NCBI GenBank assembly: GCA_039105265.1
Contig: JAPFFF010000002.1
Span: 2,108,001 to 2,172,000, forward strand
Reading direction: 5' to 3'
Length of the DNA stretch: 64,000 nucleotides
From: Tritrichomonas musculus
Taxonomy: Eukaryota; Parabasalia; Tritrichomonadida; Tritrichomonadidae
This document shows, piece by piece, positions 1 to 64,000 of the stretch; the first letter of the stretch is position 1; each line of letters opens with the position of its first letter. The position numbers were made by a program, and so were the translations under genes. Under the pieces are notes generated by a model. That model searched no databases. It saw only the letters and a program-made list of their open reading frames with translations, and was not told the origin of the DNA.

Positions 1-1406
1 GATGCTTGGGGAACAACAATGACATGCTTGTGACATTGATTAATGGGATATTCAATGTAGACTTGATTCCGTTAGCGGCTGCTGCAATTGGGAATGCATG
101 GTAATCTACCTTTTGAGATGGAATAACTAGGCCTTCACGTAAGATGGATTCAATGCTTGCACGAGTGGCTTCACAAACACCATATCCTTGCATGTTGGAC
201 TTACAGAGAGTGATGGTCATTCGGTTAACAGTGAGTGTTGCTGGTTGTGATGAGTAATGAGCACTCATCAATTTATTAGCTTCGGTTTTAGATATGAAAT
301 TAACGTAAACATTGCCTGCTGGATGCTTTGATGAAGGTATTCCACTTGGATGTTCTTTAAGATAATGCTTATTGCAAATTACCGAGCTCTGCAAACTCTT
401 CATCAGTATAACTGAACATAAATGTAAATGTTTCAAGAATGTCATTAACAGGAATATTTGTTGAAGCAGGTATGTAATGGTCTATCAATTCATACTTCAA
501 TTGATATTTAGTTGGTGTTGGTTCGGGAGATGGTGGATTTGGATTATCACCAGGTCCTGGGATGATAGCCTCATTACCGATTTGAGTGAATTGATGTTTG
601 AGATGTCCATGTGCTTTGATTTGTTTGAGTTTATCGAGTTTCTCTGGGGATACGGTATCATTATCTTCCAAGAATGCCTTAGCTTCAGCAACTGTGTATG
701 GGTCAATGGCAGCCCAAACAAGACCAGCTGGACTGACTTGGAATCTAATGGATAAATCACCAATGATTCCGTTAGGGAATAAGTCAAATGCCTGTAATGC
801 AAGCAAGTCATCAAATGGTACATTCAAGTCGAATTCAGTTGTGGTCTTACCACCATCCTTGAAGCTATTGAGATTAACGTATGAACCAGCATGAGTTTGA
901 CTGTAATTGCTGATGTTCTCCCATAAGCTGTGAACGAATCGGCGGCGCATCTTCTCAGTCTCTGGTTTCATAACCGAGTATAGGAAGCCCTCGCGAATGC
1001 ATTCATTTTGCTGATATCCGACATTGACATTGTTATGGAGAATCTCTAGCCTGTCGAATAATTGGTTCGAGGACTTAAATCCAACGAACAGTTTATAGAA
1101 GTTATTTGGATCATTGATCTCTTGCAATTTGGCCAAATCGGTGTTCAATTGCAAATCGAGTTTGATGTGGAATGTGAGAAAGCCTTTGTCGATATCGCTA
1201 ATGAAGTGGTCGGGATGTGTTAATGAAATCTGTGAGTACTGGCCTTGATGAAATGGGGCTGTCTGGTCATGGCAATCGACAGTTCTAAATGAGAAGCTTC
1301 TGGTACCATCATTCACATTGATGATATTTCTCATCTTCTGGAATGTGTCATTGATATTCCCAACCTCGTATTTCAAATTGTGAGCTCTTTCGTTCCTGTA
1401 TCTCAT
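1..1406 (-). pseudogene. MCP: Major capsid protein (double jelly-roll type), frameshifted, 3' end outside window
   Basis: The N-terminal 345 codons (369-1406) are open from an ATG at 1406, which I prefer to the upstream GTG. A stop then follows, but homologous-looking coding continues in another frame from about 385 down to position 1, so a single-base frameshift lies near 370-385. The product matches the capsid gene of element C residue for residue over long stretches (start MRYRNERAHN, motifs HQGQYSQISLTHPDHF and SPAGLVWAAIDP). It shares the pattern of a first jelly roll ending in a CAGLVY/PAGLVW strand with the capsid gene of B. A Pro/Ser-rich linker near residue 300 may separate the two jelly rolls. 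It is divergent to the next gene with only 47 bp between starts. Assignment as MCP is inferred from position, length and B-copy similarity; the frameshift is seen directly. Confidence 0.75.
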
Positions 1407-1453
1407 TTTGTATCTTGGAAAAAAGCTTGAAATCACATTTTTGTATATACCAA

Positions 1454-1705
1454 ATGGGTATTGGCATCTTCAAGAAGATTAAGAACGCTTTCAAGAATGT
1501 CGGCAGTAAGCTCAAGAATGCAGCTCAAACTGTCATCCGCAACATCCCAAGGGCAGTTGATATTGGAAAGGGTATCATCAATAAAATCAAGCCAATCGCC
1601 GACTTCATACCAGGTGTTGGACCAGTTGTAGACACCATCAGCACTGGACTCAATTACGTAAGCAAAGCTAATGATATAGGTAAATCCATACTGGACAAGG
1701 TTTAA
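1454..1705 (+). CDS. Small basic virion-type protein (MGIGIFKK family)
   Basis: 83-residue basic protein starting MGIGIFKKIKNAFKNVG, followed by a Lys-rich amphipathic region and a hydrophobic centre (ADFIPGVGPVVDTI). A near-twin lies at 9032 in element C, and a looser counterpart (MCGFFKKFFK, with Gly/Ala-rich amphipathic stretches) at 32980 in B. All three lie next to capsid or ATPase genes. The composition recalls the adenoviral pVI/pX type of small internal capsid proteins, which bind membranes or DNA, but this is analogy only. The ATG at 1454 is chosen because it aligns with the C copy. The start is preceded by a T-rich tract and CAAATG. Confidence 0.7.
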   Translation: MGIGIFKKIKNAFKNVGSKLKNAAQTVIRNIPRAVDIGKGIINKIKPIADFIPGVGPVVDTISTGLNYVSKANDIGKSILDKV

Positions 1706-1791
1706 TCATCATCGAATATCCACATACATATGAATATATTTTTGTCCGTTTTGAAATGAATTGCTATATTAGGGTTATAAATGATAACAAG

Positions 1792-2189
1792 ATGGAGCAA
1801 CGCACGTTCAACTCAGTAGAGGAGTTCGACCTGTTCTACCAGAAGTACAAGAATATGTCAATGAGAAGACGACCAATTACCTCAATAAAACCTACAAAAT
1901 AATCAACCCCGAATGCGAGTACAGGATTACCAAACGCACTGGCAAGGATGGCTCCAATAATGTGTTTCTCAAGAAGATCACCAAGCAAGCCGATAATGAC
2001 AACCTGGTGGAGATCCAATTTGCAAGCATTCGAGCTGACATCAACGCATTGCAGTCATCAGTAGATGAATACACCAAGCGGATTACCACTCTGGAGAACA
2101 CCATTGGCGTGATCACCACAAAAATAAATCAGCTCACCAATACCGTGAATGAGTGTACTGATGCAGTGAACAGTCTCCTGAGGCATTAG
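1792..2189 (+). pseudogene. Conserved small coiled-coil protein, frameshifted
   Basis: The reading frame opens with MEQRTFNSVEEFDLFYQKYK, then shifts by one base near 1850-1860 and continues as TTNYLNKTYKII to a stop at 2187-2189. The homologue in element C (9313-9759) has the same two halves, which shows they are one gene. The C-terminal half is an alternating hydrophobic/polar helix (IRADINALQSSVDEYTKRI) typical of a coiled coil. Function is unknown. Its place in the small-gene cluster after the capsid suggests a virion or assembly role. Its stop overlaps the stop of the convergent gene at 2186. Confidence 0.65.
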
Positions 2190-2413
2190 ATTTTGGAATT
2201 ATTTGGGATTACATGGTGATTGAGTGAGTGGTGTACTGTTGATGATGTCGACTTAATGATTGGATCATGCACAACACACCCCTTATCCTCATATTTTGGG
2301 ACTGTGGGTTTGGTACAACTCATAGTTCGCCTATTTCGCATGTGACGTTCCAGGTGATTGAAATACGTAAGCCCATTTGAATCTCTTAATACACGGCGTT
2401 CCTCATATGACAT
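2186..2413 (-). CDS. Conserved small protein (MSYEERR / MSFQQRR family)
   Basis: 75 residues. Homologous to the 77-residue gene at 9761-9994 in element C: both start MS-(Y/F)-xx-RR, have an Arg-rich N-terminal half and end with LNHxVxPxNSKI. The conserved C-terminus suggests a binding peptide. It is divergent from the next gene with 34 bp between starts. I do not recognise a family; presence in two elements and the intact frame support it being real. Confidence 0.65.
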   Translation of the reverse strand: MSYEERRVLRDSNGLTYFNHLERHMRNRRTMSCTKPTVPKYEDKGCVVHDPIIKSTSSTVHHSLNHHVIPNNSKI

Positions 2414-2447
2414 TTAATCTTGAAAAAACACTTTTTTTCATATCTAA

Positions 2448-2680
2448 ATGACTGAATTGGGTGAATACAAGAAGGAGATTCCAGAGCTTAAGCGCATCAA
2501 GCATGATCTCAAGGAGAAGTGCTATATGTATAAGGGACACCTCAATAACATCAAAGGGGTATGCTGGGTAGCAATGGACTAGCCGTTCGTGAATCACTGA
2601 TTGAGGATATCAATAGTCTGAAGGAGAAGGTCGCCAAACTCGAGAATGAGCTCGCTGAATTATCAAGCGATAACCACTAA
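2448..2680 (+). pseudogene. Conserved small coiled-coil protein (MTEL family), frameshifted
   Basis: Begins MTELGEYKKEIPELKRIK and would be about 76 residues, but a one-base loss in a G run near 2555-2560 sends the frame to an early TAG. The shifted frame continues as MLGSNGLAVRESLIEDI to TAA at 2680. The intact homologue at 10011-10241 in element C covers both halves. The protein is a charged, helical, probably coiled-coil polypeptide of unknown function. The start is preceded by a run of seven T and TCTAAATG. Confidence 0.7.
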
Positions 2681-2768
2681 ATATGGGGTCAACCGGAATC
2701 TCCTTTGGAGCTTAGAGCTTGCGCATAAATCCCGTAGACCTATTGGAACCACTATTTTTGCCCATTAA

Positions 2769-3983
2769 ATGACTGATAACAGGAAATCGTTCAAGATATT
2801 CGACAATGAGTACAATTCGCTGCTCAAGTACCCATTCAAATCCAAGATATCGAAATTGGACCCATCGCAGTTCATCATCAACCCAGTATCTCATCATGAG
2901 CCATTCGTGAAGGACTTCAAATTGAAATCATGCGGTCCCTATTCAAAACCGGATTTCTCATTGGAACCCGGATGCTGGGAAGTCGATTTGATGTTTGTGA
3001 AGTACACCACAAGGTCTGATGATGAAATCCAATCCGTGGTAGTCCATGAAACCATTTACCTCATCATGGTGAATGTCAACACGCGGTATCTAATTGTGGA
3101 ACCACTTAAGAACTGACTAGCTAATACCATCAAGACTGCATACACCAAAATCATTCTTGAGAAATATGATGACTTCAAATTCAATACCATCAAATGCGAT
3201 GGTGAGAATAACCTACTCAAAGTGCTTGATATACTTGGCCGCTACAATCCATCCAGAAATAAATATAGAGGTACCAAAAATGTGTTGATTGACCGTAATG
3301 CAGTGATTGTCGATAAATCCAAACACAACAACGCTCACAAAATCGTTGATGCAACCATCAGGACACTCCGTAATGCATTTGGTTTAGATAATCGTAGGAT
3401 TGGATACCCATACCTGATGCAACAGATGGTACACTTCTATAACAACACACCACATCGGTCTCTACGAATGCCCAATCCCAATTATCCAGGTGATGGAATC
3501 CAATATGACCAGTATCTAGCAAGGGAACCCAAGTGGATATACTACACACCCAATCAAATGCAACACAACCCAGATTTGGAGTGGAGATACGTCAGGGATT
3601 GCCAACGGCGGCTACGTCGAGTCAAAAATAATATGCAAATGGATGGTCTGCTGAGCTATAGCAAGGGGAATATCATATTGGTCCATTACGATACATCCAA
3701 AACTGAGAAGAAGCATGAGAAGCAGAGGCGCATATTCAATGAGATTGCCGAATTCATAAGATACCATAATGGGAACGTCGAATGTAAACTGCTGAAGCCA
3801 TATCATAGATTCCAGTTGAATGATGATAATCAATATGTACCGTATACCAAAACCAAAACTGGTCGAATGCCTAAGACTGATGATGAGCGAGCTACCGTAA
3901 CTGTCCCCATTATGTATACCCGATTCGTGGCACCCAATTATGCATCACTAGGTAAAGACTATAAGCAGTACTTTGCTATCTAA
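2769..3983 (+). pseudogene. Retroviral-type (DDE) integrase of element A, one in-frame stop
   Basis: 405 codons in one frame interrupted only by TGA at 3114-3116 (codon 116). Core features: first Asp at about residue 73 in WEVDLMFV, strand IMVNVNTRYLIVEPL, second Asp at about 144 in IKCDGEN, then an insertion of about 15 residues and the helix HKIVDATIRTLRNAFG, followed by NNTPHRSL. The last motif aligns with NNSPHRSL of the B integrase. The position expected to hold the catalytic Glu is Asp (about 194) here. Mavericks use this enzyme to insert element ends. The C-terminal 130 residues are basic and lack the clear chromo-like barrel seen in the B copy. The stop makes this copy inactive unless read through. 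Confidence 0.8.
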
Positions 3984-3986
3984 TAA

Positions 3987-4319
3987 ATGCCAAAGCGCTA
4001 TTTTCATACGCAAACCACCGAATTTAAGCTACCTGAGGACTTCATATATAGTCGCAATAAGAAGTACATCGCAGTGCAGTATGTGGGAGCTATCCTGAAT
4101 AAGACCATCATCGGTGATTTGATGGTACACTCGGATATTGTTGAATTTGACCCATACTGTGACCACTTCATAATGCTAGCCAACAGACGGCAAACCAAGT
4201 ATCGCAAATATGAGATGCTCAATAGGACCAAGCGGGATTTCAAAATATGGTTCACAGACCTGTATGGTAATGAGATAAAACCCGATGCATTCGTGCTATC
4301 GTGCTTGCTAATCTATTGA
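3987..4319 (+). CDS. Unknown 110-residue protein of element A
   Basis: Starts three bases after the integrase stop (TAATAAATGCC), so it may be co-transcribed with it. 110 residues, rich in Tyr, Ile and Arg/Lys, beta-strand-like pattern (KYIAVQYVGAIL, KIWFTDLYGNEI). The phrase near the end resembles the last strand of jelly-roll minor capsid proteins, where a variable-loop motif such as LVD-x-xx-P is common, but I see too little to call it one. No homologue found by eye in C or B. Confidence 0.5.
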   Translation: MPKRYFHTQTTEFKLPEDFIYSRNKKYIAVQYVGAILNKTIIGDLMVHSDIVEFDPYCDHFIMLANRRQTKYRKYEMLNRTKRDFKIWFTDLYGNEIKPDAFVLSCLLIY

Positions 4320-4343
4320 CTTCGGCAGTTTATTTTTGGGTAA

Positions 4344-4859
4344 ATGAATGGAAAAATATACCTATATCCAGGTCAATATAAAAGCATTGAAAATAAATAT
4401 ATAAATGGGATATATGCTAGCCATACAAATGACAATAAGTATATATTCGTTAAAAATATAGGTCTACCCAAAATCGTAAGCGCTTTGCGTGGAGGTTCAC
4501 TTGAACCAAAATTACAAGGCTTCCTATTCTTCCTAAGGAGTTATGAGAGAGAACCCAGTATTATTTGGGATGAAGCTGAAACATCAAATGGTATGCGGTT
4601 TGTATATTTTCTTCGAGAAAACAATAATTTTATGCAGCTGCCAAATAATGTATTTATTGCTGCTCCATATGATGAATTCGACAGTATAGTCCGTAAAAAT
4701 GTTATCGTACGTCCAGGTGTTTATGATAATGAGAGATTTAATATACCAATACTCTATCATAAGGAATATATTCCTGATATTGTGATCAAACATCTGCCTC
4801 CAACTCCAGACCCTAAACGCCAAAATGACAAATACAATAAATACTACGCACCTCAGTAG
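4344..4859 (+). pseudogene. Proline-rich protein of element A, 5' part (split by element C)
   Basis: Open from ATG at 4344 (TTTTTGGGTAAATG). It encodes MNGKIYLYPGQYKSIENKY and a roughly 160-residue beta-rich region, then reaches the insertion point of element C and stops at a TAG made by the element terminus. Discounting C and one copy of the 6-bp duplication, the frame runs on into 13451-14340, giving 464 codons. Function unknown; the N-terminal region may be a folded domain with the Pro-rich and Ser-rich tail attached. Confidence 0.75.
4849..4854. repeat. Target-site duplication of element C, left copy
   Basis: CACCTC directly before the AGTAGT terminus; CACCAC directly follows the other terminus at 13451-13456. 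One mismatch in six bases; 5-6 bp duplications are normal for Mavericks. The mismatch implies a later substitution. Confidence 0.75.
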
Positions 4860-5044
4860 TGTATAGAGAGCATTTAGAGGGGTCAGAAGCACGAACTACT
4901 GATTTGATATAATATCATTGAGATTCATATGTTGTACTCAATGTTGTTTATCACATTCTCTTCAATACGCACAAACTACTTATTCATTTCTTTCAGTCCA
5001 TCATGTCATCATTCAAGTGATAATTATTTTTTATTTTTTTCCAC
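4855..5044 (+). repeat. Element C left TIR
   Basis: 190 bp, inverted at 13261-13450. Begins AGTAGTGTATAG. The inner edge is where the left sequence reads CCACTCC and the right one CCACACT. Confidence 0.92.
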
Positions 5045-5073
5045 TCCATGAATTAATTTTTTATTTCACCCAA

Positions 5074-8049
5074 ATGCGATACGATTACCAATCACTTAAA
5101 AATATTAACAGCGAAGATATTATTACATTAATCAATTCTATCAATATACTTTTCAATGAAAACCTACAGATTACAACAACTGCTAAAACAGAAGCTTGGA
5201 ATAGAAGGAAAAACGTAGAGGTATTATGTGATTGGCTTAATAATCGTAATGCACACAGATTTATTAAAAATGATTTACCAAATGCAGAAGAAATAGATGG
5301 TTTTATTATGCATGAACAACAAATTAAGAGAGAATTCGAGATAAAAGAAGCTGTTGATAAAGCTAAAAATGCTCTCAATGAAGCAATTCAATTAATAAAA
5401 CAACAACAACATCCTGTATTACAAAACACTAAAAAACTGATAATCCCAGATGCTCCATTAATTAAAAACCATCAAAAGCATTACATTCCAGAGAATGAAG
5501 AAATATATGAATACCTCAATAAATGCGCACACAATTTCACATCAAAACATAGTGATTTCCTTATGACTAACGAGCCACATGATTTCGATAGAGCTGTAAA
5601 TGAGTGGAATCACTATAATAAATATCCATCTAAAAATACTATACAACGCAAAGACAGTGGCAAGCCGATAACAACATATTATTTTAATCAAGTTGCATCA
5701 TTAGATAATATCTTTGAGTGTCTTCACAATGTATACAAGAAAGAGCTGAAACCATTTAAGATTCATTTTCAACTTTCAGGAGTCTTCGAAACATACACTT
5801 ATGATTTTGAATCATTAGAAGAGAAATACGAATATAAAGCTAAAGACATTATTTGGAAAAACTATCAAGCAATGATACCTATCATTATCAGTAATCTTGA
5901 AGACCTTGATATTGTTAAACTCTATATTGAATCTGTTTTACACTCTTATGAAACAGAATCATCAAGCACAAAACTTATATTAGTTGGTTCAATAGCTTTT
6001 ACAGTTTCAAGAATGAGAAAGATAACTGGTCGCATAAAGGATTTACCAATAGAATTCATCAAAAATGATTTCATAATATGTGATAATGAAGATGATAAAC
6101 TATGTTTTTTCAGATTCTTAGCTGTATGTTTAAATGAAGAACTAGCAAATACCAAAAAATATAAAACTAAAGAACGAACTAAAATTGCTAAGAAACTACT
6201 TCTTAAAGAACACAATATAATATACAACACAAAGATTCCAAATGAAGGTAAGAAAATACTTAATGAATTCGAAGGTGTTTCAATGGAGCAGATGAAAGAT
6301 TTAGCACAAAAGAATCACATCAATGTTAACATATATGAGTTTTTCAAGACAGATTCTGAGCAATATTATGATTTATCAGAGCAGTGGTTTTTCGATAAAA
6401 CATTTAAAAAACGCTCTGCATTGCTTTTCACTCAAAATCAAATCATCCATATAATGTACATTAAGAATCCTGAAAAGCTTACCCAAATACATATCTGCCC
6501 TAAATGTAATTCATATATTCATTATGGTCCAAAGAATTTTAACAGGTTTGATTCTCATGTTAAACACTGTGATGGTGTATTTAAAAAGAACTTCATACCA
6601 GTTAAAGAAGCTTTACCTTATTGTCCTCACATATTGAATAACCCTGTTTATGAATACTGTTTAGCATACAATCTTCAATGGAAACCTGAAATATACTATA
6701 TAACATATGATTTCGAAACAATGGATCAATCAATAAATAAATCAATCTCTAATTCAACAACAATAAATTCAAGGTTAATTCCGTTGTCAGTTTCATCTTG
6801 TGTGAAATCATCAAACGGCTTGACAACAAAGAATTTCTCATTACGAGACTCTCAAGAGTTCATACCACAATGGATAAAATGGTTGTTCGAGCAATCAATG
6901 AAAGTCTATGCAGATAAGATATCATATTATAACTCATTCTTACCAGATACCTCTGTTAACAAAAATATGAATGTAATTACTGTATTAGGGTTTAACTCAT
7001 CACGTTTTGACAGCAATCTATTTAAACAATATTTTAATCATTCTTTCTGGAAAGTCGAACAAAATTCAATAATTGGCACCCTATCTTCATTAAAACAATT
7101 CATTCTCACATCAGATAATCATCCAACTAAATTGCGATTCATAGATGCCCAATCATTTGTTGCAGGAGGTACATTAAAACAATTTAGTAAAGATTTTAGC
7201 AACAATAATAGCTCAAAATGTGTGTTTCCTTACGAAGCAATCAACGACAAGAACTACAATGAAGTATTATCAAAATCAGAACCATTTTCATATGATGATT
7301 TTTATAGCTATCTCAATCAAAAGAATCCTCTCACTAAAGAAGAATATGATGCTTATCTTGAAGATTCAAAACGTTTTGCAACACGATGGGACTACTTATT
7401 AGCATACAATGATAATGATGTTGAAATGATGATTAAACATATTGATAATTTAATAGCACTCAATGCTCAATACAATGTTGATTTACTTTCAAATCTCTCA
7501 TTATCAAAGAATGCTTCATGCATCAAATATGCTTTGGCTTATAAAGATTTCAATCCGAGAAACAACATTGGGATTACAAATAAATATAATACATTCAAAC
7601 CAAGTAAGAAATGGTGGCAATATAAATGTGATAGTTATTATAACCAAGATGAGAAATACAATAGATTAAACCCTAAAAAACCACAACGAGATTTGACAAA
7701 ATGTGTATCAGAAAATGATTTTGAAGCTTTTATGAAAATGTATGACGATCCAAATAAATGGAGATGTCATTTATGTCATGAACATTTTACTTATCAAAAT
7801 AAGCCTACATTAGATAGAATTGACAATAATAAAGGTCACCAAATTGATAACTGCTTATTAGCATGTGCTGAATGTAATAAACTTCGTAAACGTGATGACC
7901 CTAAAATAACAGCTCTAAGAATCCAATTAAAAAAATATTGTAAATTACATCATTTACCAACACTCATCAACGATGAACGTGAATATTATTCAATAAGAAA
8001 TGCTATCACAGGAGGACTCTCTAATGTAATGCATCGAGTAAACATTAAA
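5074..8049 (+). pseudogene. polB: Protein-primed DNA polymerase B of element C, 3'-truncated
   Basis: Start chosen at ATG 5074, after the TIR, with no T-rich leader; an upstream frame inside the TIR is open only from TTG. The order is: helical N-terminal region (1-130); a region with Asp-Lys-Leu-Cys (about 344) and His-Ile-Met (about 459) that looks like an OTU-type Cys/His pair; a Cys-rich ICPKC...HCDG zinc region (about 475-510); exonuclease motifs DFET (about 548), NSSRFD and YNDNDVEMM; then an HNH-like insert with CHLCHEH, LDRIDN, GHQ, CAECN; and GGLSNVMHRVNIK. There the homology to the A polymerase ends. The palm motifs (SLYPS, NGSYG, DTDS) are absent. The open frame runs to 8169 only by reading the antisense of the capsid Pro-rich linker. 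Exonuclease may be intact; polymerase cannot be. Confidence 0.85.
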
Positions 8050-8981
8050 GATGGTTCAGGAGTTGGGTCTGGTGTTGGAGATGGTGATGGGCCTGGTGTT
8101 GGAGATGGGTCTGGGGTTGGAGTTCCAGGGCCAGGAATAATAGCTTCATTACCAATTTGGGTAAATTGATGTTTCAAATGACCACGGGCCTTTATTTCTT
8201 TCAATCTTTCTAATTCTGCAGATGAGATACTATCATTATCTTCTAGATAAGCTTTTGTTTCAGCAACAGTATAAGGGTCTATAGCAGCCCAAACTAATCC
8301 TGCAGGTGATACTTGGAATCTTATAGAGAGATCACATATGATACCATTAGGGAATAAATCGAATGCTTGTAATGCAAGTAAATCATCAAATGGCACGTTC
8401 AAATCAAATTCAACTTGGGATTTACCATTAGATTTGAATGAATTGAGGTTAACATAAGCACCAGCAACAGTTTGTGAATAATTTGAAACGTTTTCCCAAA
8501 GTGAATGTACAAAACGCCTACGTTTCTTCTCAGTCTCTGGTTTAACAGTGGAATACAAAAACCCTTCACGAATACATTCATTTTGCTGGTATCCAACGTT
8601 TACATTATTATGGAGTATCTCCAAACGGTCAAACAATTGATTGGAAGATTTGAGACCGACAAATAATTTGTAAAAGTTATTTGGGTCATCAATTTGTTGT
8701 AATTTTGCTAAATCAGTATTCAATTGTAAATCCAATTTGACGTGAAATGTTAAAAAACCTTTATCAACATCACTAATGAAGTGGTCAGGATGTGTTAAAC
8801 TGATTTGGGAATATTGTCCTTGATGAAATGGTGCAGGTTGGTCATGGCAGTCAACAGTTCTGAATGAAAATGAGCGTGTACCATCATTAGTGTTAATCAT
8901 TTCACGCATCTTATTAAAAGTGTCAAGTACATTCCCAGTTTCGATTTTGTAATTATGTGCTCTTTCGTTGCGATACAACAT
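8050..8981 (-). pseudogene. MCP: Major capsid protein of element C, 3'-truncated
   Basis: Starts MLYRNERAHNYKIETGN at 8981 and follows the A capsid closely (HQGQYSQISLTHPDHF, NECIREGFLY, SPAGLVWAAIDPYT) to the (Pro-Thr/Ser)n linker. At about 8050 the frame enters the antisense of the truncated PolB gene and stops at 7986. Only the first jelly roll and linker remain. It cannot form a full double-jelly-roll subunit. Divergent from the gene at 9032 with 50 bp between starts, as in element A. Confidence 0.8.
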
Positions 8982-9031
8982 TTATGATACAAAAAAGTAC
9001 TTATTACAGGACTTTTTTCATTATAAAAACA

Positions 9032-9286
9032 ATGGGTATCGGAATCTTCAAGAAAATGAAAAATGCTTTTAAATCAGTTGGCAATACAATTAAGAATGTT
9101 GCAACTAAAGTCGGTAAAGCGCTTCCTAAAGTTGTTGAAATTGGTAAAAGAGTTACCAGTGCGGTAAAGCCTGTTTTAGGTGATATACCTCTTATTGGAG
9201 ACACTATAAGAGCAATTGACACAGGGTTGAATGTTGTCGATAGAGGAATGAAAATTGGTAAGAGCTTGATAAATGAAGTAGAATAA
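9032..9286 (+). CDS. Small basic virion-type protein of element C
   Basis: 84 residues beginning MGIGIFKKMKNAFKSVG, homologous to 1454-1705 in A. Lys-rich amphipathic N-terminus followed by a hydrophobic stretch (VLGDIPLIGDTIRAIDTGLNVV). A longer open frame starts at 8957, but the internal ATG aligns with the A copy. Probably a minor internal capsid component by position; not proven. Confidence 0.7.
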   Translation: MGIGIFKKMKNAFKSVGNTIKNVATKVGKALPKVVEIGKRVTSAVKPVLGDIPLIGDTIRAIDTGLNVVDRGMKIGKSLINEVE

Positions 9287-9312
9287 AAACAAAAAAATTT
9301 TTTTGAAAATAA

Positions 9313-9759
9313 ATGGAATTGGAAGTAATTAACGAAATAACTACTGAAATAAAGAATTTTAAATCCATCGAAGAATTTAATTTGTACTATCAGAAGCACA
9401 AGGACGAGATGAATGGACGCACCACACAGTACCTCAATAGAGTATATAAGATTATTACCCCCGATGGTGTTGAATATAGAATAACAAAAAAGAATTGTTC
9501 GAAAGAAGGAAATAAGAGAGTTGGGGGTGATATATTTTTATAAAAAGTGTTTAAAAAGGAAGACCTAAAAGAGTTAGAACAAGATGTTATTAGAGCTGAT
9601 ATTGAAAGTGTAAAGGATGAGATTAAGCAGATAATAGCGCGCATTCATGCGAATGAGCTTCTAGCGAATCGCATTGAGCAATCAGAGAAAAAAATAATAG
9701 AACTAACATCAACTGTGAATCAGATAGCTAAATATATTAATACTATGAATAATATGTAG
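9313..9759 (+). pseudogene. Conserved small coiled-coil protein of element C, one in-frame stop
   Basis: Opens MELEVINEITTEIKNFKS at 9313 (T run, AAATAAATG). TAA at 9541-9543 interrupts it, and the same frame continues FKKEDLKELEQDV to a TAG at 9757-9759. The A homologue (1792-2189) reads through this place as VFLKKITKQ, which shows the stop is a lesion. The second half is a predicted coiled coil. Function unknown. Confidence 0.65.
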
Positions 9760-9760
9760 C

Positions 9761-9994
9761 TTAAATCTTACTATTAATTGGGACCACTGAATGGTTTAAA
9801 GAATATGTATGATAGTTGAGTTTTTTTGTAGTTATTGGAGGCTTTTCATGGTTTATAGTTCCCTTCAAATCTCTCTTCTTGATTATAGGTGCAGAATTGA
9901 TTCTGGTACGCTCTTTTTGCATTTCCAATTGAAGTCTGTCGTAAAAATTCATTCTTTTATCATCTCTTATCGCGCGTCTCTGTTGAAAAGACAT
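9761..9994 (-). CDS. Conserved small protein (MSFQQRR family) of element C
   Basis: 77 residues, homologous to 2186-2413 in A: MSFQQRRAIRD start, basic middle and LNHSVVPINSKI end. Divergent to the gene at 10011 with 16 bp between start codons. Unknown function; conserved position implies a shared role in the small-gene cluster. Confidence 0.65.
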   Translation of the reverse strand: MSFQQRRAIRDDKRMNFYDRLQLEMQKERTRINSAPIIKKRDLKGTINHEKPPITTKKLNYHTYSLNHSVVPINSKI

Positions 9995-10010
9995 TTTTGT
10001 ATTGAAATAA

Positions 10011-10241
10011 ATGACTGAATTAAGTGATTATAAGAGGGAAATTCCTGAACTTAAAAGAATTAAACGAGCGCTAAAAGAGAAATGCTACGACTATAAACAA
10101 CATCTCAATAACGTAAAATCAGGTATGCTTGGCTCAAATGGATTAGCAGTAAGAGAATCGTTAATTGAAGATATTGAATCTTTAAAAGAGAAAGTTCACA
10201 AACTTGAAAAAGAATTTGATAGATTAACCAATAAAGAGTAA
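10011..10241 (+). CDS. Small coiled-coil protein (MTEL family) of element C
   Basis: 76 residues, intact homologue of the broken A gene at 2448. Charged heptad-like pattern throughout (ELKRIKRALKEKCYDYKQHL; SLKEKVHKLEKEFDRL), so a coiled coil is likely. The start is preceded by ATTTTTGTATTGAAATAAATG. Function unknown. Confidence 0.7.
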   Translation: MTELSDYKREIPELKRIKRALKEKCYDYKQHLNNVKSGMLGSNGLAVRESLIEDIESLKEKVHKLEKEFDRLTNKE

Positions 10242-10268
10242 GATGTATAGAGATTTTTTTGCACTGAA

Positions 10269-10904
10269 ATGTCAAGTATTATGAATAAAGCACGTATATT
10301 ATCTTCAGAAAACGATGCAAGTGTGAAACAGAGTCAAGAAACAAATATAGAAATCAAATTAGCTCCTCAACGCAATTCTTCAGTAGCATATCCACAAGTT
10401 CCACAACCACAAAATGTAAATTTTACTATACCACCGCGAACGGAGTTCGAGTCAATGAAATTGCCGACCCCACAACAGGGTTTTGCTTCTCAATACATAC
10501 CTCCAACCAACAGTGTTGCCCAGGATTCGCAGAGCGAAGTTTGCGTAGCAAAAAGGGGAATTGCAGATTTAGGCAATGAGTTGGATTCACTTGAAAAGAA
10601 AAACAAATTTTTGGAGTTGCTTGTTGGGATGTATGAGAATAACCCATTAAAGGTAAACTCTTATGTAGTATGTAAATCAACCTTATTAATGGATTTGATA
10701 AAGCTGTTGACAGATTGTGATAAAGTTGATTTGGTTATTGAAGATGAAGAACCTGGTTGTTGTGTTGCTAATGTTGCAAAACTGATAAAGATTGATAAGA
10801 TATTAATCACTAAAGATGGTAAATCCGAAGAACTAAAATACTGCTACAATCATGTCTATACAGAGTTTGTCAAATATGCAATATCACTCAAATATTGTTG
10901 CTAA
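10269..10904 (+). CDS. Conserved protein with C-terminal CC-motif domain (C copy)
   Basis: 211 residues. The N-terminal 100 are low complexity (Gln, Pro, Ser), probably disordered. The C-terminal 110 residues match the gene at 37440 in B: NSYVVCKSTLLMDLIKLLTD / EPGCCVANVAKLIKIDKI / YAISLKYCC against NSIIVPVSS / DVKCCASKANPIRKIEAI / LKYAVNC. The paired cysteines in the centre and at the end are notable. Family not recognised. It lies between virion genes and the ATPase in C, and after the capsid gene in B, so an assembly or DNA-binding role is plausible. Confidence 0.65.
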   Translation: MSSIMNKARILSSENDASVKQSQETNIEIKLAPQRNSSVAYPQVPQPQNVNFTIPPRTEFESMKLPTPQQGFASQYIPPTNSVAQDSQSEVCVAKRGIADLGNELDSLEKKNKFLELLVGMYENNPLKVNSYVVCKSTLLMDLIKLLTDCDKVDLVIEDEEPGCCVANVAKLIKIDKILITKDGKSEELKYCYNHVYTEFVKYAISLKYCC

Positions 10905-10927
10905 TTACTTTTTCTTAATAAGAAATA

Positions 10928-11059
10928 ATGTTTTGTGAGATACTTTTATGTATGATTCTAGCTGTTAATGTTATGGAGTTATTTGTGATAATATCAGCAT
11001 TGAAACCTGATGAACCACCTGAATTAAGTGAAGAGATGCGACAGAAACTTTATTGCTAA
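10928..11059 (+). CDS. 43-residue predicted single-pass membrane protein
   Basis: Short frame from ATG 10928 to TAA 11057-11059, filling the gap between its neighbours and ending 3 bp before the ATPase ATG. The first 25 residues are strongly hydrophobic (MFCEILLCMILAVNVMELFVI) and the tail is Pro/Glu-rich and polar (LKPDEPPELSEEM). This is the pattern of a small type I/III membrane protein. Its tight fit in the gene row argues that it is real. No homologue seen in A or B. Confidence 0.5.
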   Translation: MFCEILLCMILAVNVMELFVIISALKPDEPPELSEEMRQKLYC

Positions 11060-11062
11060 GAA

Positions 11063-11971
11063 ATGCTTAAACCAACAAAGTTTGATTATTCGACAGTGTT
11101 TTTTTCAGATTCTAGTGATACAGAAGAGCTATTTACTGAACCTCAGGTAAAACCCTTTTTTAACATCGACATTGAGATGAGTAAAGCGTATAAAAAAAAT
11201 GAATCCAAGATATTGAGTGAATCTATTAGACCAATTGCTGATGGTATCTACGCAAATTATAATTCATTAAACATCATTGTTGGAGCTCAAGGCAAGGGTA
11301 AATCTCATATTGTATTGCGTAATATTATTCAAATATCAAGAATCCCTGGTGCTGCTCATTTAATTGTTTATATTAGTAAAAATGGGGTCATTAATGATTC
11401 TACATTTGATGCACAACGTGAATTGATTAAACTTCCAGTGAAAGTCATTTCTGATTCAAATGCTGAGAATTACTTAAAAGAACTTGATTTATGGAAAGAA
11501 TTGTATGATAAATACGTTAATAATAATACTCGATTAGATGAAGAGAAGATAAATAAGATGCTCTCCTTTTTATGTATTTCAAAGAAAAATTCACAGGCAA
11601 AGCCTGGGCCTGCTATGCAGTCAATAAAATCTCCTCTAAATACTATCATTTTATGTGAGGATTTCATTAAATCAAAGCTATTGAAATCAGCTTATTTTAC
11701 CAATTATATCACTCAATTACGGCACAAACATTCTATTGTCTACGTTAATGTTCAATTCTTTAAAGCAATACCGACGGATTACAAGAATAATTGTACATCT
11801 TTCTTCATATTTAATGGATTCTCACGACAGAAAATGGGTTATATATATCAACAAGTTGTTATGCCAATTGAATTCGAAGATTTGTGGAGGAGATATTGTT
11901 GTATGAAAAATCATGATTTCATCTTGGTGAACACACGAGAAGGTAGTATAGAGTTTATTAGTTGTGTGTAA
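11063..11971 (+). CDS. FtsK/HerA-like genome-packaging ATPase of element C
   Basis: 302 residues. Walker A GAQGKGKS at about 74-81, followed by a helix; Walker B-like strand NTIILCEDF near 197. The layout (short N-terminal segment, P-loop, about 110 residues with insert, Walker B, then SIVYVNVQFF strand) matches the B ATPase at 32106 and the A32-type packaging ATPases of Mavericks and related viruses. It would drive DNA into the capsid. Intact in this otherwise deleted element. Confidence 0.8.
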   Translation: MLKPTKFDYSTVFFSDSSDTEELFTEPQVKPFFNIDIEMSKAYKKNESKILSESIRPIADGIYANYNSLNIIVGAQGKGKSHIVLRNIIQISRIPGAAHLIVYISKNGVINDSTFDAQRELIKLPVKVISDSNAENYLKELDLWKELYDKYVNNNTRLDEEKINKMLSFLCISKKNSQAKPGPAMQSIKSPLNTIILCEDFIKSKLLKSAYFTNYITQLRHKHSIVYVNVQFFKAIPTDYKNNCTSFFIFNGFSRQKMGYIYQQVVMPIEFEDLWRRYCCMKNHDFILVNTREGSIEFISCV

Positions 11972-12002
11972 AAAAAATATGGTATATTCAAAGTATATTT
12001 TT

Positions 12003-12485
12003 TTAGTCTAATACAATATTTTGATGAGTACCCTTAAATATTGTTGGTTCTGGTATATCATATTTCTCTCTTAGCTTTAATAACATATCGCGGTTTGTTT
12101 TGTTGATTCGTTCAATAGAATAATTGTAATATTCATGTTCTTTATATACTTGCTTTTCTGTATTACCGTTAACAAAGAACTCTAATGAATTACAGTTAAT
12201 TCTTCTCCTTGTATTAGATGTTAAAACGACATGCTCAAACCCCATTTCTTTGATTTTATCTGGGTAGAATCTAATTGTTTTATCCGGTGTTTGTAGTGAA
12301 ATGTATAACACTTTCGCAATAAAATTCGATTTGTTGATAATAGGATATTTTTCGCAAAGCAGTGTGAAATCACATTTATTGAAATCATCAGGGTTTTCCA
12401 ATAGAGAGATAAGATTGTTGATATATTCGAAAACTCTAAGTGATTTGCTCACAAACTGTGTTTGAGTCTTGCTATTGCAAGCCAT
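12003..12485 (-). CDS. Unknown 160-residue protein of element C
   Basis: Open from ATG 12485 (MACNSKTQTQF) to 12003, convergent to the ATPase with 31 bp between. Mixed alpha/beta composition; no membrane segment and no motif that I recognise (I looked for adenain-type His-Asp-Cys without success). In the same direction as the next gene, 45 bp downstream of it. Confidence 0.5.
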   Translation of the reverse strand: MACNSKTQTQFVSKSLRVFEYINNLISLLENPDDFNKCDFTLLCEKYPIINKSNFIAKVLYISLQTPDKTIRFYPDKIKEMGFEHVVLTSNTRRRINCNSLEFFVNGNTEKQVYKEHEYYNYSIERINKTNRDMLLKLREKYDIPEPTIFKGTHQNIVLD

Positions 12486-12530
12486 TTTGTAATGGAATAA
12501 AAATTTAAAAAAATATTTGATTTACTTAAC

Positions 12531-13253
12531 TTATGGTTCATAATCAAAATATGTTTTGTTATTTCCAAGATGAGGTCTTGTGTTATAGTATTTCCAATCA
12601 TTCCATACAACTTGGTAATTTCTATCTTTGTATCTATATGTTAACTTTGATTTCTGATTAACATATTGTGATATCAATTCACAACCTTCTTTAGCAAATA
12701 ATTGTGCAATATGTTCATGAGTGTATCTTGGGCATTTAGATTTATGTGCCCTATATCCTGTATTCCATTTTGTTGGTGTTGTTTGGTATTCCAGTCCTTC
12801 AAATAAGTATCGTATTTTAGTTCGTCCATCAACATATTTATCAAGTAATTCACAACCTTCTAGCTTCATTGAATCTCTCAAATTGTTTTCTTTAGCTAAT
12901 CGTTTCTTTTCAATTTTATCATTTTTGTACTCTTCTAGTTTCGTAATTCCATTGGGATTAATATCATATTTCATTTTACTTTTACTCTTATAAGCACTTC
13001 TTATAGGATCAATAACAAAATCTTCAAGATGAGTAGTCAATAATTGTGTTGGATTAGAGTTTTTATAAAAATAGATTAGCGAACTTGGATATATATTCTT
13101 AGGTGTTTTGATGATTGTACAGTTATTTTCTTCAAATAATAGCTTAACTAAATCATATGTTGCATCAACAGTTTTTGGAGTATACGATGTATAAAACTTA
13201 TTATTGTGGTTTTCAATAATGTTAGCTTTCATAGTACTTAATGCTTCACTCAT
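12531..13253 (-). CDS. Protein with two C-terminal 45-residue repeats (element C)
   Basis: Start chosen at ATG 13253 (MSEALSTMKAN) just inside the TIR. A longer frame reaching 13376 would lie within the TIR. 240 residues. Two tandem repeats near the C-terminus share the pattern EGCELL-x-KYV-x6-IRY-x-F-x3-YQ-x6-W and EGCELISQYV-x6-LTY-x-Y-x3-YQ-x4-DW. Similar Gly/Tyr/Trp repeats occur in phage and giant-virus proteins linked to homing endonucleases, but the usual zinc cysteines are missing here. Function unknown. Confidence 0.55.
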   Translation of the reverse strand: MSEALSTMKANIIENHNNKFYTSYTPKTVDATYDLVKLLFEENNCTIIKTPKNIYPSSLIYFYKNSNPTQLLTTHLEDFVIDPIRSAYKSKSKMKYDINPNGITKLEEYKNDKIEKKRLAKENNLRDSMKLEGCELLDKYVDGRTKIRYLFEGLEYQTTPTKWNTGYRAHKSKCPRYTHEHIAQLFAKEGCELISQYVNQKSKLTYRYKDRNYQVVWNDWKYYNTRPHLGNNKTYFDYEP

Positions 13254-13260
13254 TTTTAGT

Positions 13261-13450
13261 GTGGAAAAAAATAAAAAATAATTATCACTTGAATGATGAC
13301 ATGATGGACTGAAAGAAATGAATAAGTAGTTTGTGCGTATTGAAGAGAATGTGATAAACAACATTGAGTACAACATATGAATCTCAATGATATTATATCA
13401 AATCAGTAGTTCGTGCTTCTGACCCCTCTAAATGCTCTCTATACACTACT
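13261..13450 (-). repeat. Element C right TIR
   Basis: Inverted copy of 4855-5044, 190 bp, ending CTATACACTACT. The duplication CACCAC follows at 13451-13456. Confidence 0.92.
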
Positions 13451-14340
13451 CACCACAACCAAGCCTACCACCAGCAGCTCCCCCAATGCAACCACCACCA
13501 CGCCCAATGCAACCACCATTTGTGAAACCACCTCCAGTTCCTCCATATGTTCCTCCATATGCACCCCCAATGCAACCACCACGTTCAATACCACCACCTC
13601 CTCCAAATGTACCCCAATTTGTACCCCCACCTCCAATGCGAGTTGATGCATCAACATATAAATCACCACCGATTAGGTTTGATATATCTACAATCACAAC
13701 ACCATCATTGGGTCGTAAATCCCCTAAGCGCGACAGTTCTAAAACACCATCCAGTCATACATCCCGTAATACATCCCCCAAGCGTGACTCCACCAATACG
13801 ATTGTATCCATCTCTAGTGATGATGAGAGCATTGATGAGAGCAGTGATGGTATTGAGTTTACAGAATCAGTGATACCCGAAGCTCGACCCCGAAGTAATA
13901 ATAAGCAGAATTTCAATGAAAAAATATTTGATCCAAACTCATATGCTCAACCTGGCAAACCAGTTCCTGGAAACCCAGTTCCGGAACCTACTATACCACA
14001 AACCGTACCAATTCGAGTGGTTAAGAAGAATGGTGCCGTACAAGAGTACAATGTTTATACAAAATCAGTGCCAGCTCTCAAGCAACATGCTAAGCGAGTC
14101 ACAAACAGTCATCCTAAATCACCATCACGTGAATCCACAGAAGGTAATCGTGATAGACTGGTAAGCTTTGGTAAATCATTTTATATAGAAGGTACTCCAA
14201 AAACCAATGGGATTATTGATGATCCTACATTCATATACGAGCCAATGGAAGTCATTAAATCGACTGACCAACAACAGGATGAAATGGCAAAAATAATGGC
14301 TAACAATAGGTTTTATCAAAGAAAATATCATAAGGAGTAA
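13451..14340 (+). pseudogene. Proline-rich protein of element A, 3' part (split by element C)
   Basis: Continues the frame of 4344-4854. Pro-rich segment of about 60 residues with repeated PPMQPP and PPYVPPY, then a Ser/Arg region with RKSPKRDSS and SPKRDST (kinase-site-like), an acidic stretch and a basic C-terminus. It ends 7 bp before the stop of the convergent gene at 14348. An apparent ATG at 13432 lies in the element C TIR and is a by-product of the insertion. Low-complexity tails of this type are common in virion or scaffold proteins; function not known. Confidence 0.75.
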
Positions 14341-14347
14341 TTGTTTA

Positions 14348-16471
14348 TTAATAAACACCCTTTGCTTTAACCAGAATGTTGGCTTCATCACGACGTCTAT
14401 TTTTGTCTGCTTCAGCTTCTGCCTTATACTTCAGATATTCACTCTTTGGTTGATATATGATTTCTTGAATATTGATTGCAACCATTTGGGCCCAATCCTT
14501 CTTGATTTCCTGTAATTGACCAGCATATATATCATTAACGATATCGTCAAATGGTGATGGTTGATTCATATTCCTGGTCATTCCCTCTCGTATTGACATA
14601 CTAAATCCCCAATCAAATATAATTGTTTCTATAAACTTGAATAATTGTTGGAGTTTTGGATGCCATTTACCACTGTCTTCTTCATTCAAGTCTCCAGTTT
14701 CTAGATTAACAGCTGAGCCAATAACTGTATTTACGAACTTTACAACAGCAGGACCCAAACTTTCATTATATTTATTCTTATTTACACGACGCCATGCAGC
14801 CCATCGTGCATATGTAAGGAATTTTCCACCAAATTCTTGTGATTGTTCAACAGTATACTTCATTGGTTGGTCGAAATAGTATATGAATATGGTATTAGCA
14901 ACAGTAAGATAATTGGTAGCCTTCTTGAGTTCCTGAATAATGGGATTAGAATAAGCCCGGCTATTCCAAAATAACTTCCATACATGTGAGAATGCAGAAG
15001 CCCAATATCCATTAGGTGTGAGTCGCTTACTGATACGTGGCTTTGGTAATCCCTTTTTACCATATGCAGCTATTAAGTTTTGCATATCTTGAGTTTCTGT
15101 AAGTACATATTTACCTTCTTTCCAATCAACATTAGTGATTGATTTATTAATTTGTTTAGCAAGCCATTCATTAAATGGTTCATCAAGTCTATCCTTCTTT
15201 GTCTTATTGGTTGTTTTCAACACTTTCTTGTATGGTGATGCGAGAACAAGCTTATAACCATTAACAATTGCAGGAATACCTCGTTTATCTACTAGGATAA
15301 TATCATCAACCTGGTCTCCATTGAGGTCGGTGATTTTATTATTTAATGGGTCTCGTGCGTTCGTGCCTAATAATCTATATTTGGGAGTTCCATCTTTATC
15401 CAAATGGTTTCTACAATATGCGGCTGCTGTGTCACGTGTGGCAGCATTTGGAATATACTTAACTCTGTAGTTCCCATTAATGATGATATCGAGGAAATTC
15501 TGTCTGGGTTGAGCTGAATTACCTGTTAATGATACTGAACCATACTTATCATTTATATGTTCTGTTATGACACCATAATTCAAATCACCACGAGGTCCTC
15601 TACTGGAACCCTGAATATTAGCCTTGATATCATAAGGAGCAAATTGGTTAGTATCAGTGATTTTTGCAGGTCTTAAGATTGATTCTGGTGCAATGGTGAG
15701 ATCTTCATACTTATGTGTTCTTGGCTTACCAGTTGGTGTTCGAGCTGGTGTATGTGCATATTTAAATTTTTTGTCTGCTTGTACATCATTCAAATCAATA
15801 TCAAATGGATCTTCATCTTCATCTTCAACTGCTTGCGCATCGTTATCGTTAGGGTTGGGTTCTTGCATAGTTTCTTTAGGTGTAGAAAAAATGTTATTAT
15901 TTGTATTCTCACGATTGACATCTTTTTCGAAATCAGATTCGATATCAGCTTCGATATTCTCATAGACCCTAATCTTATTGATATATCTTCGTATATTTGA
16001 CACCTCGGCTTCTGCTTTTGGAGACTCTATGGCAAGCGATCGATCTTCTGCGATTGAATCCAAGTTATGTATGATATCATCAACCATAGCTCGAACCTCC
16101 CGAATCTCAAACTCGTTAAGTTCACGAGGTGCACATTCGGGGTCATCCGCAATGCGATAGTATTTGGGTAGTACCTTAATGATTTCATCAGGGAGAATAC
16201 GCTTTGTGCGCAGTATGTTCATATCATGATCAATCCTATCTGCACGAGGAAATTCGATTACTGGGGATGTCGCTTGGAATTCCCGCTCCTCCTCTTCCTC
16301 CTCAAATTCTGGATTAACGGGTTGCCTATTGGGATTAGCATCATAATCGGGGATGTCCTATGGGATTACCACTTGGAGTTCCTCTGAGGGTTCCTCTGGA
16401 GGTGCTACTGGGATCACCACTGGAGTTGCCACTGGGGGTACTACTGAAGGCGCTACTGGGGGTTCCTCAGG
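14348..16471 (-). pseudogene. Long repeat protein of element A, 3' part (split by hAT)
   Basis: In frame with 21928-23511 once the hAT element and one duplication copy are discounted. An additional in-frame TAG at 16358-16360 lies where the flanking DNA repeat has a Glu codon. The open part from 16222 encodes 624 residues: acidic region, then NFLDIIINGNYRVKY, a motif found again in D (LFDILINGNYRIKF near 63.9 kb), and a mostly helical C-terminus with a basic end. The D copy and the A copy are both divergent from the fibre gene, so this is one conserved long gene. Function unknown; a core or scaffold protein is one possibility. Confidence 0.75.
16358..16360 (-). other. In-frame TAG in the long repeat protein
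   Basis: The + strand reads TCCTATGGG, whereas the equivalent place in the neighbouring repeat units reads TCCTCTGGG. A single C-to-A change turns the Glu codon into TAG. Confidence 0.7.
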
Positions 16472-16479
16472 GATTACCA
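16472..16479. repeat. 8-bp target-site duplication of the hAT element, left copy
   Basis: GATTACCA at 16472-16479 and again at 21928-21935, directly outside the inverted termini. Perfect 8-bp duplications are diagnostic of hAT transposition. Confidence 0.92.
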
Positions 16480-17591
16480 TATGGTTGTACCTGGTCAGCA
16501 TTTGGTCTGTTTCTTTGACCGCCCATGATGAATTAAAATGCCCTTGGACAAATATAATTTTGTTTTACAAAAACCATAAGATAAAAATTTTCATTTAAAT
16601 ATGTTTATTCTTCCTTAATTCCAAAATAAAATTGAATTATTTATTTTTAATAATTCAGAATTATTTTCTATATTTTTATTCATTTTTTCTGTAAAAATAT
16701 TCAAATATTTGATAAATTATTAATATAAAAAACTCATAAATTATTGGAATTGAGAAGGTCAAGACAAATTTGTGTGTTTTTCATTTTATATATTGAAAAA
16801 TTCAATATAAATTCAATTTTTGACCATGGTCAAATGGGCAGGACAGCAACTTTTTCAATATATTTTGAGAATGTCAAGGACCTGCCCATGGTCAAAAAAT
16901 AAAAAAAAAAAAAATATTCAAGCATTGTTTAATAAAAATAGAACTAATTTTGGTTGAAAAATATTTCATCAAATGCTTAAAATAAGAATTCGTAAGATGA
17001 GTAGACACAAACCTGAAAAAATTTTAAATGCATTTTCTCACCAAAAATATCGACTGTATTTATTTCAATTATTTGTTTTAAAACCTACTTGATATTTCAT
17101 TTTGTTGACTCTATTTACTCAATTACCATATATTTTTTCAATTAGCATAAATTTGATGTAAATCTGTAGGAATATATAACATTTTAATTTTCAAATCAAA
17201 TGCATTTTAATTTTTAAATATAGATATTATCAACATGGTGATATAGATATTTCTTTATACAAAAAATAAATATTTATATAAATATAAATTAATTTAATGA
17301 AATATATGTTTTTGAGTATATAAAAAGAAATTTACAGTGATTAAATGATTCATTTCCATTGCCTGTAAGGATTTTATTGAGAAAAACCGAAAACATTTTT
17401 TTATCTTATTCCTTCAAATTTGTTATGCACAACCATATTTTATAATAATAATTGTGATTTAATTTTCTCAATTTACTATATAAAATATTATTATTCTTAT
17501 CAAATTTGAAGAAATTATTTGAATTTTATACAAAATTTGAATTTGAAAATTTTGTTTCTGATGTAATAATAATATAATTTTTTTACAGCTT
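16480..17591. other. AT-rich hAT 5' subterminal region, no gene seen
   Basis: 1.1 kb without a supported frame. It contains short scattered copies of the words TGACCATGGTCA-like and TTTTTCAATATA near 16760-16900, which may be subterminal transposase-binding repeats. A pyrimidine tract followed by TACAG just before the transposase ATG resembles a splice acceptor, but no donor was identified. Confidence 0.4.
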
Positions 17592-20000
17592 ATGGAGGCA
17601 ATAACTCATTTTTTTCATACCGTTCCCAAAAAAAATAAGAATAATGACGTTGAATCTTTATCAGCGGATGATGATAATAAAATTGATGAAAGTAATTCCA
17701 ACATAAATCATAGCAATGTTGAAGATTCTGGTAATCCAAGTAATAGTGGAAGCAATGATTTAAAAAAAATAATTATTCATAAAGTTGCTACTCATGCTGA
17801 TAAATTTAAAGAAGGAAAACAATCTCGAAATCATATTTATTGCGGAAATTTTGTGGAAATCAATGGTAAAATAATAAAATGTCAATATTCATAAACGACC
17901 ATCCAGATATGATGATAATCATGATTGTTCACAATTTATTGACGAAGAAAAACAAAGAAAAATCGATAATTTTTTAACAGAAATGCCTATCATAAGGGTT
18001 TTAGATACAGCCGATCTTTCCTTAGAAGATCATGTAGCATTAGTATGCGCTCAACTAAATTTCAGTATTCGAAGTATATGTTCAAATGAATTTAATGATT
18101 TGCTATTACACTTTATTAGAGCAGGACAAAAATCATTTGAATTTGGAAAGACTGAGAAACCAAATAAAATATACAAAGTTCGAAATAGACGTCAAATACG
18201 CCAAAGAATTATTGATTTATCAAAAAGTTCTTTGCTTTTTCAATGCCAATTGACCTCTCTATCAAACCCAATTGCAGCTGCTCTTGATGGAGGAACAGTT
18301 GCTCATAATCATTTCGTCGATATACTTTTTAATGATATCATCCATCAACATGGCACTTTTTTATTCAAATCATATACTATGAGCACTTTTACTGCCAAAG
18401 ACTATATGGAAATTGGAAAAGACACAATAGACAAAGCCTTAGAACATAATATAACAGTTTCTTGTTTCGTTGGAGATAGACTCCCCGCGCAAATGAAAGG
18501 ATTAGACTATCTAAATCCAGAATCGATGCAAAATAAATTTTTCGATGATCCTAAGTATAGCGCAGTTCTTTTTATTCCATGCACATGCCATATTTTCAAC
18601 CGTTCTTTATTAAAAATCACACAAAAAAGTGCCAAATTATCTAAATGTGTAGAAATACTATGTTCTTTGCAAGTTTTACTTCGGAAACCATCCTTGTATT
18701 TATGCTTAAAAAAATTCATTCCATCTTTAATAGAAACCTGATGGGTCTTTATGTTTGATGTTGCATTTTGGGCTATATAAAACAAAGAAGTTATTGATAG
18801 AATTTTCAAAAATACAAATTGTAAACCAATCAAAAAGTTGCTAAATCAAAAAAGATTTGCCAAATTTAAAGAAGGAATTCCAGAAATCATCAGAGAATTG
18901 ACAACCATATTAATGCCAATAAAAATATTCATTGACAAAATTGAGAGTAACCGTGCTCCGTTATGGTGGGTAAAACCATTGTTTGATCAATTAATCAATC
19001 ATTTGAAAACATGTAAATTGTCATTGCTGATTTTATCTAATGAATGCCAATTAATAATTAATGCATTTCAAAATGATTATAAAGAAAATGCCAGAATTGA
19101 ATTAATTGAAACGGCTTATTCATTTACCTCAATTGGAAGAAATGATTATCGCAAAAACTTTTTCAAAGAAGCACTTTGTGATGAAGAGAACGAATACCCA
19201 GATTATCCATCTTTAGACTTCTCAAAATATTTAAAAAAATTAAATAAACTTGAAAGTGATTATATTTTTCGCTCCTTTATTAAAGAAGACTCAAGTTCTG
19301 ATGATGAAACTCAAAATGAAGAAGAAGAAAAGAATGATACACTCAATATAGATGAAGTCATCAGAGAAATTGAAGAAGATGAAAAAAAAGATATGCTAAT
19401 AATATGATCACCATTGATAATAATTCAATAAAAGATAAGTCAGAATTAAAACAAGAAACTTTATTAAATTACTACTCTGTAACAGAACAAACAATAAATG
19501 AAATTGATGAAGAGAACAAATCGCAAACTAATAATCATGAAGCCAATTCAAATAACATAAGCAATAATGCATCCAAATTAAAACACTAGAGAAACTTAAA
19601 TGAAATGAAGAATGAAAGTTCATATCAATGCTCTCTATATTGCATAAATGAATTATGCAAAATTAAAAAATTTGATAGAGAAAAAAAATCCAGAGTTCGA
19701 GATCAATATAAGAATTTTTTCCAATATTCGGCAGAAAAATTGCCAAATGGAGATTTGATATATGATTCTAACAGCGAATTTTGGGCAGCTGCGGTTTATT
19801 CAAACTCAATGAATGATATTGCTGAATTGGCCACTACATTTCTATCAATTCCAGCCACTCAAGCAATATGCGAAAGAAACATTTCCGTTAAAAGAAGCTC
19901 AGTTTCAAAACAACAATATAAAATTAAAAATGACATATTAACAGCAAGAGCTAGATTATCATGTTTGAAAGGAAAAATTCAAACACATATAGATGAGTGA
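17592..20000 (+). pseudogene. hAT transposase, degenerate
   Basis: Five consecutive frame pieces (17592-17894, 17983-18741, 18838-19407, 19404-19589, 19605-20000) form one protein with two frameshifts (near 17890 and 19400) and in-frame stops at 18739-18741, near 18778 and at 19587-19589. An early Cys/His cluster could be a BED-type finger. The middle carries LDGGTVAHNHFVDIL, a likely DDE-fold strand with Asp. The last 100 residues (ATTFLSIPATQAICERNISV, then KRSSVSK and a helix) are the hATC dimerisation signature. No longer functional. Confidence 0.8.
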
Positions 20001-20068
20001 AAAATTTATATATATAAAGATTCTTATGATTTAATTTAATAAAACAAATCATTCCAAATTTATAAATA

Positions 20069-21700
20069 ACGTATTTCATGAAACTCGTAAAAAAAGTACG
20101 TTTTTTATGAAACTCGTAAAAAATAAACGTACAAATTTTCAATATAAATTTTTATTATTTATTATTTCCCCAAATTACCTCTTTTATTTATTACTTTAAT
20201 AATTATATTTGATAAATACATTTATATAAGAAATATAATAACTAATTATTGCAGTTGGTACCACGCTTGACGTGTAAAAATTTATGATTTTTTTTTCTTA
20301 TTTTTTAATCAGAATTTTAACAAAATTTCTTATAGTTTCAATGTTTAAATTCGAAATAGTGAAAAATAAATATATTGAGCTTAATCGTTATTTACACGAT
20401 GATTGAATAAGTATTTCAAGCCCAATTATGAAAAAAATGAAAAATAAATATTATGATTCGCTTAGTATGAATTTTTTTGTTCAAACGATTTTCAAAGCAT
20501 TTTAATATTTAAATCAAGGTATAAACAATAATTTTGACGACCTTTTTTAACTAATATATGAGGTACTGAGATGATATTTCATCATTATTTACTCAAAGCG
20601 CATTTTAGTTCTACTAGGTTTTTCAATATTATGATGGATTATAATAATAAAATATCAATATTTAATTGTAATTCTTTATTTTACACTTTCTAATTTTGTC
20701 GTAGAATTGAAAAAAAATGACAGAAACTTTGGCTTAGAAATATTTTATAGATTTTTCTATAAAATAATATAATATTTTAAATAATTATACATTGAAACAA
20801 TTTGGTCGAGTTTTAGAAATAATAAAACATTATGAGTATAATATTATATCTATTCGTTTTTGTTCTACATGAGTTTTATTAATCAACTTTTTGAATGTTC
20901 ATTCAATTTTTTATTTTTGCTGAAAAGCACCTATCCTTTTTTTTATCATGTGTTTTTTTGCTATAATGACAAATATTAATAAGTGTAATGTTTACAAATG
21001 CAATTTATTCATAATAATTTATGCTTTTATGTGCTAATATATTGATGATCAATAAATTCAAAAAACCACATTAATTACGCTCAGGAATATATTGAATTTG
21101 AATGTTATATACAATGTTTATATATATTTTCTTAGTAATATCCTGTGAAACAGAGAAGAACCAAAATGTGCTTTGAGTAAATAATGATGAAGTATCATCT
21201 CAGTACCTCATATATTAGTTAAAAAAGGTCGTCAAAATTATTGTTTATACCTTGATTTAAATATTAAAATGCTTTGAAAATCGTTTGAACAAAAAAATTC
21301 ATACTAAGCGAATCATAATATTTATTTTTCATTTTTTTCATAATTGGGCTTGAAATACTTATTCAATCATCGTGTAAATAACGATTAAGCTCAATATATT
21401 TATTTTTCACTATTTCGAATTTAAACATTGAAACTATAAGAAATTTTGTTAAAATTCTGATTAAAAAATAAGAAAAAAAAATCATAAATTTTTACACGTC
21501 AAGCGTGGTACCAACTGCAATAATTAGTTATTATATTTCTTATATAAATGTATTTATCAAATATAATTATTAAAGTAATAAATAAAAGAGGTAATTTGGG
21601 GAAATAATAAATAATAAAAATTTATATTGAAAATTTGTACGTTTATTTTTTACGAGTTTCATAAAAAACGTACTTTTTTTACGAGTTTCATGAAATACGT
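20069..21700. mobile_element. Fold-back element with 0.54-kb inverted arms
   Basis: Arms 20069-20612 and 21158-21700 are near-perfect inverted copies starting ACGTATTTCATGAAACTCG. TA lies on both sides (20067-20068 and 21701-21702), which would fit a TA target duplication. The 545-bp centre shows no gene. A repeated word ATGAAACTCGTAAAAA occurs twice near each terminus. Superfamily not identified. Confidence 0.8.
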
Positions 21701-21927
21701 TATATAAAAAATAATATTTTTGTAAAAAAAAAAATTGAAAGATCAAAAAATTGTTTTAAATATATATATATATATAACAATTCAAATAAAATTAATGTCA
21801 TTCAAATTTTATTTGAATTTTGAATAGGCATTGTAAATTGAAAGATGTGATATGATAAAATTGTCAAATTATAAGTTGACCAGGATTTTGACCACTGGTC
21901 AAAAAAAAATGGCCAGGTACAACTATA

Positions 21928-23511
21928 GATTACCACTTGGAGTTCCTCTGAGGGTTCCTCTGGAGGTGCTACTGGGATCACCACTGGAGTTGCCACTGGG
22001 GGTACTACTGAAGGCGCTACTGGGGGTTCCTCTGGGATTACCACTTGGAGTTCCTCTGAAGGTTCCTCTGGGGGTGCCACTGGAGGTGCTACTGGGAGTT
22101 TCAAATATTGTTTAGGATATTTGAAGTAAGCTGTAGCAGACCGCGTAAGCCTTTTCTTCAAATTTGCAGCCTGACTACGATCATTAGAGTCAGTATCTGC
22201 CCAATTTCGCCTCATCTCAACAATCTCATTTACTATATCATCCTCGTACAGTTCTGGATTATTGATGACCTGTATCATATTATTGATGATTTCATCTGAT
22301 ATTTGGCATACAGTATATAAGTACATAAGAAGCCCACGGTATTTGGAGGGGACTTCACTATAAGCCTCCTCTTCCTCATCCTCTTCACTTGAGTCTTCAC
22401 TGGATTCCACTTGGGGTTTCTGTGAGGGTACCATTGGAGGTGCCTCTGGGGGTTTCTCTGGGATTACCACTTTGGGTTTCGGTTGGGGTTCCGCTTTGGG
22501 TTTCGGTTGGGGTTTCAAATATTTATTCGGATCTCTGAAGTGCATTGCAGCTTTCAGCGTAAGGAGGTTCTTCAAACTTGCAACAGACCTAGGATCTTCA
22601 AAGTTGACTTGTGCACAAGATTGCCTCATCTCATCGATTACATTCATCTCATCGACGTACAAGTCTGAATTATTGATGACTTGTATCATATTATTGATCC
22701 ATGCATTTGGCACTCCGCATTCCCTAGATAAACGCTTAAGGAACTTACGGTATATGGGGTACTTGACTTCACTATAATCTTCATCATCACTTGAGTCTTC
22801 GAGGGATGCTACTTTGGGCTTCTGTTGGGGTACCGATCCAGGAATATCCGCTAATGGCTTCGATTGGGGTACTACTGGAGGTGCCTCTGGGGGTTTCTCT
22901 GGGTGTTTCAAATATAGATTCGGATTTGTGAAGTAAGTCGCGGCATTAGCTTTAAGTCTTCGCTTCAAAGCTTGTTTCACATCATCGTTATTCTTGTGGA
23001 ATCCAAGCCAAGTAGATCCCATTTCATTGAGCGTCTGTTGTAACTCATCCTTATACAGATCTGGATTATTGATGACATGTATCATATTATCGACGATTTC
23101 TTTTGACACATGGCACGTAAAATATAAAAACCTAAGCGTACTAGCGAGTCTGGTGTTCTTGACTCTATGATTATAATATACCTGGTTGCGGGGGTCTTCG
23201 ATGGCTTTCAAATATTTATCCACTGTTTCGATGAAACGTGGGAGTATGTCCATAAATTTTTTCTTAGTACCTTCAACTTGATCAGCCCTAATGGGATCTG
23301 CTCTATCATCTGACCATGTTCCAACAGGCCATGCAGTCCTAAAATCATTGAACCTGTAATCTGCATATTCATCATACGCATCTCTACCATTGTTGATGAC
23401 ATTTATCATAGCATTGATGGTTTCATCTGTTGCTTTGCATTCACTATATAAAAACTTAAGGATATTACGGTCTCTGGGGCTCTTGACTTCATTATCAATA
23501 CGGGTAAGCAT
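21928..23511 (-). pseudogene. Long repeat protein of element A, 5' part (split by hAT)
   Basis: Starts MLTRIDNEVKSPRDRN at 23511, 18 bp from the divergent fibre gene. Four repeats of about 100-130 residues, each with a pattern like LYxxCxxxxEIIxNMIxVINNPxLYxDE, a polar stretch and a terminal YFxxPxxYLK, separated by Pro-rich linkers and acidic SSEDSSEEDEEE patches. Near the 3' end the linker is a DNA-level repeat of about 117 bp (VVIPEEPPVAP type), also present on the other side of the hAT. The D homologue begins MITNINEDF with a similar first repeat. Frame continues to 16471. Confidence 0.75.
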
Positions 23512-23529
23512 ACCTTTATTTTCTAGTAA

Positions 23530-25935
23530 ATGTTCAGTATAGAACAGAGTGGATTTTCAATAAAAGCAGCCACTATCGACGAGTTACTAATAGAATACAT
23601 CAAAAAGTATGCATGTATGTGTCATACCAATGGGTCCAATGGCTCAAATATAACTGGTCCCAACCAGGAGCAAATCAAGGAACTCATTACGAGTACAGTT
23701 GGTGAGCATCTCGAAAAATATGCCTTAGCCAAGGACCTTGAGTCATACGCTTTGCAAACTCAGCTATTCGATTATGTGAAAACCGAGGATTTCAATACAG
23801 AGATGCTGAAGTATGCATCTAGTGAAGATGTGGATAGTGCCATTGGGGAATTACGTGATTATATCGCCAAAAACTGTGCACTATCTACTGAAATACCTGA
23901 GGTCCCTGAGAACATCGTTACGAGTGATTCATTGAGTACTGCTTTGGAACCATTTGCGAAGACTCAGGACTTAAGTGAGTATGTGAAGACCCAGGACTTA
24001 CCAGATATGACCGAGTATGCGAAGCTTGCGAACTTAAGTGAGTATGCACTCGCTGAAGATATCCCTGAGATACCCACAGATTTGGTTAATGAATCTGCGT
24101 TGAGTACTGCGTTGAACGATTATGCTTTGACAACAGATATGACCCATGCTATTGATCAAGTGAAATGCAATATCCCAGAGATTATTGAGGGTCAAACAAC
24201 AATTCAATTCGAAATAGTCAATAATACAATTCCTGATTTGGATTACGCCACATATCATGAACTGATTGAGCAATATGAGTTGGATATTGTCTCATCAGAC
24301 AGTTTCTATACGGCCCATTATGTTCACGCAGACTATTCGTACAATGACGATGATGATAATCAACCATCTCAGATACTGCGTATCGACGGAAGTAGTTCTG
24401 GTCTTTGGATACTGTATCACAGCCATGAATTAATCAATCCAGGAACTGGTGATACACCGGAAATATTATCATGTTCAATAACCAAAACTATCGAACCAAC
24501 AGACAAAAACGCTTATTCGTCTAGATATGTGTCGAACACTTATGCTCTCAAAACAGATATCCCAGAACCAGTTGACTTGACACCATATTATACTAGTGGT
24601 CAGGCCGATGAGAAGTTCGTCGATGAAGATGAGCTCGCATATGAATTAGATAAGTATGAGACCAAGGATGTGGCTGATGGGAAATATGTTCTCAAAACGG
24701 ATATCCCTGAGGTACCAACAGATTTGGTTAATGAATCTGCGTTGAGTACCGCATTATATGGCACTGAATTGAATATTGAATATCCGGATCGAGTTCGTGA
24801 TTATATATTTGTAAAACCATACTTACCAGAAACCGATATACATGTGATATTTGATGTTAATTGGGGTTCTAACATGGATTACATTAACAATATACAACAT
24901 TTTGATTTGATATTCAAGCCTTATGAAAAATATAAGAGAGGGTATAGAATGATGTTAGATAATGGATCATATATTGTATGGTATGATCGTGGTGAATTTA
25001 TGGTGTATAATTCAAGTGGCAACACTCAATGGTTAATGAATGTCATTAAAGCTCAAATTGAATCACCATTTGTAAAAACTGAGAGTATTACTAATGAAGG
25101 TTCCCAACAAATCACAATTCAATGTACACAGAATGATCGTGGTTGTGTAGTTCCTGATGATGATGTAAGGAAAGTATTCACTACCGAAACTATTATCGTC
25201 AAATTCAAACGAAATGCTGATGATGCATCATATGAAGAAGCTGAATACGAATACAGTTTATTTAAAAGTTTGAATATGATTTACAAATCAACCAGTGGTG
25301 AATTAATAAATATTAATTATAATACCCATATTGTCTCATTGAGAGCTGAGGACGATACACTGACCAATATATATGATGCATCTATCACACTAATCCGCCG
25401 CCGACCTGTGAACAATGATATGATTACTTCGGTGAAATATGTGACTGATAACTTTGCATTGAAGTCATATGTTGATGAACTTCACGCAATTGCCAGTACA
25501 ACCATCACCCACTACTCCCCAATCGAGTCATCGGTTAACACCATCACCGATTTCGTCATTGGAGCCCCAGTATATATGACCGGTAAGGTATATCATCGTG
25601 AGGATTCGAAATGGGTCCCTAGCACTGAAGCTGACACCACTGATTGCATATGTAGTGTGAAGACCACTGGTACCTGGAAGGAGTATGTTGGTATATGTGT
25701 CAGAATCGATGAAGCCAATAGTTGTATCACATTCGCCACTAATGGGGATTACATGGTTAAGGTTGAGGACTCCTCATGCTATTCCATTGGGGATGAGGTA
25801 TTTATTGATAACGCTGATAATAAATTGAAGATACTCACTGGTGATACCGCGATAACCTCAAAAATAAATCGTATGACAGTGGGTATCATAACTGGTATCA
25901 TCAACGGATCCACATTAGCTGTGTTTAAGGCCTAA
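23530..25935 (+). CDS. Tail-fibre-like protein of element A
   Basis: 801 residues, intact. N-terminus MFSIEQSGFSIKAATIDELLIEYIKKYAC, then a string of short repeats of the type YALKTDIPEIPTDLVNESALSTAL, the alternating pattern of trimeric phage tail fibres and fibrous virion spikes. Residues about 215-350 are the module IPEIIEGQTTIQF ... HELINPGTG ... ILSCSITKTIEPTDKNAYSSRYVSN, also present in the D and B fibre proteins. The C-terminal 145 residues (TITHYSPIESSVN ... IINGSTLAVFKA) form a conserved end domain shared with D, a candidate receptor-binding or peptidase-like head. Followed by two hairpins. Confidence 0.75.
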   Translation: MFSIEQSGFSIKAATIDELLIEYIKKYACMCHTNGSNGSNITGPNQEQIKELITSTVGEHLEKYALAKDLESYALQTQLFDYVKTEDFNTEMLKYASSEDVDSAIGELRDYIAKNCALSTEIPEVPENIVTSDSLSTALEPFAKTQDLSEYVKTQDLPDMTEYAKLANLSEYALAEDIPEIPTDLVNESALSTALNDYALTTDMTHAIDQVKCNIPEIIEGQTTIQFEIVNNTIPDLDYATYHELIEQYELDIVSSDSFYTAHYVHADYSYNDDDDNQPSQILRIDGSSSGLWILYHSHELINPGTGDTPEILSCSITKTIEPTDKNAYSSRYVSNTYALKTDIPEPVDLTPYYTSGQADEKFVDEDELAYELDKYETKDVADGKYVLKTDIPEVPTDLVNESALSTALYGTELNIEYPDRVRDYIFVKPYLPETDIHVIFDVNWGSNMDYINNIQHFDLIFKPYEKYKRGYRMMLDNGSYIVWYDRGEFMVYNSSGNTQWLMNVIKAQIESPFVKTESITNEGSQQITIQCTQNDRGCVVPDDDVRKVFTTETIIVKFKRNADDASYEEAEYEYSLFKSLNMIYKSTSGELININYNTHIVSLRAEDDTLTNIYDASITLIRRRPVNNDMITSVKYVTDNFALKSYVDELHAIASTTITHYSPIESSVNTITDFVIGAPVYMTGKVYHREDSKWVPSTEADTTDCICSVKTTGTWKEYVGICVRIDEANSCITFATNGDYMVKVEDSSCYSIGDEVFIDNADNKLKILTGDTAITSKINRMTVGIITGIINGSTLAVFKA

Positions 25936-25939
25936 TTAT

Positions 25940-25963
25940 CGGGACAGCAGTTTTGCTGTTCCG
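25940..25963. terminator. 24-nt hairpin after the fibre stop codon
   Basis: CGGGACAGCA then TTTT-type loop then TGCTGTTCCG, 5 bp after the stop codon. The same hairpin sequence occurs in the KilA-N gene at 57776-57799, so it may be a small recurrent palindromic element rather than a terminator. Confidence 0.4.
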
Positions 25964-25987
25964 GGGATTTAGTGTTTATCACGATAC

Positions 25988-26015
25988 TGGGTCTGCGGGA
26001 TTTCCCGTTGACCCA
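25988..26015. terminator. Second hairpin between convergent fibre and PolB genes
   Basis: TGGGTC ... GACCCA stem with an inner CGGGA-TTT-CCCG stem. Lies between the fibre gene and the end of the convergent polymerase gene. Could mark transcript ends of both; role inferred from position only. Confidence 0.35.
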
Positions 26016-26019
26016 ATAT

Positions 26020-29000
26020 TCAATTCGAATTGCATATAATATAGTCCCCTGATGTGAGTCCATGGATGAATGGTGCACAGGATTGGTTCTCGAGGACAAT
26101 CATTTTGGTGTGGGTCCCAGTGAGAGCATTCTTGTTTACCGTGATCTTGGACATCGTCATCTCACTGATTTTGCTCTGGATTTTGTTATTCATGACCATT
26201 TGCAGATTGATATTTTTGCCAACCTTCACACCACCATTGACGATGATGTCCTTGTAATCATCACTTGTAATATGGTTTGGGATTCGGCATTAAATATGGT
26301 AACCGAACCACTATTAAATATGGTGTAGCACTTGGGGGCTAACGCTATCATATTCTCACCATATTTCTCAATGCAGAGACCCAATATTTTCTTCTCATCA
26401 GCGATTGTATTTATATTGGGATTCGGCATGAACTTATATATGTTCTTATCATAGAATGCCCTATTCTTGATGATGTATTTGAACTCTTGATCGGACCCCT
26501 TGGCATCATCACCAGCAACCGCAAAATACGCACTATCAGTATCCCCCTCTATGAAATGGAATCGCTCCACATCAAGGCACTTGTACATGAACTCGTATAT
26601 GAATGTGAGATACCAGAATTTGGCATTATCTAGAGTCCAGAATGATTCCTGAAGGCATGTCGTGCATTTGAAGCTCTTTGGGTTCATCTGGAGTAGATAG
26701 TTGTCATCACTCAATTTGGTGCCACTGACATAGTTGTCGTAGATGATATTCTGGAAGGTCTTATCGCGTGAGCATATCTTGATTTTGGAGAACTTCTCGG
26801 TGTTCATCCCATCGTACCCATATGAGCCATTCATGCTGATCTTGTAGAACTTCTCATTCGCTACGCTCAAGTCTTGTTCCAAGCCATTCCCCTTAGCAAC
26901 ACCTGAGATGATATCCTGACGGCGTTTCATGAACTCGCTAACGAATGGGTTGAATCCACGATGAGCCTCGTATTTGGTGAGACTCTTGATATCCTCAATG
27001 ACAAGTCCATGGTCGAGGAGGAACCAGAGGTAGTAGTTCGAGAATGTCTGATAGGTACCCATTGTATCAACACTCATGGTCAGCTTCCGTTCAGTTTTAT
27101 CAACAGATGGGAGCTTATTGTGAGTCATGTAGTTGTGCATATATGGACCAATTGTGGCTTCATCATTGGTGATATCGAAATTGCGAAATACAGGTGGGAA
27201 ATTGATGAAGTAGTTGATTATGGATATTGGGCATTTCAACATGACCTCCGCTTTGAATAGGAATTCGGGATGCTTTCGGAGCTTCTGGCTGTTGATGATA
27301 TACATGCATGAGTTGTAGGTCTTCATATTTTTGGTACCATCCTTGTACACCTCGAATTGCTCTATCATGGATCCTGGCATATACATGACTCCCCCGTGAT
27401 ATGGATTGGCATCATGTTTGGTTGAACTGAATGCTGATGGGTATAAGCTGTTGAAATCAACTCCAACAATATGAGTCATCGTGTGTGGAGTATCATATGA
27501 GATTACCTTGTGATCAACGGCGTTGTACCTAAAACGGTTTATTTTGGTATGACCCTTGATGTTGACACGATGCATGACATTGGATAGACCACCTGTGATG
27601 TTGTTCTGTAAGCCGTAATACTCCTGTTCATCATTGATGAGTGTTGGGAGATGAATCATCTTGCAGTACTTCTTCAGCTGAATTCGGAGTTTGGTTATAT
27701 TGGGGTCATCACGACTGCGAAGTCTGTTGCATTCCGCACAAGCGAGTTTACAGTTACTGAGTTCATGACCGATATCATTATTGATTCTATCGAGAGTAGG
27801 TCTGTTGGTCCACGTGAAGTGCTCACCACAGAGATGGCACTTGCCAGTATCTGGATTGTTGTACATCTCCATGAACTTATCGAATTGCTCCTCACAAACA
27901 CATTTATCGAGGTTCCTGGGTTTGTCCTTATGAGATTGATTATATTTGACATCCTGGTTATAGTAGTTCTCACATTTGAATCGCCACCAATCGAGGTTTG
28001 GTTTGAATTTGTTAATGGGATTCTGTATAGAGTATTCGGCATTTGGATTGAATTCATTATATGCGAGTGCATACTTGATACAGGATGCATTCTTGCTTAG
28101 CGATAGGTTTGAGATAAGGTCCACATTGTACTGAGCATTGAGTGCAATCAGGTTGTCAATGGGTTTGATCATCATCTCGACGTCATTATCATTGTATGCA
28201 AGTAGGTAGTCCCATTGGGTTTTATAGTTTTTGGCATCCTCGAGATATAGTTTGTAATCATCTGGTGTCAATGTGTTCTTCTGGTTGAGATAGCTGTAGA
28301 ACGCCTCATACTCAAATGGCTCTGCTTTTGAGAGGACCTCATTGTAGTTCTCAGTGTTGATGGCTTCATATGGGAACACACCCTTAGAGCTATTCTCAAC
28401 TCCCCCAAAATCAACCCCGAATTGTCGTAATGTACCTCCAGCGACAAATGATTGTGCATCGATGAATCGCAACTTGGTGTCGTATTTGGGTGACTTCAAT
28501 ATGAACTGCTTCAATGAGGATGTGGTACCAATGATGCTATTGGGCTCAACACTCCAGAGCACAGTTCGCTTGGCTGAACTGTAGTTGAGATACTCCTTGA
28601 ATAGGTTGCTATCGAATCTACTCGAGTTGAATCCAAATACGGTTATCACATTCAGGTTGCGATCAATGGTTTTGAGATTGTCAACTGGTTGATTGATGAA
28701 GGATTTCATATATTGAACCTTATCGTGATACACTTGCTTGGATTGCTCAAACAACCACTCGATCCATTTGATGATGAACTCAGATGAATCTCTTAATGAG
28801 AAGTGCCTTGTGGTACAACCAGATTGTGATTTGACACATGATGATACACTAAGGGGTATCAGTCGTGAGTTGATGGTTGTGGATGAACCAATAGATGCAT
28901 TCACAGGCTGTTCAACAGTTTCGAAATCGTAGGTGATGTAATATATGTTGGGTTTCCATTCGAGACCATAGGATAAGCAATATTCGTACACCGGATTGCT

Positions 29001-29099
29001 GAGTAAATGTGGACAGTATGGTAGTGGTTCACGATTGGGTATGAAACGCTTTCGAAATACCCCATCACAATGTAGCTTATGGTTCTCGAAACGCTTCAT
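26020..29099 (-). pseudogene. polB: DNA polymerase B of element A, 3' part (split by element B, frameshifted)
   Basis: 957 open codons from 29099 plus a last 70-codon piece ending at 26020, joined by a frameshift near 26230-26260. Contains exonuclease motifs (YITYDFETV, FGFNSSRFDS, YNDNDVEMM), the HNH-like insert (CHLCGEHF, LDRINND, GHELSNC, CAECN), the GGLSNVMHRVN segment, polymerase motif A VDFNSLYPSAF, motif B KISMNGSYGYDG, motif C EGDTDSAYF, and the thumb ending in CAPFIHGLTSGDYI. This is the protein-primed PolB layout of Mavericks. The 5' part lies at 53899-56224, beyond element B; the frame is continuous across the 5-bp duplication. Confidence 0.88.
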
Positions 29100-29100
29100 A
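29096..29100. repeat. 5-bp target-site duplication of element B, left copy
   Basis: TCATA at 29096-29100 before AGTAGTTATCC, and TCATA at 53899-53903 after the opposite terminus. Exact match. Confidence 0.88.
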
Positions 29101-29555
29101 AGTAGTTATCCATAGGATTTTCTTACAATGATGATTCTCTGGCATTTTGGGGGTCATTTGCACCAAAGGGGCTTAAAAACGACAAAAATAAGATCACTTT
29201 GGCGATGTTTTCATTTTCAACAAATTTATATAAAAAATATATATTAACACACATCAAGGTCCATACAAACCACCGAATACACTATACTATAAACAATTGA
29301 TTTAAAACACCAATACGCACACACTACACTATTTACACCCACAGAAGCCCAATATAACAAACAGCCCAAAATGCCAGAGAAGCATCATCGTAAGAAAATC
29401 CTATGGATAACTACTTATAGCCCACTACTACCACCGAATGATTAACATCAAAGGCTCTTCGAGCCAATGACCAAGGTCCTACTACTACCAACAAGTCTTT
29501 TACGTTTCAAAAACTTTATTAGCTAGTAAATGTCAAGGATAAAAACATTACACCC
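29101..29555 (+). repeat. Element B left TIR, compound
   Basis: Inverted at 53437-53898. The outer 316 bp (29101-29416) is itself a unit bounded by inverted copies of the same 51-bp end sequence (AGTAGTTATCC ... GGATAACTACT). The inner part runs into the first codons of the gene at 29530. No other gene in the TIR. Confidence 0.85.
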
Positions 29556-30828
29556 TACCATAGCCAATATCAATGATGAGCAAGTACCAATACCAATAGA
29601 AACAGCATATTTTCTTGAAGATGGTGAGAGAGACCCAAACAAACCACATCGTTATTGGTTTAATTTTCCACCAGAATGGAGCACAGCAAATCGTGGTGAG
29701 TCAATTATAGGCGTTAGAAATATTTATACAATAGCAAGGAGACGTAAGCTTGAGTTTGATTTAAGCGTAAGAAAATATTTACGAAGTGCTTTTGATGAAT
29801 TGAAAACGAAAAAAGAAAACGAAAATAAAACCAATGATGAAATATATAATTTACTTGATGAAAAACAAAAAGGAGAGGTATCAACACATATTATATCTTG
29901 GTTGGCAACAGATAAAGATTTACGAGATTTATTTGAAGATATCATTATTACACTTAAACCTAAGTTCGATGAGTATAATAATAAAGTTATGGAAAAATAT
30001 AAATTGACAAATAATATTTTGTCAAGCATGTATAAACTTTATACAGGCATTTTAAATAAATATCGCGTTCCAATTTCCGGACCTATTTCTTTTATTAAAG
30101 ATTCGTATGATCTATTCTTTAAAAGTAAAGAAGAATGGAATGCTTTCCTAAAAGAAATTGCAGACTTCAATAAACAGAACGCCGATAACTTAATACCATT
30201 ATTTAGGTTGAGTGATTTAAATAGAGAGTTAAATGATATCCAGATGGATGGATATTATGATTATGATAAGAATTCTTTTATAGAAACAATATTTTCACCG
30301 ATAAATCAACAAATTAATTCATACATAGAAAACCCTGAATATAAACCAACGCCAACACCAACACCAACTCCTGAACCAATACCACCATACATTAAAATTG
30401 AGGATGATATTAATCCAAGTCTTTATTACGTTGATTTCAAAATAAACTTTATTGAAAAAAGTACAGATGAAAATTATAGAAGATTTGATTTTGCTGATGT
30501 AATGAATATAGGCAACGAACCATATCAAAATAAACCCGAACAATTTCAAAACAAATGGCTTAGGAGAATTGATTTTTATAATGTATGGGATAGGCACTCA
30601 TGCAAAGTCTATTCATCTATTGCTGAACAGGCATCGCATAACTATATTGGTAGTAGTTCAGTATATTTTACGCCAATAAAATACTATAAACTGAATTCTA
30701 CTGATCAACAATTTTGGGTCGAGTTCTATAGTGGTCGTCATAACAAGATACCTATTGTTATTCCCAAAAATGAATCATTTTGTATAGAAATGCAATTCAT
30801 GTCTTACAATAAATTATTATACGTATAA
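29530..30828 (+). CDS. Putative structural protein of element B
   Basis: 432 residues. The first eight codons lie in the TIR (AGTAAATGTCAAGG). The N-terminal part has PHRYWFNFPPEW and GVRNIYTIARRRKLEFDLSVR, then a helical middle, a (Pro-Thr)n linker near residue 275, and a beta-rich C-terminal domain ending SFCIEMQFMSYNKLLYV. A linker between two folded parts and the strand-rich end suit a minor capsid or spike protein. I cannot assign a family. First gene of a long same-strand row. Confidence 0.5.
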   Translation: MSRIKTLHPTIANINDEQVPIPIETAYFLEDGERDPNKPHRYWFNFPPEWSTANRGESIIGVRNIYTIARRRKLEFDLSVRKYLRSAFDELKTKKENENKTNDEIYNLLDEKQKGEVSTHIISWLATDKDLRDLFEDIIITLKPKFDEYNNKVMEKYKLTNNILSSMYKLYTGILNKYRVPISGPISFIKDSYDLFFKSKEEWNAFLKEIADFNKQNADNLIPLFRLSDLNRELNDIQMDGYYDYDKNSFIETIFSPINQQINSYIENPEYKPTPTPTPTPEPIPPYIKIEDDINPSLYYVDFKINFIEKSTDENYRRFDFADVMNIGNEPYQNKPEQFQNKWLRRIDFYNVWDRHSCKVYSSIAEQASHNYIGSSSVYFTPIKYYKLNSTDQQFWVEFYSGRHNKIPIVIPKNESFCIEMQFMSYNKLLYV

Positions 30829-30863
30829 AGCACACTCACAGAAATATTTTTATGAAAAATTAA

Positions 30864-31955
30864 ATGAATAAAAAACAATTTAATACAATTGAAGAGCTCT
30901 ACCATTCGTTCCCGTGGCGTAGTCAAAATAAATTTGTACCATTGGCAAAACGCTATGGATTTAATGAACAAGATGCTAAACAGTTTCTTAAAAATAATGT
31001 TATTCATGACGCTAAGGTTCCAAAAGCCGAATTTATGCCTATTGTGTCAAAACATCACGGAGGTTATCAAATGGACACATTCATCAATGATAAGCATAAA
31101 GGAGGACGTAATTATTTAATGCTAATTAATATTAACACACGCAAAGCTTACGCATACTCATTAATAGGCAAAGGTTCAAAATCAATAGTAGAAGCATTAA
31201 CCAAATTCTTCGCTGATGTAAATGATGTGTATTCAATAACAAGCGACCAAGATGCAGCATACTTATCAAACGAGGTATTAGATTTTATGAAGTCAAAGAA
31301 TATAATCTATAAAACAACTGAAGATAATAATCATAACGTGCTCGGCATCATTAATAGATTCATGAGAACAATAAGAGACGCTGTTGGTGAAAATAGATAT
31401 ATTGATGAAACTGAAATGAATAATTTAATAGATGCATATAATAATTCTCCTCATAGGTCTTTAAACAATAAAGCGCCAAACGATATAACAAAAGAAGATG
31501 AATTAAATTATATCCAAACGAAAACAAAAATAAATCCATATAATTTTGAACCAAATGAAAGAGTAAGAATTGTTTTAGCTAATGAACCATTTTCAAAGAA
31601 ACGTAATAAAGTAAGCAAAGAATCTTATATCGTTGATTCAAAATCCGGGAACCAATTTATCGTTAAAGCTAAAGATGATTCAGTTGATAAATTACCAGGC
31701 TACAGATTAATTAAATCAGCAAATAACATTCCACTCGCTGATTCTCTAAAGAAAGGCAAACGAGGCATCGTTGATAAAATTATTAGCTATGACCCCAAGA
31801 AAAATAAATATAGGGTTCAATATGAAGGAGGTGTAAAAGACACAATCCCAGCAAAAAATCTACGTGAGGGGAACCCAATAAAACTTTCACAAATAGAGCT
31901 TGAGTATTGGTCGTCGCAAAATACTATTCCAGACGCTATTAAGAAGTGGGCTTAA
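30864..31955 (+). CDS. Retroviral-type integrase of element B
   Basis: 363 residues, intact. Helical N-terminal domain (1-60), catalytic core with Asp71 in YQMDTFI, Asp128 in ITSDQDAAY and, at the DD35E spacing, Asn164 in GIINRFMRTIRD where Glu is usual. NNSPHRSLNNKAPND follows. The C-terminal third holds FEPNERVRIV and a small barrel GIVDKIISYDPKKNKYRVQYEGG typical of SH3/chromo-like integrase tails that read DNA or chromatin. This is the enzyme that inserts Maverick ends. The missing Glu either marks a lineage variant or a dead active site. Start: TTAAATG. Confidence 0.85.
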   Translation: MNKKQFNTIEELYHSFPWRSQNKFVPLAKRYGFNEQDAKQFLKNNVIHDAKVPKAEFMPIVSKHHGGYQMDTFINDKHKGGRNYLMLININTRKAYAYSLIGKGSKSIVEALTKFFADVNDVYSITSDQDAAYLSNEVLDFMKSKNIIYKTTEDNNHNVLGIINRFMRTIRDAVGENRYIDETEMNNLIDAYNNSPHRSLNNKAPNDITKEDELNYIQTKTKINPYNFEPNERVRIVLANEPFSKKRNKVSKESYIVDSKSGNQFIVKAKDDSVDKLPGYRLIKSANNIPLADSLKKGKRGIVDKIISYDPKKNKYRVQYEGGVKDTIPAKNLREGNPIKLSQIELEYWSSQNTIPDAIKKWA

Positions 31956-32105
31956 TCCACAAAGTGGCTTAGAGCTAACGCATAACGAATTCATTATAAA
32001 TTATTTTTGTTGTCTCATAGACCAACTCTACAACGAACCCTATCAATTGATATTTAAAACACTCTTTAACAAATTCTATATAATTCATTTAACAATAATA
32101 AAAAT

Positions 32106-32960
32106 ATGACAAAACAAATTATTAACCAAGTTAAGAATGAAATAAATAAAGCTATTAAGAAGAATCAACGCGATATCGAAATGGCTTTAATAAAACCATT
32201 ATCACCAGATTACCCATTTAGTACGAATGGAATAATATTTCTAATAGGCAGACCAGGCGCTGGCAAGAGTTATTGGATATGGTCTCATATAATGATTACT
32301 GAAAAATTATTTAAGAAACCTTATTATAGCAAAATCATATTCTGCTCAACTAGTGGTAAAGCTGATAAAACTGCTGAAGTCTTACATAAAAGTATTAAGA
32401 CACCAATCGATTATGTTAATGAAAAAGAACTAATGGATTTTCTAAAAAAACATCTCAAACGCAAAGTTAAATATTATGCATTAGTTAAACATGTTCTATC
32501 AAAAATGAAAGAAGCAAATGAAGAGATGGAACGATTAATTAATAAGCATTCATTAGAGGACATAGATGATAGAATTGTGTATATTGCAAATAAGCTTGCT
32601 AAATATAATACATTCACATACCCATATAACACATTAATAATTCTAGATGACTGCGCAGGTAGCGATTTATTGAAGAATGGCAATAGTGAATTTATACGTT
32701 TGCTAACAAAAACAAGACACTATAATATCACGTGTATAATGGCTTTTCAAACAATAAGATTTGTTCATATCAACGCGAAACGTATGGCTACAGATATCAT
32801 TTGCTATAGTGGTTATAGCGAAGAAGATTTCACATCATTACTTCAGCAAACAAATAATAATTTAGATACAAAAGAAACAGTTAAACAATATTTACAACAC
32901 AGAGAGCCACACGATAAATTTATTATGAATATCACCGCAAATAAATATTATTTCGATTAA
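32106..32960 (+). CDS. FtsK/HerA-like packaging ATPase of element B
   Basis: 284 residues. Walker A GRPGAGKS at about 48-55; Walker B NTLIILDD near 180, followed by a likely arginine-finger helix (RLLTKTRHYN) and the sensor strand ITCIMAFQTIRF. Between them is a helical insert. Typical of A32-type ATPases that pump DNA into capsids of Mavericks, virophages and large DNA viruses. Followed 19 bp later by a small virion-type gene, as expected for a morphogenesis block. Confidence 0.88.
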   Translation: MTKQIINQVKNEINKAIKKNQRDIEMALIKPLSPDYPFSTNGIIFLIGRPGAGKSYWIWSHIMITEKLFKKPYYSKIIFCSTSGKADKTAEVLHKSIKTPIDYVNEKELMDFLKKHLKRKVKYYALVKHVLSKMKEANEEMERLINKHSLEDIDDRIVYIANKLAKYNTFTYPYNTLIILDDCAGSDLLKNGNSEFIRLLTKTRHYNITCIMAFQTIRFVHINAKRMATDIICYSGYSEEDFTSLLQQTNNNLDTKETVKQYLQHREPHDKFIMNITANKYYFD

Positions 32961-32979
32961 ACTTTTTAATTATTTTTAA

Positions 32980-33405
32980 ATGTGCGGGTTTTTTAAGAAA
33001 TTTTTCAAAACTGGAATAGGGTTAGCGAGTAAGCATTTAATGAATTTTGCTAATAGTGCTACTGGTGGATTAGCTGGCAAAGTTGTCAATACTGCTATCG
33101 ATGGAGTTAATAAGCATGCTGGTATTATTGGTAAGGTTGCTCAAGGTATCGGTCGAAAACTATTAAGTGATAAGACACGTGAAAAGATATCTAATTTCGC
33201 TGATACTGCTATAAAATATATTCCAAAAGGCAACGTAAGAACTGCTTTAGAAAAAGTTAATAATGCTGCTCAAGGGCGAAATGAAAATTATAATGTTAAG
33301 ACAAAAATAAATAAGCAATTAAATTCTACTGAATGGGCACATGAAGCCCCTAGGACTAAGTCCAAACCAATTTCACGAGCTAGATATGCTAAGGATGATG
33401 ATTAA
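32980..33405 (+). CDS. Small basic Gly/Ala-rich protein of element B (pVI-like position)
   Basis: 141 residues, MCGFFKKFFKTGIGLASKH start, then Gly/Ala/Asn-rich amphipathic helices (ATGGLAGKVVNTAIDGVNKH) and a Lys/Arg-rich tail. Similar in style to the MGIGIFKK proteins of A and C. A membrane-active internal capsid protein is an attractive guess but only by analogy. TTTTTAAATG precedes. Confidence 0.6.
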   Translation: MCGFFKKFFKTGIGLASKHLMNFANSATGGLAGKVVNTAIDGVNKHAGIIGKVAQGIGRKLLSDKTREKISNFADTAIKYIPKGNVRTALEKVNNAAQGRNENYNVKTKINKQLNSTEWAHEAPRTKSKPISRARYAKDDD

Positions 33406-33468
33406 TGTATTAAAACTCAAAAATAAAACTCGATAAAACTCACTTTTCTTATTTTTATTGGGTTTTAA

Positions 33469-34032
33469 ATGAGCAAGAAATATTTAACTGGAAGTAAGCG
33501 TTTAGCTATCATTACGAGATGGCTTAATGGAGTAGATGACCCTGAGTACGATGTTTTTCCAACACGTAAAGAAGGCAAATATATCGTTAAGCCACGAAAT
33601 GAAACGATTAAACAAACAACTAAAGAAGTTAATGAAGAACCAAATGATAAAACAGAACAAGAACCAATAGAACCCGAACAAGATGATCATTATGAAGAGC
33701 CTAAAACAACACCTAAACCAAAACAAATTACACGACCAAAAGCTAGACAGCAAACAAACATAAATGACCAATCGTACGACCCCACTATTAATATAGAGAT
33801 ACTTAATCAATTGAAATTATTAGGCGAAGAATTTAAACTTAAACGTGAGAAAAAAGAACAGAAACGGATGATTAAAGAAGTCGTTCAAAAACAAATTGCG
33901 AAGCCAAGAATGCAATATAATTATACTGAGCCAGATTATGAACAAAAGCTTAATCAAGATGAAGAAATGATAGAACAACCACAACCAACATTAACCAGAA
34001 GACGAAATAATATATTCGCTGATATAATGTAA
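33469..34032 (+). CDS. Unknown charged 187-residue protein of element B
   Basis: N-terminal 40 residues look folded (SKKYLTGSKRLAIITRWLNGV); the rest is Glu/Lys/Pro/Gln-rich and probably disordered, with a basic helix (KLKREKKEQKRMIKEVVQK). No family recognised. Lies in the morphogenesis row between the ATPase and the capsid gene. Confidence 0.55.
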   Translation: MSKKYLTGSKRLAIITRWLNGVDDPEYDVFPTRKEGKYIVKPRNETIKQTTKEVNEEPNDKTEQEPIEPEQDDHYEEPKTTPKPKQITRPKARQQTNINDQSYDPTINIEILNQLKLLGEEFKLKREKKEQKRMIKEVVQKQIAKPRMQYNYTEPDYEQKLNQDEEMIEQPQPTLTRRRNNIFADIM

Positions 34033-34052
34033 AATATTTTTAATTCTATAAA

Positions 34053-35318
34053 ATGGATTCAAATAGACTTATTTCTAAATTAACTAAAAGAGATATTTTA
34101 GCTTTGCCTGGCTTTAGTGGTTTGAATAAAGTTTTATTGCCTAAATTGAAAGAAATGCTTAGAGCTCATTTAATCAAAAAGAAAATATTTAAACGAGGCG
34201 TTAGAATCAAAGATTACTTAGTTTATTATAAACAAAACCCAACCGAGCAAATTAAAATAGAGACTCCTATACCATCATTACTTGAAAGCAGACGTTTAAT
34301 TCAACGAGACCCATCTACCACTATAGATAAAGAAGCTACTACAAAAATAACACCAAAACCATCCAAAACTAAAACCAATCCTAACTTGAAACGAGGCGAT
34401 AAAAAGAAAATAAACGATGAAATTGCTAAATATAACACTCAATTAAAATTAGCTATTTAAAACAAAAAAGATTATGAAGAAGATTTACAAGAGGCCAAAA
34501 AGAATAAAGACACTAAAGTTAGCATTGAAGAATGTAATTATTTTATTAATAAATTTACAGCAGAAATAAATGAACTAAATGATAAAATTTTTGAATTGAA
34601 GAGTAAGAAATATAATCAACCAGAATTAGAGCAGATAAATAAAGAAATATTAACACTTAAAACTGAATTAGATAATATAAGCAAAAAACATATAAAATAT
34701 GGCAAACTAGAATCTAATTTGAAGAATCTAATAGCAGACCAACGTGGCGATGAAGATGACTTAATCAATGGCGATTTTACTGAAGATGAAAAAGAAACGA
34801 TTAAACAAGATATTAAAAATAGAGCTATTGATATTGATAAAACCGAAAAACTTATTGAAAAATATAAGCAAAAACATCAGCATATATTAAATAAAACAGA
34901 TAGTGAAATTGAAACGATGAAAAATAAATTAAATCAATTACAAAATAGAAAACATGAAATAGAAAATGAAATAAATAAATTAGATAAACCTAAATCCAAA
35001 ACATCACCTAAACCTAGACAAAAATTAACTCCAGAACAAAAGAAAACTAACCACGAGCGAATGATGCAACAACGACGCGAAAATAAGCTTCTATTTAGAG
35101 ACAATTCACAACTGAAAAGAGAAGAACAATTTGATCGATCCATATTAGCTAATGAAAAAATGATTGATGACTTAAATAAACAATTGATTTTAAATAAAAA
35201 TGACCAAAAACAAACTGCAGAATTGCATAATGCAATAAGCGCACTGAACAGAAAAATAGCTTATATAAAGAATCAAAAAACACAATATATTGAAAACAAA
35301 AATAGAAGAAAGAAATAA
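34053..35318 (+). pseudogene. Coiled-coil protein of element B with one in-frame stop
   Basis: 422 codons in one frame, broken by TAA at 34458-34460. The N-terminus MDSNRLISKLTKRDILALPGF matches the N-terminus of the B PolB gene (SKLTKRDILSLPGF at 43652), including a basic KRGVR/KRGAR and a following YI/YL helix, so both share a SAP-like N-terminal module. The rest is a long Lys/Glu coiled coil of about 280 residues. An ATG-less second frame after the stop suggests one decayed gene rather than two. Readthrough cannot be excluded. Confidence 0.6.
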
Positions 35319-35352
35319 ATGAATATTTTTTACATTTTTTACTTTATATTAA

Positions 35353-36933
35353 ATGTTGAACAATGAATTGATTATGCAAACTTCAGCCGAAGCATGTACT
35401 CAAATTGCTTCATATTTTGATGTGGTTGATAATTGCGTTTCTATGAGTGATACAAACAAACAATATTCTATTAATCCGCAAACATCTTATTCACCATCAC
35501 CACCTATTCAACAAGGCTCATATACATCAGTTATTATTTCGCCAAACAGTCATAATACAGCAGATATATATAATGGTTTTATAAAAGCCAGTATGAAAAT
35601 AAAAGTAAATATAAATGAAAATTTATCAACATCTGCTAATGTAGATGGTCATAGATTTAATAGAATATGGTATGGATTTAAAGATGCTAGAGACGCCGTC
35701 GAGAAATATGAAATAGTTGCAAATGGTATAACAATATATACACAGAATTTTGGTTGTGAAGAATCGTTTTTGACGGCATGTTGTGCAAACGAAACAACAA
35801 AAAGAGCAGATATATATTCTCGAGCGAGACATAAAGACGTATGGAATAAAAAAGAAGGATGCAGATGTGGATTTATTGTTAATTGGGATAATAAAACAGT
35901 TGCAGAAGATACAATACACCTAAAAATTGATTTAAGGAGATTCTTGCCGTTATCTAACATTAAATATTTACCAGCATTTGCAGGCAAAATAGAATTACGT
36001 TTATACTTCTCATGCGCTGGTTTAGTTTATTGCCCAGTAGGTCCGGCGAGAGATTTAAAGAATAATCCAGGGGTGTTTTGTAAATATACATTTGAAAAAA
36101 TTACAAATGAATTCACTCCAATCGGTGATTCTATTACATGTTGGATTAAATCTACAGCTGCGGGCACATCACCGAATCAAACATATACATTAAACGCTGG
36201 CACGAGAACAAGTAATGTTGTTGAATACACTATTACAGATTGCTTATCTATTATACCATGTTTTGGAATTAGTGATAATGTTTATAGTTCTTTAGTTCAA
36301 CGATACAGCAACCCATCAAGTCCTTTAACATTTCCAACACAAACCTTATCAGTTTATACTACAAAAAATATTAACGATAAAACAACATGTACAATTACAC
36401 CTAGATTTGTTGATAGTATATTCTGCTTGTTTCCATTACATAATAGGCATAAAACCGTGTTTAAAAATCCATTGTTTGATTCATTTTATATTAACGCAGG
36501 TGGATATGGCAATATACCAGCTAGACCATTTGGAACAAATGAACAGTATCCAGAATTTTTAGAATACTGCCAGAATGCGATGAATATGAACGGTGAGCAA
36601 TCAGGCTTTAATAAAGAAGTTGTTGCATCTTTAACAAATATAACTGCTTATAATGCTACATTAAGTAATCATCCGGATGATAGAACAAGTTTCTTTATTG
36701 GTTTGCCAACAGAAACAGATAACACATATCAACAAGGCTTAACAAGTTTGAGTCCAATTAACTTTGAAATCAATGTATCGCAGAAAACTGGAAACAATAC
36801 ATTTGCTGATGAAGTTGATACACCACCTTTATTATGCTTATTGTATGATGGTTCTATTAGTATATTAGTTCAACCGAACGGCATGCCGCCACTTGTTCGC
36901 ATCGGTTCATACGATATAACAAGTCCAGAATAA
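35353..36933 (+). CDS. MCP: Major capsid protein of element B (double jelly roll)
   Basis: 526 residues, intact, the usual size for a Maverick or polinton-like MCP. First half ends with IELRLYFSCAGLVYCPVGP, aligning with IRFQVSPAGLVWAAIDP in A and C. The second half has the beta-strand pattern and the late motif SFFIGLPTETDNTYQQGLTS, with an acidic/hydrophobic C-terminus. Large, strand-rich, Asn/Thr/Pro-rich protein between the ATPase block and small conserved genes. Would form the hexon lattice. Identification rests on the length, order and shared strand motif. Confidence 0.72.
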   Translation: MLNNELIMQTSAEACTQIASYFDVVDNCVSMSDTNKQYSINPQTSYSPSPPIQQGSYTSVIISPNSHNTADIYNGFIKASMKIKVNINENLSTSANVDGHRFNRIWYGFKDARDAVEKYEIVANGITIYTQNFGCEESFLTACCANETTKRADIYSRARHKDVWNKKEGCRCGFIVNWDNKTVAEDTIHLKIDLRRFLPLSNIKYLPAFAGKIELRLYFSCAGLVYCPVGPARDLKNNPGVFCKYTFEKITNEFTPIGDSITCWIKSTAAGTSPNQTYTLNAGTRTSNVVEYTITDCLSIIPCFGISDNVYSSLVQRYSNPSSPLTFPTQTLSVYTTKNINDKTTCTITPRFVDSIFCLFPLHNRHKTVFKNPLFDSFYINAGGYGNIPARPFGTNEQYPEFLEYCQNAMNMNGEQSGFNKEVVASLTNITAYNATLSNHPDDRTSFFIGLPTETDNTYQQGLTSLSPINFEINVSQKTGNNTFADEVDTPPLLCLLYDGSISILVQPNGMPPLVRIGSYDITSPE

Positions 36934-36987
36934 ATATAAATTTATTAAAGCAAATTATATAATTATTTTTGTTTAATTTATAGTTAA

Positions 36988-37416
36988 ATGAATAAGTATC
37001 GCTCACCTAATTCAACAACAGTAGGAGTTAGTGGTTGTATGGTAAATGAAAACATGAGAACAGAAAAACAAATTAAATATAATCATTATGGTATATTTGC
37101 AAATGATAATACTTATGCCGTTACGTTCAATCCTTACATTAATCGGCCACCAACGAAGCAAATGACACATTACCCTATTAAACCACCTCCAACTAATCAA
37201 CACATAACAAGAACTTATAACGAACCACCTGTAAGCTTAACTGATGGTAAAACATATTTAAATAATGCATCTTCTAATGCACCACCTATTTTACCACCAT
37301 TTCTAAACAAACCTGAAGACTTGGCAACTATTCAAGGTCTCGCTGATGAGAAAAATAAAGGCAATGTTGTTTATGGACCAACGCATACAATTAATCAAAA
37401 GAACATAGTTTATTAA
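36988..37416 (+). CDS. Conserved 142-residue protein (EPPVSLTDG family), element B
   Basis: Pro/Asn/Thr-rich with the motif RPPTKQMTHYP ... NEPPVSLTDGKTYL. The D fragment at 58851-59027 has RPPIRTYIYY ... HEPPVSITDGGYYL, so the family is shared by the two elements. No domain recognised. It follows the capsid gene by 55 bp, so a capsid-associated role is possible. Confidence 0.6.
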   Translation: MNKYRSPNSTTVGVSGCMVNENMRTEKQIKYNHYGIFANDNTYAVTFNPYINRPPTKQMTHYPIKPPPTNQHITRTYNEPPVSLTDGKTYLNNASSNAPPILPPFLNKPEDLATIQGLADEKNKGNVVYGPTHTINQKNIVY

Positions 37417-37439
37417 AACTTTTTATTTTTATTCAAATT

Positions 37440-37970
37440 ATGATCAAGAAAAGAAGTTTAAACACAGGTGTTAATGCTAACGTTTCATTAGAACCATCAG
37501 CAGCTTCACAATCAACATCAAACATTAATAACAACATTATAATTAATAAACGAGATGATGGTAAAGAAGATATTGTTATAACTCGCGATATTGAACTAGA
37601 TGATAAACAATTAGAGGCTACAGATAAAGATGTGAGAACTGTTATATTGGAAGCATATGCGCAAATATTATTAGACCAAGACAAAGCGTTATTGAGTAAT
37701 TTAATTTTTAAAAATAGTATTATTGTGCCTGTAAGCTCTTTGCAAAATATAATTAAAGCAGCTATCAAAGTTGAATCTGTTGAAATATATTTAGACGAAG
37801 ATGTTAAATGCTGTGCATCTAAAGCTAATCCAATTAGAAAAATTGAAGCCATAAAAATAATTAATGACAATGGCGAAATAGTAATAGATTTTAAGCAAGT
37901 TTATAATAAAGAGTTTAATGAGCTTGTTAATGTTTATCACCTTTGCCTAAAATATGCTGTTAATTGTTAA
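37440..37970 (+). CDS. Conserved protein with C-terminal CC-motif domain (B copy)
   Basis: 176 residues; the N-terminal 50 are low complexity (Asn/Ser). The C-terminal domain matches 10269-10904 of element C, including the DVKCCASKAN cysteine pair and the LKYAVNC end. Two copies in divergent elements mark it as a core Maverick gene in this genome. Function unknown. Confidence 0.65.
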   Translation: MIKKRSLNTGVNANVSLEPSAASQSTSNINNNIIINKRDDGKEDIVITRDIELDDKQLEATDKDVRTVILEAYAQILLDQDKALLSNLIFKNSIIVPVSSLQNIIKAAIKVESVEIYLDEDVKCCASKANPIRKIEAIKIINDNGEIVIDFKQVYNKEFNELVNVYHLCLKYAVNC

Positions 37971-38199
37971 TTTGTTTTAGGCTTATTACTCATGTATTTA
38001 TTTTTATAGTTTTGGGTCAATGACCAAGGGCTTGAAGAGTCTTTGGGCAATGATTACTTATATATGTTCTTATTATATAAATCATAAACAGATTAAAATA
38101 TCTATACATATATTTAAATACCAGTATGGATTTGATTAAACATTTTATTTTTCCAAATTAAACTCGTTTTAAATTTTTTATTTTTTTATCGCCTCATAA
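37971..38199. other. Intergenic spacer
   Basis: 229 bp, no gene seen. Contains TCAATGACCAAGGGCTTGAAGAGTC, a partial relative of a stretch in the element B TIR (29440-29490: CTCTTCGAGCCAATGACCAAGG). Confidence 0.4.
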
Positions 38200-38667
38200 A
38201 TGACAGCTGAAAACTCTACTGAAACTAATAACTTCTATTCCACAACCAGATTTATTAACTTCATTAAAGACAAATACCCCGATAATAAATTTATTAGAGC
38301 AGTTTGTTATTTTGAAGGTGATGCAGCATTTAAAAACAAATTTAATAAAATATGCTCAAAACCTTTATTTATAACATTGGAGGCGTCTAATAAACGTAGT
38401 AATATTTATCTCAATTACAATAAAATTAATAGTTTATTCGGTGATTCTATAATCATTACATTTAATAATAAATTTGAACTAAACAGTAAAACATCATTAA
38501 ATAAAATGTATCTACTCGTAATTGAATTTGAGCAGAAAACATATTTAGACACACAATACTATCCATCGCACGTTGTAGAATGCGAAAACCAACATAATAT
38601 AGACCATATAAGAGACCAATTCAAAGTTGAATTTGATAACAGCGATTTAAGGGATGATATGTTTTAA
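38200..38667 (+). CDS. Unknown 155-residue protein of element B
   Basis: Starts MTAENSTETNNFYSTTRFINF after TCATAAATG. Alpha/beta pattern with MYLLVIEFEQKTYLD near the centre-end and an acidic tail. No motif recognised, no counterpart seen in A, C or D. Confidence 0.5.
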   Translation: MTAENSTETNNFYSTTRFINFIKDKYPDNKFIRAVCYFEGDAAFKNKFNKICSKPLFITLEASNKRSNIYLNYNKINSLFGDSIIITFNNKFELNSKTSLNKMYLLVIEFEQKTYLDTQYYPSHVVECENQHNIDHIRDQFKVEFDNSDLRDDMF

Positions 38668-38730
38668 AAAAATATGTTTTAAAAAATATTGTTAAAACTA
38701 TTTTAATTTAATTTTTTTATCAATTAATAA

Positions 38731-39006
38731 ATGAGTGAAAATACGCTAAATCTTACTGAATTTAAACCAACACCAATTATTAAAAAATTGTCTAAATCAA
38801 AATCAAGCGATAATTTAAAATCAATTGTTGAAACAACAACAGCAAAAGAATCCATTCCTAAAAAGACTAATCGCGGTCGAAAAAGCAAATATATAACTGA
38901 TGAGGAACGTAAAGAAGCCAGAAGACAACAACAGAGAGAATATAGATTAAGAAAAAAACAAGAATTAGAATCATTACGTAAAATAGTTGAAGAAAAAAAA
39001 GAATAA
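38731..39006 (+). CDS. Small basic DNA-binding-like protein (bZIP-type basic region)
   Basis: 91 residues. Ser/Lys-rich start, RGRKSKY (AT-hook-like), then EERKEARRQQQREYRLRKKQELESLRKIVEE, the shape of a basic region leading into a short coiled coil. A transcription regulator or DNA-packaging protein is plausible. Start ATTAATAAATG. Confidence 0.55.
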   Translation: MSENTLNLTEFKPTPIIKKLSKSKSSDNLKSIVETTTAKESIPKKTNRGRKSKYITDEERKEARRQQQREYRLRKKQELESLRKIVEEKKE

Positions 39007-39029
39007 AGAATTGATTAATTATTTTTGTC

Positions 39030-39118
39030 AAAGTATCAGGTATCAGGTATCAGGTGCTAGTGAATGAATTTTGAAACAAAACTTTTTCTAATGAGAGTTA
39101 GTTTTATTTTTATTTTAA
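39030..39118. repeat. Inverted repeat with GATACCT-type heptads, left copy
   Basis: TATCAGG heptads followed by TGCTAGTGAATGAATTTTGAAAC and a segment reading TTTTTCTAATGAGAGTTAG. The same sequence in inverted orientation occurs at least twice at 40540-40740, on the other side of the 409-residue gene. Confidence 0.75.
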
Positions 39119-39178
39119 ATGCACTACAAAAATTAATCTAGTTTTTTTATTTTTTTAATTTTTTTATCGCAATATAAA

Positions 39179-40408
39179 ATGATAAGTCAAATCGAAAGCA
39201 ACAAAGTTGCCGAGCGCAAGCGAAACATTAACAACGAATTAAATAATATACGCCAGAAAACATACTCTCAAAATGGTAAATCATATTTTGGTCTTTATAA
39301 ATCTATTGAAGAATATGATGAAATCATAAACGAGTATAAAGAGCAAATAGATAACATAAATATTAATGAATTAAATTATCAACTTAGTCAATGCAATAAT
39401 AAATTAACCGAAATCAAAAACGAATTATATCATTTATTATTTAGTGTTGCTGAGGATTCATTAGAAATAGAGAATAAAGAAAAGCAATTACATAACGAAG
39501 AAAAAGAAATAAAGAATAATAAACTTAGTTTATGTGATAAAATTGAACAATATAAAGGTTTAAATAGAGTAATAAATAACGCTATTAAAGAAAAAGAATT
39601 TATAACTAAAGTCAATCAAAAAATAAATGACATGAAACCATTAATAGAATTGAAATATAATAAACCAAATGAATATATTACTAAAAAAATTAATGATTTA
39701 TTTGATGGATACATGACTGATTTAAACGAAATCATTAATGAAATATTAAATGATTCATGCTCTAAATATGCGAAAAGTATGACTGATTATATTAAAAGGC
39801 ATTTGGATATAAAACCGTTAAATAAATTCATTTCACAATTAAAATTATTGTCAAACACTTATTTCAGTTCATGCAATTTTGATAAAGAGAATCTAGACAG
39901 TATTATTAATAAAATATATACGGATATATATAATTATTGGTCCAAAAACTTTATCGAACCATTTGAGTCTATTTTGGAAAAATGTATGGTTATAAGCAGT
40001 AATATATCTAATATAAAAGAGGCGAATGCTGTAGCAAGCTGTCTTGTAAAATTAATAAATAGCCAATTCAAAGAAGAAGGTGAGTTCGATAAATTATTTC
40101 AAGAATATTTTGATGAATTTAAAACAATACTAGATGGAATTTTAGATAAATATATTAATCATGAGACATTAAATATTAAACTAAACGAATTAATACCCAA
40201 ATCAAATAAAATACAACAATTTATAAAATCACTTCCCACAGAATACACATCAATAACAGAATTAATAACATTATACGAAAGTATTGTTGGCGAAACAATT
40301 ACAAATAGAGACATTGGAAAATTATTAAAAAATATTGATGGAATTGAATATAAGAGAAAGAAGGTTAATAATAAGCTGGTTGGCATGTATAAATATACGC
40401 TTAAATAA
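39179..40408 (+). CDS. Long coiled-coil protein with winged-helix-like C-terminus
   Basis: 409 residues. Residues 1-150 are a coiled coil; the middle is helical; the last 65 residues (TSITELITLYESIVGE, then ITNRDIGKLLKNIDGIEYKRKKVNNKLVGMYKY) resemble the small C-terminal DNA-binding domain found after D5/P4-type primase-helicases. No Walker motifs, so it is not itself a helicase. Flanked by the inverted heptad repeats. Confidence 0.55.
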   Translation: MISQIESNKVAERKRNINNELNNIRQKTYSQNGKSYFGLYKSIEEYDEIINEYKEQIDNININELNYQLSQCNNKLTEIKNELYHLLFSVAEDSLEIENKEKQLHNEEKEIKNNKLSLCDKIEQYKGLNRVINNAIKEKEFITKVNQKINDMKPLIELKYNKPNEYITKKINDLFDGYMTDLNEIINEILNDSCSKYAKSMTDYIKRHLDIKPLNKFISQLKLLSNTYFSSCNFDKENLDSIINKIYTDIYNYWSKNFIEPFESILEKCMVISSNISNIKEANAVASCLVKLINSQFKEEGEFDKLFQEYFDEFKTILDGILDKYINHETLNIKLNELIPKSNKIQQFIKSLPTEYTSITELITLYESIVGETITNRDIGKLLKNIDGIEYKRKKVNNKLVGMYKYTLK

Positions 40409-40892
40409 AAAACTTACTCCCATTTTAAAAATTATTTTTCCTGAATTCATTCACTAGCACCTGATAGTCTCTTCGAGACGTAGCGCAAAGCGATACCTGA
40501 TACTTGATACTTTAACAAAATGATAACAAATCCACATCGAAAAAATAAAACTTACTCTCATTAGAAAAAGTTTTGTTTTAAAATCCATTCACTAGCAACT
40601 GATACCTGATACCTGATACCTGATACTTTAACAAAATGATAACAAATCCACATCGAAAGAAAAATAAAACTAACTCTCATTAGAAAAAGTTTTGTTTGAA
40701 AAATCATTCACTAGCACCTGATACTTGATACTTGATACCATATAATAATATAAATGAAATAATTAAAGAATTGAGGTTTATGCAAAATTGCACTGACCAA
40801 GAATTCTTAGAAAATGGGTCTGGGGGAATTCTACCAGACCAAAAATAACTTGCTACAAGATAATATATTTTTATTTTTTTATTTTTATATAA
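40409..40892. repeat. Heptad and inverted-repeat region
   Basis: Two tandem copies of a roughly 115-bp unit (ACTCTCATTAGAAAAAG, ATTCACTAGCA, then GATACCT or GATACTT heptads and AAAATGATAACAAATCCACATCGAAA), inverted relative to 39030-39118. A partial third copy lies near 40440-40500 with a hairpin GTCTCTTCGAGAC. No gene seen. Confidence 0.7.
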
Positions 40893-41126
40893 ATGCAAAA
40901 ACAAATACAAAATATGGTTCCATTAAGTGAAATCATTGAAAAAGCTGATTCAATTCTATCGACTCAAATGAGAAGGCTTAAACAAAATGCTAAACAAAGC
41001 AAATTAAATAATCTTGATAAAATAATTATCGATGAGATACATTGCGGAGGTTTTAGAATAATTTGTATGGATGAAAATATATCAACAGATGATATAAGGA
41101 TGCTTTGCGAAAACATTTATAATTAA
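40893..41126 (+). CDS. Unknown 77-residue protein of element B
   Basis: MQKQIQNMVPLSEIIEKAD; helical basic first half, then HCGGFRIICMDENIS. The start follows TTTTTATTTTTTTATTTTTATATAAATG, the same leader as surrounding genes, which supports it being expressed. Function not recognised. Confidence 0.5.
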   Translation: MQKQIQNMVPLSEIIEKADSILSTQMRRLKQNAKQSKLNNLDKIIIDEIHCGGFRIICMDENISTDDIRMLCENIYN

Positions 41127-41435
41127 TTTTAAAATTTTTATGACATGTGATATAAAATAAAATTTTAAAATGTATCATATTAAAAGTAGCTCAATACGAT
41201 AGTTTTATTAAAACAAATAGTATATTATAAATCAGTGTAAGAAGCCTAATTACATATACCGCCATTTCTTAATATGCTTAGCTTTTTTGGATTTAGTGAT
41301 AATATGAGATATCATCTGTAAGGTTGGTTGTCGTGAATAAGCATATATTAATCGGGGTTTGTTGCTGATTGTATCTATACTATTTTTATCTAGGTATGGC
41401 GTTTGAAGAGAAAGATATTTATTAGATTGTTATCA

Positions 41436-41898
41436 ACCGTCCGCAGATTCCGCAAATAACCGTCCGCAGATTCCGCAAATAACGAATTAATTTTAATAAC
41501 CGTCCGCAGATTCCACAAATAACCGTCCGCAGATTCCGCAAATAACCGTCCGCAGATTCCGCAAATAACCGTCCGCAGATTCCGCAAATAACGAATTAAT
41601 TTTAATAACCGTCCGCAGATTCCACAAATAACCGTCCGCAGATTCCGCAAATAACCGTCCGCAGATTCCGCAAATAACGAATTAATTTTAATAACCGTCC
41701 GCAGATTCCACAAATAACCGTCCGCAGATTCCGCAAATAACCGTCCGCAGATTCCACAAATAACCGTCCGCAGATTCCGCAAATAACCGTCCGCAGATTC
41801 CGCAAATAACGAATTAATTTTAATAACCGTCCGCAGATTCCACAAATAACCGTCCGCAGATTCCACAAATAACCGTCCGCAGATTCCGCAAATAACCG
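41436..41898. repeat. 23-bp tandem repeat array, 17 copies
   Basis: Unit CCGTCCGCAGATTCCGCAAATAA with a G/A variant (CCGCAAA or CCACAAA). Copies are grouped 2-4-3-5-3, with the groups separated by GAATTAATTTTAA. One more copy occurs at 42298 beyond the MITE. The unit is GC-rich in an AT-rich setting. Confidence 0.92.
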
Positions 41899-41901
41899 TT
41901 A

Positions 41902-42274
41902 TATAAACTCTGTCCAAAAATGTTCGACTTAACGTACATAAAAACAGCATTTTCCACTGAAAATTGACTAAAAAAACGATAAAGTGTCGAAAATTTCTTT
42001 TTTCTCTCAAAGCAATGTATTCAATTTTTCAGAAGTTTATTTTTATAATTATCCTTTCATCAAGCTATTTTTATACAAGTAGCCCTGGTTTTTGAAAGAA
42101 ATAGCCACGCCCTTAAGAGGAATTACAACTTTCTTTGGGACATGCGCTACTCTCAGAAAAAAGAGCTTTGGAAAAAACCTTCGAATCACCATAAAGGTGC
42201 ATGAGAAAAAAAAAATGATAATTTGAATACTCTCTCAAAATTCAATTGTCGAACATTTTTGGACAGAGTTTATA
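41902..42274. mobile_element. MITE with 27-bp TIRs
   Basis: TATAAACTCTGTCCAAAAATG...CGAC and its exact complement (26-27 bp), 373 bp apart including TA on either side. No coding capacity. TIR plus TA duplication suits a Tc1/mariner-derived MITE. It interrupted the 23-bp repeat region. Confidence 0.75.
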
Positions 42275-42827
42275 GGAACATTGAAATAAATAATAACCGT
42301 CCGCAGATTCCGCAGACAACATAAAATTTTATAAATAAACGTTCTCCAAAAAATTTTATAATTGTGAGTGTATTCAATCTTGCATTTATGAATTCGCAGA
42401 TTTTGAAAATAACGTGCTCGGTTGAAATCAATATATAAAGCCATATTTAGCATCAGTGAATAATGATTAGATCCAATATAAACCGATTAGCATAAGTATT
42501 AAATCTCGCGTTATAGGTTATTTAGTATTAATGAGCATATAAGCCCGATAAATATTAGTGTTGTTTTGTTGGCGTATGTTGAGTGATGGTTGTTATATTA
42601 TTGCGGATCATAAAAATTTTGAGAAAAGCAGGATAAAGTAGTATCATTGTGTTCGGCCTCTTGTATTGTTTTATAAAAATATATTTGTTCGCGGTTAGCT
42701 TCTATATTGAGCAAGTTTTAATGCGATGTATTTAAAATATTATTTTATATCACATGTCATAATAATTAATTTATTGCTATAAAAATAAACGAGTTTTTAT
42801 TTTTTAAATTTTTTATTGTAATATAAA

Positions 42828-43589
42828 ATGGCTTTTGAAGTTGAGCGTCTCAAACAAACTATCAACGAATTAAGAGCAGAAATCGAAAGACTTACTCAAT
42901 TTAACAACGAGTACAAGAAACAAAACGAATTATTACAGCAAGAGGTAGATAAACTTTCAATTGAATTAAAAACTAATGAAGAAGAAGATAATGATGTCGA
43001 TGAAATTAGCCCAGTTGCAGATAATGAAGATGAAGCTGAATGGCTGCCAGTAAAAGGTTATGAAAAAGAGTATGCTATTTATAACTGTTATCCTTATCCC
43101 ATTAAAAAAATAAGTAATGATAAAATTATTAGAGAAAGCATCAATACAAAATCTGGTTATGTGCAAATCGCTTTAAATGGACAATGCAAGCAAAAACATA
43201 TCATTGTAGCAAAACAGTTTATTAGAAATGTTGATCCAAAGAATAAACCAATTGTTGATCACATCGACCGAAATAGAGCTAATTATAATGTATCAAATTT
43301 ACGCTGGGTTTCACCAAAAGAAAATTCACAAAATAAGTCATCTACTAAAGGCAAGCCACACGATTACGTTGATAATATACCAGATGAAGCCATTGTTATA
43401 GATAGATATGGTGAGCATCAGTTAGAAAACTATTATTACTATGATGATGTGTTCTATTTCTTCAATGGTGTTAAATTTAGAAAACTGCGAATAAATGAAA
43501 ATAAGAGAGGATACAAATTTATAATTGCTTTTGATGTTGATGAAAAAAAAAACATTTATATATATAAGTGTATTCAAAAAATTATATGA
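42828..43589 (+). CDS. HNH endonuclease with NUMOD4-like domain and coiled coil
   Basis: 253 residues. Coiled coil 1-50, acidic linker, NUMOD4-like EWLPVKGYEKEYAIYNCYP (about 71-90), then KQKHIIVAKQFI and the HNH core VDHIDRNRANYNVSNLRWVSPKENS (His, Asn, Asn in place). This is the HNH_3 type found in homing endonucleases and phages. It sits immediately before PolB. It could spread itself or its neighbours by cutting alleles that lack it. The C-terminal 90 residues are not recognised. Confidence 0.8.
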   Translation: MAFEVERLKQTINELRAEIERLTQFNNEYKKQNELLQQEVDKLSIELKTNEEEDNDVDEISPVADNEDEAEWLPVKGYEKEYAIYNCYPYPIKKISNDKIIRESINTKSGYVQIALNGQCKQKHIIVAKQFIRNVDPKNKPIVDHIDRNRANYNVSNLRWVSPKENSQNKSSTKGKPHDYVDNIPDEAIVIDRYGEHQLENYYYYDDVFYFFNGVKFRKLRINENKRGYKFIIAFDVDEKKNIYIYKCIQKII

Positions 43590-43651
43590 CCTTATTTAAT
43601 ACAACGAGATAATTTATTTGGAAAGATTTTTATATTTTTATTTTAATATAA

Positions 43652-46600
43652 ATGAATGATAAATTATTAAGTAAATTAACCAAACGAGATATATTATCTT
43701 TGCCAGGTTTCACTAACAGAAAGGCATCATTAAATGAATTAAGAACACAATTAAACAATAGACTTACAGCAATGAATATTAACAAACGCGGGGCAAGAAC
43801 AATTGATTACATTAATGCTTTTAAACACGCCGATAATGAATTGTTTAATAAAATTAGTAATGACAAAATTAATAAGCAACAACATAAACAGCAACGAAAA
43901 CAATATAAGCAATCAATCAAAGAATCAGCGCTAAATGAAAGATCTTTATTCAATTTACCAATTGATTTATATACTACTACGAAAACAGAAGCTAGAAAAC
44001 AATATGAAAAAAGAATAAAAGAAGTTAGTGATAAATCTAATTTCCAAAAATATATGAAAGAGTTTATGAACAATGTCAATAATAGATTTAGTTTTGAAAT
44101 AGTTATTGGAGATGATGAAGATAAACGATTAGCTTTTTGTGAAACGTTGCGACAATGTTATAAATTAGCTAGCAGAGATAGACCTATTATTAAAGCTCAT
44201 TCAATCAATGGTACGCATAAATACTTCACTCTAAGCGATAAACATGAAATTGATTATACAATAGGTCATATAGCAGGAACCTTTGAATTAACAACATACT
44301 CAAGCGATGATGACCCATCTTATACTGGTACATTTATACCTATTCGTTATGAGCTGTTATTTATAAATAAAGATAAAGTAAATAAAAAAACAAAATTCAC
44401 TGTTAATAAGCATGATGCCGAAACAAATAAAATATATAAAGAAGAGATAGAAATTGATGAAGATTTTCGAGAACGACCAAATGGTAGCTTCTTTCCATAT
44501 ATTAATTTAAGCAACATTGACTTAACAGATTTCCAGATATTTAGTTCAGTTGATAAAACAAATTATAAAGATAACTGTTTTGTCTATGCATGCATTAAAT
44601 CAGGTGTCTTTGATGAAAATGAAATTAATAATTTACGTTATATTGTTAAAACGAGAAGCGTACCAAGTGATAAGATATATGAGGTCGCCAAAATATTTAA
44701 TTGCCATTTTGTAGTAAAACGCATTTATGAAAAGGATAACATTACACAACAAATTAAAATAGATACTAGAAAGAAACCATGGGCTAAAAATTTTGATAGA
44801 ATAGTTGAGCTACTATTGTTTAAAAACCATTACATGCTTTATAAAAATATACCAACAACCACATTTTATTTAACATATCACGAAGAATTAGATTCTAAAT
44901 TCTCTACTATACCTATTGAAACAAGAAAGCTAATATGTGGTTTAGATAGAGGACGCTATCCAAAATACGCAAAAAATTAAACGAGTCCAATGATTATATT
45001 TAGAAAGATGTTTGAGTTAGGCTTATTTAGAGAAATTAAATTATGTGAGCTAAACATTTTATCAACTACAGAATTCACTAACAATATCAACGACTACGAT
45101 GATTTAGATTATGATGAAAATACCTGTTGCAAAATTGTAAAGAATGAGGCTTTAAAAGATAAATTTTGGACCAAAATATATTATAGTGATTTTGAAACAA
45201 ATGTTAATGTATCTCCACATAAAACTTATCTAAATTGCACTGTTTGGAGAACATACGAAAAAATACATTGTGTATCATTTACAGGCGAAAATATTGCTGA
45301 TGAGTTATTAAATTTTTTAGATAATGGTTCATTAACTTATTTTCATAACCTACAATATGATGGGTGCTTTTTCTTAAACGCTCCTGGATGGAAAACAAAA
45401 ATTCTTAAACGAGAGAGCACCGTTTTACAAATTGAAATGAGAAGACCAATTAGTAAAAGAGAGGTCAAAACATTAACTTTTCGCGATAGCTATTCAATAA
45501 TACAAGCTCCATTACGTTCATTTGCCAATATGTTTAACTTAAACGTTCACAAAGAGGTCATGGCATATAAATTATATACTGAACATAATATTAATCGAGG
45601 TATGGTTTCAGCGCTAGAATTCCAATTACAATATTACGCAGAAAATAAAGATAATAAACCATTGAAAAATATAACGAATGATTGGAAACAGTTAATAGAG
45701 AATGCAAAAGCAGCTAATGCATATAGTGAATTAAAAATTGAAGAACACAGTTCCGCGACGCCTTGCATCGACATTATGCAGTATGCTAAATTCTATTGTA
45801 AAAAGGATTGTATAGTGTTAATGAAAGGTATGGAAAAATTCAATAGTGATTTAATTGAAGTGTTTGAAAAAACTAAAACAAAAATGGGCTGTGTTCATAA
45901 TTTCATTTCAATATCTTCGATTGGATATCAGTTTGCTAAAATGTATGGGTGTTTTGATAGGTGCTATGAATTAAGTGGCAAACCACAAAATTTTATTCAA
46001 CGTTGTGTAAGTGGTGGTAGAACGATGACAGCTAATAATGAAAAACAATATATAGAGGGAAGAATACAAGATTTTGACGCAGTTAGCTTATATCCGTCAG
46101 CGATGAGTGTAATGGATGGCGTACCTAAAGGCAAACCTAAAATAATCCCAGCAAATGCAACTACTGAAGACTTATTACATTATGACACATTCTTCGCTGA
46201 AATTAATATAACTAATATAAAATGTAAAAGTGATTATGAATATAAATTCGGTCAAGTGTTTATTAAAAATGAAAATGGAAGCAAGATATTTAATAACAAA
46301 CCTGTTAATAATTTTTATATTGACAAGGTAGCATTTAAAGATTTAATGGAGTTTTATGAATTTGATTATGAACTGATTCGAGGCTATTATTTCAATGAAG
46401 GATTTAATAATAAAATTAACTCTTTCATTACCAAGCTATTTAATCTACGATTGAAATATAAAAAAGAAAAGAACCCGTTGCAATCAACAATAAAACTATT
46501 ACTTAACAGCATATACGGCAAATCATTTTAAAAGCTATGCCTACTGAAACAAAATGCATAAGCAAAGATAAGATTTATAAATATATTTTGCGAAACTATA

Positions 46601-47217
46601 ATTTTATAACTGAAGCAACTGAGAACGATAGTATAAATAATGTTTATGTAAAAATAATTAAACCAATTGATAACCATTTTAATTTACCACAATTTGGAGC
46701 ATCTGTTTTAAGTTGGAGTAAGCACTTAATGAATAAAGTTATATCAACTGCTGAACAAAATGGCATAAATATATTTTATCAAGATACCGATAGCATTCAT
46801 GTAATGGAAGATGATGTTAAACGTATCGCTGACATATTTAAGCGAAAATATGGTCAAGAACTTATAGGTGAGAGAATGACACAATTTCATAATGATTTTG
46901 ATTCATTTGATGGAGCAGTTGGCAATGTATGCTCACGAAAATTAATCGCTTTGGGTAAAAAAAGTTATTTAGATATATTAGTTGATGAAGTTGGTAATGA
47001 AGGCTATCATATTAGAATGAAATCAATACCTAAGCAATGCATCTTAAACAAATGCAAGCGATTAAATATTACTGTTGAAGAGTTATATGAAAGATTATAT
47101 AATGGCGAAGAGATTAGATTTAACTTATTAGATGGGTGTAATTGCTTTAGAAAAAATAAATCATTTCAACAAATTAATTTACCACAATTTAACAGAACAG
47201 TTAAATTTACTTCGTGA
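43652..47217 (+). pseudogene. polB: DNA polymerase B of element B (one stop, one frameshift)
   Basis: Three pieces: 43652-44980, then TAA, then same-frame 44990-46531, then a shift to 46537-47217. Piece 1: SAP-like SKLTKRDILSLPGF start and an OTU-like Cys/His pair (DNCFVYAC, NHYMLYK). Piece 2: exonuclease YSDFETN, YFHNLQYDG and YCKKDCIVL, SGGRTMT, motif A FDAVSLYPSAM, motif B KLLLNSIYGKS. Piece 3: motif C QDTDSIHV, KKSYLD thumb. The shift lies in a T run directly after motif B (CATTTTAAAAG). It lacks the HNH-like insert of A and C. The frameshift could be a lesion, a sequencing error in a homopolymer, or a recoding site. It ends overlapping the convergent gene by 11 nt. Confidence 0.85.
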
Positions 47218-47938
47218 GCACATCATACACATCGGCTTTCTTAGCTGGGTTTATTTTTATTGTAATAAACAGTGGTGATTTTAATATAATTGGTTTAAAC
47301 ATAAAATCAACTAATCGCATTTCCAAATATTTTAATGAATCTGTATTTGTTTTAATTTTAATTGGTTTTGTCATATCATAATTCACCATTAAAGGCTCAC
47401 CGTCTATAACCATTGCATCAATATTTGCAATAACTGATGGCGTGTATTCTTGGTCATCAATAGATGAGTTCATTGGCACACCTTGTAGAGACACTAAATA
47501 TAATTTGTTTGCAAAATCTAGTATTGGTAAATCTGGCACTATTATTTCTTCGTTAGCATTACATATAAACTCTTTGGTGTTATATAAGCCTGTAATTAAT
47601 TTGGCTCTATGAGTGGCACTTGTTAATGTTATATTTTTAGTTGAATTTATTGAAATTGTTTTATTATTTATATTCTTAAAAGTGATTACTGATTGGCATG
47701 CATTTAAAAATTTCGTTAATGAACTTATTGTGAAATTAAAACAGTCTTCAAACTGTATTTTTATTTCATTATCAGCGGTCTCAAAAACCAAATAATCATC
47801 TTTTGTTGTGATTAGTATATTTGCTTTTGTATTAATGGATGAAACATAATATTTAACGTATTCACATTTCCACGGGATATTTAATCTTACTTGTATTGAG
47901 CTATAATCAGTTGGCTTGCTTTGTGTTGAAACAAACAT
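47207..47938 (-). CDS. Putative minor capsid (penton) protein of element B
   Basis: 243 residues from ATG 47938; the longer open frame has a non-conserved extension. Beta-rich throughout, ending YLEMRLVDFMFKPIILKSPLFITIKINP. That last segment (xRLVDxxFxPIxLxxPLxIxIxI) is characteristic of the C-terminal strands of jelly-roll penton/minor capsid proteins in Mavericks and adintovirus-like elements. The 19-bp gap to the divergent giant gene implies a shared promoter. Confidence 0.65.
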   Translation of the reverse strand: MFVSTQSKPTDYSSIQVRLNIPWKCEYVKYYVSSINTKANILITTKDDYLVFETADNEIKIQFEDCFNFTISSLTKFLNACQSVITFKNINNKTISINSTKNITLTSATHRAKLITGLYNTKEFICNANEEIIVPDLPILDFANKLYLVSLQGVPMNSSIDDQEYTPSVIANIDAMVIDGEPLMVNYDMTKPIKIKTNTDSLKYLEMRLVDFMFKPIILKSPLFITIKINPAKKADVYDVLTK

Positions 47939-47957
47939 TATTTTATATTGTATTAAA

Positions 47958-50900
47958 ATGTCATTGGCATTATATTCTATAAAATCTAAAGAAGCAACTA
48001 AATTAAATGATAATGGGATAGAAATCAAAGTTGATGAAGATAATGGGGAAACAATTAGTATTGAAAACACGTTGGACCCCGAAAAAATGGTTCAATTTAA
48101 TTGCTTATACAATAAAGATGAAATAAAAACACTTATGGGAACGCAAGGATTTACACCAGAGAAATTCATAGATTTGCCTATTTCTGGTGGTTATAAGGTA
48201 TGGAGGTTTAATGACCAAAACTTTAATACTATTTCAAACGAAGGTTATTGTGCAACCTATAAGAAATTGTTGGAATTATTAAACACAAGCACAACAAATT
48301 TAAATTCATTATTGAATAAACTAGGAACAAACATTGAATTACTTAAAAATGCTTCATTAAGGATAATTGGCACAGATGAAGCCAAAGATGTTTCAGTTTA
48401 TAAAGATTTGATTTCAGCCTTAAACACTAATAACGAAAACATTTCGGGTATTATATCTCATATTTATGAAGTGATTGCATCTATTGATTCTTTTTCTGTT
48501 GAGGAATTTCTAAAAACAACTCTACAAAAAGACGAACAAATGACATCAATAAAATTAAATACAGAAAAAAATAATTACGAACCAATTCAAGTATCCATTT
48601 CAAAATATAAAGATTTAGTGGATGAATTAGAAAAGTTATTTATTTGTCTTACCCAGATTCTAATTGTTGAATCAACAAATGATTTGAAATACATTGAAGA
48701 AACAAAGACGAAAATAGACGGACCTGACGAATTAGCAGATGACCCTAATCAATATATCTATAATTATTCATCTAAAACAAGCCATGTAGATACATTTACA
48801 GAATTAATAAATCAGTTAAATAAATCAACTGAGAACATTGAGAAATGGATTACAAAAATAGAACAAATTAAGACTTCAGGTATAGATCCAGATACTTCAT
48901 GCCCATTAAATTCAATAAAATATATCGATACAGCCAATACAATCAAAGAAGAAAAGCCAACATCATTAAATAACTTAATAACAAAATTAAGCGATAACAA
49001 TAATAATATTCATACTTGGCTGACATCAAAAGAGAGCAATAGTGATTTTGATGATTATTTAAATAATTTAAATGAAATGGAGTTATTGGTTTGTTTAAAG
49101 AAGGGTGAAGAATTTGTTTTCAGGAAACTCAAGGTTCATAAAGATAAAGTACCTGATGCTCTTATTGAATCATCTACTGAAGGACAATTTGTTGATAAAG
49201 ATAATAATGTTAAATTTGATTTAAACGATTTAGCTGATATTAATGAACTTGAATCAACTAATGCTACTGTTAATATGTCTTTAATTGAAGCCATTCATGT
49301 TGTATTTGATACATATAAATCATTAGGATTAGTAATTAAACACACCTTTATGCTTTTAAATAGTTGGGTTTTAAATCCATCTGTTCATTTTGCAACTAAT
49401 CTTACAAAGTTAATGTGGAATAATTATATAGGACCAGGTCTAAGTTATGGAATAGATAAATATGGTAAGATTAAGAAATTTGTTATAAATTGGGGAGAAA
49501 ATAGAGATTTTCTTCCAACTCCTGCACAACAGGATGATTCAAAAATAATGGATTGGCTAAAAGACCAAACATTAGCAACCGAAGAAGTATTTATTAATTC
49601 ATGGAATGATTTAAAAGAATTTTTCAAAGGAACTTCTGGTGATTTTATTATGATGATGTTATGTCTTGGATCATTAATGGGAATAGGTATTTGGGATTGT
49701 ATGCCTTTAGCAGAAATACTAGAAGAAGATGAATTACCTGATGGTTTAGGCGAAATATTTACTCCAAATAAGTATTCAATTGTTGATACCATATACAAAT
49801 TAACAAGGAAATTAAACAATCATATTAAAAATCATCCTACTTCATCTGGTGATTCAAATTTCACGATTAAGGAAGGGATTCTAGAGTATAAAATTAAAAA
49901 TAATGATATTAAACCAAGTACATTAGAAAAGACCGTTCAAATCGATGGTACTGACATAACAAAGAAATATAACGTCCTGACTATTGATATCCCAACAGAA
50001 TTGAAAGCTAAATTGCTAACATTAAAAGAACATACCAATATCTTCAAAATTGTTTTACGAAAAAACGTAGTGTATGATGAATTAGGAAATTATATCAGGG
50101 AATTTTACATCTATTCTTATCAAAATATGATTATTGCTCCATTAGTTATTAAAAGAGAGAATGGGTGCTATTTATATAATTCATCAACAATAACAGACAC
50201 CACATCGATAGCATTTGACCAAGAACTTGATTTTAATCCATATGACTTATATCTTAGAGGTGAATTATCGATTTTTTATGAACCAACACAGGATGCATTA
50301 GTGTCATCAAAACCCGTTGTAAAATGTGATATAATTGAAGCCGATAATGCATTAAAATTACAGAAAACAGATATATATTATTTCTATAAGCCATCAAAAA
50401 TAACGGAACAAAAAGTTGAATATGACCCATGGACTGAATACGATTGTTATAAAATGATTTATGAAATACCATCCAGTTATACAATTCCAAACAATATGCA
50501 ATTTGTTTTCAAAGAGTATTGTTTCGGTAATGAATGGAAATTAACATGGAATATAGACCATTGGGAAGGAGATAATATAAAAGGGCGAAGTAATGGAAAG
50601 GTTATTTATAAATTAAAGAAAAATGATAATAAAGACCCATTTGGTTCCCATGGTTGTTATATAATGTGTAAGCATGATGATTGGAATCAATTATTTGTTC
50701 CTAAGAATACTGAGAATTTCATGGAATATTTATGGACTAAAGGAAAAGTTGAAGTATCAGTTAAAACAAAGAATGGTGAAATAAAGCCGGCAACAGATTA
50801 TGCACTCAATTTAAATTGGTTTCCTGCTGATATTAAATTCGAGGGTTATGATTTACTTGGAATTGATTGTGTTATAACAGAAACTGATTCAAGTAAAATA

Positions 50901-53408
50901 AAAGTTAATGAAATTGATAAAGTATATGCTGATATCTTTGCTCAAGAAATGCCTTTTACAATGACAAAATATAATGATGTTGCAACAAGATTAGAGTTCT
51001 CGCCAGGATCGTATCATGTAGATAACACTAATCGCGTTTCTCATGTTGATTTAGATGCGATTTTAGATACCATTGAAAAAATTAATTACAAATGGTCCAA
51101 GAAGGTAAGCTTAAATAAAAATATTGAATTATATTTAAACACGCAATTCATAGACCCAGTTGATGAAGTTAATTGGGACCCAACAACAAATCCATTTGAT
51201 TACATTATAAAACAACAATTTTACGAAATAATTCCAAGACCCGATGCTGCAACAACTCTCTATACCGATTACAACATCACTTCCTCTAAAATCATTACAG
51301 CAGACAACATAACAACAATGAGAAGTGATTTGAATATGATTACAAATAATGTTGATGTAATGAATTATGACGTTAAAGACCTTACAAATAAAGTTAATAA
51401 TCTTAGTACTGAAATGACTGACCAACAAAATAAAACAAAATACCTCAAAACAAAAACGGACCAAATAGAAATTGTTGCTGATGTAGCATTAGGTTTTGCA
51501 ATTGCAGGTACAGTAATGGGAGGAACAAGTTTAGGCTTACAATTAAGTGCTCGTGGAGTTCAAACAGCATCTAGAACTGTTAATGGTGCTTCAAAAGCTG
51601 GTGGTCAATTAGAAGGATTATTGTCTGATATCAGTGAAGATGTTAGCTCAGACGCGGGCTCTAGTATGCTAGATATTATTAAAGATGGCAGTGAATTACC
51701 TGATATTGAGATGGACCCTTATATGAGAACAGTCAAAACAACTACCGATTTGACTCCAATACTTGAATGGTGTAATAAAGAAACTAGTTCTCTCCCAGCT
51801 ATAAAATTCAGCAGTGAATACGATGACCCCAAAAAATTAGTTCCAACAATTAACGGCGCAATGGATATTTGCAATAGGTTTAGAAGCTCTTTAAAACCAA
51901 CATTTAAAGCAATTACCACAAAAATCAATGAGATAAATAGTGAATATATTTCAAAAAATGAATTAGTTAGAGACGATATAATAGATGTTGTTGGCAAATT
52001 TGTTAATGGTGAGGTTCATTTAGAGGCTGAAGACACAATCACAGATGGAACAATTAAAGCAAGATTTTTGGTCCAAAAAGTTAGTGAATACAATGATGTT
52101 GATTATGAAGAGAATATCATTACTATTAATATTACTGGTGGAACAATTAATTATCAGGGAACTGATGATTTCCCTAGCTGCGTCATGAATGATAAAATAT
52201 TTGTTATAGCAAATCCAAATAAACTTAGGGTTGGTGGAATACAGATTAAAGAAAATACAGCGAAAAGAAGAATGGTATTTACACTAAATGATTTAGCATA
52301 TGTTTGTGATATAGATGCTTTACATAACAAGATAGATGGAATGCATGAGCAGATAGAAAAGAATGATGTCGCACTAGCATCTACATTAAATGAATTTCCA
52401 ACTGTAGATGAAGTTAATGAAGCATTAGAGAAAGTTAAGAGTGAAGCAGATGGAAAATATCGAAGCAAAACTGATTTGAAATATGGCGAAGAAGATCAAT
52501 TAGCATTGAAGAGTGAAATTCCAGAAATTATTGAGGGAAAAACAACGATTCAATTCAAAATCGTCAATAATACAATTCCTGATTTAGATTACGACAAATA
52601 TCATGAAATGATTGAGCAATATGGGTTGGATATTGTCTCATCAAACAATTACTATACGGCTCATTATGTTCATGTAGATTATTCGTACGATAACGATCAA
52701 CCCTCTCAGATAATGCGTATGGAAGGAAGTGGTTCTAGTCTTTGGTTTCTGTATGACTGCCATGAATTAATAAATCCAGGAACTGGTGAAACACCGGAAA
52801 TTCTATCATGTTCCATTACCAAAAGTATCGAACCAACAGACAAAAACGCTTATTCGGCAAGATATGTGTCAAACACTTTTGCTTTGAAAACAGATATTCC
52901 CGAACCAGTTGATTTGTCAAATTATGCATTAAAAAGTGATTATGATGAACTGAAAGCAAGGATAGAAAATTTGGTAATTGAGAACACAAATTTAAAGGCT
53001 ACTATAGAAGCAATGGAATCAAGATTAACAGCATTAGAGAATATATTAACACGAATTAACTATACATTCAGCGTACCAAATAGTTCAAGCATTCGCTACC
53101 AATTCGAAAAACCATTTGATGCATATGAGGGAACCCTCTATTTGAAATATCATGAAAACAAAAATAATGTTGCCAGTGAAAAAGAAATCAAAATAAATAT
53201 ATCATTCAATGTTAATAATACTCCTACGTATGAATTTCAATGCGAACCAAATAAGATCTGGTTAAACAATATTGAATTTCCATTAAATAGTAGCAATTTA
53301 ATGGTTAATGCAACAGCTAATTTATTATTGATTAATACGACATTCTTTACATCAAATGGTATCTTAGCTGAAGATAACACCAAGAATGAAATACATTCAT
53401 TACGGTGA
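47958..53408 (+). CDS. Giant 1816-residue fibre-like protein of element B
   Basis: Start ATG 47958 (TATTAAAATG), chosen because the upstream frame overlaps the divergent gene. The first 500 residues contain repeated helical units (NLISALNTNNENI, FTELINQLNKSTENI, SLNNLITKLSDNN) like a trimeric stalk. Hydrophobic segments lie near 560 (IMMMLCLGSLMGIGIW) and 1175-1210 (ALGFAIAGTVMGG); the middle is beta-rich. Near 1520-1655 comes the fibre module IPEIIEGKTTIQF ... SKSIEPTDKNAYSARYVSN shared with A and D, then YALKSDYDELKARIENL coiled coil and a new C-terminal head. Probably a spike with an attached membrane or core anchor. Confidence 0.65.
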   Translation: MSLALYSIKSKEATKLNDNGIEIKVDEDNGETISIENTLDPEKMVQFNCLYNKDEIKTLMGTQGFTPEKFIDLPISGGYKVWRFNDQNFNTISNEGYCATYKKLLELLNTSTTNLNSLLNKLGTNIELLKNASLRIIGTDEAKDVSVYKDLISALNTNNENISGIISHIYEVIASIDSFSVEEFLKTTLQKDEQMTSIKLNTEKNNYEPIQVSISKYKDLVDELEKLFICLTQILIVESTNDLKYIEETKTKIDGPDELADDPNQYIYNYSSKTSHVDTFTELINQLNKSTENIEKWITKIEQIKTSGIDPDTSCPLNSIKYIDTANTIKEEKPTSLNNLITKLSDNNNNIHTWLTSKESNSDFDDYLNNLNEMELLVCLKKGEEFVFRKLKVHKDKVPDALIESSTEGQFVDKDNNVKFDLNDLADINELESTNATVNMSLIEAIHVVFDTYKSLGLVIKHTFMLLNSWVLNPSVHFATNLTKLMWNNYIGPGLSYGIDKYGKIKKFVINWGENRDFLPTPAQQDDSKIMDWLKDQTLATEEVFINSWNDLKEFFKGTSGDFIMMMLCLGSLMGIGIWDCMPLAEILEEDELPDGLGEIFTPNKYSIVDTIYKLTRKLNNHIKNHPTSSGDSNFTIKEGILEYKIKNNDIKPSTLEKTVQIDGTDITKKYNVLTIDIPTELKAKLLTLKEHTNIFKIVLRKNVVYDELGNYIREFYIYSYQNMIIAPLVIKRENGCYLYNSSTITDTTSIAFDQELDFNPYDLYLRGELSIFYEPTQDALVSSKPVVKCDIIEADNALKLQKTDIYYFYKPSKITEQKVEYDPWTEYDCYKMIYEIPSSYTIPNNMQFVFKEYCFGNEWKLTWNIDHWEGDNIKGRSNGKVIYKLKKNDNKDPFGSHGCYIMCKHDDWNQLFVPKNTENFMEYLWTKGKVEVSVKTKNGEIKPATDYALNLNWFPADIKFEGYDLLGIDCVITETDSSKIKVNEIDKVYADIFAQEMPFTMTKYNDVATRLEFSPGSYHVDNTNRVSHVDLDAILDTIEKINYKWSKKVSLNKNIELYLNTQFIDPVDEVNWDPTTNPFDYIIKQQFYEIIPRPDAATTLYTDYNITSSKIITADNITTMRSDLNMITNNVDVMNYDVKDLTNKVNNLSTEMTDQQNKTKYLKTKTDQIEIVADVALGFAIAGTVMGGTSLGLQLSARGVQTASRTVNGASKAGGQLEGLLSDISEDVSSDAGSSMLDIIKDGSELPDIEMDPYMRTVKTTTDLTPILEWCNKETSSLPAIKFSSEYDDPKKLVPTINGAMDICNRFRSSLKPTFKAITTKINEINSEYISKNELVRDDIIDVVGKFVNGEVHLEAEDTITDGTIKARFLVQKVSEYNDVDYEENIITINITGGTINYQGTDDFPSCVMNDKIFVIANPNKLRVGGIQIKENTAKRRMVFTLNDLAYVCDIDALHNKIDGMHEQIEKNDVALASTLNEFPTVDEVNEALEKVKSEADGKYRSKTDLKYGEEDQLALKSEIPEIIEGKTTIQFKIVNNTIPDLDYDKYHEMIEQYGLDIVSSNNYYTAHYVHVDYSYDNDQPSQIMRMEGSGSSLWFLYDCHELINPGTGETPEILSCSITKSIEPTDKNAYSARYVSNTFALKTDIPEPVDLSNYALKSDYDELKARIENLVIENTNLKATIEAMESRLTALENILTRINYTFSVPNSSSIRYQFEKPFDAYEGTLYLKYHENKNNVASEKEIKINISFNVNNTPTYEFQCEPNKIWLNNIEFPLNSSNLMVNATANLLLINTTFFTSNGILAEDNTKNEIHSLR

Positions 53409-53436
53409 AATACAAAAAGTTGATAGATATTTTTTC

Positions 53437-53898
53437 GGGTGTAATGTTTTTATCCTTGACATTTACTAGCTAATAAATTAATGTTTTGAAACGTAAAAGA
53501 CTTTGTTGGTAGTAGTAGGACCATTGATCCCGGGCTCGAAGAGCCTTTGATGTTAATCATCAGGTGGTAGTAGTGGGTTATAAGTAGTTATCCATAGGAT
53601 TTTCTTACAATGATGATTCTCTGGCATTTTGGGGGTGTTTGTTATATTGGGCTTCTATGTGTGTAAATAGTGTAGTGTGTGCGTATTGGTGTTTTAAATC
53701 AATTGTTTATAGTATAGTGTATTCGGTGGGTTGTATGGACCTTGATGTGTGTTAATATATATTTTTTAATAAAATTTGTTGAAAATGAAAACATCGCCAA
53801 AGTGATCTTATTTTTGTCGTTTTTAAGCCCCTTTGGTGCAAATGACCCCCAAAATGCCAGAGAATCATCATTGTAAGAAAATCCTATGGATAACTACT
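53437..53898 (-). repeat. Element B right TIR, compound
   Basis: Inverted copy of 29101-29555 with small differences (CCGGGCTCGAAGAGCC against CGAGCC). The outer 313 bp again is bounded by inverted copies of the 51-bp end sequence (53586 onward and at 53898). Confidence 0.85.
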
Positions 53899-56224
53899 TC
53901 ATATTGTGATGACCGTAATGCGCATATGAACCACACTTTGGACAGATATGGATATTGGTCAGCTTCTCAGCATCCCTGATGTACATTATGTGGATGATTC
54001 GATTTTGGGTGTACAGCAATGCGGATTTCCTAAATGAGTTATTGCTATTGTATTTCCATTGGTCCTGAAGGTTATAAACTTTGAGATCCTCCAAGTACTC
54101 ATAGATGTCCACATTCAAGTGATGCTTCTCGGCAGATGCCTTCATGGATTCAATTGATGTACCCGGATAGTTGTTCAGGAGGTCGATTGCATCCTGAGAT
54201 GGCTTAGTTGAATACACTATATTGTGATCCTCACATAGGAGCTTCCTAGCTGCCTGTGTACGGTGCTTAGTTTTGCAACCAGATTCAGGGTCAACTAGAT
54301 GGTCATCTAGACATGCAGCCAGAAATCGGTACCAACATAGATTATCATCGGCGTTGTCCGTGATGATGAATTTGCTATTTTTGATCTCAGGAGGTAAATC
54401 CTTGATTGGACCACTAACCTTGACCATTCGAGAAACCGTGAATGAGACTGATCCTATGAGAATCAACTTGGTTCCAGATGTTGAGGTCTCATATGAGTGC
54501 AGTACTGATTCAATATAGTACTTCACGATATCAAGCGATTGCTCATCACGAACCACAATTGGGATAGCCGATTTATAGTTGTTCCAATTGATTTCCCTAG
54601 CTGCATATTCACATGAATACCCAAACACATTCTCAGCATAGGGGGTCTCAAATACACCCGAGAGTTAGAAATAGATTTTGAATGGTTTTACCTCACGCTT
54701 ATAAACCTGTTGCAGGCCATCATATATGGTGTTCAATGAGGATATCGAGTTGAAGTAGTATATGTATATTGGCTCATAGGTATCAATATCCTCACGCTCC
54801 TTGTAATTACTATCATCATATTTGGCATATGATCGCCAAGCCTCAACAGCCCTATCATAGCTATCAGGTACATTCACAATGAGGAAATCGGTGTGTTTCG
54901 ATTTGAACTCATGACCGAACTCACTGAGGTACTCGAGTATTTCATTATTTTCAGGGTCCTTGGGGAGATCATCAATATTAGCGTTACCATCGATAATATG
55001 ATTCAGTTTTGTAACCTTAGTCCTGTCTCGGAGTATATCTAGTATTTCAGCTCTATCGATATACTCGGGATAATACTTGTTGAAATAGGAATATGCTTTG
55101 TGTTCATCATCTAACCGCTGTTGGAACCTATTCTGGGTATTCAAATGCTGGAGTACATCAATGGGGTCCTCAATCTTGTAATCACCTCTATTGAATTTAC
55201 TGAAGTAATCATTATCTCGTTCAGTCTGAAGTCTCTCGAAGAATTTATCAAAATGGGATTCCTCGAGCTTATCAGTGGGATCAAAACCGGTGCGATATAC
55301 AAATAAATTATCATTTAGGAACTTTATGAAACTGTTCAGCATTTCATTATATGATGTGTTGCGGGTTGGGATGTTACCATCGAACTTCTTATTGGCCTTA
55401 TTGATATAATGATCAACAGTATTCATGGGTAGATTACTTTTAGCAAAATTCTTAGTAGTAATCTTGCGATGCTTTTCACGCTCCTGTTTCTGCTTCTGTT
55501 TCAATCGATCGCGTTTCAATTTCTCAGCCAGTTTCTGTTCCTGCTTCTGGAGACGCTCCTGCTTAGCATGTTCCCGTTCCAATTGCTTAGCACGTTCACG
55601 TTCAAGTCTGACTTCCTCAAGTGCATGCAGATTCTGTTCAGTTGCATCCCTCAGCAGCTTATCCTCTTGTTCATCATGCAGTCTCTCGAAGAATTTATCA
55701 AAATCTGAGACCTTGAGAAGAGTATTAGTATCAAAACGTGTGCGATATACAAATAAATTATCATTTAGGAACTTTATGAGACTGCTCTGCTGTGCGGCCT
55801 GTGGTATGTCGGTTGGGGTTTTGCCACCGAACTCAGTGTTGACGATCTTGATATAATCTTTGACATCACTCGCGGTTAAAACAGCTTTATCAAAATGTGT
55901 CTTATTAATCTTGCTATTCAGTAAACGTTCAGCATGTTCCAATCCCAATACCTTGAGACGCCTCTGCTCAGCACGTGTAAGCCTCAGTCGCCTGAGGAAT
56001 GTATCAAAATCTGATTCCTCGAGCTTATTATCGAGATCAAAACCAGTGTGAGCTACAAATGAGTTCTCATTCAGGAACTTTATGAGACTGCTCAGCTGTC
56101 CAACATATTGGCTGTCAGTTGAGATACCCCCACCGAACTCCTCATTGATGATATCGATATAGCTTTTGACGGTTTCTGTGGGTAGAATGTTTTTATCAAA
56201 ATTCCAATTAGTAATCTTACTCAT
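53899..56224 (-). pseudogene. polB: DNA polymerase B of element A, 5' part (split by element B, frameshifted)
   Basis: 519 codons from ATG 56224 (MSKITNWNFDKN) to TAA at 54665, then a one-base shift and open frame 54660-53904 leading to ICPKCGSYAHYGHHN at the element B boundary. The N-terminal region has three copies of a module of about 80 residues (NFDKNILPTETVKSYI ... SLIKFLNENSFV ... FDTFLRRL), joined by Lys/Arg/Glu/Gln coiled coils. Element C has a divergent N-terminus without this expansion. Then the region homologous to C (KPFKIYF, INWNNYK) and the OTU-like pair DDNLCWYRFLA and HIMYI. The shift is at a place where C reads through as FQLSGVFET. Confidence 0.82.
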
Positions 56225-56671
56225 TTGCCCATTGGTAAAAATACAAAAATAATCATCGCAACGCTGTTGATAACATACTATTTTTGAATTTTACTCAATT
56301 AAATAGCAAATCGGAATCATATATGTGTTAGCGCTAACTGGTATAGTTGTTGGGTCATGAAGCATGTCTCCGGGCTTCGGCTACAGGCATGAGTTCGATT
56401 CACTGTCATACCGATTTTTCGTATTATTTCCGGTCCATATTTGTGGTAGAGCCCTAGCGAACTAAACACCTTGGGTAAGCTATTACTTGTGGATTATGGG
56501 GTAATACGGGCATTTGCCGGCATTTGCAACCCAAACCAGTCTCATGGTGGATGCAGGTATTTTCCTTGAGGGATTGATGTGCAATCCCGGGTACGTATGT
56601 TGGTTCCTCTAGAGAATGCATTACGCATCCATCATGGGGTCGGTTTTTGCAAAAATATTTTTGGAATACGG
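56225..56671. other. Spacer with Pol III box-like sequence, no gene
   Basis: 447 bp. Around 56331-56420 it has TAGCGCTAACTGG (A-box-like) and AGTTCGATTC (B-box-like), spaced about 55 bp apart, but a cloverleaf does not fold convincingly. Otherwise relatively GC-rich and unremarkable. Confidence 0.4.
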
Positions 56672-57202
56672 TTAGAAATCAGTTGTATCAATCTCATCTG
56701 GGTCTGGAGTTGTTTCCCTTGGAGGGCCGTTTATAGGCATATGGGTGTTGATTAGTTTTTGGGTCATATACATGGAGATACTCAACTTTAGGTTATCACG
56801 TATGAGTCTACGCAATAGGGATACGCGTTTATGAGGTTCTGCTTGGGAGACCGCATCGATTACCGCCTGTGATGTGACATATTGGATCAATCGGTCGTGA
56901 TCCCCAATATCCAAAAACTTGCTTCGATTGAATATATGGGTGCGATTTAAACGAGGTCGAGGATGTTCAATAGATGGTGTCTCAGGAGGTGAGTCATTTG
57001 CATCCTGAGTAGTATCCTGAGTGGTGTCGATATGTACTTCATCCTTTGGGGTATCAGCAGATGGTTTGTGTTTATGGTTCATACGCTTAATCAAATGCTT
57101 GACATCTCGGCGTAAATCGGTGATGCCATCTACGATTTTTGAGAGTATCTCAGCATCAGTAGCCATATCAGTAGTCATATCTGTATCCATATCAATATCC
57201 AT
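56672..57202 (-). CDS. Conserved protein with NKSKFL / YMTxKLI domain (A copy)
   Basis: 176 residues. Asp/Thr-rich start, disordered Thr/Pro/Asp middle, then a helical domain FNRSKFLDIGDHDRLIQYV ... LLRRLIRDNLKLSISMYMTQKLI. The D gene at 59257 has the same domain (LNKSKFL ... LIREQLNINLSLYMTGKLI). Function unknown; basic helical domain of about 80 residues, maybe DNA-binding. First of a three-gene row after the PolB start. Confidence 0.65.
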   Translation of the reverse strand: MDIDMDTDMTTDMATDAEILSKIVDGITDLRRDVKHLIKRMNHKHKPSADTPKDEVHIDTTQDTTQDANDSPPETPSIEHPRPRLNRTHIFNRSKFLDIGDHDRLIQYVTSQAVIDAVSQAEPHKRVSLLRRLIRDNLKLSISMYMTQKLINTHMPINGPPRETTPDPDEIDTTDF

Positions 57203-57242
57203 TTATGCAAAAATAAAATATTATTTTTGAGCTTTGACTCAA

Positions 57243-58016
57243 TTATGATCGCATTGTGGTTGTAAAATATTTGTCCACAGCTGTGTGAAAATCATTAAGA
57301 CATGATCTTTTGATGGTAATCCTAGTACCACCTACAGTGACATCATCCCCTTTGAACATAGCTTTGGCCATTCGTTTGATATCTTCATTCGGGGTCATTG
57401 CAATGGGTAGGTCATCAATAAATATCCAGCGCTTCTTCTGATCTTGATATATCCTACTGACCTGCCTCCATGAATGCTTGTTGCGACGAACGAGATGGAG
57501 TTCCACAGAATCATTATCTTTGGGAAGATCCTCAAGCCATATCATATATCGGTAGCTATTTTTGTGATCCTTGGGGACAGCCCTTGTAGTGAGGTCATTG
57601 ATTTTGTTATCCATCTGCTCGCGTTGCTTCTCAAAATGAGCATCCAAAAGCTGAGCAATATATATGGCATACTTTCGACTTGCCCAGCATGCAACATCAT
57701 TGACCAGTAGTCGGTGAATGTATATACCTTGCAAATGGGAATTACCAATATTTACTCGATTTTGAACCAAATCCTCGGGACAGCAATTTTGCTGTGCCGA
57801 TAATTCATCGAGTATTTCATTGGTTTCAGCGAGTTGCCTCCATCGATAAGTTTGCTTCTTGGAATTGCATGCATTGAGAATCGATTGCATCTGGTACATA
57901 TCATCCTTAATGGAATGTATCAAACGGAGCTTCTCATTATACTGGATGAATTCATACTCATCATCGATTGGTTCGATAACAGCTGCCATTGGTGTATTTG
58001 ACCCAGTTGATTCCAT
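57243..58016 (-). CDS. KilA-N domain protein
   Basis: 257 residues. KilA-N signature: GNSHLQGIYIHRLLVNDVACWASRKYAIYIAQLLDAHF (about 95-130). Downstream a beta-rich region (YRYMIWLEDLP, KKRWIFIDDLP) and a basic C-terminus. KilA-N proteins are DNA-binding regulators common in phages, large DNA viruses and their transposon relatives. The codons at 57776-57799 coincide with the recurrent 24-nt hairpin, inserted just before the KilA-N core (AQQNCCPED). A regulatory role near the element end is likely by family. Confidence 0.75.
   Translation of the reverse strand: MESTGSNTPMAAVIEPIDDEYEFIQYNEKLRLIHSIKDDMYQMQSILNACNSKKQTYRWRQLAETNEILDELSAQQNCCPEDLVQNRVNIGNSHLQGIYIHRLLVNDVACWASRKYAIYIAQLLDAHFEKQREQMDNKINDLTTRAVPKDHKNSYRYMIWLEDLPKDNDSVELHLVRRNKHSWRQVSRIYQDQKKRWIFIDDLPIAMTPNEDIKRMAKAMFKGDDVTVGGTRITIKRSCLNDFHTAVDKYFTTTMRS
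57776..57799. repeat. 24-nt hairpin within the KilA-N gene
   Basis: CGGGACAGCAATTTTGCTGTGCCG, near-identical to 25940-25963 (3-4 differences). In frame, adds 8 codons. Confidence 0.6.
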
Positions 58017-58126
58017 TTGGAATTCGATAAAAAATTGAGTTGCATTGCGAACCAGCTAGTTATTACCTCATATGAAGTTGAGTCCAAAAATATAAAATAC
58101 GAATGCGAATGCGAATGCATGAATAC

Positions 58127-58429
58127 TCAAGCAAATTCATATGAGAATCCGAGTATTTTCAATAGCATCTTGATCCTGCTCAAATCGAGTTCCTTACGAT
58201 CATAGCTATCACCATCTATGATTTTGGCTCGAAGGGATTCCAAATCAGTTTCAAAATTTGATATTGTATCGATGAGATCGTCCATGAAATCATCGTCGTT
58301 GTGGTAGTCGAATGCGAGGGATTTCCATTGGGGGTATTTCTTGAGGATGACTCGTTCGAGGTAATCTAGTTTGACACCATTGGCTTCGACATTGGAGAGT
58401 TGTGGCATGGCAACAGTTGTTGAATTCAT
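58127..58429 (-). CDS. Unknown 100-residue protein at the end of element A
   Basis: Start at ATG 58429 (MNSTTVAMPQLSNVEANGVK). Helical, acidic (DYHNDDDFMDDLID, RAKIIDGDSYDRKELDL). Longer open frame reaches 58513 inside the 13-bp repeats and is unlikely. No family recognised. Confidence 0.5.
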   Translation of the reverse strand: MNSTTVAMPQLSNVEANGVKLDYLERVILKKYPQWKSLAFDYHNDDDFMDDLIDTISNFETDLESLRAKIIDGDSYDRKELDLSRIKMLLKILGFSYEFA

Positions 58430-58850
58430 TTCTAACTGGATAAAAAATTGAATTGATTCGAGAATCGCGTTATTTTTAGAATTTGTATGGTCTGTTCCAT
58501 TAGCTTGCTCCATTAGCTTGTTCCATTAGCTTGCTCCATTAGCTTGCTCCATAGGTGGTCCCATAAGTGGGCTATAAGTGGGTCATATATGGTCTATTTT
58601 TGGAATTTGTATGGGCCCAAATATGGGCGTTTTATGGGCGTTTTGGGGTTGTATGCAGTATGGGTCAAAAATAGGGAATTCTATGTGACCCCCGAATATG
58701 GGTCCAAATATGGGTTCAAATGCGGGTTCAAAATATGGTGCTATGGGTGTATGCTATTTTTGATATTTAGAAGGGGGCCAAAAGTGGGTCATTTTGGGCG
58801 TTTTAAGTGGGATTTTATCTGGTCCCGATTCGGAACACTCATCACTACTT
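58430..58850. repeat. Right terminal region (probable TIR) of element A
   Basis: 420 bp without a gene. 58501-58552 is a 13-bp unit TAGCTTGCTCCAT repeated four times. The rest is rich in imperfect repeats of TATGGGTCAAA / AAGTGGGTCA / GGGCGTTTT and ends AACACTCATCACTACT. The ACTACT end matches the termini of B and C. The matching left TIR would be outside the window. Confidence 0.65.
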
Positions 58851-59035
58851 AGGAGCTTTAGGTGCTTTATCTTTCTTCAAATAATACCCTCCATCTGTAA
58901 TACTAACAGGTGGTTCGTGTAATGGTTTTGTTTTATGTTGATTACTCTTTGGTGAGTAGTATATGTATGTTCGTATTGGTGGTCGAATAATTTTTCCAGG
59001 TCTCCCAATACCAGGAACCAAGCTCAAAACCTCAT
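58851..59035 (-). pseudogene. EPPVSITDG-family gene fragment of D, truncated by element A
   Basis: Homologous to the middle of 36988-37416 in B (RPPIRTYIYY, HEPPVSITDGGYYL). The C-terminal part is replaced by the end of element A, whose last bases supply the stop. No ATG is in frame: the nearest (59035) is one frame off, so the start has probably decayed too. Confidence 0.6.
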
Positions 59036-59256
59036 TTTAAAAATTAACGAAAAACTTATCCACAGGGTTTAAATTTTAATTAGCCTCCATAATCTGTTGT
59101 AGAACAAGGCCTGTCATAAAGCGCTAAACACTCATTTTAAAATTTATTTCAAAGTTAATTTGGGATTTAAAATTTAAATAAGGGCTCCAGAGTGATTCTG
59201 AGAACAAGTTATAAAATTTTAAATTAAGAATTTGTTTTTTTTATCTTATTTAAAAA

Positions 59257-59688
59257 ATGCAACAACGCATCGACCATATCATTTCTGAATTACTTGCTTT
59301 GAAAACCGAATTCGAACAATTAAATAATATATCAAATGAAACACAAATTGAACAACCAACTGAATCTGAGGTCAACGAAGTTGCCCGAGGCTATGCCGAG
59401 GCACAAAGTGTCGAACCATCAACTGAATCAACTGAACAATCAAATGAATTAAATCCTATACGAAGAAGAACAAATCGTTCATTTCCATTAAACAAATCCA
59501 AATTCCTTAATGATGAACAGAGAGACCAAGTTCTTCAATTTGCTTCTGACCATAAAGAAACAATTATGAATCAACCAAGGTCTAATCGAATTCAATTCCT
59601 TCAGAATCTAATTCGTGAACAATTAAATATCAATTTATCGTTATACATGACGGGAAAGCTGATTCAAATAATCTCATCCAACAATTAA
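59257..59688 (+). CDS. Conserved protein with NKSKFL / YMTxKLI domain (D copy)
   Basis: 143 residues, MQQRIDHIISELLALKTEFEQL coiled-coil start, Glu/Thr/Ser-rich middle, then the helical domain shared with 56672-57202: NKSKFLNDEQRDQVLQFA and LYMTGKLIQI. Intact. Function unknown. Confidence 0.65.
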   Translation: MQQRIDHIISELLALKTEFEQLNNISNETQIEQPTESEVNEVARGYAEAQSVEPSTESTEQSNELNPIRRRTNRSFPLNKSKFLNDEQRDQVLQFASDHKETIMNQPRSNRIQFLQNLIREQLNINLSLYMTGKLIQIISSNN

Positions 59689-59714
59689 GCTAAAAAAAAA
59701 TTTTTTTATACTAT

Positions 59715-62567
59715 TTATGCCTTAAAGCATGCAAGTGTTTTATTATCTATTATTGCAGTTATGATTCCGACAGTCATGCGTTTTATTTTTGATGTTATCG
59801 CTGTCTCTCCTGAAAGAATCTTCAATTTATTATCTTCATTATCAATAAATACTTCATCCCCAATACCATAACAAGATGAATCATCAACTTTTACAAGATA
59901 ATCGCCATGGGAAGCGAAGGTAATACAATTATTTTTTTCATCAATTCTAACACAAATACCAACATATTCTTTCCATGAACCAGTAGTTTTGACACTACAA
60001 ATACAATCTGTAGTATCATTCACAGTTGAAAGTATCCAAACTTTGTTTGGCTGAGAAACATTGTTTCGTACCCACGTATCACCATCATGTTTATAAACCT
60101 TACCAGTCATATATACTGGAGCTCCAATAACGAAATCATTAATAGAGTTCATTGATGACTCGATTGGGGAGTAGTGAGTAATTGTTGTGTTTGATTGCGT
60201 TCCGTAAATAGCAGCCTTATATTTTGCTAAATAACCTCGGGACATGATGCATCTTGAATATATTTGTTTAGCATCTAATAATTCCTGAGTAGTTGTCCAA
60301 GAATATCCACCTATTGGGAAATTATATGTCAGGGGTCTTCCTGATGATATATCAACAGTGTCTTCATAATATAGTGGGAATTTGAAATTGTCGAAATACA
60401 CAGTTCTTTGATGTAATACAAGAACAATGTTGTGGGGATTTCCAGTTGTATCATAGAATAATATTCTTATTTCCAAACATAGCGCATAATCACCTACTAT
60501 ATATTCCAGTTTAATCACATTACCTTCAAGTTTTAGATAATGAATTGATATTTCACCGCCCTCTGTAATCGGTCCGCAATCAATAGCACATTTTTTTATT
60601 AGTTGTTCTTCTGTTATGACGTTTGACTTCAGAGCAAAGTTATCATTCACATATTTCACTGAAGTAATCATATCATCGTTCACAGGTCGGCTGCGGATTA
60701 ATGTGATAGATGCATCATATATATTAGTCAGTGTATCGTCCTCAGCTCTCAATGAAACGATATGGGTATTATAATTAATATTTATTAATTCATTGCTTGT
60801 TGATTTGTAAATCATATTCAAACTTTTATATAAACTGTATTCGTATTCAACTTCTTCATATGATGCATCATCAGCATTTCGTTTGAATTTGACGATAATA
60901 TTTTTGGTTGTGAATACTCTTCTTATATCATTATCAGGAACTACACAACCACTTTCATTCTGTGTACATTGAATTGTGATTTGTTCTGGATTTTCATCAA
61001 CAACATTTGCAGTTTTAATAAATGGTGATTCGATTTGTGCTTTAATGACGTTGATTAACCATTGAGTATTGCCACTTGAATTACACAACATAAATTCGCC
61101 ACGGTCATACCATACAATAGATAATCCATTATCTAACATCATTCTATACCCTCTCATATATTTTTCATAAGGCTTGAATATCAAATCAAAATGTTGAATA
61201 TTGTTAATGTAATCCTTGTTAGAACCCCAATTAACATCAAATATCACATGTATATCGGTTTCTGGTAAGTATGGTTTTACAAATATATAATCACGAACGG
61301 GATTCGGATATTCAATATTCAATTCAGTACCATATAATGTAGTACTCAATGCAGATTCATTAACCAAATCAGATGGAATTGTTGGTATATCAGTTTTCAA
61401 TGCATACTTATCTAATTCATAAGCCAATTCATCTTCATCAACAAACTTCTCATCAGCTTGTGCACTAGAATAATATGGTGTCAAATCGACAGGTTCTGGG
61501 ATATCTTCTTTTAATGCATAATTGTTTGACACATATCTTGCCGAATAAATGTTTTTGTTTGTTGGTTCAACAGTTTTGGTTATTGAACATGATAATATTT
61601 CTGGTGTTTCACCAGTTCCTGGATTAATTAATTCATGTGATTGATATAGTATCCAAAGACTAGAATCACTTCCTTCCATACACAGTATCTGAGAGGGTAG
61701 ATTATCATCATTGTCATTGTACGAATAGTCTGCGTGAACATAATGGGCCGTATAGTAACTGTCTGATGAGACAATATCTAACCCATATTGCTCAATCAGT
61801 ATATGATATGGGTCGTAATCCAAATCAATAATTGTATTATTGGCGATTGTGAATTGAATTGTTGTTTGACCCTCAATGATTTCTGGGATTTCGCTTTTCA
61901 CTTGCTCAATAATCTTTGGGAGGTCTTCTTTTGAAACATATTCTCTGGCACAAGAATCCAAAGCCGCTTGAAGACCTTCATTAGCCGCCATACTTGTTAA
62001 ACACATTGATGCTTGAGCTGATAATGGGTTAACATCATCAGCCATCAATTTCTGAAACATTTCGTCTGATACTTGGTCTTTTATGTTCAATTGCAACTCA
62101 CTATTTTTGAGAACTGTGGGTATCTCAGGAATGTCTTCTTTTTTTACATAAGACTGTAAGTCCTGCGCTTTAGCGTACTCACTTAAGTTCGTAAGTTTCG
62201 CATATGGTTCCAAAGCAGTTGTCAAAGCAGATTCATTAACCAAATCTGTAGGTATTTCAGGTATGTCAGTTGATAATGCAAAGTTGTTAACAACGTAATC
62301 ACGTAATGTATTAACAGCGTTTTCAATTTCTTCACTACTAGCATACTTTAATAATTCTTTATTGAATTCCTCTGTTTTCAAATAATCGAATAAATCAGTT
62401 GTTTTTGCGTATGGTTTTAATAATTCTTTCAATTCCTCAGTATTCAAGCTTGACCCTAAATTATTTCCGTTATTGCATTGGCAAGCATATTTCTTGATAT
62501 ATTCTATTATCAATTCATCAATTGTATTAACTTTTTTTATATTACCCGCTTGTTCTATCGTGAACAT
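59715..62567 (-). CDS. Tail-fibre-like protein of element D
   Basis: 950 residues from ATG 62567 (MFTIEQAGNIKK), which aligns with the A start; an upstream ATG at 62591 would overlap the divergent gene. N-terminal IDELIIEYIKKYACQC, repeats YAKTTDLFDYLKTEEF and IPEIPTDLVNESALTTAL, the shared IPEIIEGQTTIQF module, YALKEDIPEPVDL, a long beta-rich region (LYGTELNIEYPNPVRDY) and the terminal domain ITHYSPIESSMN ... LACFKA. One extra segment of about 100 residues (CGPITEGGEISIHYLKLEG) is absent from the A copy. Intact. Confidence 0.75.
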   Translation of the reverse strand: MFTIEQAGNIKKVNTIDELIIEYIKKYACQCNNGNNLGSSLNTEELKELLKPYAKTTDLFDYLKTEEFNKELLKYASSEEIENAVNTLRDYVVNNFALSTDIPEIPTDLVNESALTTALEPYAKLTNLSEYAKAQDLQSYVKKEDIPEIPTVLKNSELQLNIKDQVSDEMFQKLMADDVNPLSAQASMCLTSMAANEGLQAALDSCAREYVSKEDLPKIIEQVKSEIPEIIEGQTTIQFTIANNTIIDLDYDPYHILIEQYGLDIVSSDSYYTAHYVHADYSYNDNDDNLPSQILCMEGSDSSLWILYQSHELINPGTGETPEILSCSITKTVEPTNKNIYSARYVSNNYALKEDIPEPVDLTPYYSSAQADEKFVDEDELAYELDKYALKTDIPTIPSDLVNESALSTTLYGTELNIEYPNPVRDYIFVKPYLPETDIHVIFDVNWGSNKDYINNIQHFDLIFKPYEKYMRGYRMMLDNGLSIVWYDRGEFMLCNSSGNTQWLINVIKAQIESPFIKTANVVDENPEQITIQCTQNESGCVVPDNDIRRVFTTKNIIVKFKRNADDASYEEVEYEYSLYKSLNMIYKSTSNELININYNTHIVSLRAEDDTLTNIYDASITLIRSRPVNDDMITSVKYVNDNFALKSNVITEEQLIKKCAIDCGPITEGGEISIHYLKLEGNVIKLEYIVGDYALCLEIRILFYDTTGNPHNIVLVLHQRTVYFDNFKFPLYYEDTVDISSGRPLTYNFPIGGYSWTTTQELLDAKQIYSRCIMSRGYLAKYKAAIYGTQSNTTITHYSPIESSMNSINDFVIGAPVYMTGKVYKHDGDTWVRNNVSQPNKVWILSTVNDTTDCICSVKTTGSWKEYVGICVRIDEKNNCITFASHGDYLVKVDDSSCYGIGDEVFIDNEDNKLKILSGETAITSKIKRMTVGIITAIIDNKTLACFKA

Positions 62568-62581
62568 TTTGGGAATAATAA

Positions 62582-64000
62582 ATGATAACAAACATAAACG
62601 AAGATTTCATACTAAACGAAGTAAAAAAAAGGGACTATCAAGATATGCTCGTATTCATGTTCCAAAATAGTAAGTTAACACAAATAACAACAATTATTGG
62701 TAATATTATTGAGTATCTTAAGAATCCTCGTAACTATGTCAAAGATGTAAAAACAAATTTAAAAGATATGCTTGATAAATATAACGCAAAGCCTAAAGGA
62801 ACTTCAAGACAAAAAAATGAATTAGCTAAAATACTTGATTCAAAAGCGAATTACTTTATTGATTTAACCAACTATCTGAAAAATAAAGCTGCGGGCTCTC
62901 GCAGCCTCCGACAAGCGGAGGAAGAAAAACCTTTTTCCATTCCACAAGTTGAAGAGGAGGAGGAGCCCGATTTAGCAGACCATTATTTCAGAAATCGAAT
63001 TAATAAAGATATTGAATCACTTAATGATTTAGTTATACTTGATAGTAATCATATTAATGCTTTACAATTATTTTATCGTATTGCTGATGATTCAGAGAAG
63101 TATTCAGTATTCAATAAAAAAGATACCACACAGATTCAATCACTTGTCAAATCATTGACAAATAATATAGACTCACATAAAAACAATGAGGCATCAGATA
63201 ATATAAATAACCTAATGCAATTTGAGAATATTAGAAGAAAAACCAATATTGAAACAATGAGGAAGATAGCAGAATCTAATCAAGAAGGTCAACAATTATC
63301 AGATGCTTACAATAAATCTTCTACAATTGATGCTAATCAACTTAAGAAATTTGGGTTATTAAACGACGAGTTTACTACTGAAAACCTTTATGATTATTAT
63401 AATCGAGCTATAAATCCCAAAGATGATTCTGACATCAGAGTAAAAAAACTTGTATTACAATTACATGATGCAATACGCGAAACAAACATATTTGAAGAAA
63501 CAACTGAGCCTAAAAACAAAAAGAAGCTCAAACAATTAATAAAGTATATTAAAGAAAATGGTGACCGAGAAATATTATTTAACATGAATAGTGAATCTGA
63601 GCATGAAAGTTCTGACGATAATAATGTTGATAATGAATATTTTTCCATTCCTAAATCAATGTCAAAGCCTGTATTTAAATCACCATCTAAAAAACCTGTA
63701 CTTAGTTCTGAAAACTACGAAGATTTATTTAATGTTGATATTGAATCACCAAAAGGTGTATCTCCAATCGATACTGATGAATTCAAAAGCAATTATATGC
63801 AGTCTGTCCCAACTGGTAAACGTGCTGGTAAAACATTTGAAGCTTCACAAAAACGTTTAAATGACTTATACATTTTCGAAAATAAACAAAGTATTGATGT
63901 TAGTAAATTCCGAGGGGAATTATTTGATATTCTTATTAATGGTAATTATCGTATTAAATTCTCTCCAAAATGTGCTACAAGAGATGGCGCAGAAGCCTAT
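62582..64000 (+). CDS. Long repeat protein of element D (5' part, runs off window)
   Basis: Open from ATG 62582 (ATAATAAATG) to the window end, over 470 codons, 14 bp from the divergent fibre start. The start MITNINEDFILNEVKKRDYQ parallels the A gene at 23511. Helical repeats follow, then acidic Ser/Asp linkers and, near the end, LFDILINGNYRIKFSPKCATRDGAEAY, matching NFLDIIINGNYRVKYIPNAATRDTAAAY of A. It therefore confirms that the two A pieces are one gene. Two GC-rich hairpins sit in the frame at 62888-62921. Confidence 0.75.
   Translation, partial: MITNINEDFILNEVKKRDYQDMLVFMFQNSKLTQITTIIGNIIEYLKNPRNYVKDVKTNLKDMLDKYNAKPKGTSRQKNELAKILDSKANYFIDLTNYLKNKAAGSRSLRQAEEEKPFSIPQVEEEEEPDLADHYFRNRINKDIESLNDLVILDSNHINALQLFYRIADDSEKYSVFNKKDTTQIQSLVKSLTNNIDSHKNNEASDNINNLMQFENIRRKTNIETMRKIAESNQEGQQLSDAYNKSSTIDANQLKKFGLLNDEFTTENLYDYYNRAINPKDDSDIRVKKLVLQLHDAIRETNIFEETTEPKNKKKLKQLIKYIKENGDREILFNMNSESEHESSDDNNVDNEYFSIPKSMSKPVFKSPSKKPVLSSENYEDLFNVDIESPKGVSPIDTDEFKSNYMQSVPTGKRAGKTFEASQKRLNDLYIFENKQSIDVSKFRGELFDILINGNYRIKFSPKCATRDGAEAY
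62888..62921. repeat. Tandem GC-rich hairpins inside the D long gene
   Basis: GCTGCG-GGCTCT-CGCAGC followed at once by CCTCCG-ACAAG-CGGAGG, sharing one base. Strikingly GC-rich in an AT-rich gene; in frame. Confidence 0.6.

Follow-up and report, generated by a model that had tools for sequence, protein, structure and literature searches.

Here, we report that a stretch of the Tritrichomonas musculus genome is a real nest of mobile elements, four layers deep, composed chiefly of Mavericks (Polintons), plus a hAT element, a fold-back element and a MITE. The stretch, hereafter the window, comprises the 64,000 nucleotides at C2:2108001-2172000; coordinates are relative to the window, and negative numbers lie to its left. 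The two deepest chains both reach depth four: Maverick E holds Maverick A, which holds the hAT, which holds the fold-back element; and E holds A, which holds Maverick B, which holds the MITE. A sequence-only reading of the window had proposed four or more layers of nesting together with their relative chronology, and this holds, though one of its links, the placement of A inside Maverick D, is wrong. Empty sites and other copies were sought in the 193.4 Mb, 746-contig assembly, and the layers are known from assembled sequence. The features of the locus are as follows.

About -7974, inverted relative to F: left end of E, from comparison with its relative F.
-7731..-7666, -5703..-5315 and -1159..-119, inverted relative to F: pieces of E left of A, from comparison with F.
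1..58849, reaching to about -120: Maverick A, left-truncated, carrying C, the hAT and B; right end CACTCATCACTACT, then TAGGAG.
4855..13450: Maverick C, 8.6 kb, in A; terminal repeats of 190 bases, 100% identical.
16480..21927, plus strand: hAT element in A; GATTACCA (8 bases, one copy) at 16472-16479 and 21928-21935.
20069..21700: fold-back element in the hAT; arms of 575 bases, 98% identical; TA on both sides.
29101..53898, plus strand: Maverick B, within the polymerase gene of A; TCATA at 29096-29100 and 53899-53903.
41133..42767: inverted-repeat unit in B, holding the MITE; arms of 64 bases, 86% identical.
41906..42270: mariner-like MITE in B; inverted ends; TA on both sides.
58850..58855, plus strand: TAGGAG, the target copy at the right end of A; runs uninterrupted in F.
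58850..58954, minus strand: piece of E separating A from D; matches F at -44269..-44373 in inverted orientation, with 99% identity.
58955..64000: Maverick D, left part; the element extends beyond the window to 82321, and its 271-base terminal repeats are 97% identical.
82315-83415, inverted relative to F: piece of E right of D, 90% identical to F; the right end of E is not reached.

Empty sites establish the order of these layers. They were found in one copy for A and D, in two of two copies for C, in seven of seven for B, in one clear case for the hAT, in five of five for the fold-back element and in two for the MITE, and they show that A and D lie in E, that B, C and the hAT lie in A, that the fold-back element lies in the hAT and that the MITE lies in B. 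Read from the nesting, E is older than A and D; A is older than C, the hAT and B; the hAT is older than the fold-back element; and B is older than the MITE. The highest identity to another copy is 97% for the A polymerase, 99% for the hAT, 99% for the polymerase part of C, 99% for the MITE and 100% for the fold-back element, values that appear to agree in direction with the nesting order and that provide no clock.

The outermost layer was recognized by comparison with F, an intact Maverick at -52763..-28486 whose 224-base terminal repeats are 98% identical and whose flanks share AGTGA. E is a second element of the F type, inverted relative to F, with its pieces in consistent order on either side of A and D; its identity to F is uneven, ranging by stretch from 72% to 100%. 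The 105 bases at 58850-58954 match the interior of F, which lies approximately 103 kb away, and the sequence of F is continuous through both TAGGAG and TTGGTG, the latter flanking D (58955-82321) at 58949-58954 and again after 82321. Because F is uninterrupted at both sites and pieces of E flank each, A and D both lie within E, and are sister insertions 105 bases apart. The arrangement inferred earlier, D interrupted by A, takes its appeal from the meeting of two Mavericks within 105 bases. However, those bases are of F type, D starts at 58955 with its own terminal repeat, D is bordered by TTGGTG at both ends and neither site is interrupted in F, such that a direct insertion of A into D is scarcely credible.

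The left end of A is lost. Two relatives of A retain both ends (C70 and C18), and by comparison base 1 of the window lies approximately 3.2 kb inside A. Leftward, A stops at about -120, where it meets E. At this junction, 381 bases on the E side match F at 100%, 422 bases on the A side match the C18 copy at 99%, and the two sides overlap by three bases, TAA. Absent at the junction are approximately 3.0 kb of A, including its terminus, and approximately 5.8 kb of E. The predicted terminus, AGTAGTGATGAGTG, was not found where A should begin. Allowing up to two mismatches, the motif has a single match in the 60 kb left of the window, inside F at -42562, where comparison with F leaves no A sequence, and we take it as chance. 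The expectation that host sequence would continue beyond A was borne out in part: host sequence is present up to about -120, and the contrary outcome of no host sequence on the far side was not what we found, but the host is E, not D, and the left TAGGAG copy of A is missing. Because that copy and the left end of A are missing, the placement of A in E rests on one end of A plus F.

The simplest account of the junction would be a single later deletion. Alternatively, it could have arisen by recombination between two F-type elements and copies of A, which we consider unlikely, although it carries appreciable weight. The last 381 bases of E match F perfectly whereas other stretches of E are less similar, as gene conversion or exchange would leave; on the other hand, E is ordered and oriented to the left and right of A as a single interrupted element would be, and the 3-base overlap suits plain end joining. 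Less probable by far is that some of the junctions are assembly artefacts of a repeat-rich genome. The genome paper does record that four chimeric contigs were split (PMC11978803), but the assembly was built from HiFi plus Nanopore reads (PMC11978803), and most of the boundaries here have target duplications and matching uninterrupted sites. Target duplications count against an artefact because a misjoin makes none.

It had been proposed that C, a hAT and B each interrupt A and that a fold-back element interrupts the hAT; the expected inverted ends and target duplications are present at C (6 bases, with one mismatch), the hAT (8 bases) and B (5 bases), the fold-back element has TA on both sides, and copies of the respective hosts that are free of the insert were found in every case. 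For C, the flanks read CACCTC at 4849-4854 and CACCAC at 13451-13456, the mismatch being in the right copy, and the site is uninterrupted in both of the two A relatives compared. Internally, the polymerase frame of C continues at 8052-8053 into the antisense of a capsid-like frame, and the polymerase and capsid-like blocks are oriented differently relative to each other than in A and D. This 8052/8053 join is seen in no other of the 40 best-scored matches (of 1337 candidates), and we therefore rejected the idea that C represents a short family that transposes as such; it looks like a one-off rearrangement.

The hAT is recognizable by a Dimer_Tnp_hAT domain in its last open frame (23.7 bits, cut-off 21.4). 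Its site lies within a short tandem array, and one A relative (L049) reads GGGATTACCACTTGG through, uninterrupted; another (L046) also lacks the hAT, but differs at the tandem array. Elsewhere in the assembly there are five near-full copies at 99% identity, plus one fragment that matches at 84%. The dimerization domain, short inverted ends and 8-base duplication are those of hAT transposons as a class; unlike a typical hAT, the frame in this copy is split and a fold-back element is carried inside. That fold-back element is absent from all five other hAT copies that have both flanks, in which the flanks overlap by two bases, and has six other full-length copies that are 98-100% identical.

B has terminal repeats of approximately 460 bases that are 95% identical. 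It is absent from all seven polymerase relatives, in five of which the flanks abut, with a differing stretch of approximately 48 bases in the other two. B encodes a family B DNA polymerase (DNA_pol_B_2, 116.7 bits, cut-off 25.8) and a packaging ATPase (Pox_A32, 24.8 bits, cut-off 22.8), and its candidate integrase matches rve at E 4.8e-5 with 24 bits, below the cut-off of 32.6. The candidate capsid frame at 35353-36933 matches no family above cut-off with sequence profiles. Two further features of B are an HNH endonuclease-like protein at 42828-43589 (HNH_3, 35.5 bits, cut-off 24.8) and, at 39013-40739, a frame of 409 codons between inverted copies of a repeat of approximately 80 bases, tandem on the right side.

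B had also been described as carrying an inverted-repeat unit that contains a MITE, and of this the insertion of the MITE stands, whereas insertion of the unit could not be demonstrated. The MITE has 35 other copies at 96-99% identity among the best 40 scored of 234 candidates, and is missing from two B copies (C62 and C53) in which the flanking sequence is present on both sides. With TA on both sides, inverted ends and a length of several hundred bases it resembles mariner-type MITEs such as Tvmar1 of T. vaginalis (PMC7845603); there is no transposase inside, and it is set beside Tvmar1 by description only. Apart from the MITE, the surrounding unit at 41133-42767 is complete in C62; C53 and C6 have parts of it, and C8 retains only about its first 53 bases. 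There is no clear target duplication at its flanks, which do not match, and no empty site among the B copies compared; we therefore do not count it as a demonstrated insertion, and it may either have entered B long ago or have belonged to B from the start. Similarly, a unit of approximately 318 bases, inverted at the outer ends of B, was considered as an independent MITE. Of 40 listed copies, 27 have the inner terminal repeat of B next to it by position, as do all four that were fetched of the other 13, giving 31 in total, and we therefore take the unit as part of the terminal repeat of B. Among the B ends, the small contigs C318 and C337 repeat the flanks of C11 and C31 (L055/L058 and L056/L057), as alternative haplotypes or assembly redundancy would give.

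Taken together, the history of the locus is very probably the following. An F-type Maverick, E, would have been struck twice, 105 bases apart, by A at TAGGAG and by D at TTGGTG. A would then have taken in C with a 6-base duplication that now has one mismatch, the hAT with 8 bases and B with 5 bases, the entry of B, a Maverick of the other lineage, splitting the polymerase gene of A. The fold-back element would have entered the hAT at TA and the MITE would have entered B, also at TA, and a later deletion would have removed the left end of A with the adjoining part of E. Integration of each Maverick was presumably the work of a retrovirus-like integrase belonging to its lineage, with a stagger of 5 bases for the B and F type and 6 bases for A, C and D, and nesting may have been favoured because the landing regions of the 6-base families coincide.

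We looked at target-duplication length in relatives of these Mavericks. The window's own A keeps one end, and the 6-base duplication and paired ends are seen in relatives: among six elements of the A family with terminal inverted repeats at both ends, the 6-base duplication, matched by eye, is exact in five and agrees at 5 of 6 bases in one. The listed copies of the B family include 12 other elements with both ends, 10 of which were read at their ends; a script found an exact 5-base duplication in nine, and in the tenth (C7) three terminal bases are missing, with TTAAT seen on both sides by eye. Elsewhere, the duplication is 5 bases at F (AGTGA), 6 at D and 6 with one mismatch at C. The polymerase pieces of A and B have no significant similarity (E 1.1), and the A polymerase has no Pfam polymerase match at E 0.1, the motif SLYPS being seen by eye and in the weak alignment to B. 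The integrase pieces are similar, with the A fragment 39% identical to the B integrase over 62 amino acids (E 3e-7) and without a Pfam match of its own. Within the open reading frame at 26226-29099, which is the A polymerase frame, positions 27600-27900 match phage HNH/endonuclease VII families (PHROGs E 1.9e-7). Near its end the candidate integrase of B resembles a Tudor-like domain below threshold (18.2 bits, cut-off 27.2), at most a hint that might bear on targeting.

A test of neighbourhood was made with the best matches of each family, at most 40 being scored of several hundred to more than 1000 polymerase candidates. A limit of 300 kb was kept after it had been displayed beside 100 kb. 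Controls were MITE and fold-back copies, the fold-back list being 16 places chosen by eye from matches of roughly at least 380 bases at 91% or more, with weaker ones omitted. Dropped from the final count were rows within C2:2048000-2212000, two C rows that matched the capsid side only and one end of each pair of B ends. For A to C, excluding the window's own copies, 15/39 lay within 300 kb versus 1/51 controls, and 6/39 versus 0/51 within 100 kb. Copies with a member of either of the other two 6-base families no more than 300 kb away numbered 20/39 for A, 23/37 for C and 15/39 for D, with corresponding control counts of 4, 5 and 2 of 51 (Fisher p 6e-6, 3e-7 and 5e-5). Against the same controls, F/E copies gave 11, 11 and 10 of 39 (p 0.02, 0.03 and 0.004) and B copies 6, 7 and 4 of 26 (p 0.08, 0.09 and 0.17). 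Therefore, sharing of regions is strongest among the 6-base families, partial for F/E and not significant for B. Since F/E copies also lie nominally closer than controls to A, C and D, a clean contrast in location between 5-base and 6-base families is weakened. These lists are top-scoring subsets, the copies are not independent and segmental copies were kept in, such that segmental duplication could contribute to the sharing. The controls are also unevenly spread, with five of 16 fold-back elements near MITEs and six of 35 MITEs near B.

The sharing of regions by A, C and D may help these families to nest. Against this stands the view that nesting is due to chance, with Mavericks filling much of the genome and no targeting, and to this we give even odds. 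It is favoured by the masking of 42.67% of the genome as repeats (PMC11978803) and by the contribution of Mavericks to related genomes, which is about a third (PMC10120064). A further count, in which 20 of 29 outer flanks of A termini match Maverick-rich DNA over at least 200 bases, has no random-flank control and includes two termini that share one flank (L042 and L043), and so is only suggestive and leaves room for chance. What speaks against chance is that copies of A, C and D lie closer to one another than the MITE and fold-back controls lie to these families. Tentatively, and with rather less than even confidence, we propose that T. musculus has two Maverick lineages whose integrases differ in stagger (5 and 6 bases) and in landing preference, such that A, C and D would accumulate in common territories, where Mavericks would be both landing ground and burial ground of Mavericks, and the 5-base families would land more widely.

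Nests of this kind are ordinary for trichomonads, since Maverick-rich genomes and nested blocks have already been published for them. In T. vaginalis approximately a third of the genome is Maverick, with estimates based on capsid genes of 27-54%, compared with 34% for T. foetus (PMC10120064), and the Maverick blocks are nested, fused and fragmentary (PMC7845603). The T. vaginalis elements share with those described here their large size, terminal inverted repeats, family B polymerase, and KilA-N and integrase genes (PMC7845603). What differs from those blocks, besides the species, is that single layers are proven here by uninterrupted copies, and that each of two lineages has its own duplication length. 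Polinton-like viruses of cryptophytes are likewise viral elements interrupted by mobile elements, with duplications of 5-6 bases, 6 being typical of this integrase (PMC12220804), but the elements nested there are retrotransposon-like (PMC12220804), whereas here at least four kinds of DNA elements are involved and Mavericks lie in Mavericks. The T. musculus genome was reported at 193.49 Mb in 756 contigs from PacBio HiFi plus Nanopore reads, with 42.67% repeat-masked (PMC11978803); the strings "transpos" and "maverick" have no occurrences in the main text of that paper (PMC11978803), and no paper pairing "Tritrichomonas musculus" with "Maverick" was found in the literature searched. In the literature consulted on target duplications of Mavericks in T. 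vaginalis and related elements, a split of stagger by Maverick lineage is not described, and it may already be in print. The value of the locus lies in the proof of single layers by empty copies and in the two staggers: it gives a checkable order of insertion at one place in T. musculus and links target-duplication length to Maverick lineage inside one genome, and differences in stagger and territory would bear on whether integrase targeting or chance builds nests.

Further features surround the locus. To the right, the segment at 83702-96919 (L014, L053 and L054) has inverted 84-base ends, 94% identical and 13.2 kb apart, that begin TGTCACCGTG; the flanks of these ends are without a match to each other. 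On the left, F itself seems to be inserted in a Maverick of A/D type, with A-type sequence reaching -52764 on its left and A-type genes beyond -28486 on its right (surroundings -60000..-28000; L052, L051, L009 and L010). Finally, a further Maverick of B/F type lies left of E at -23038..-15388 (L010 and L011), and thus E may itself be nested.
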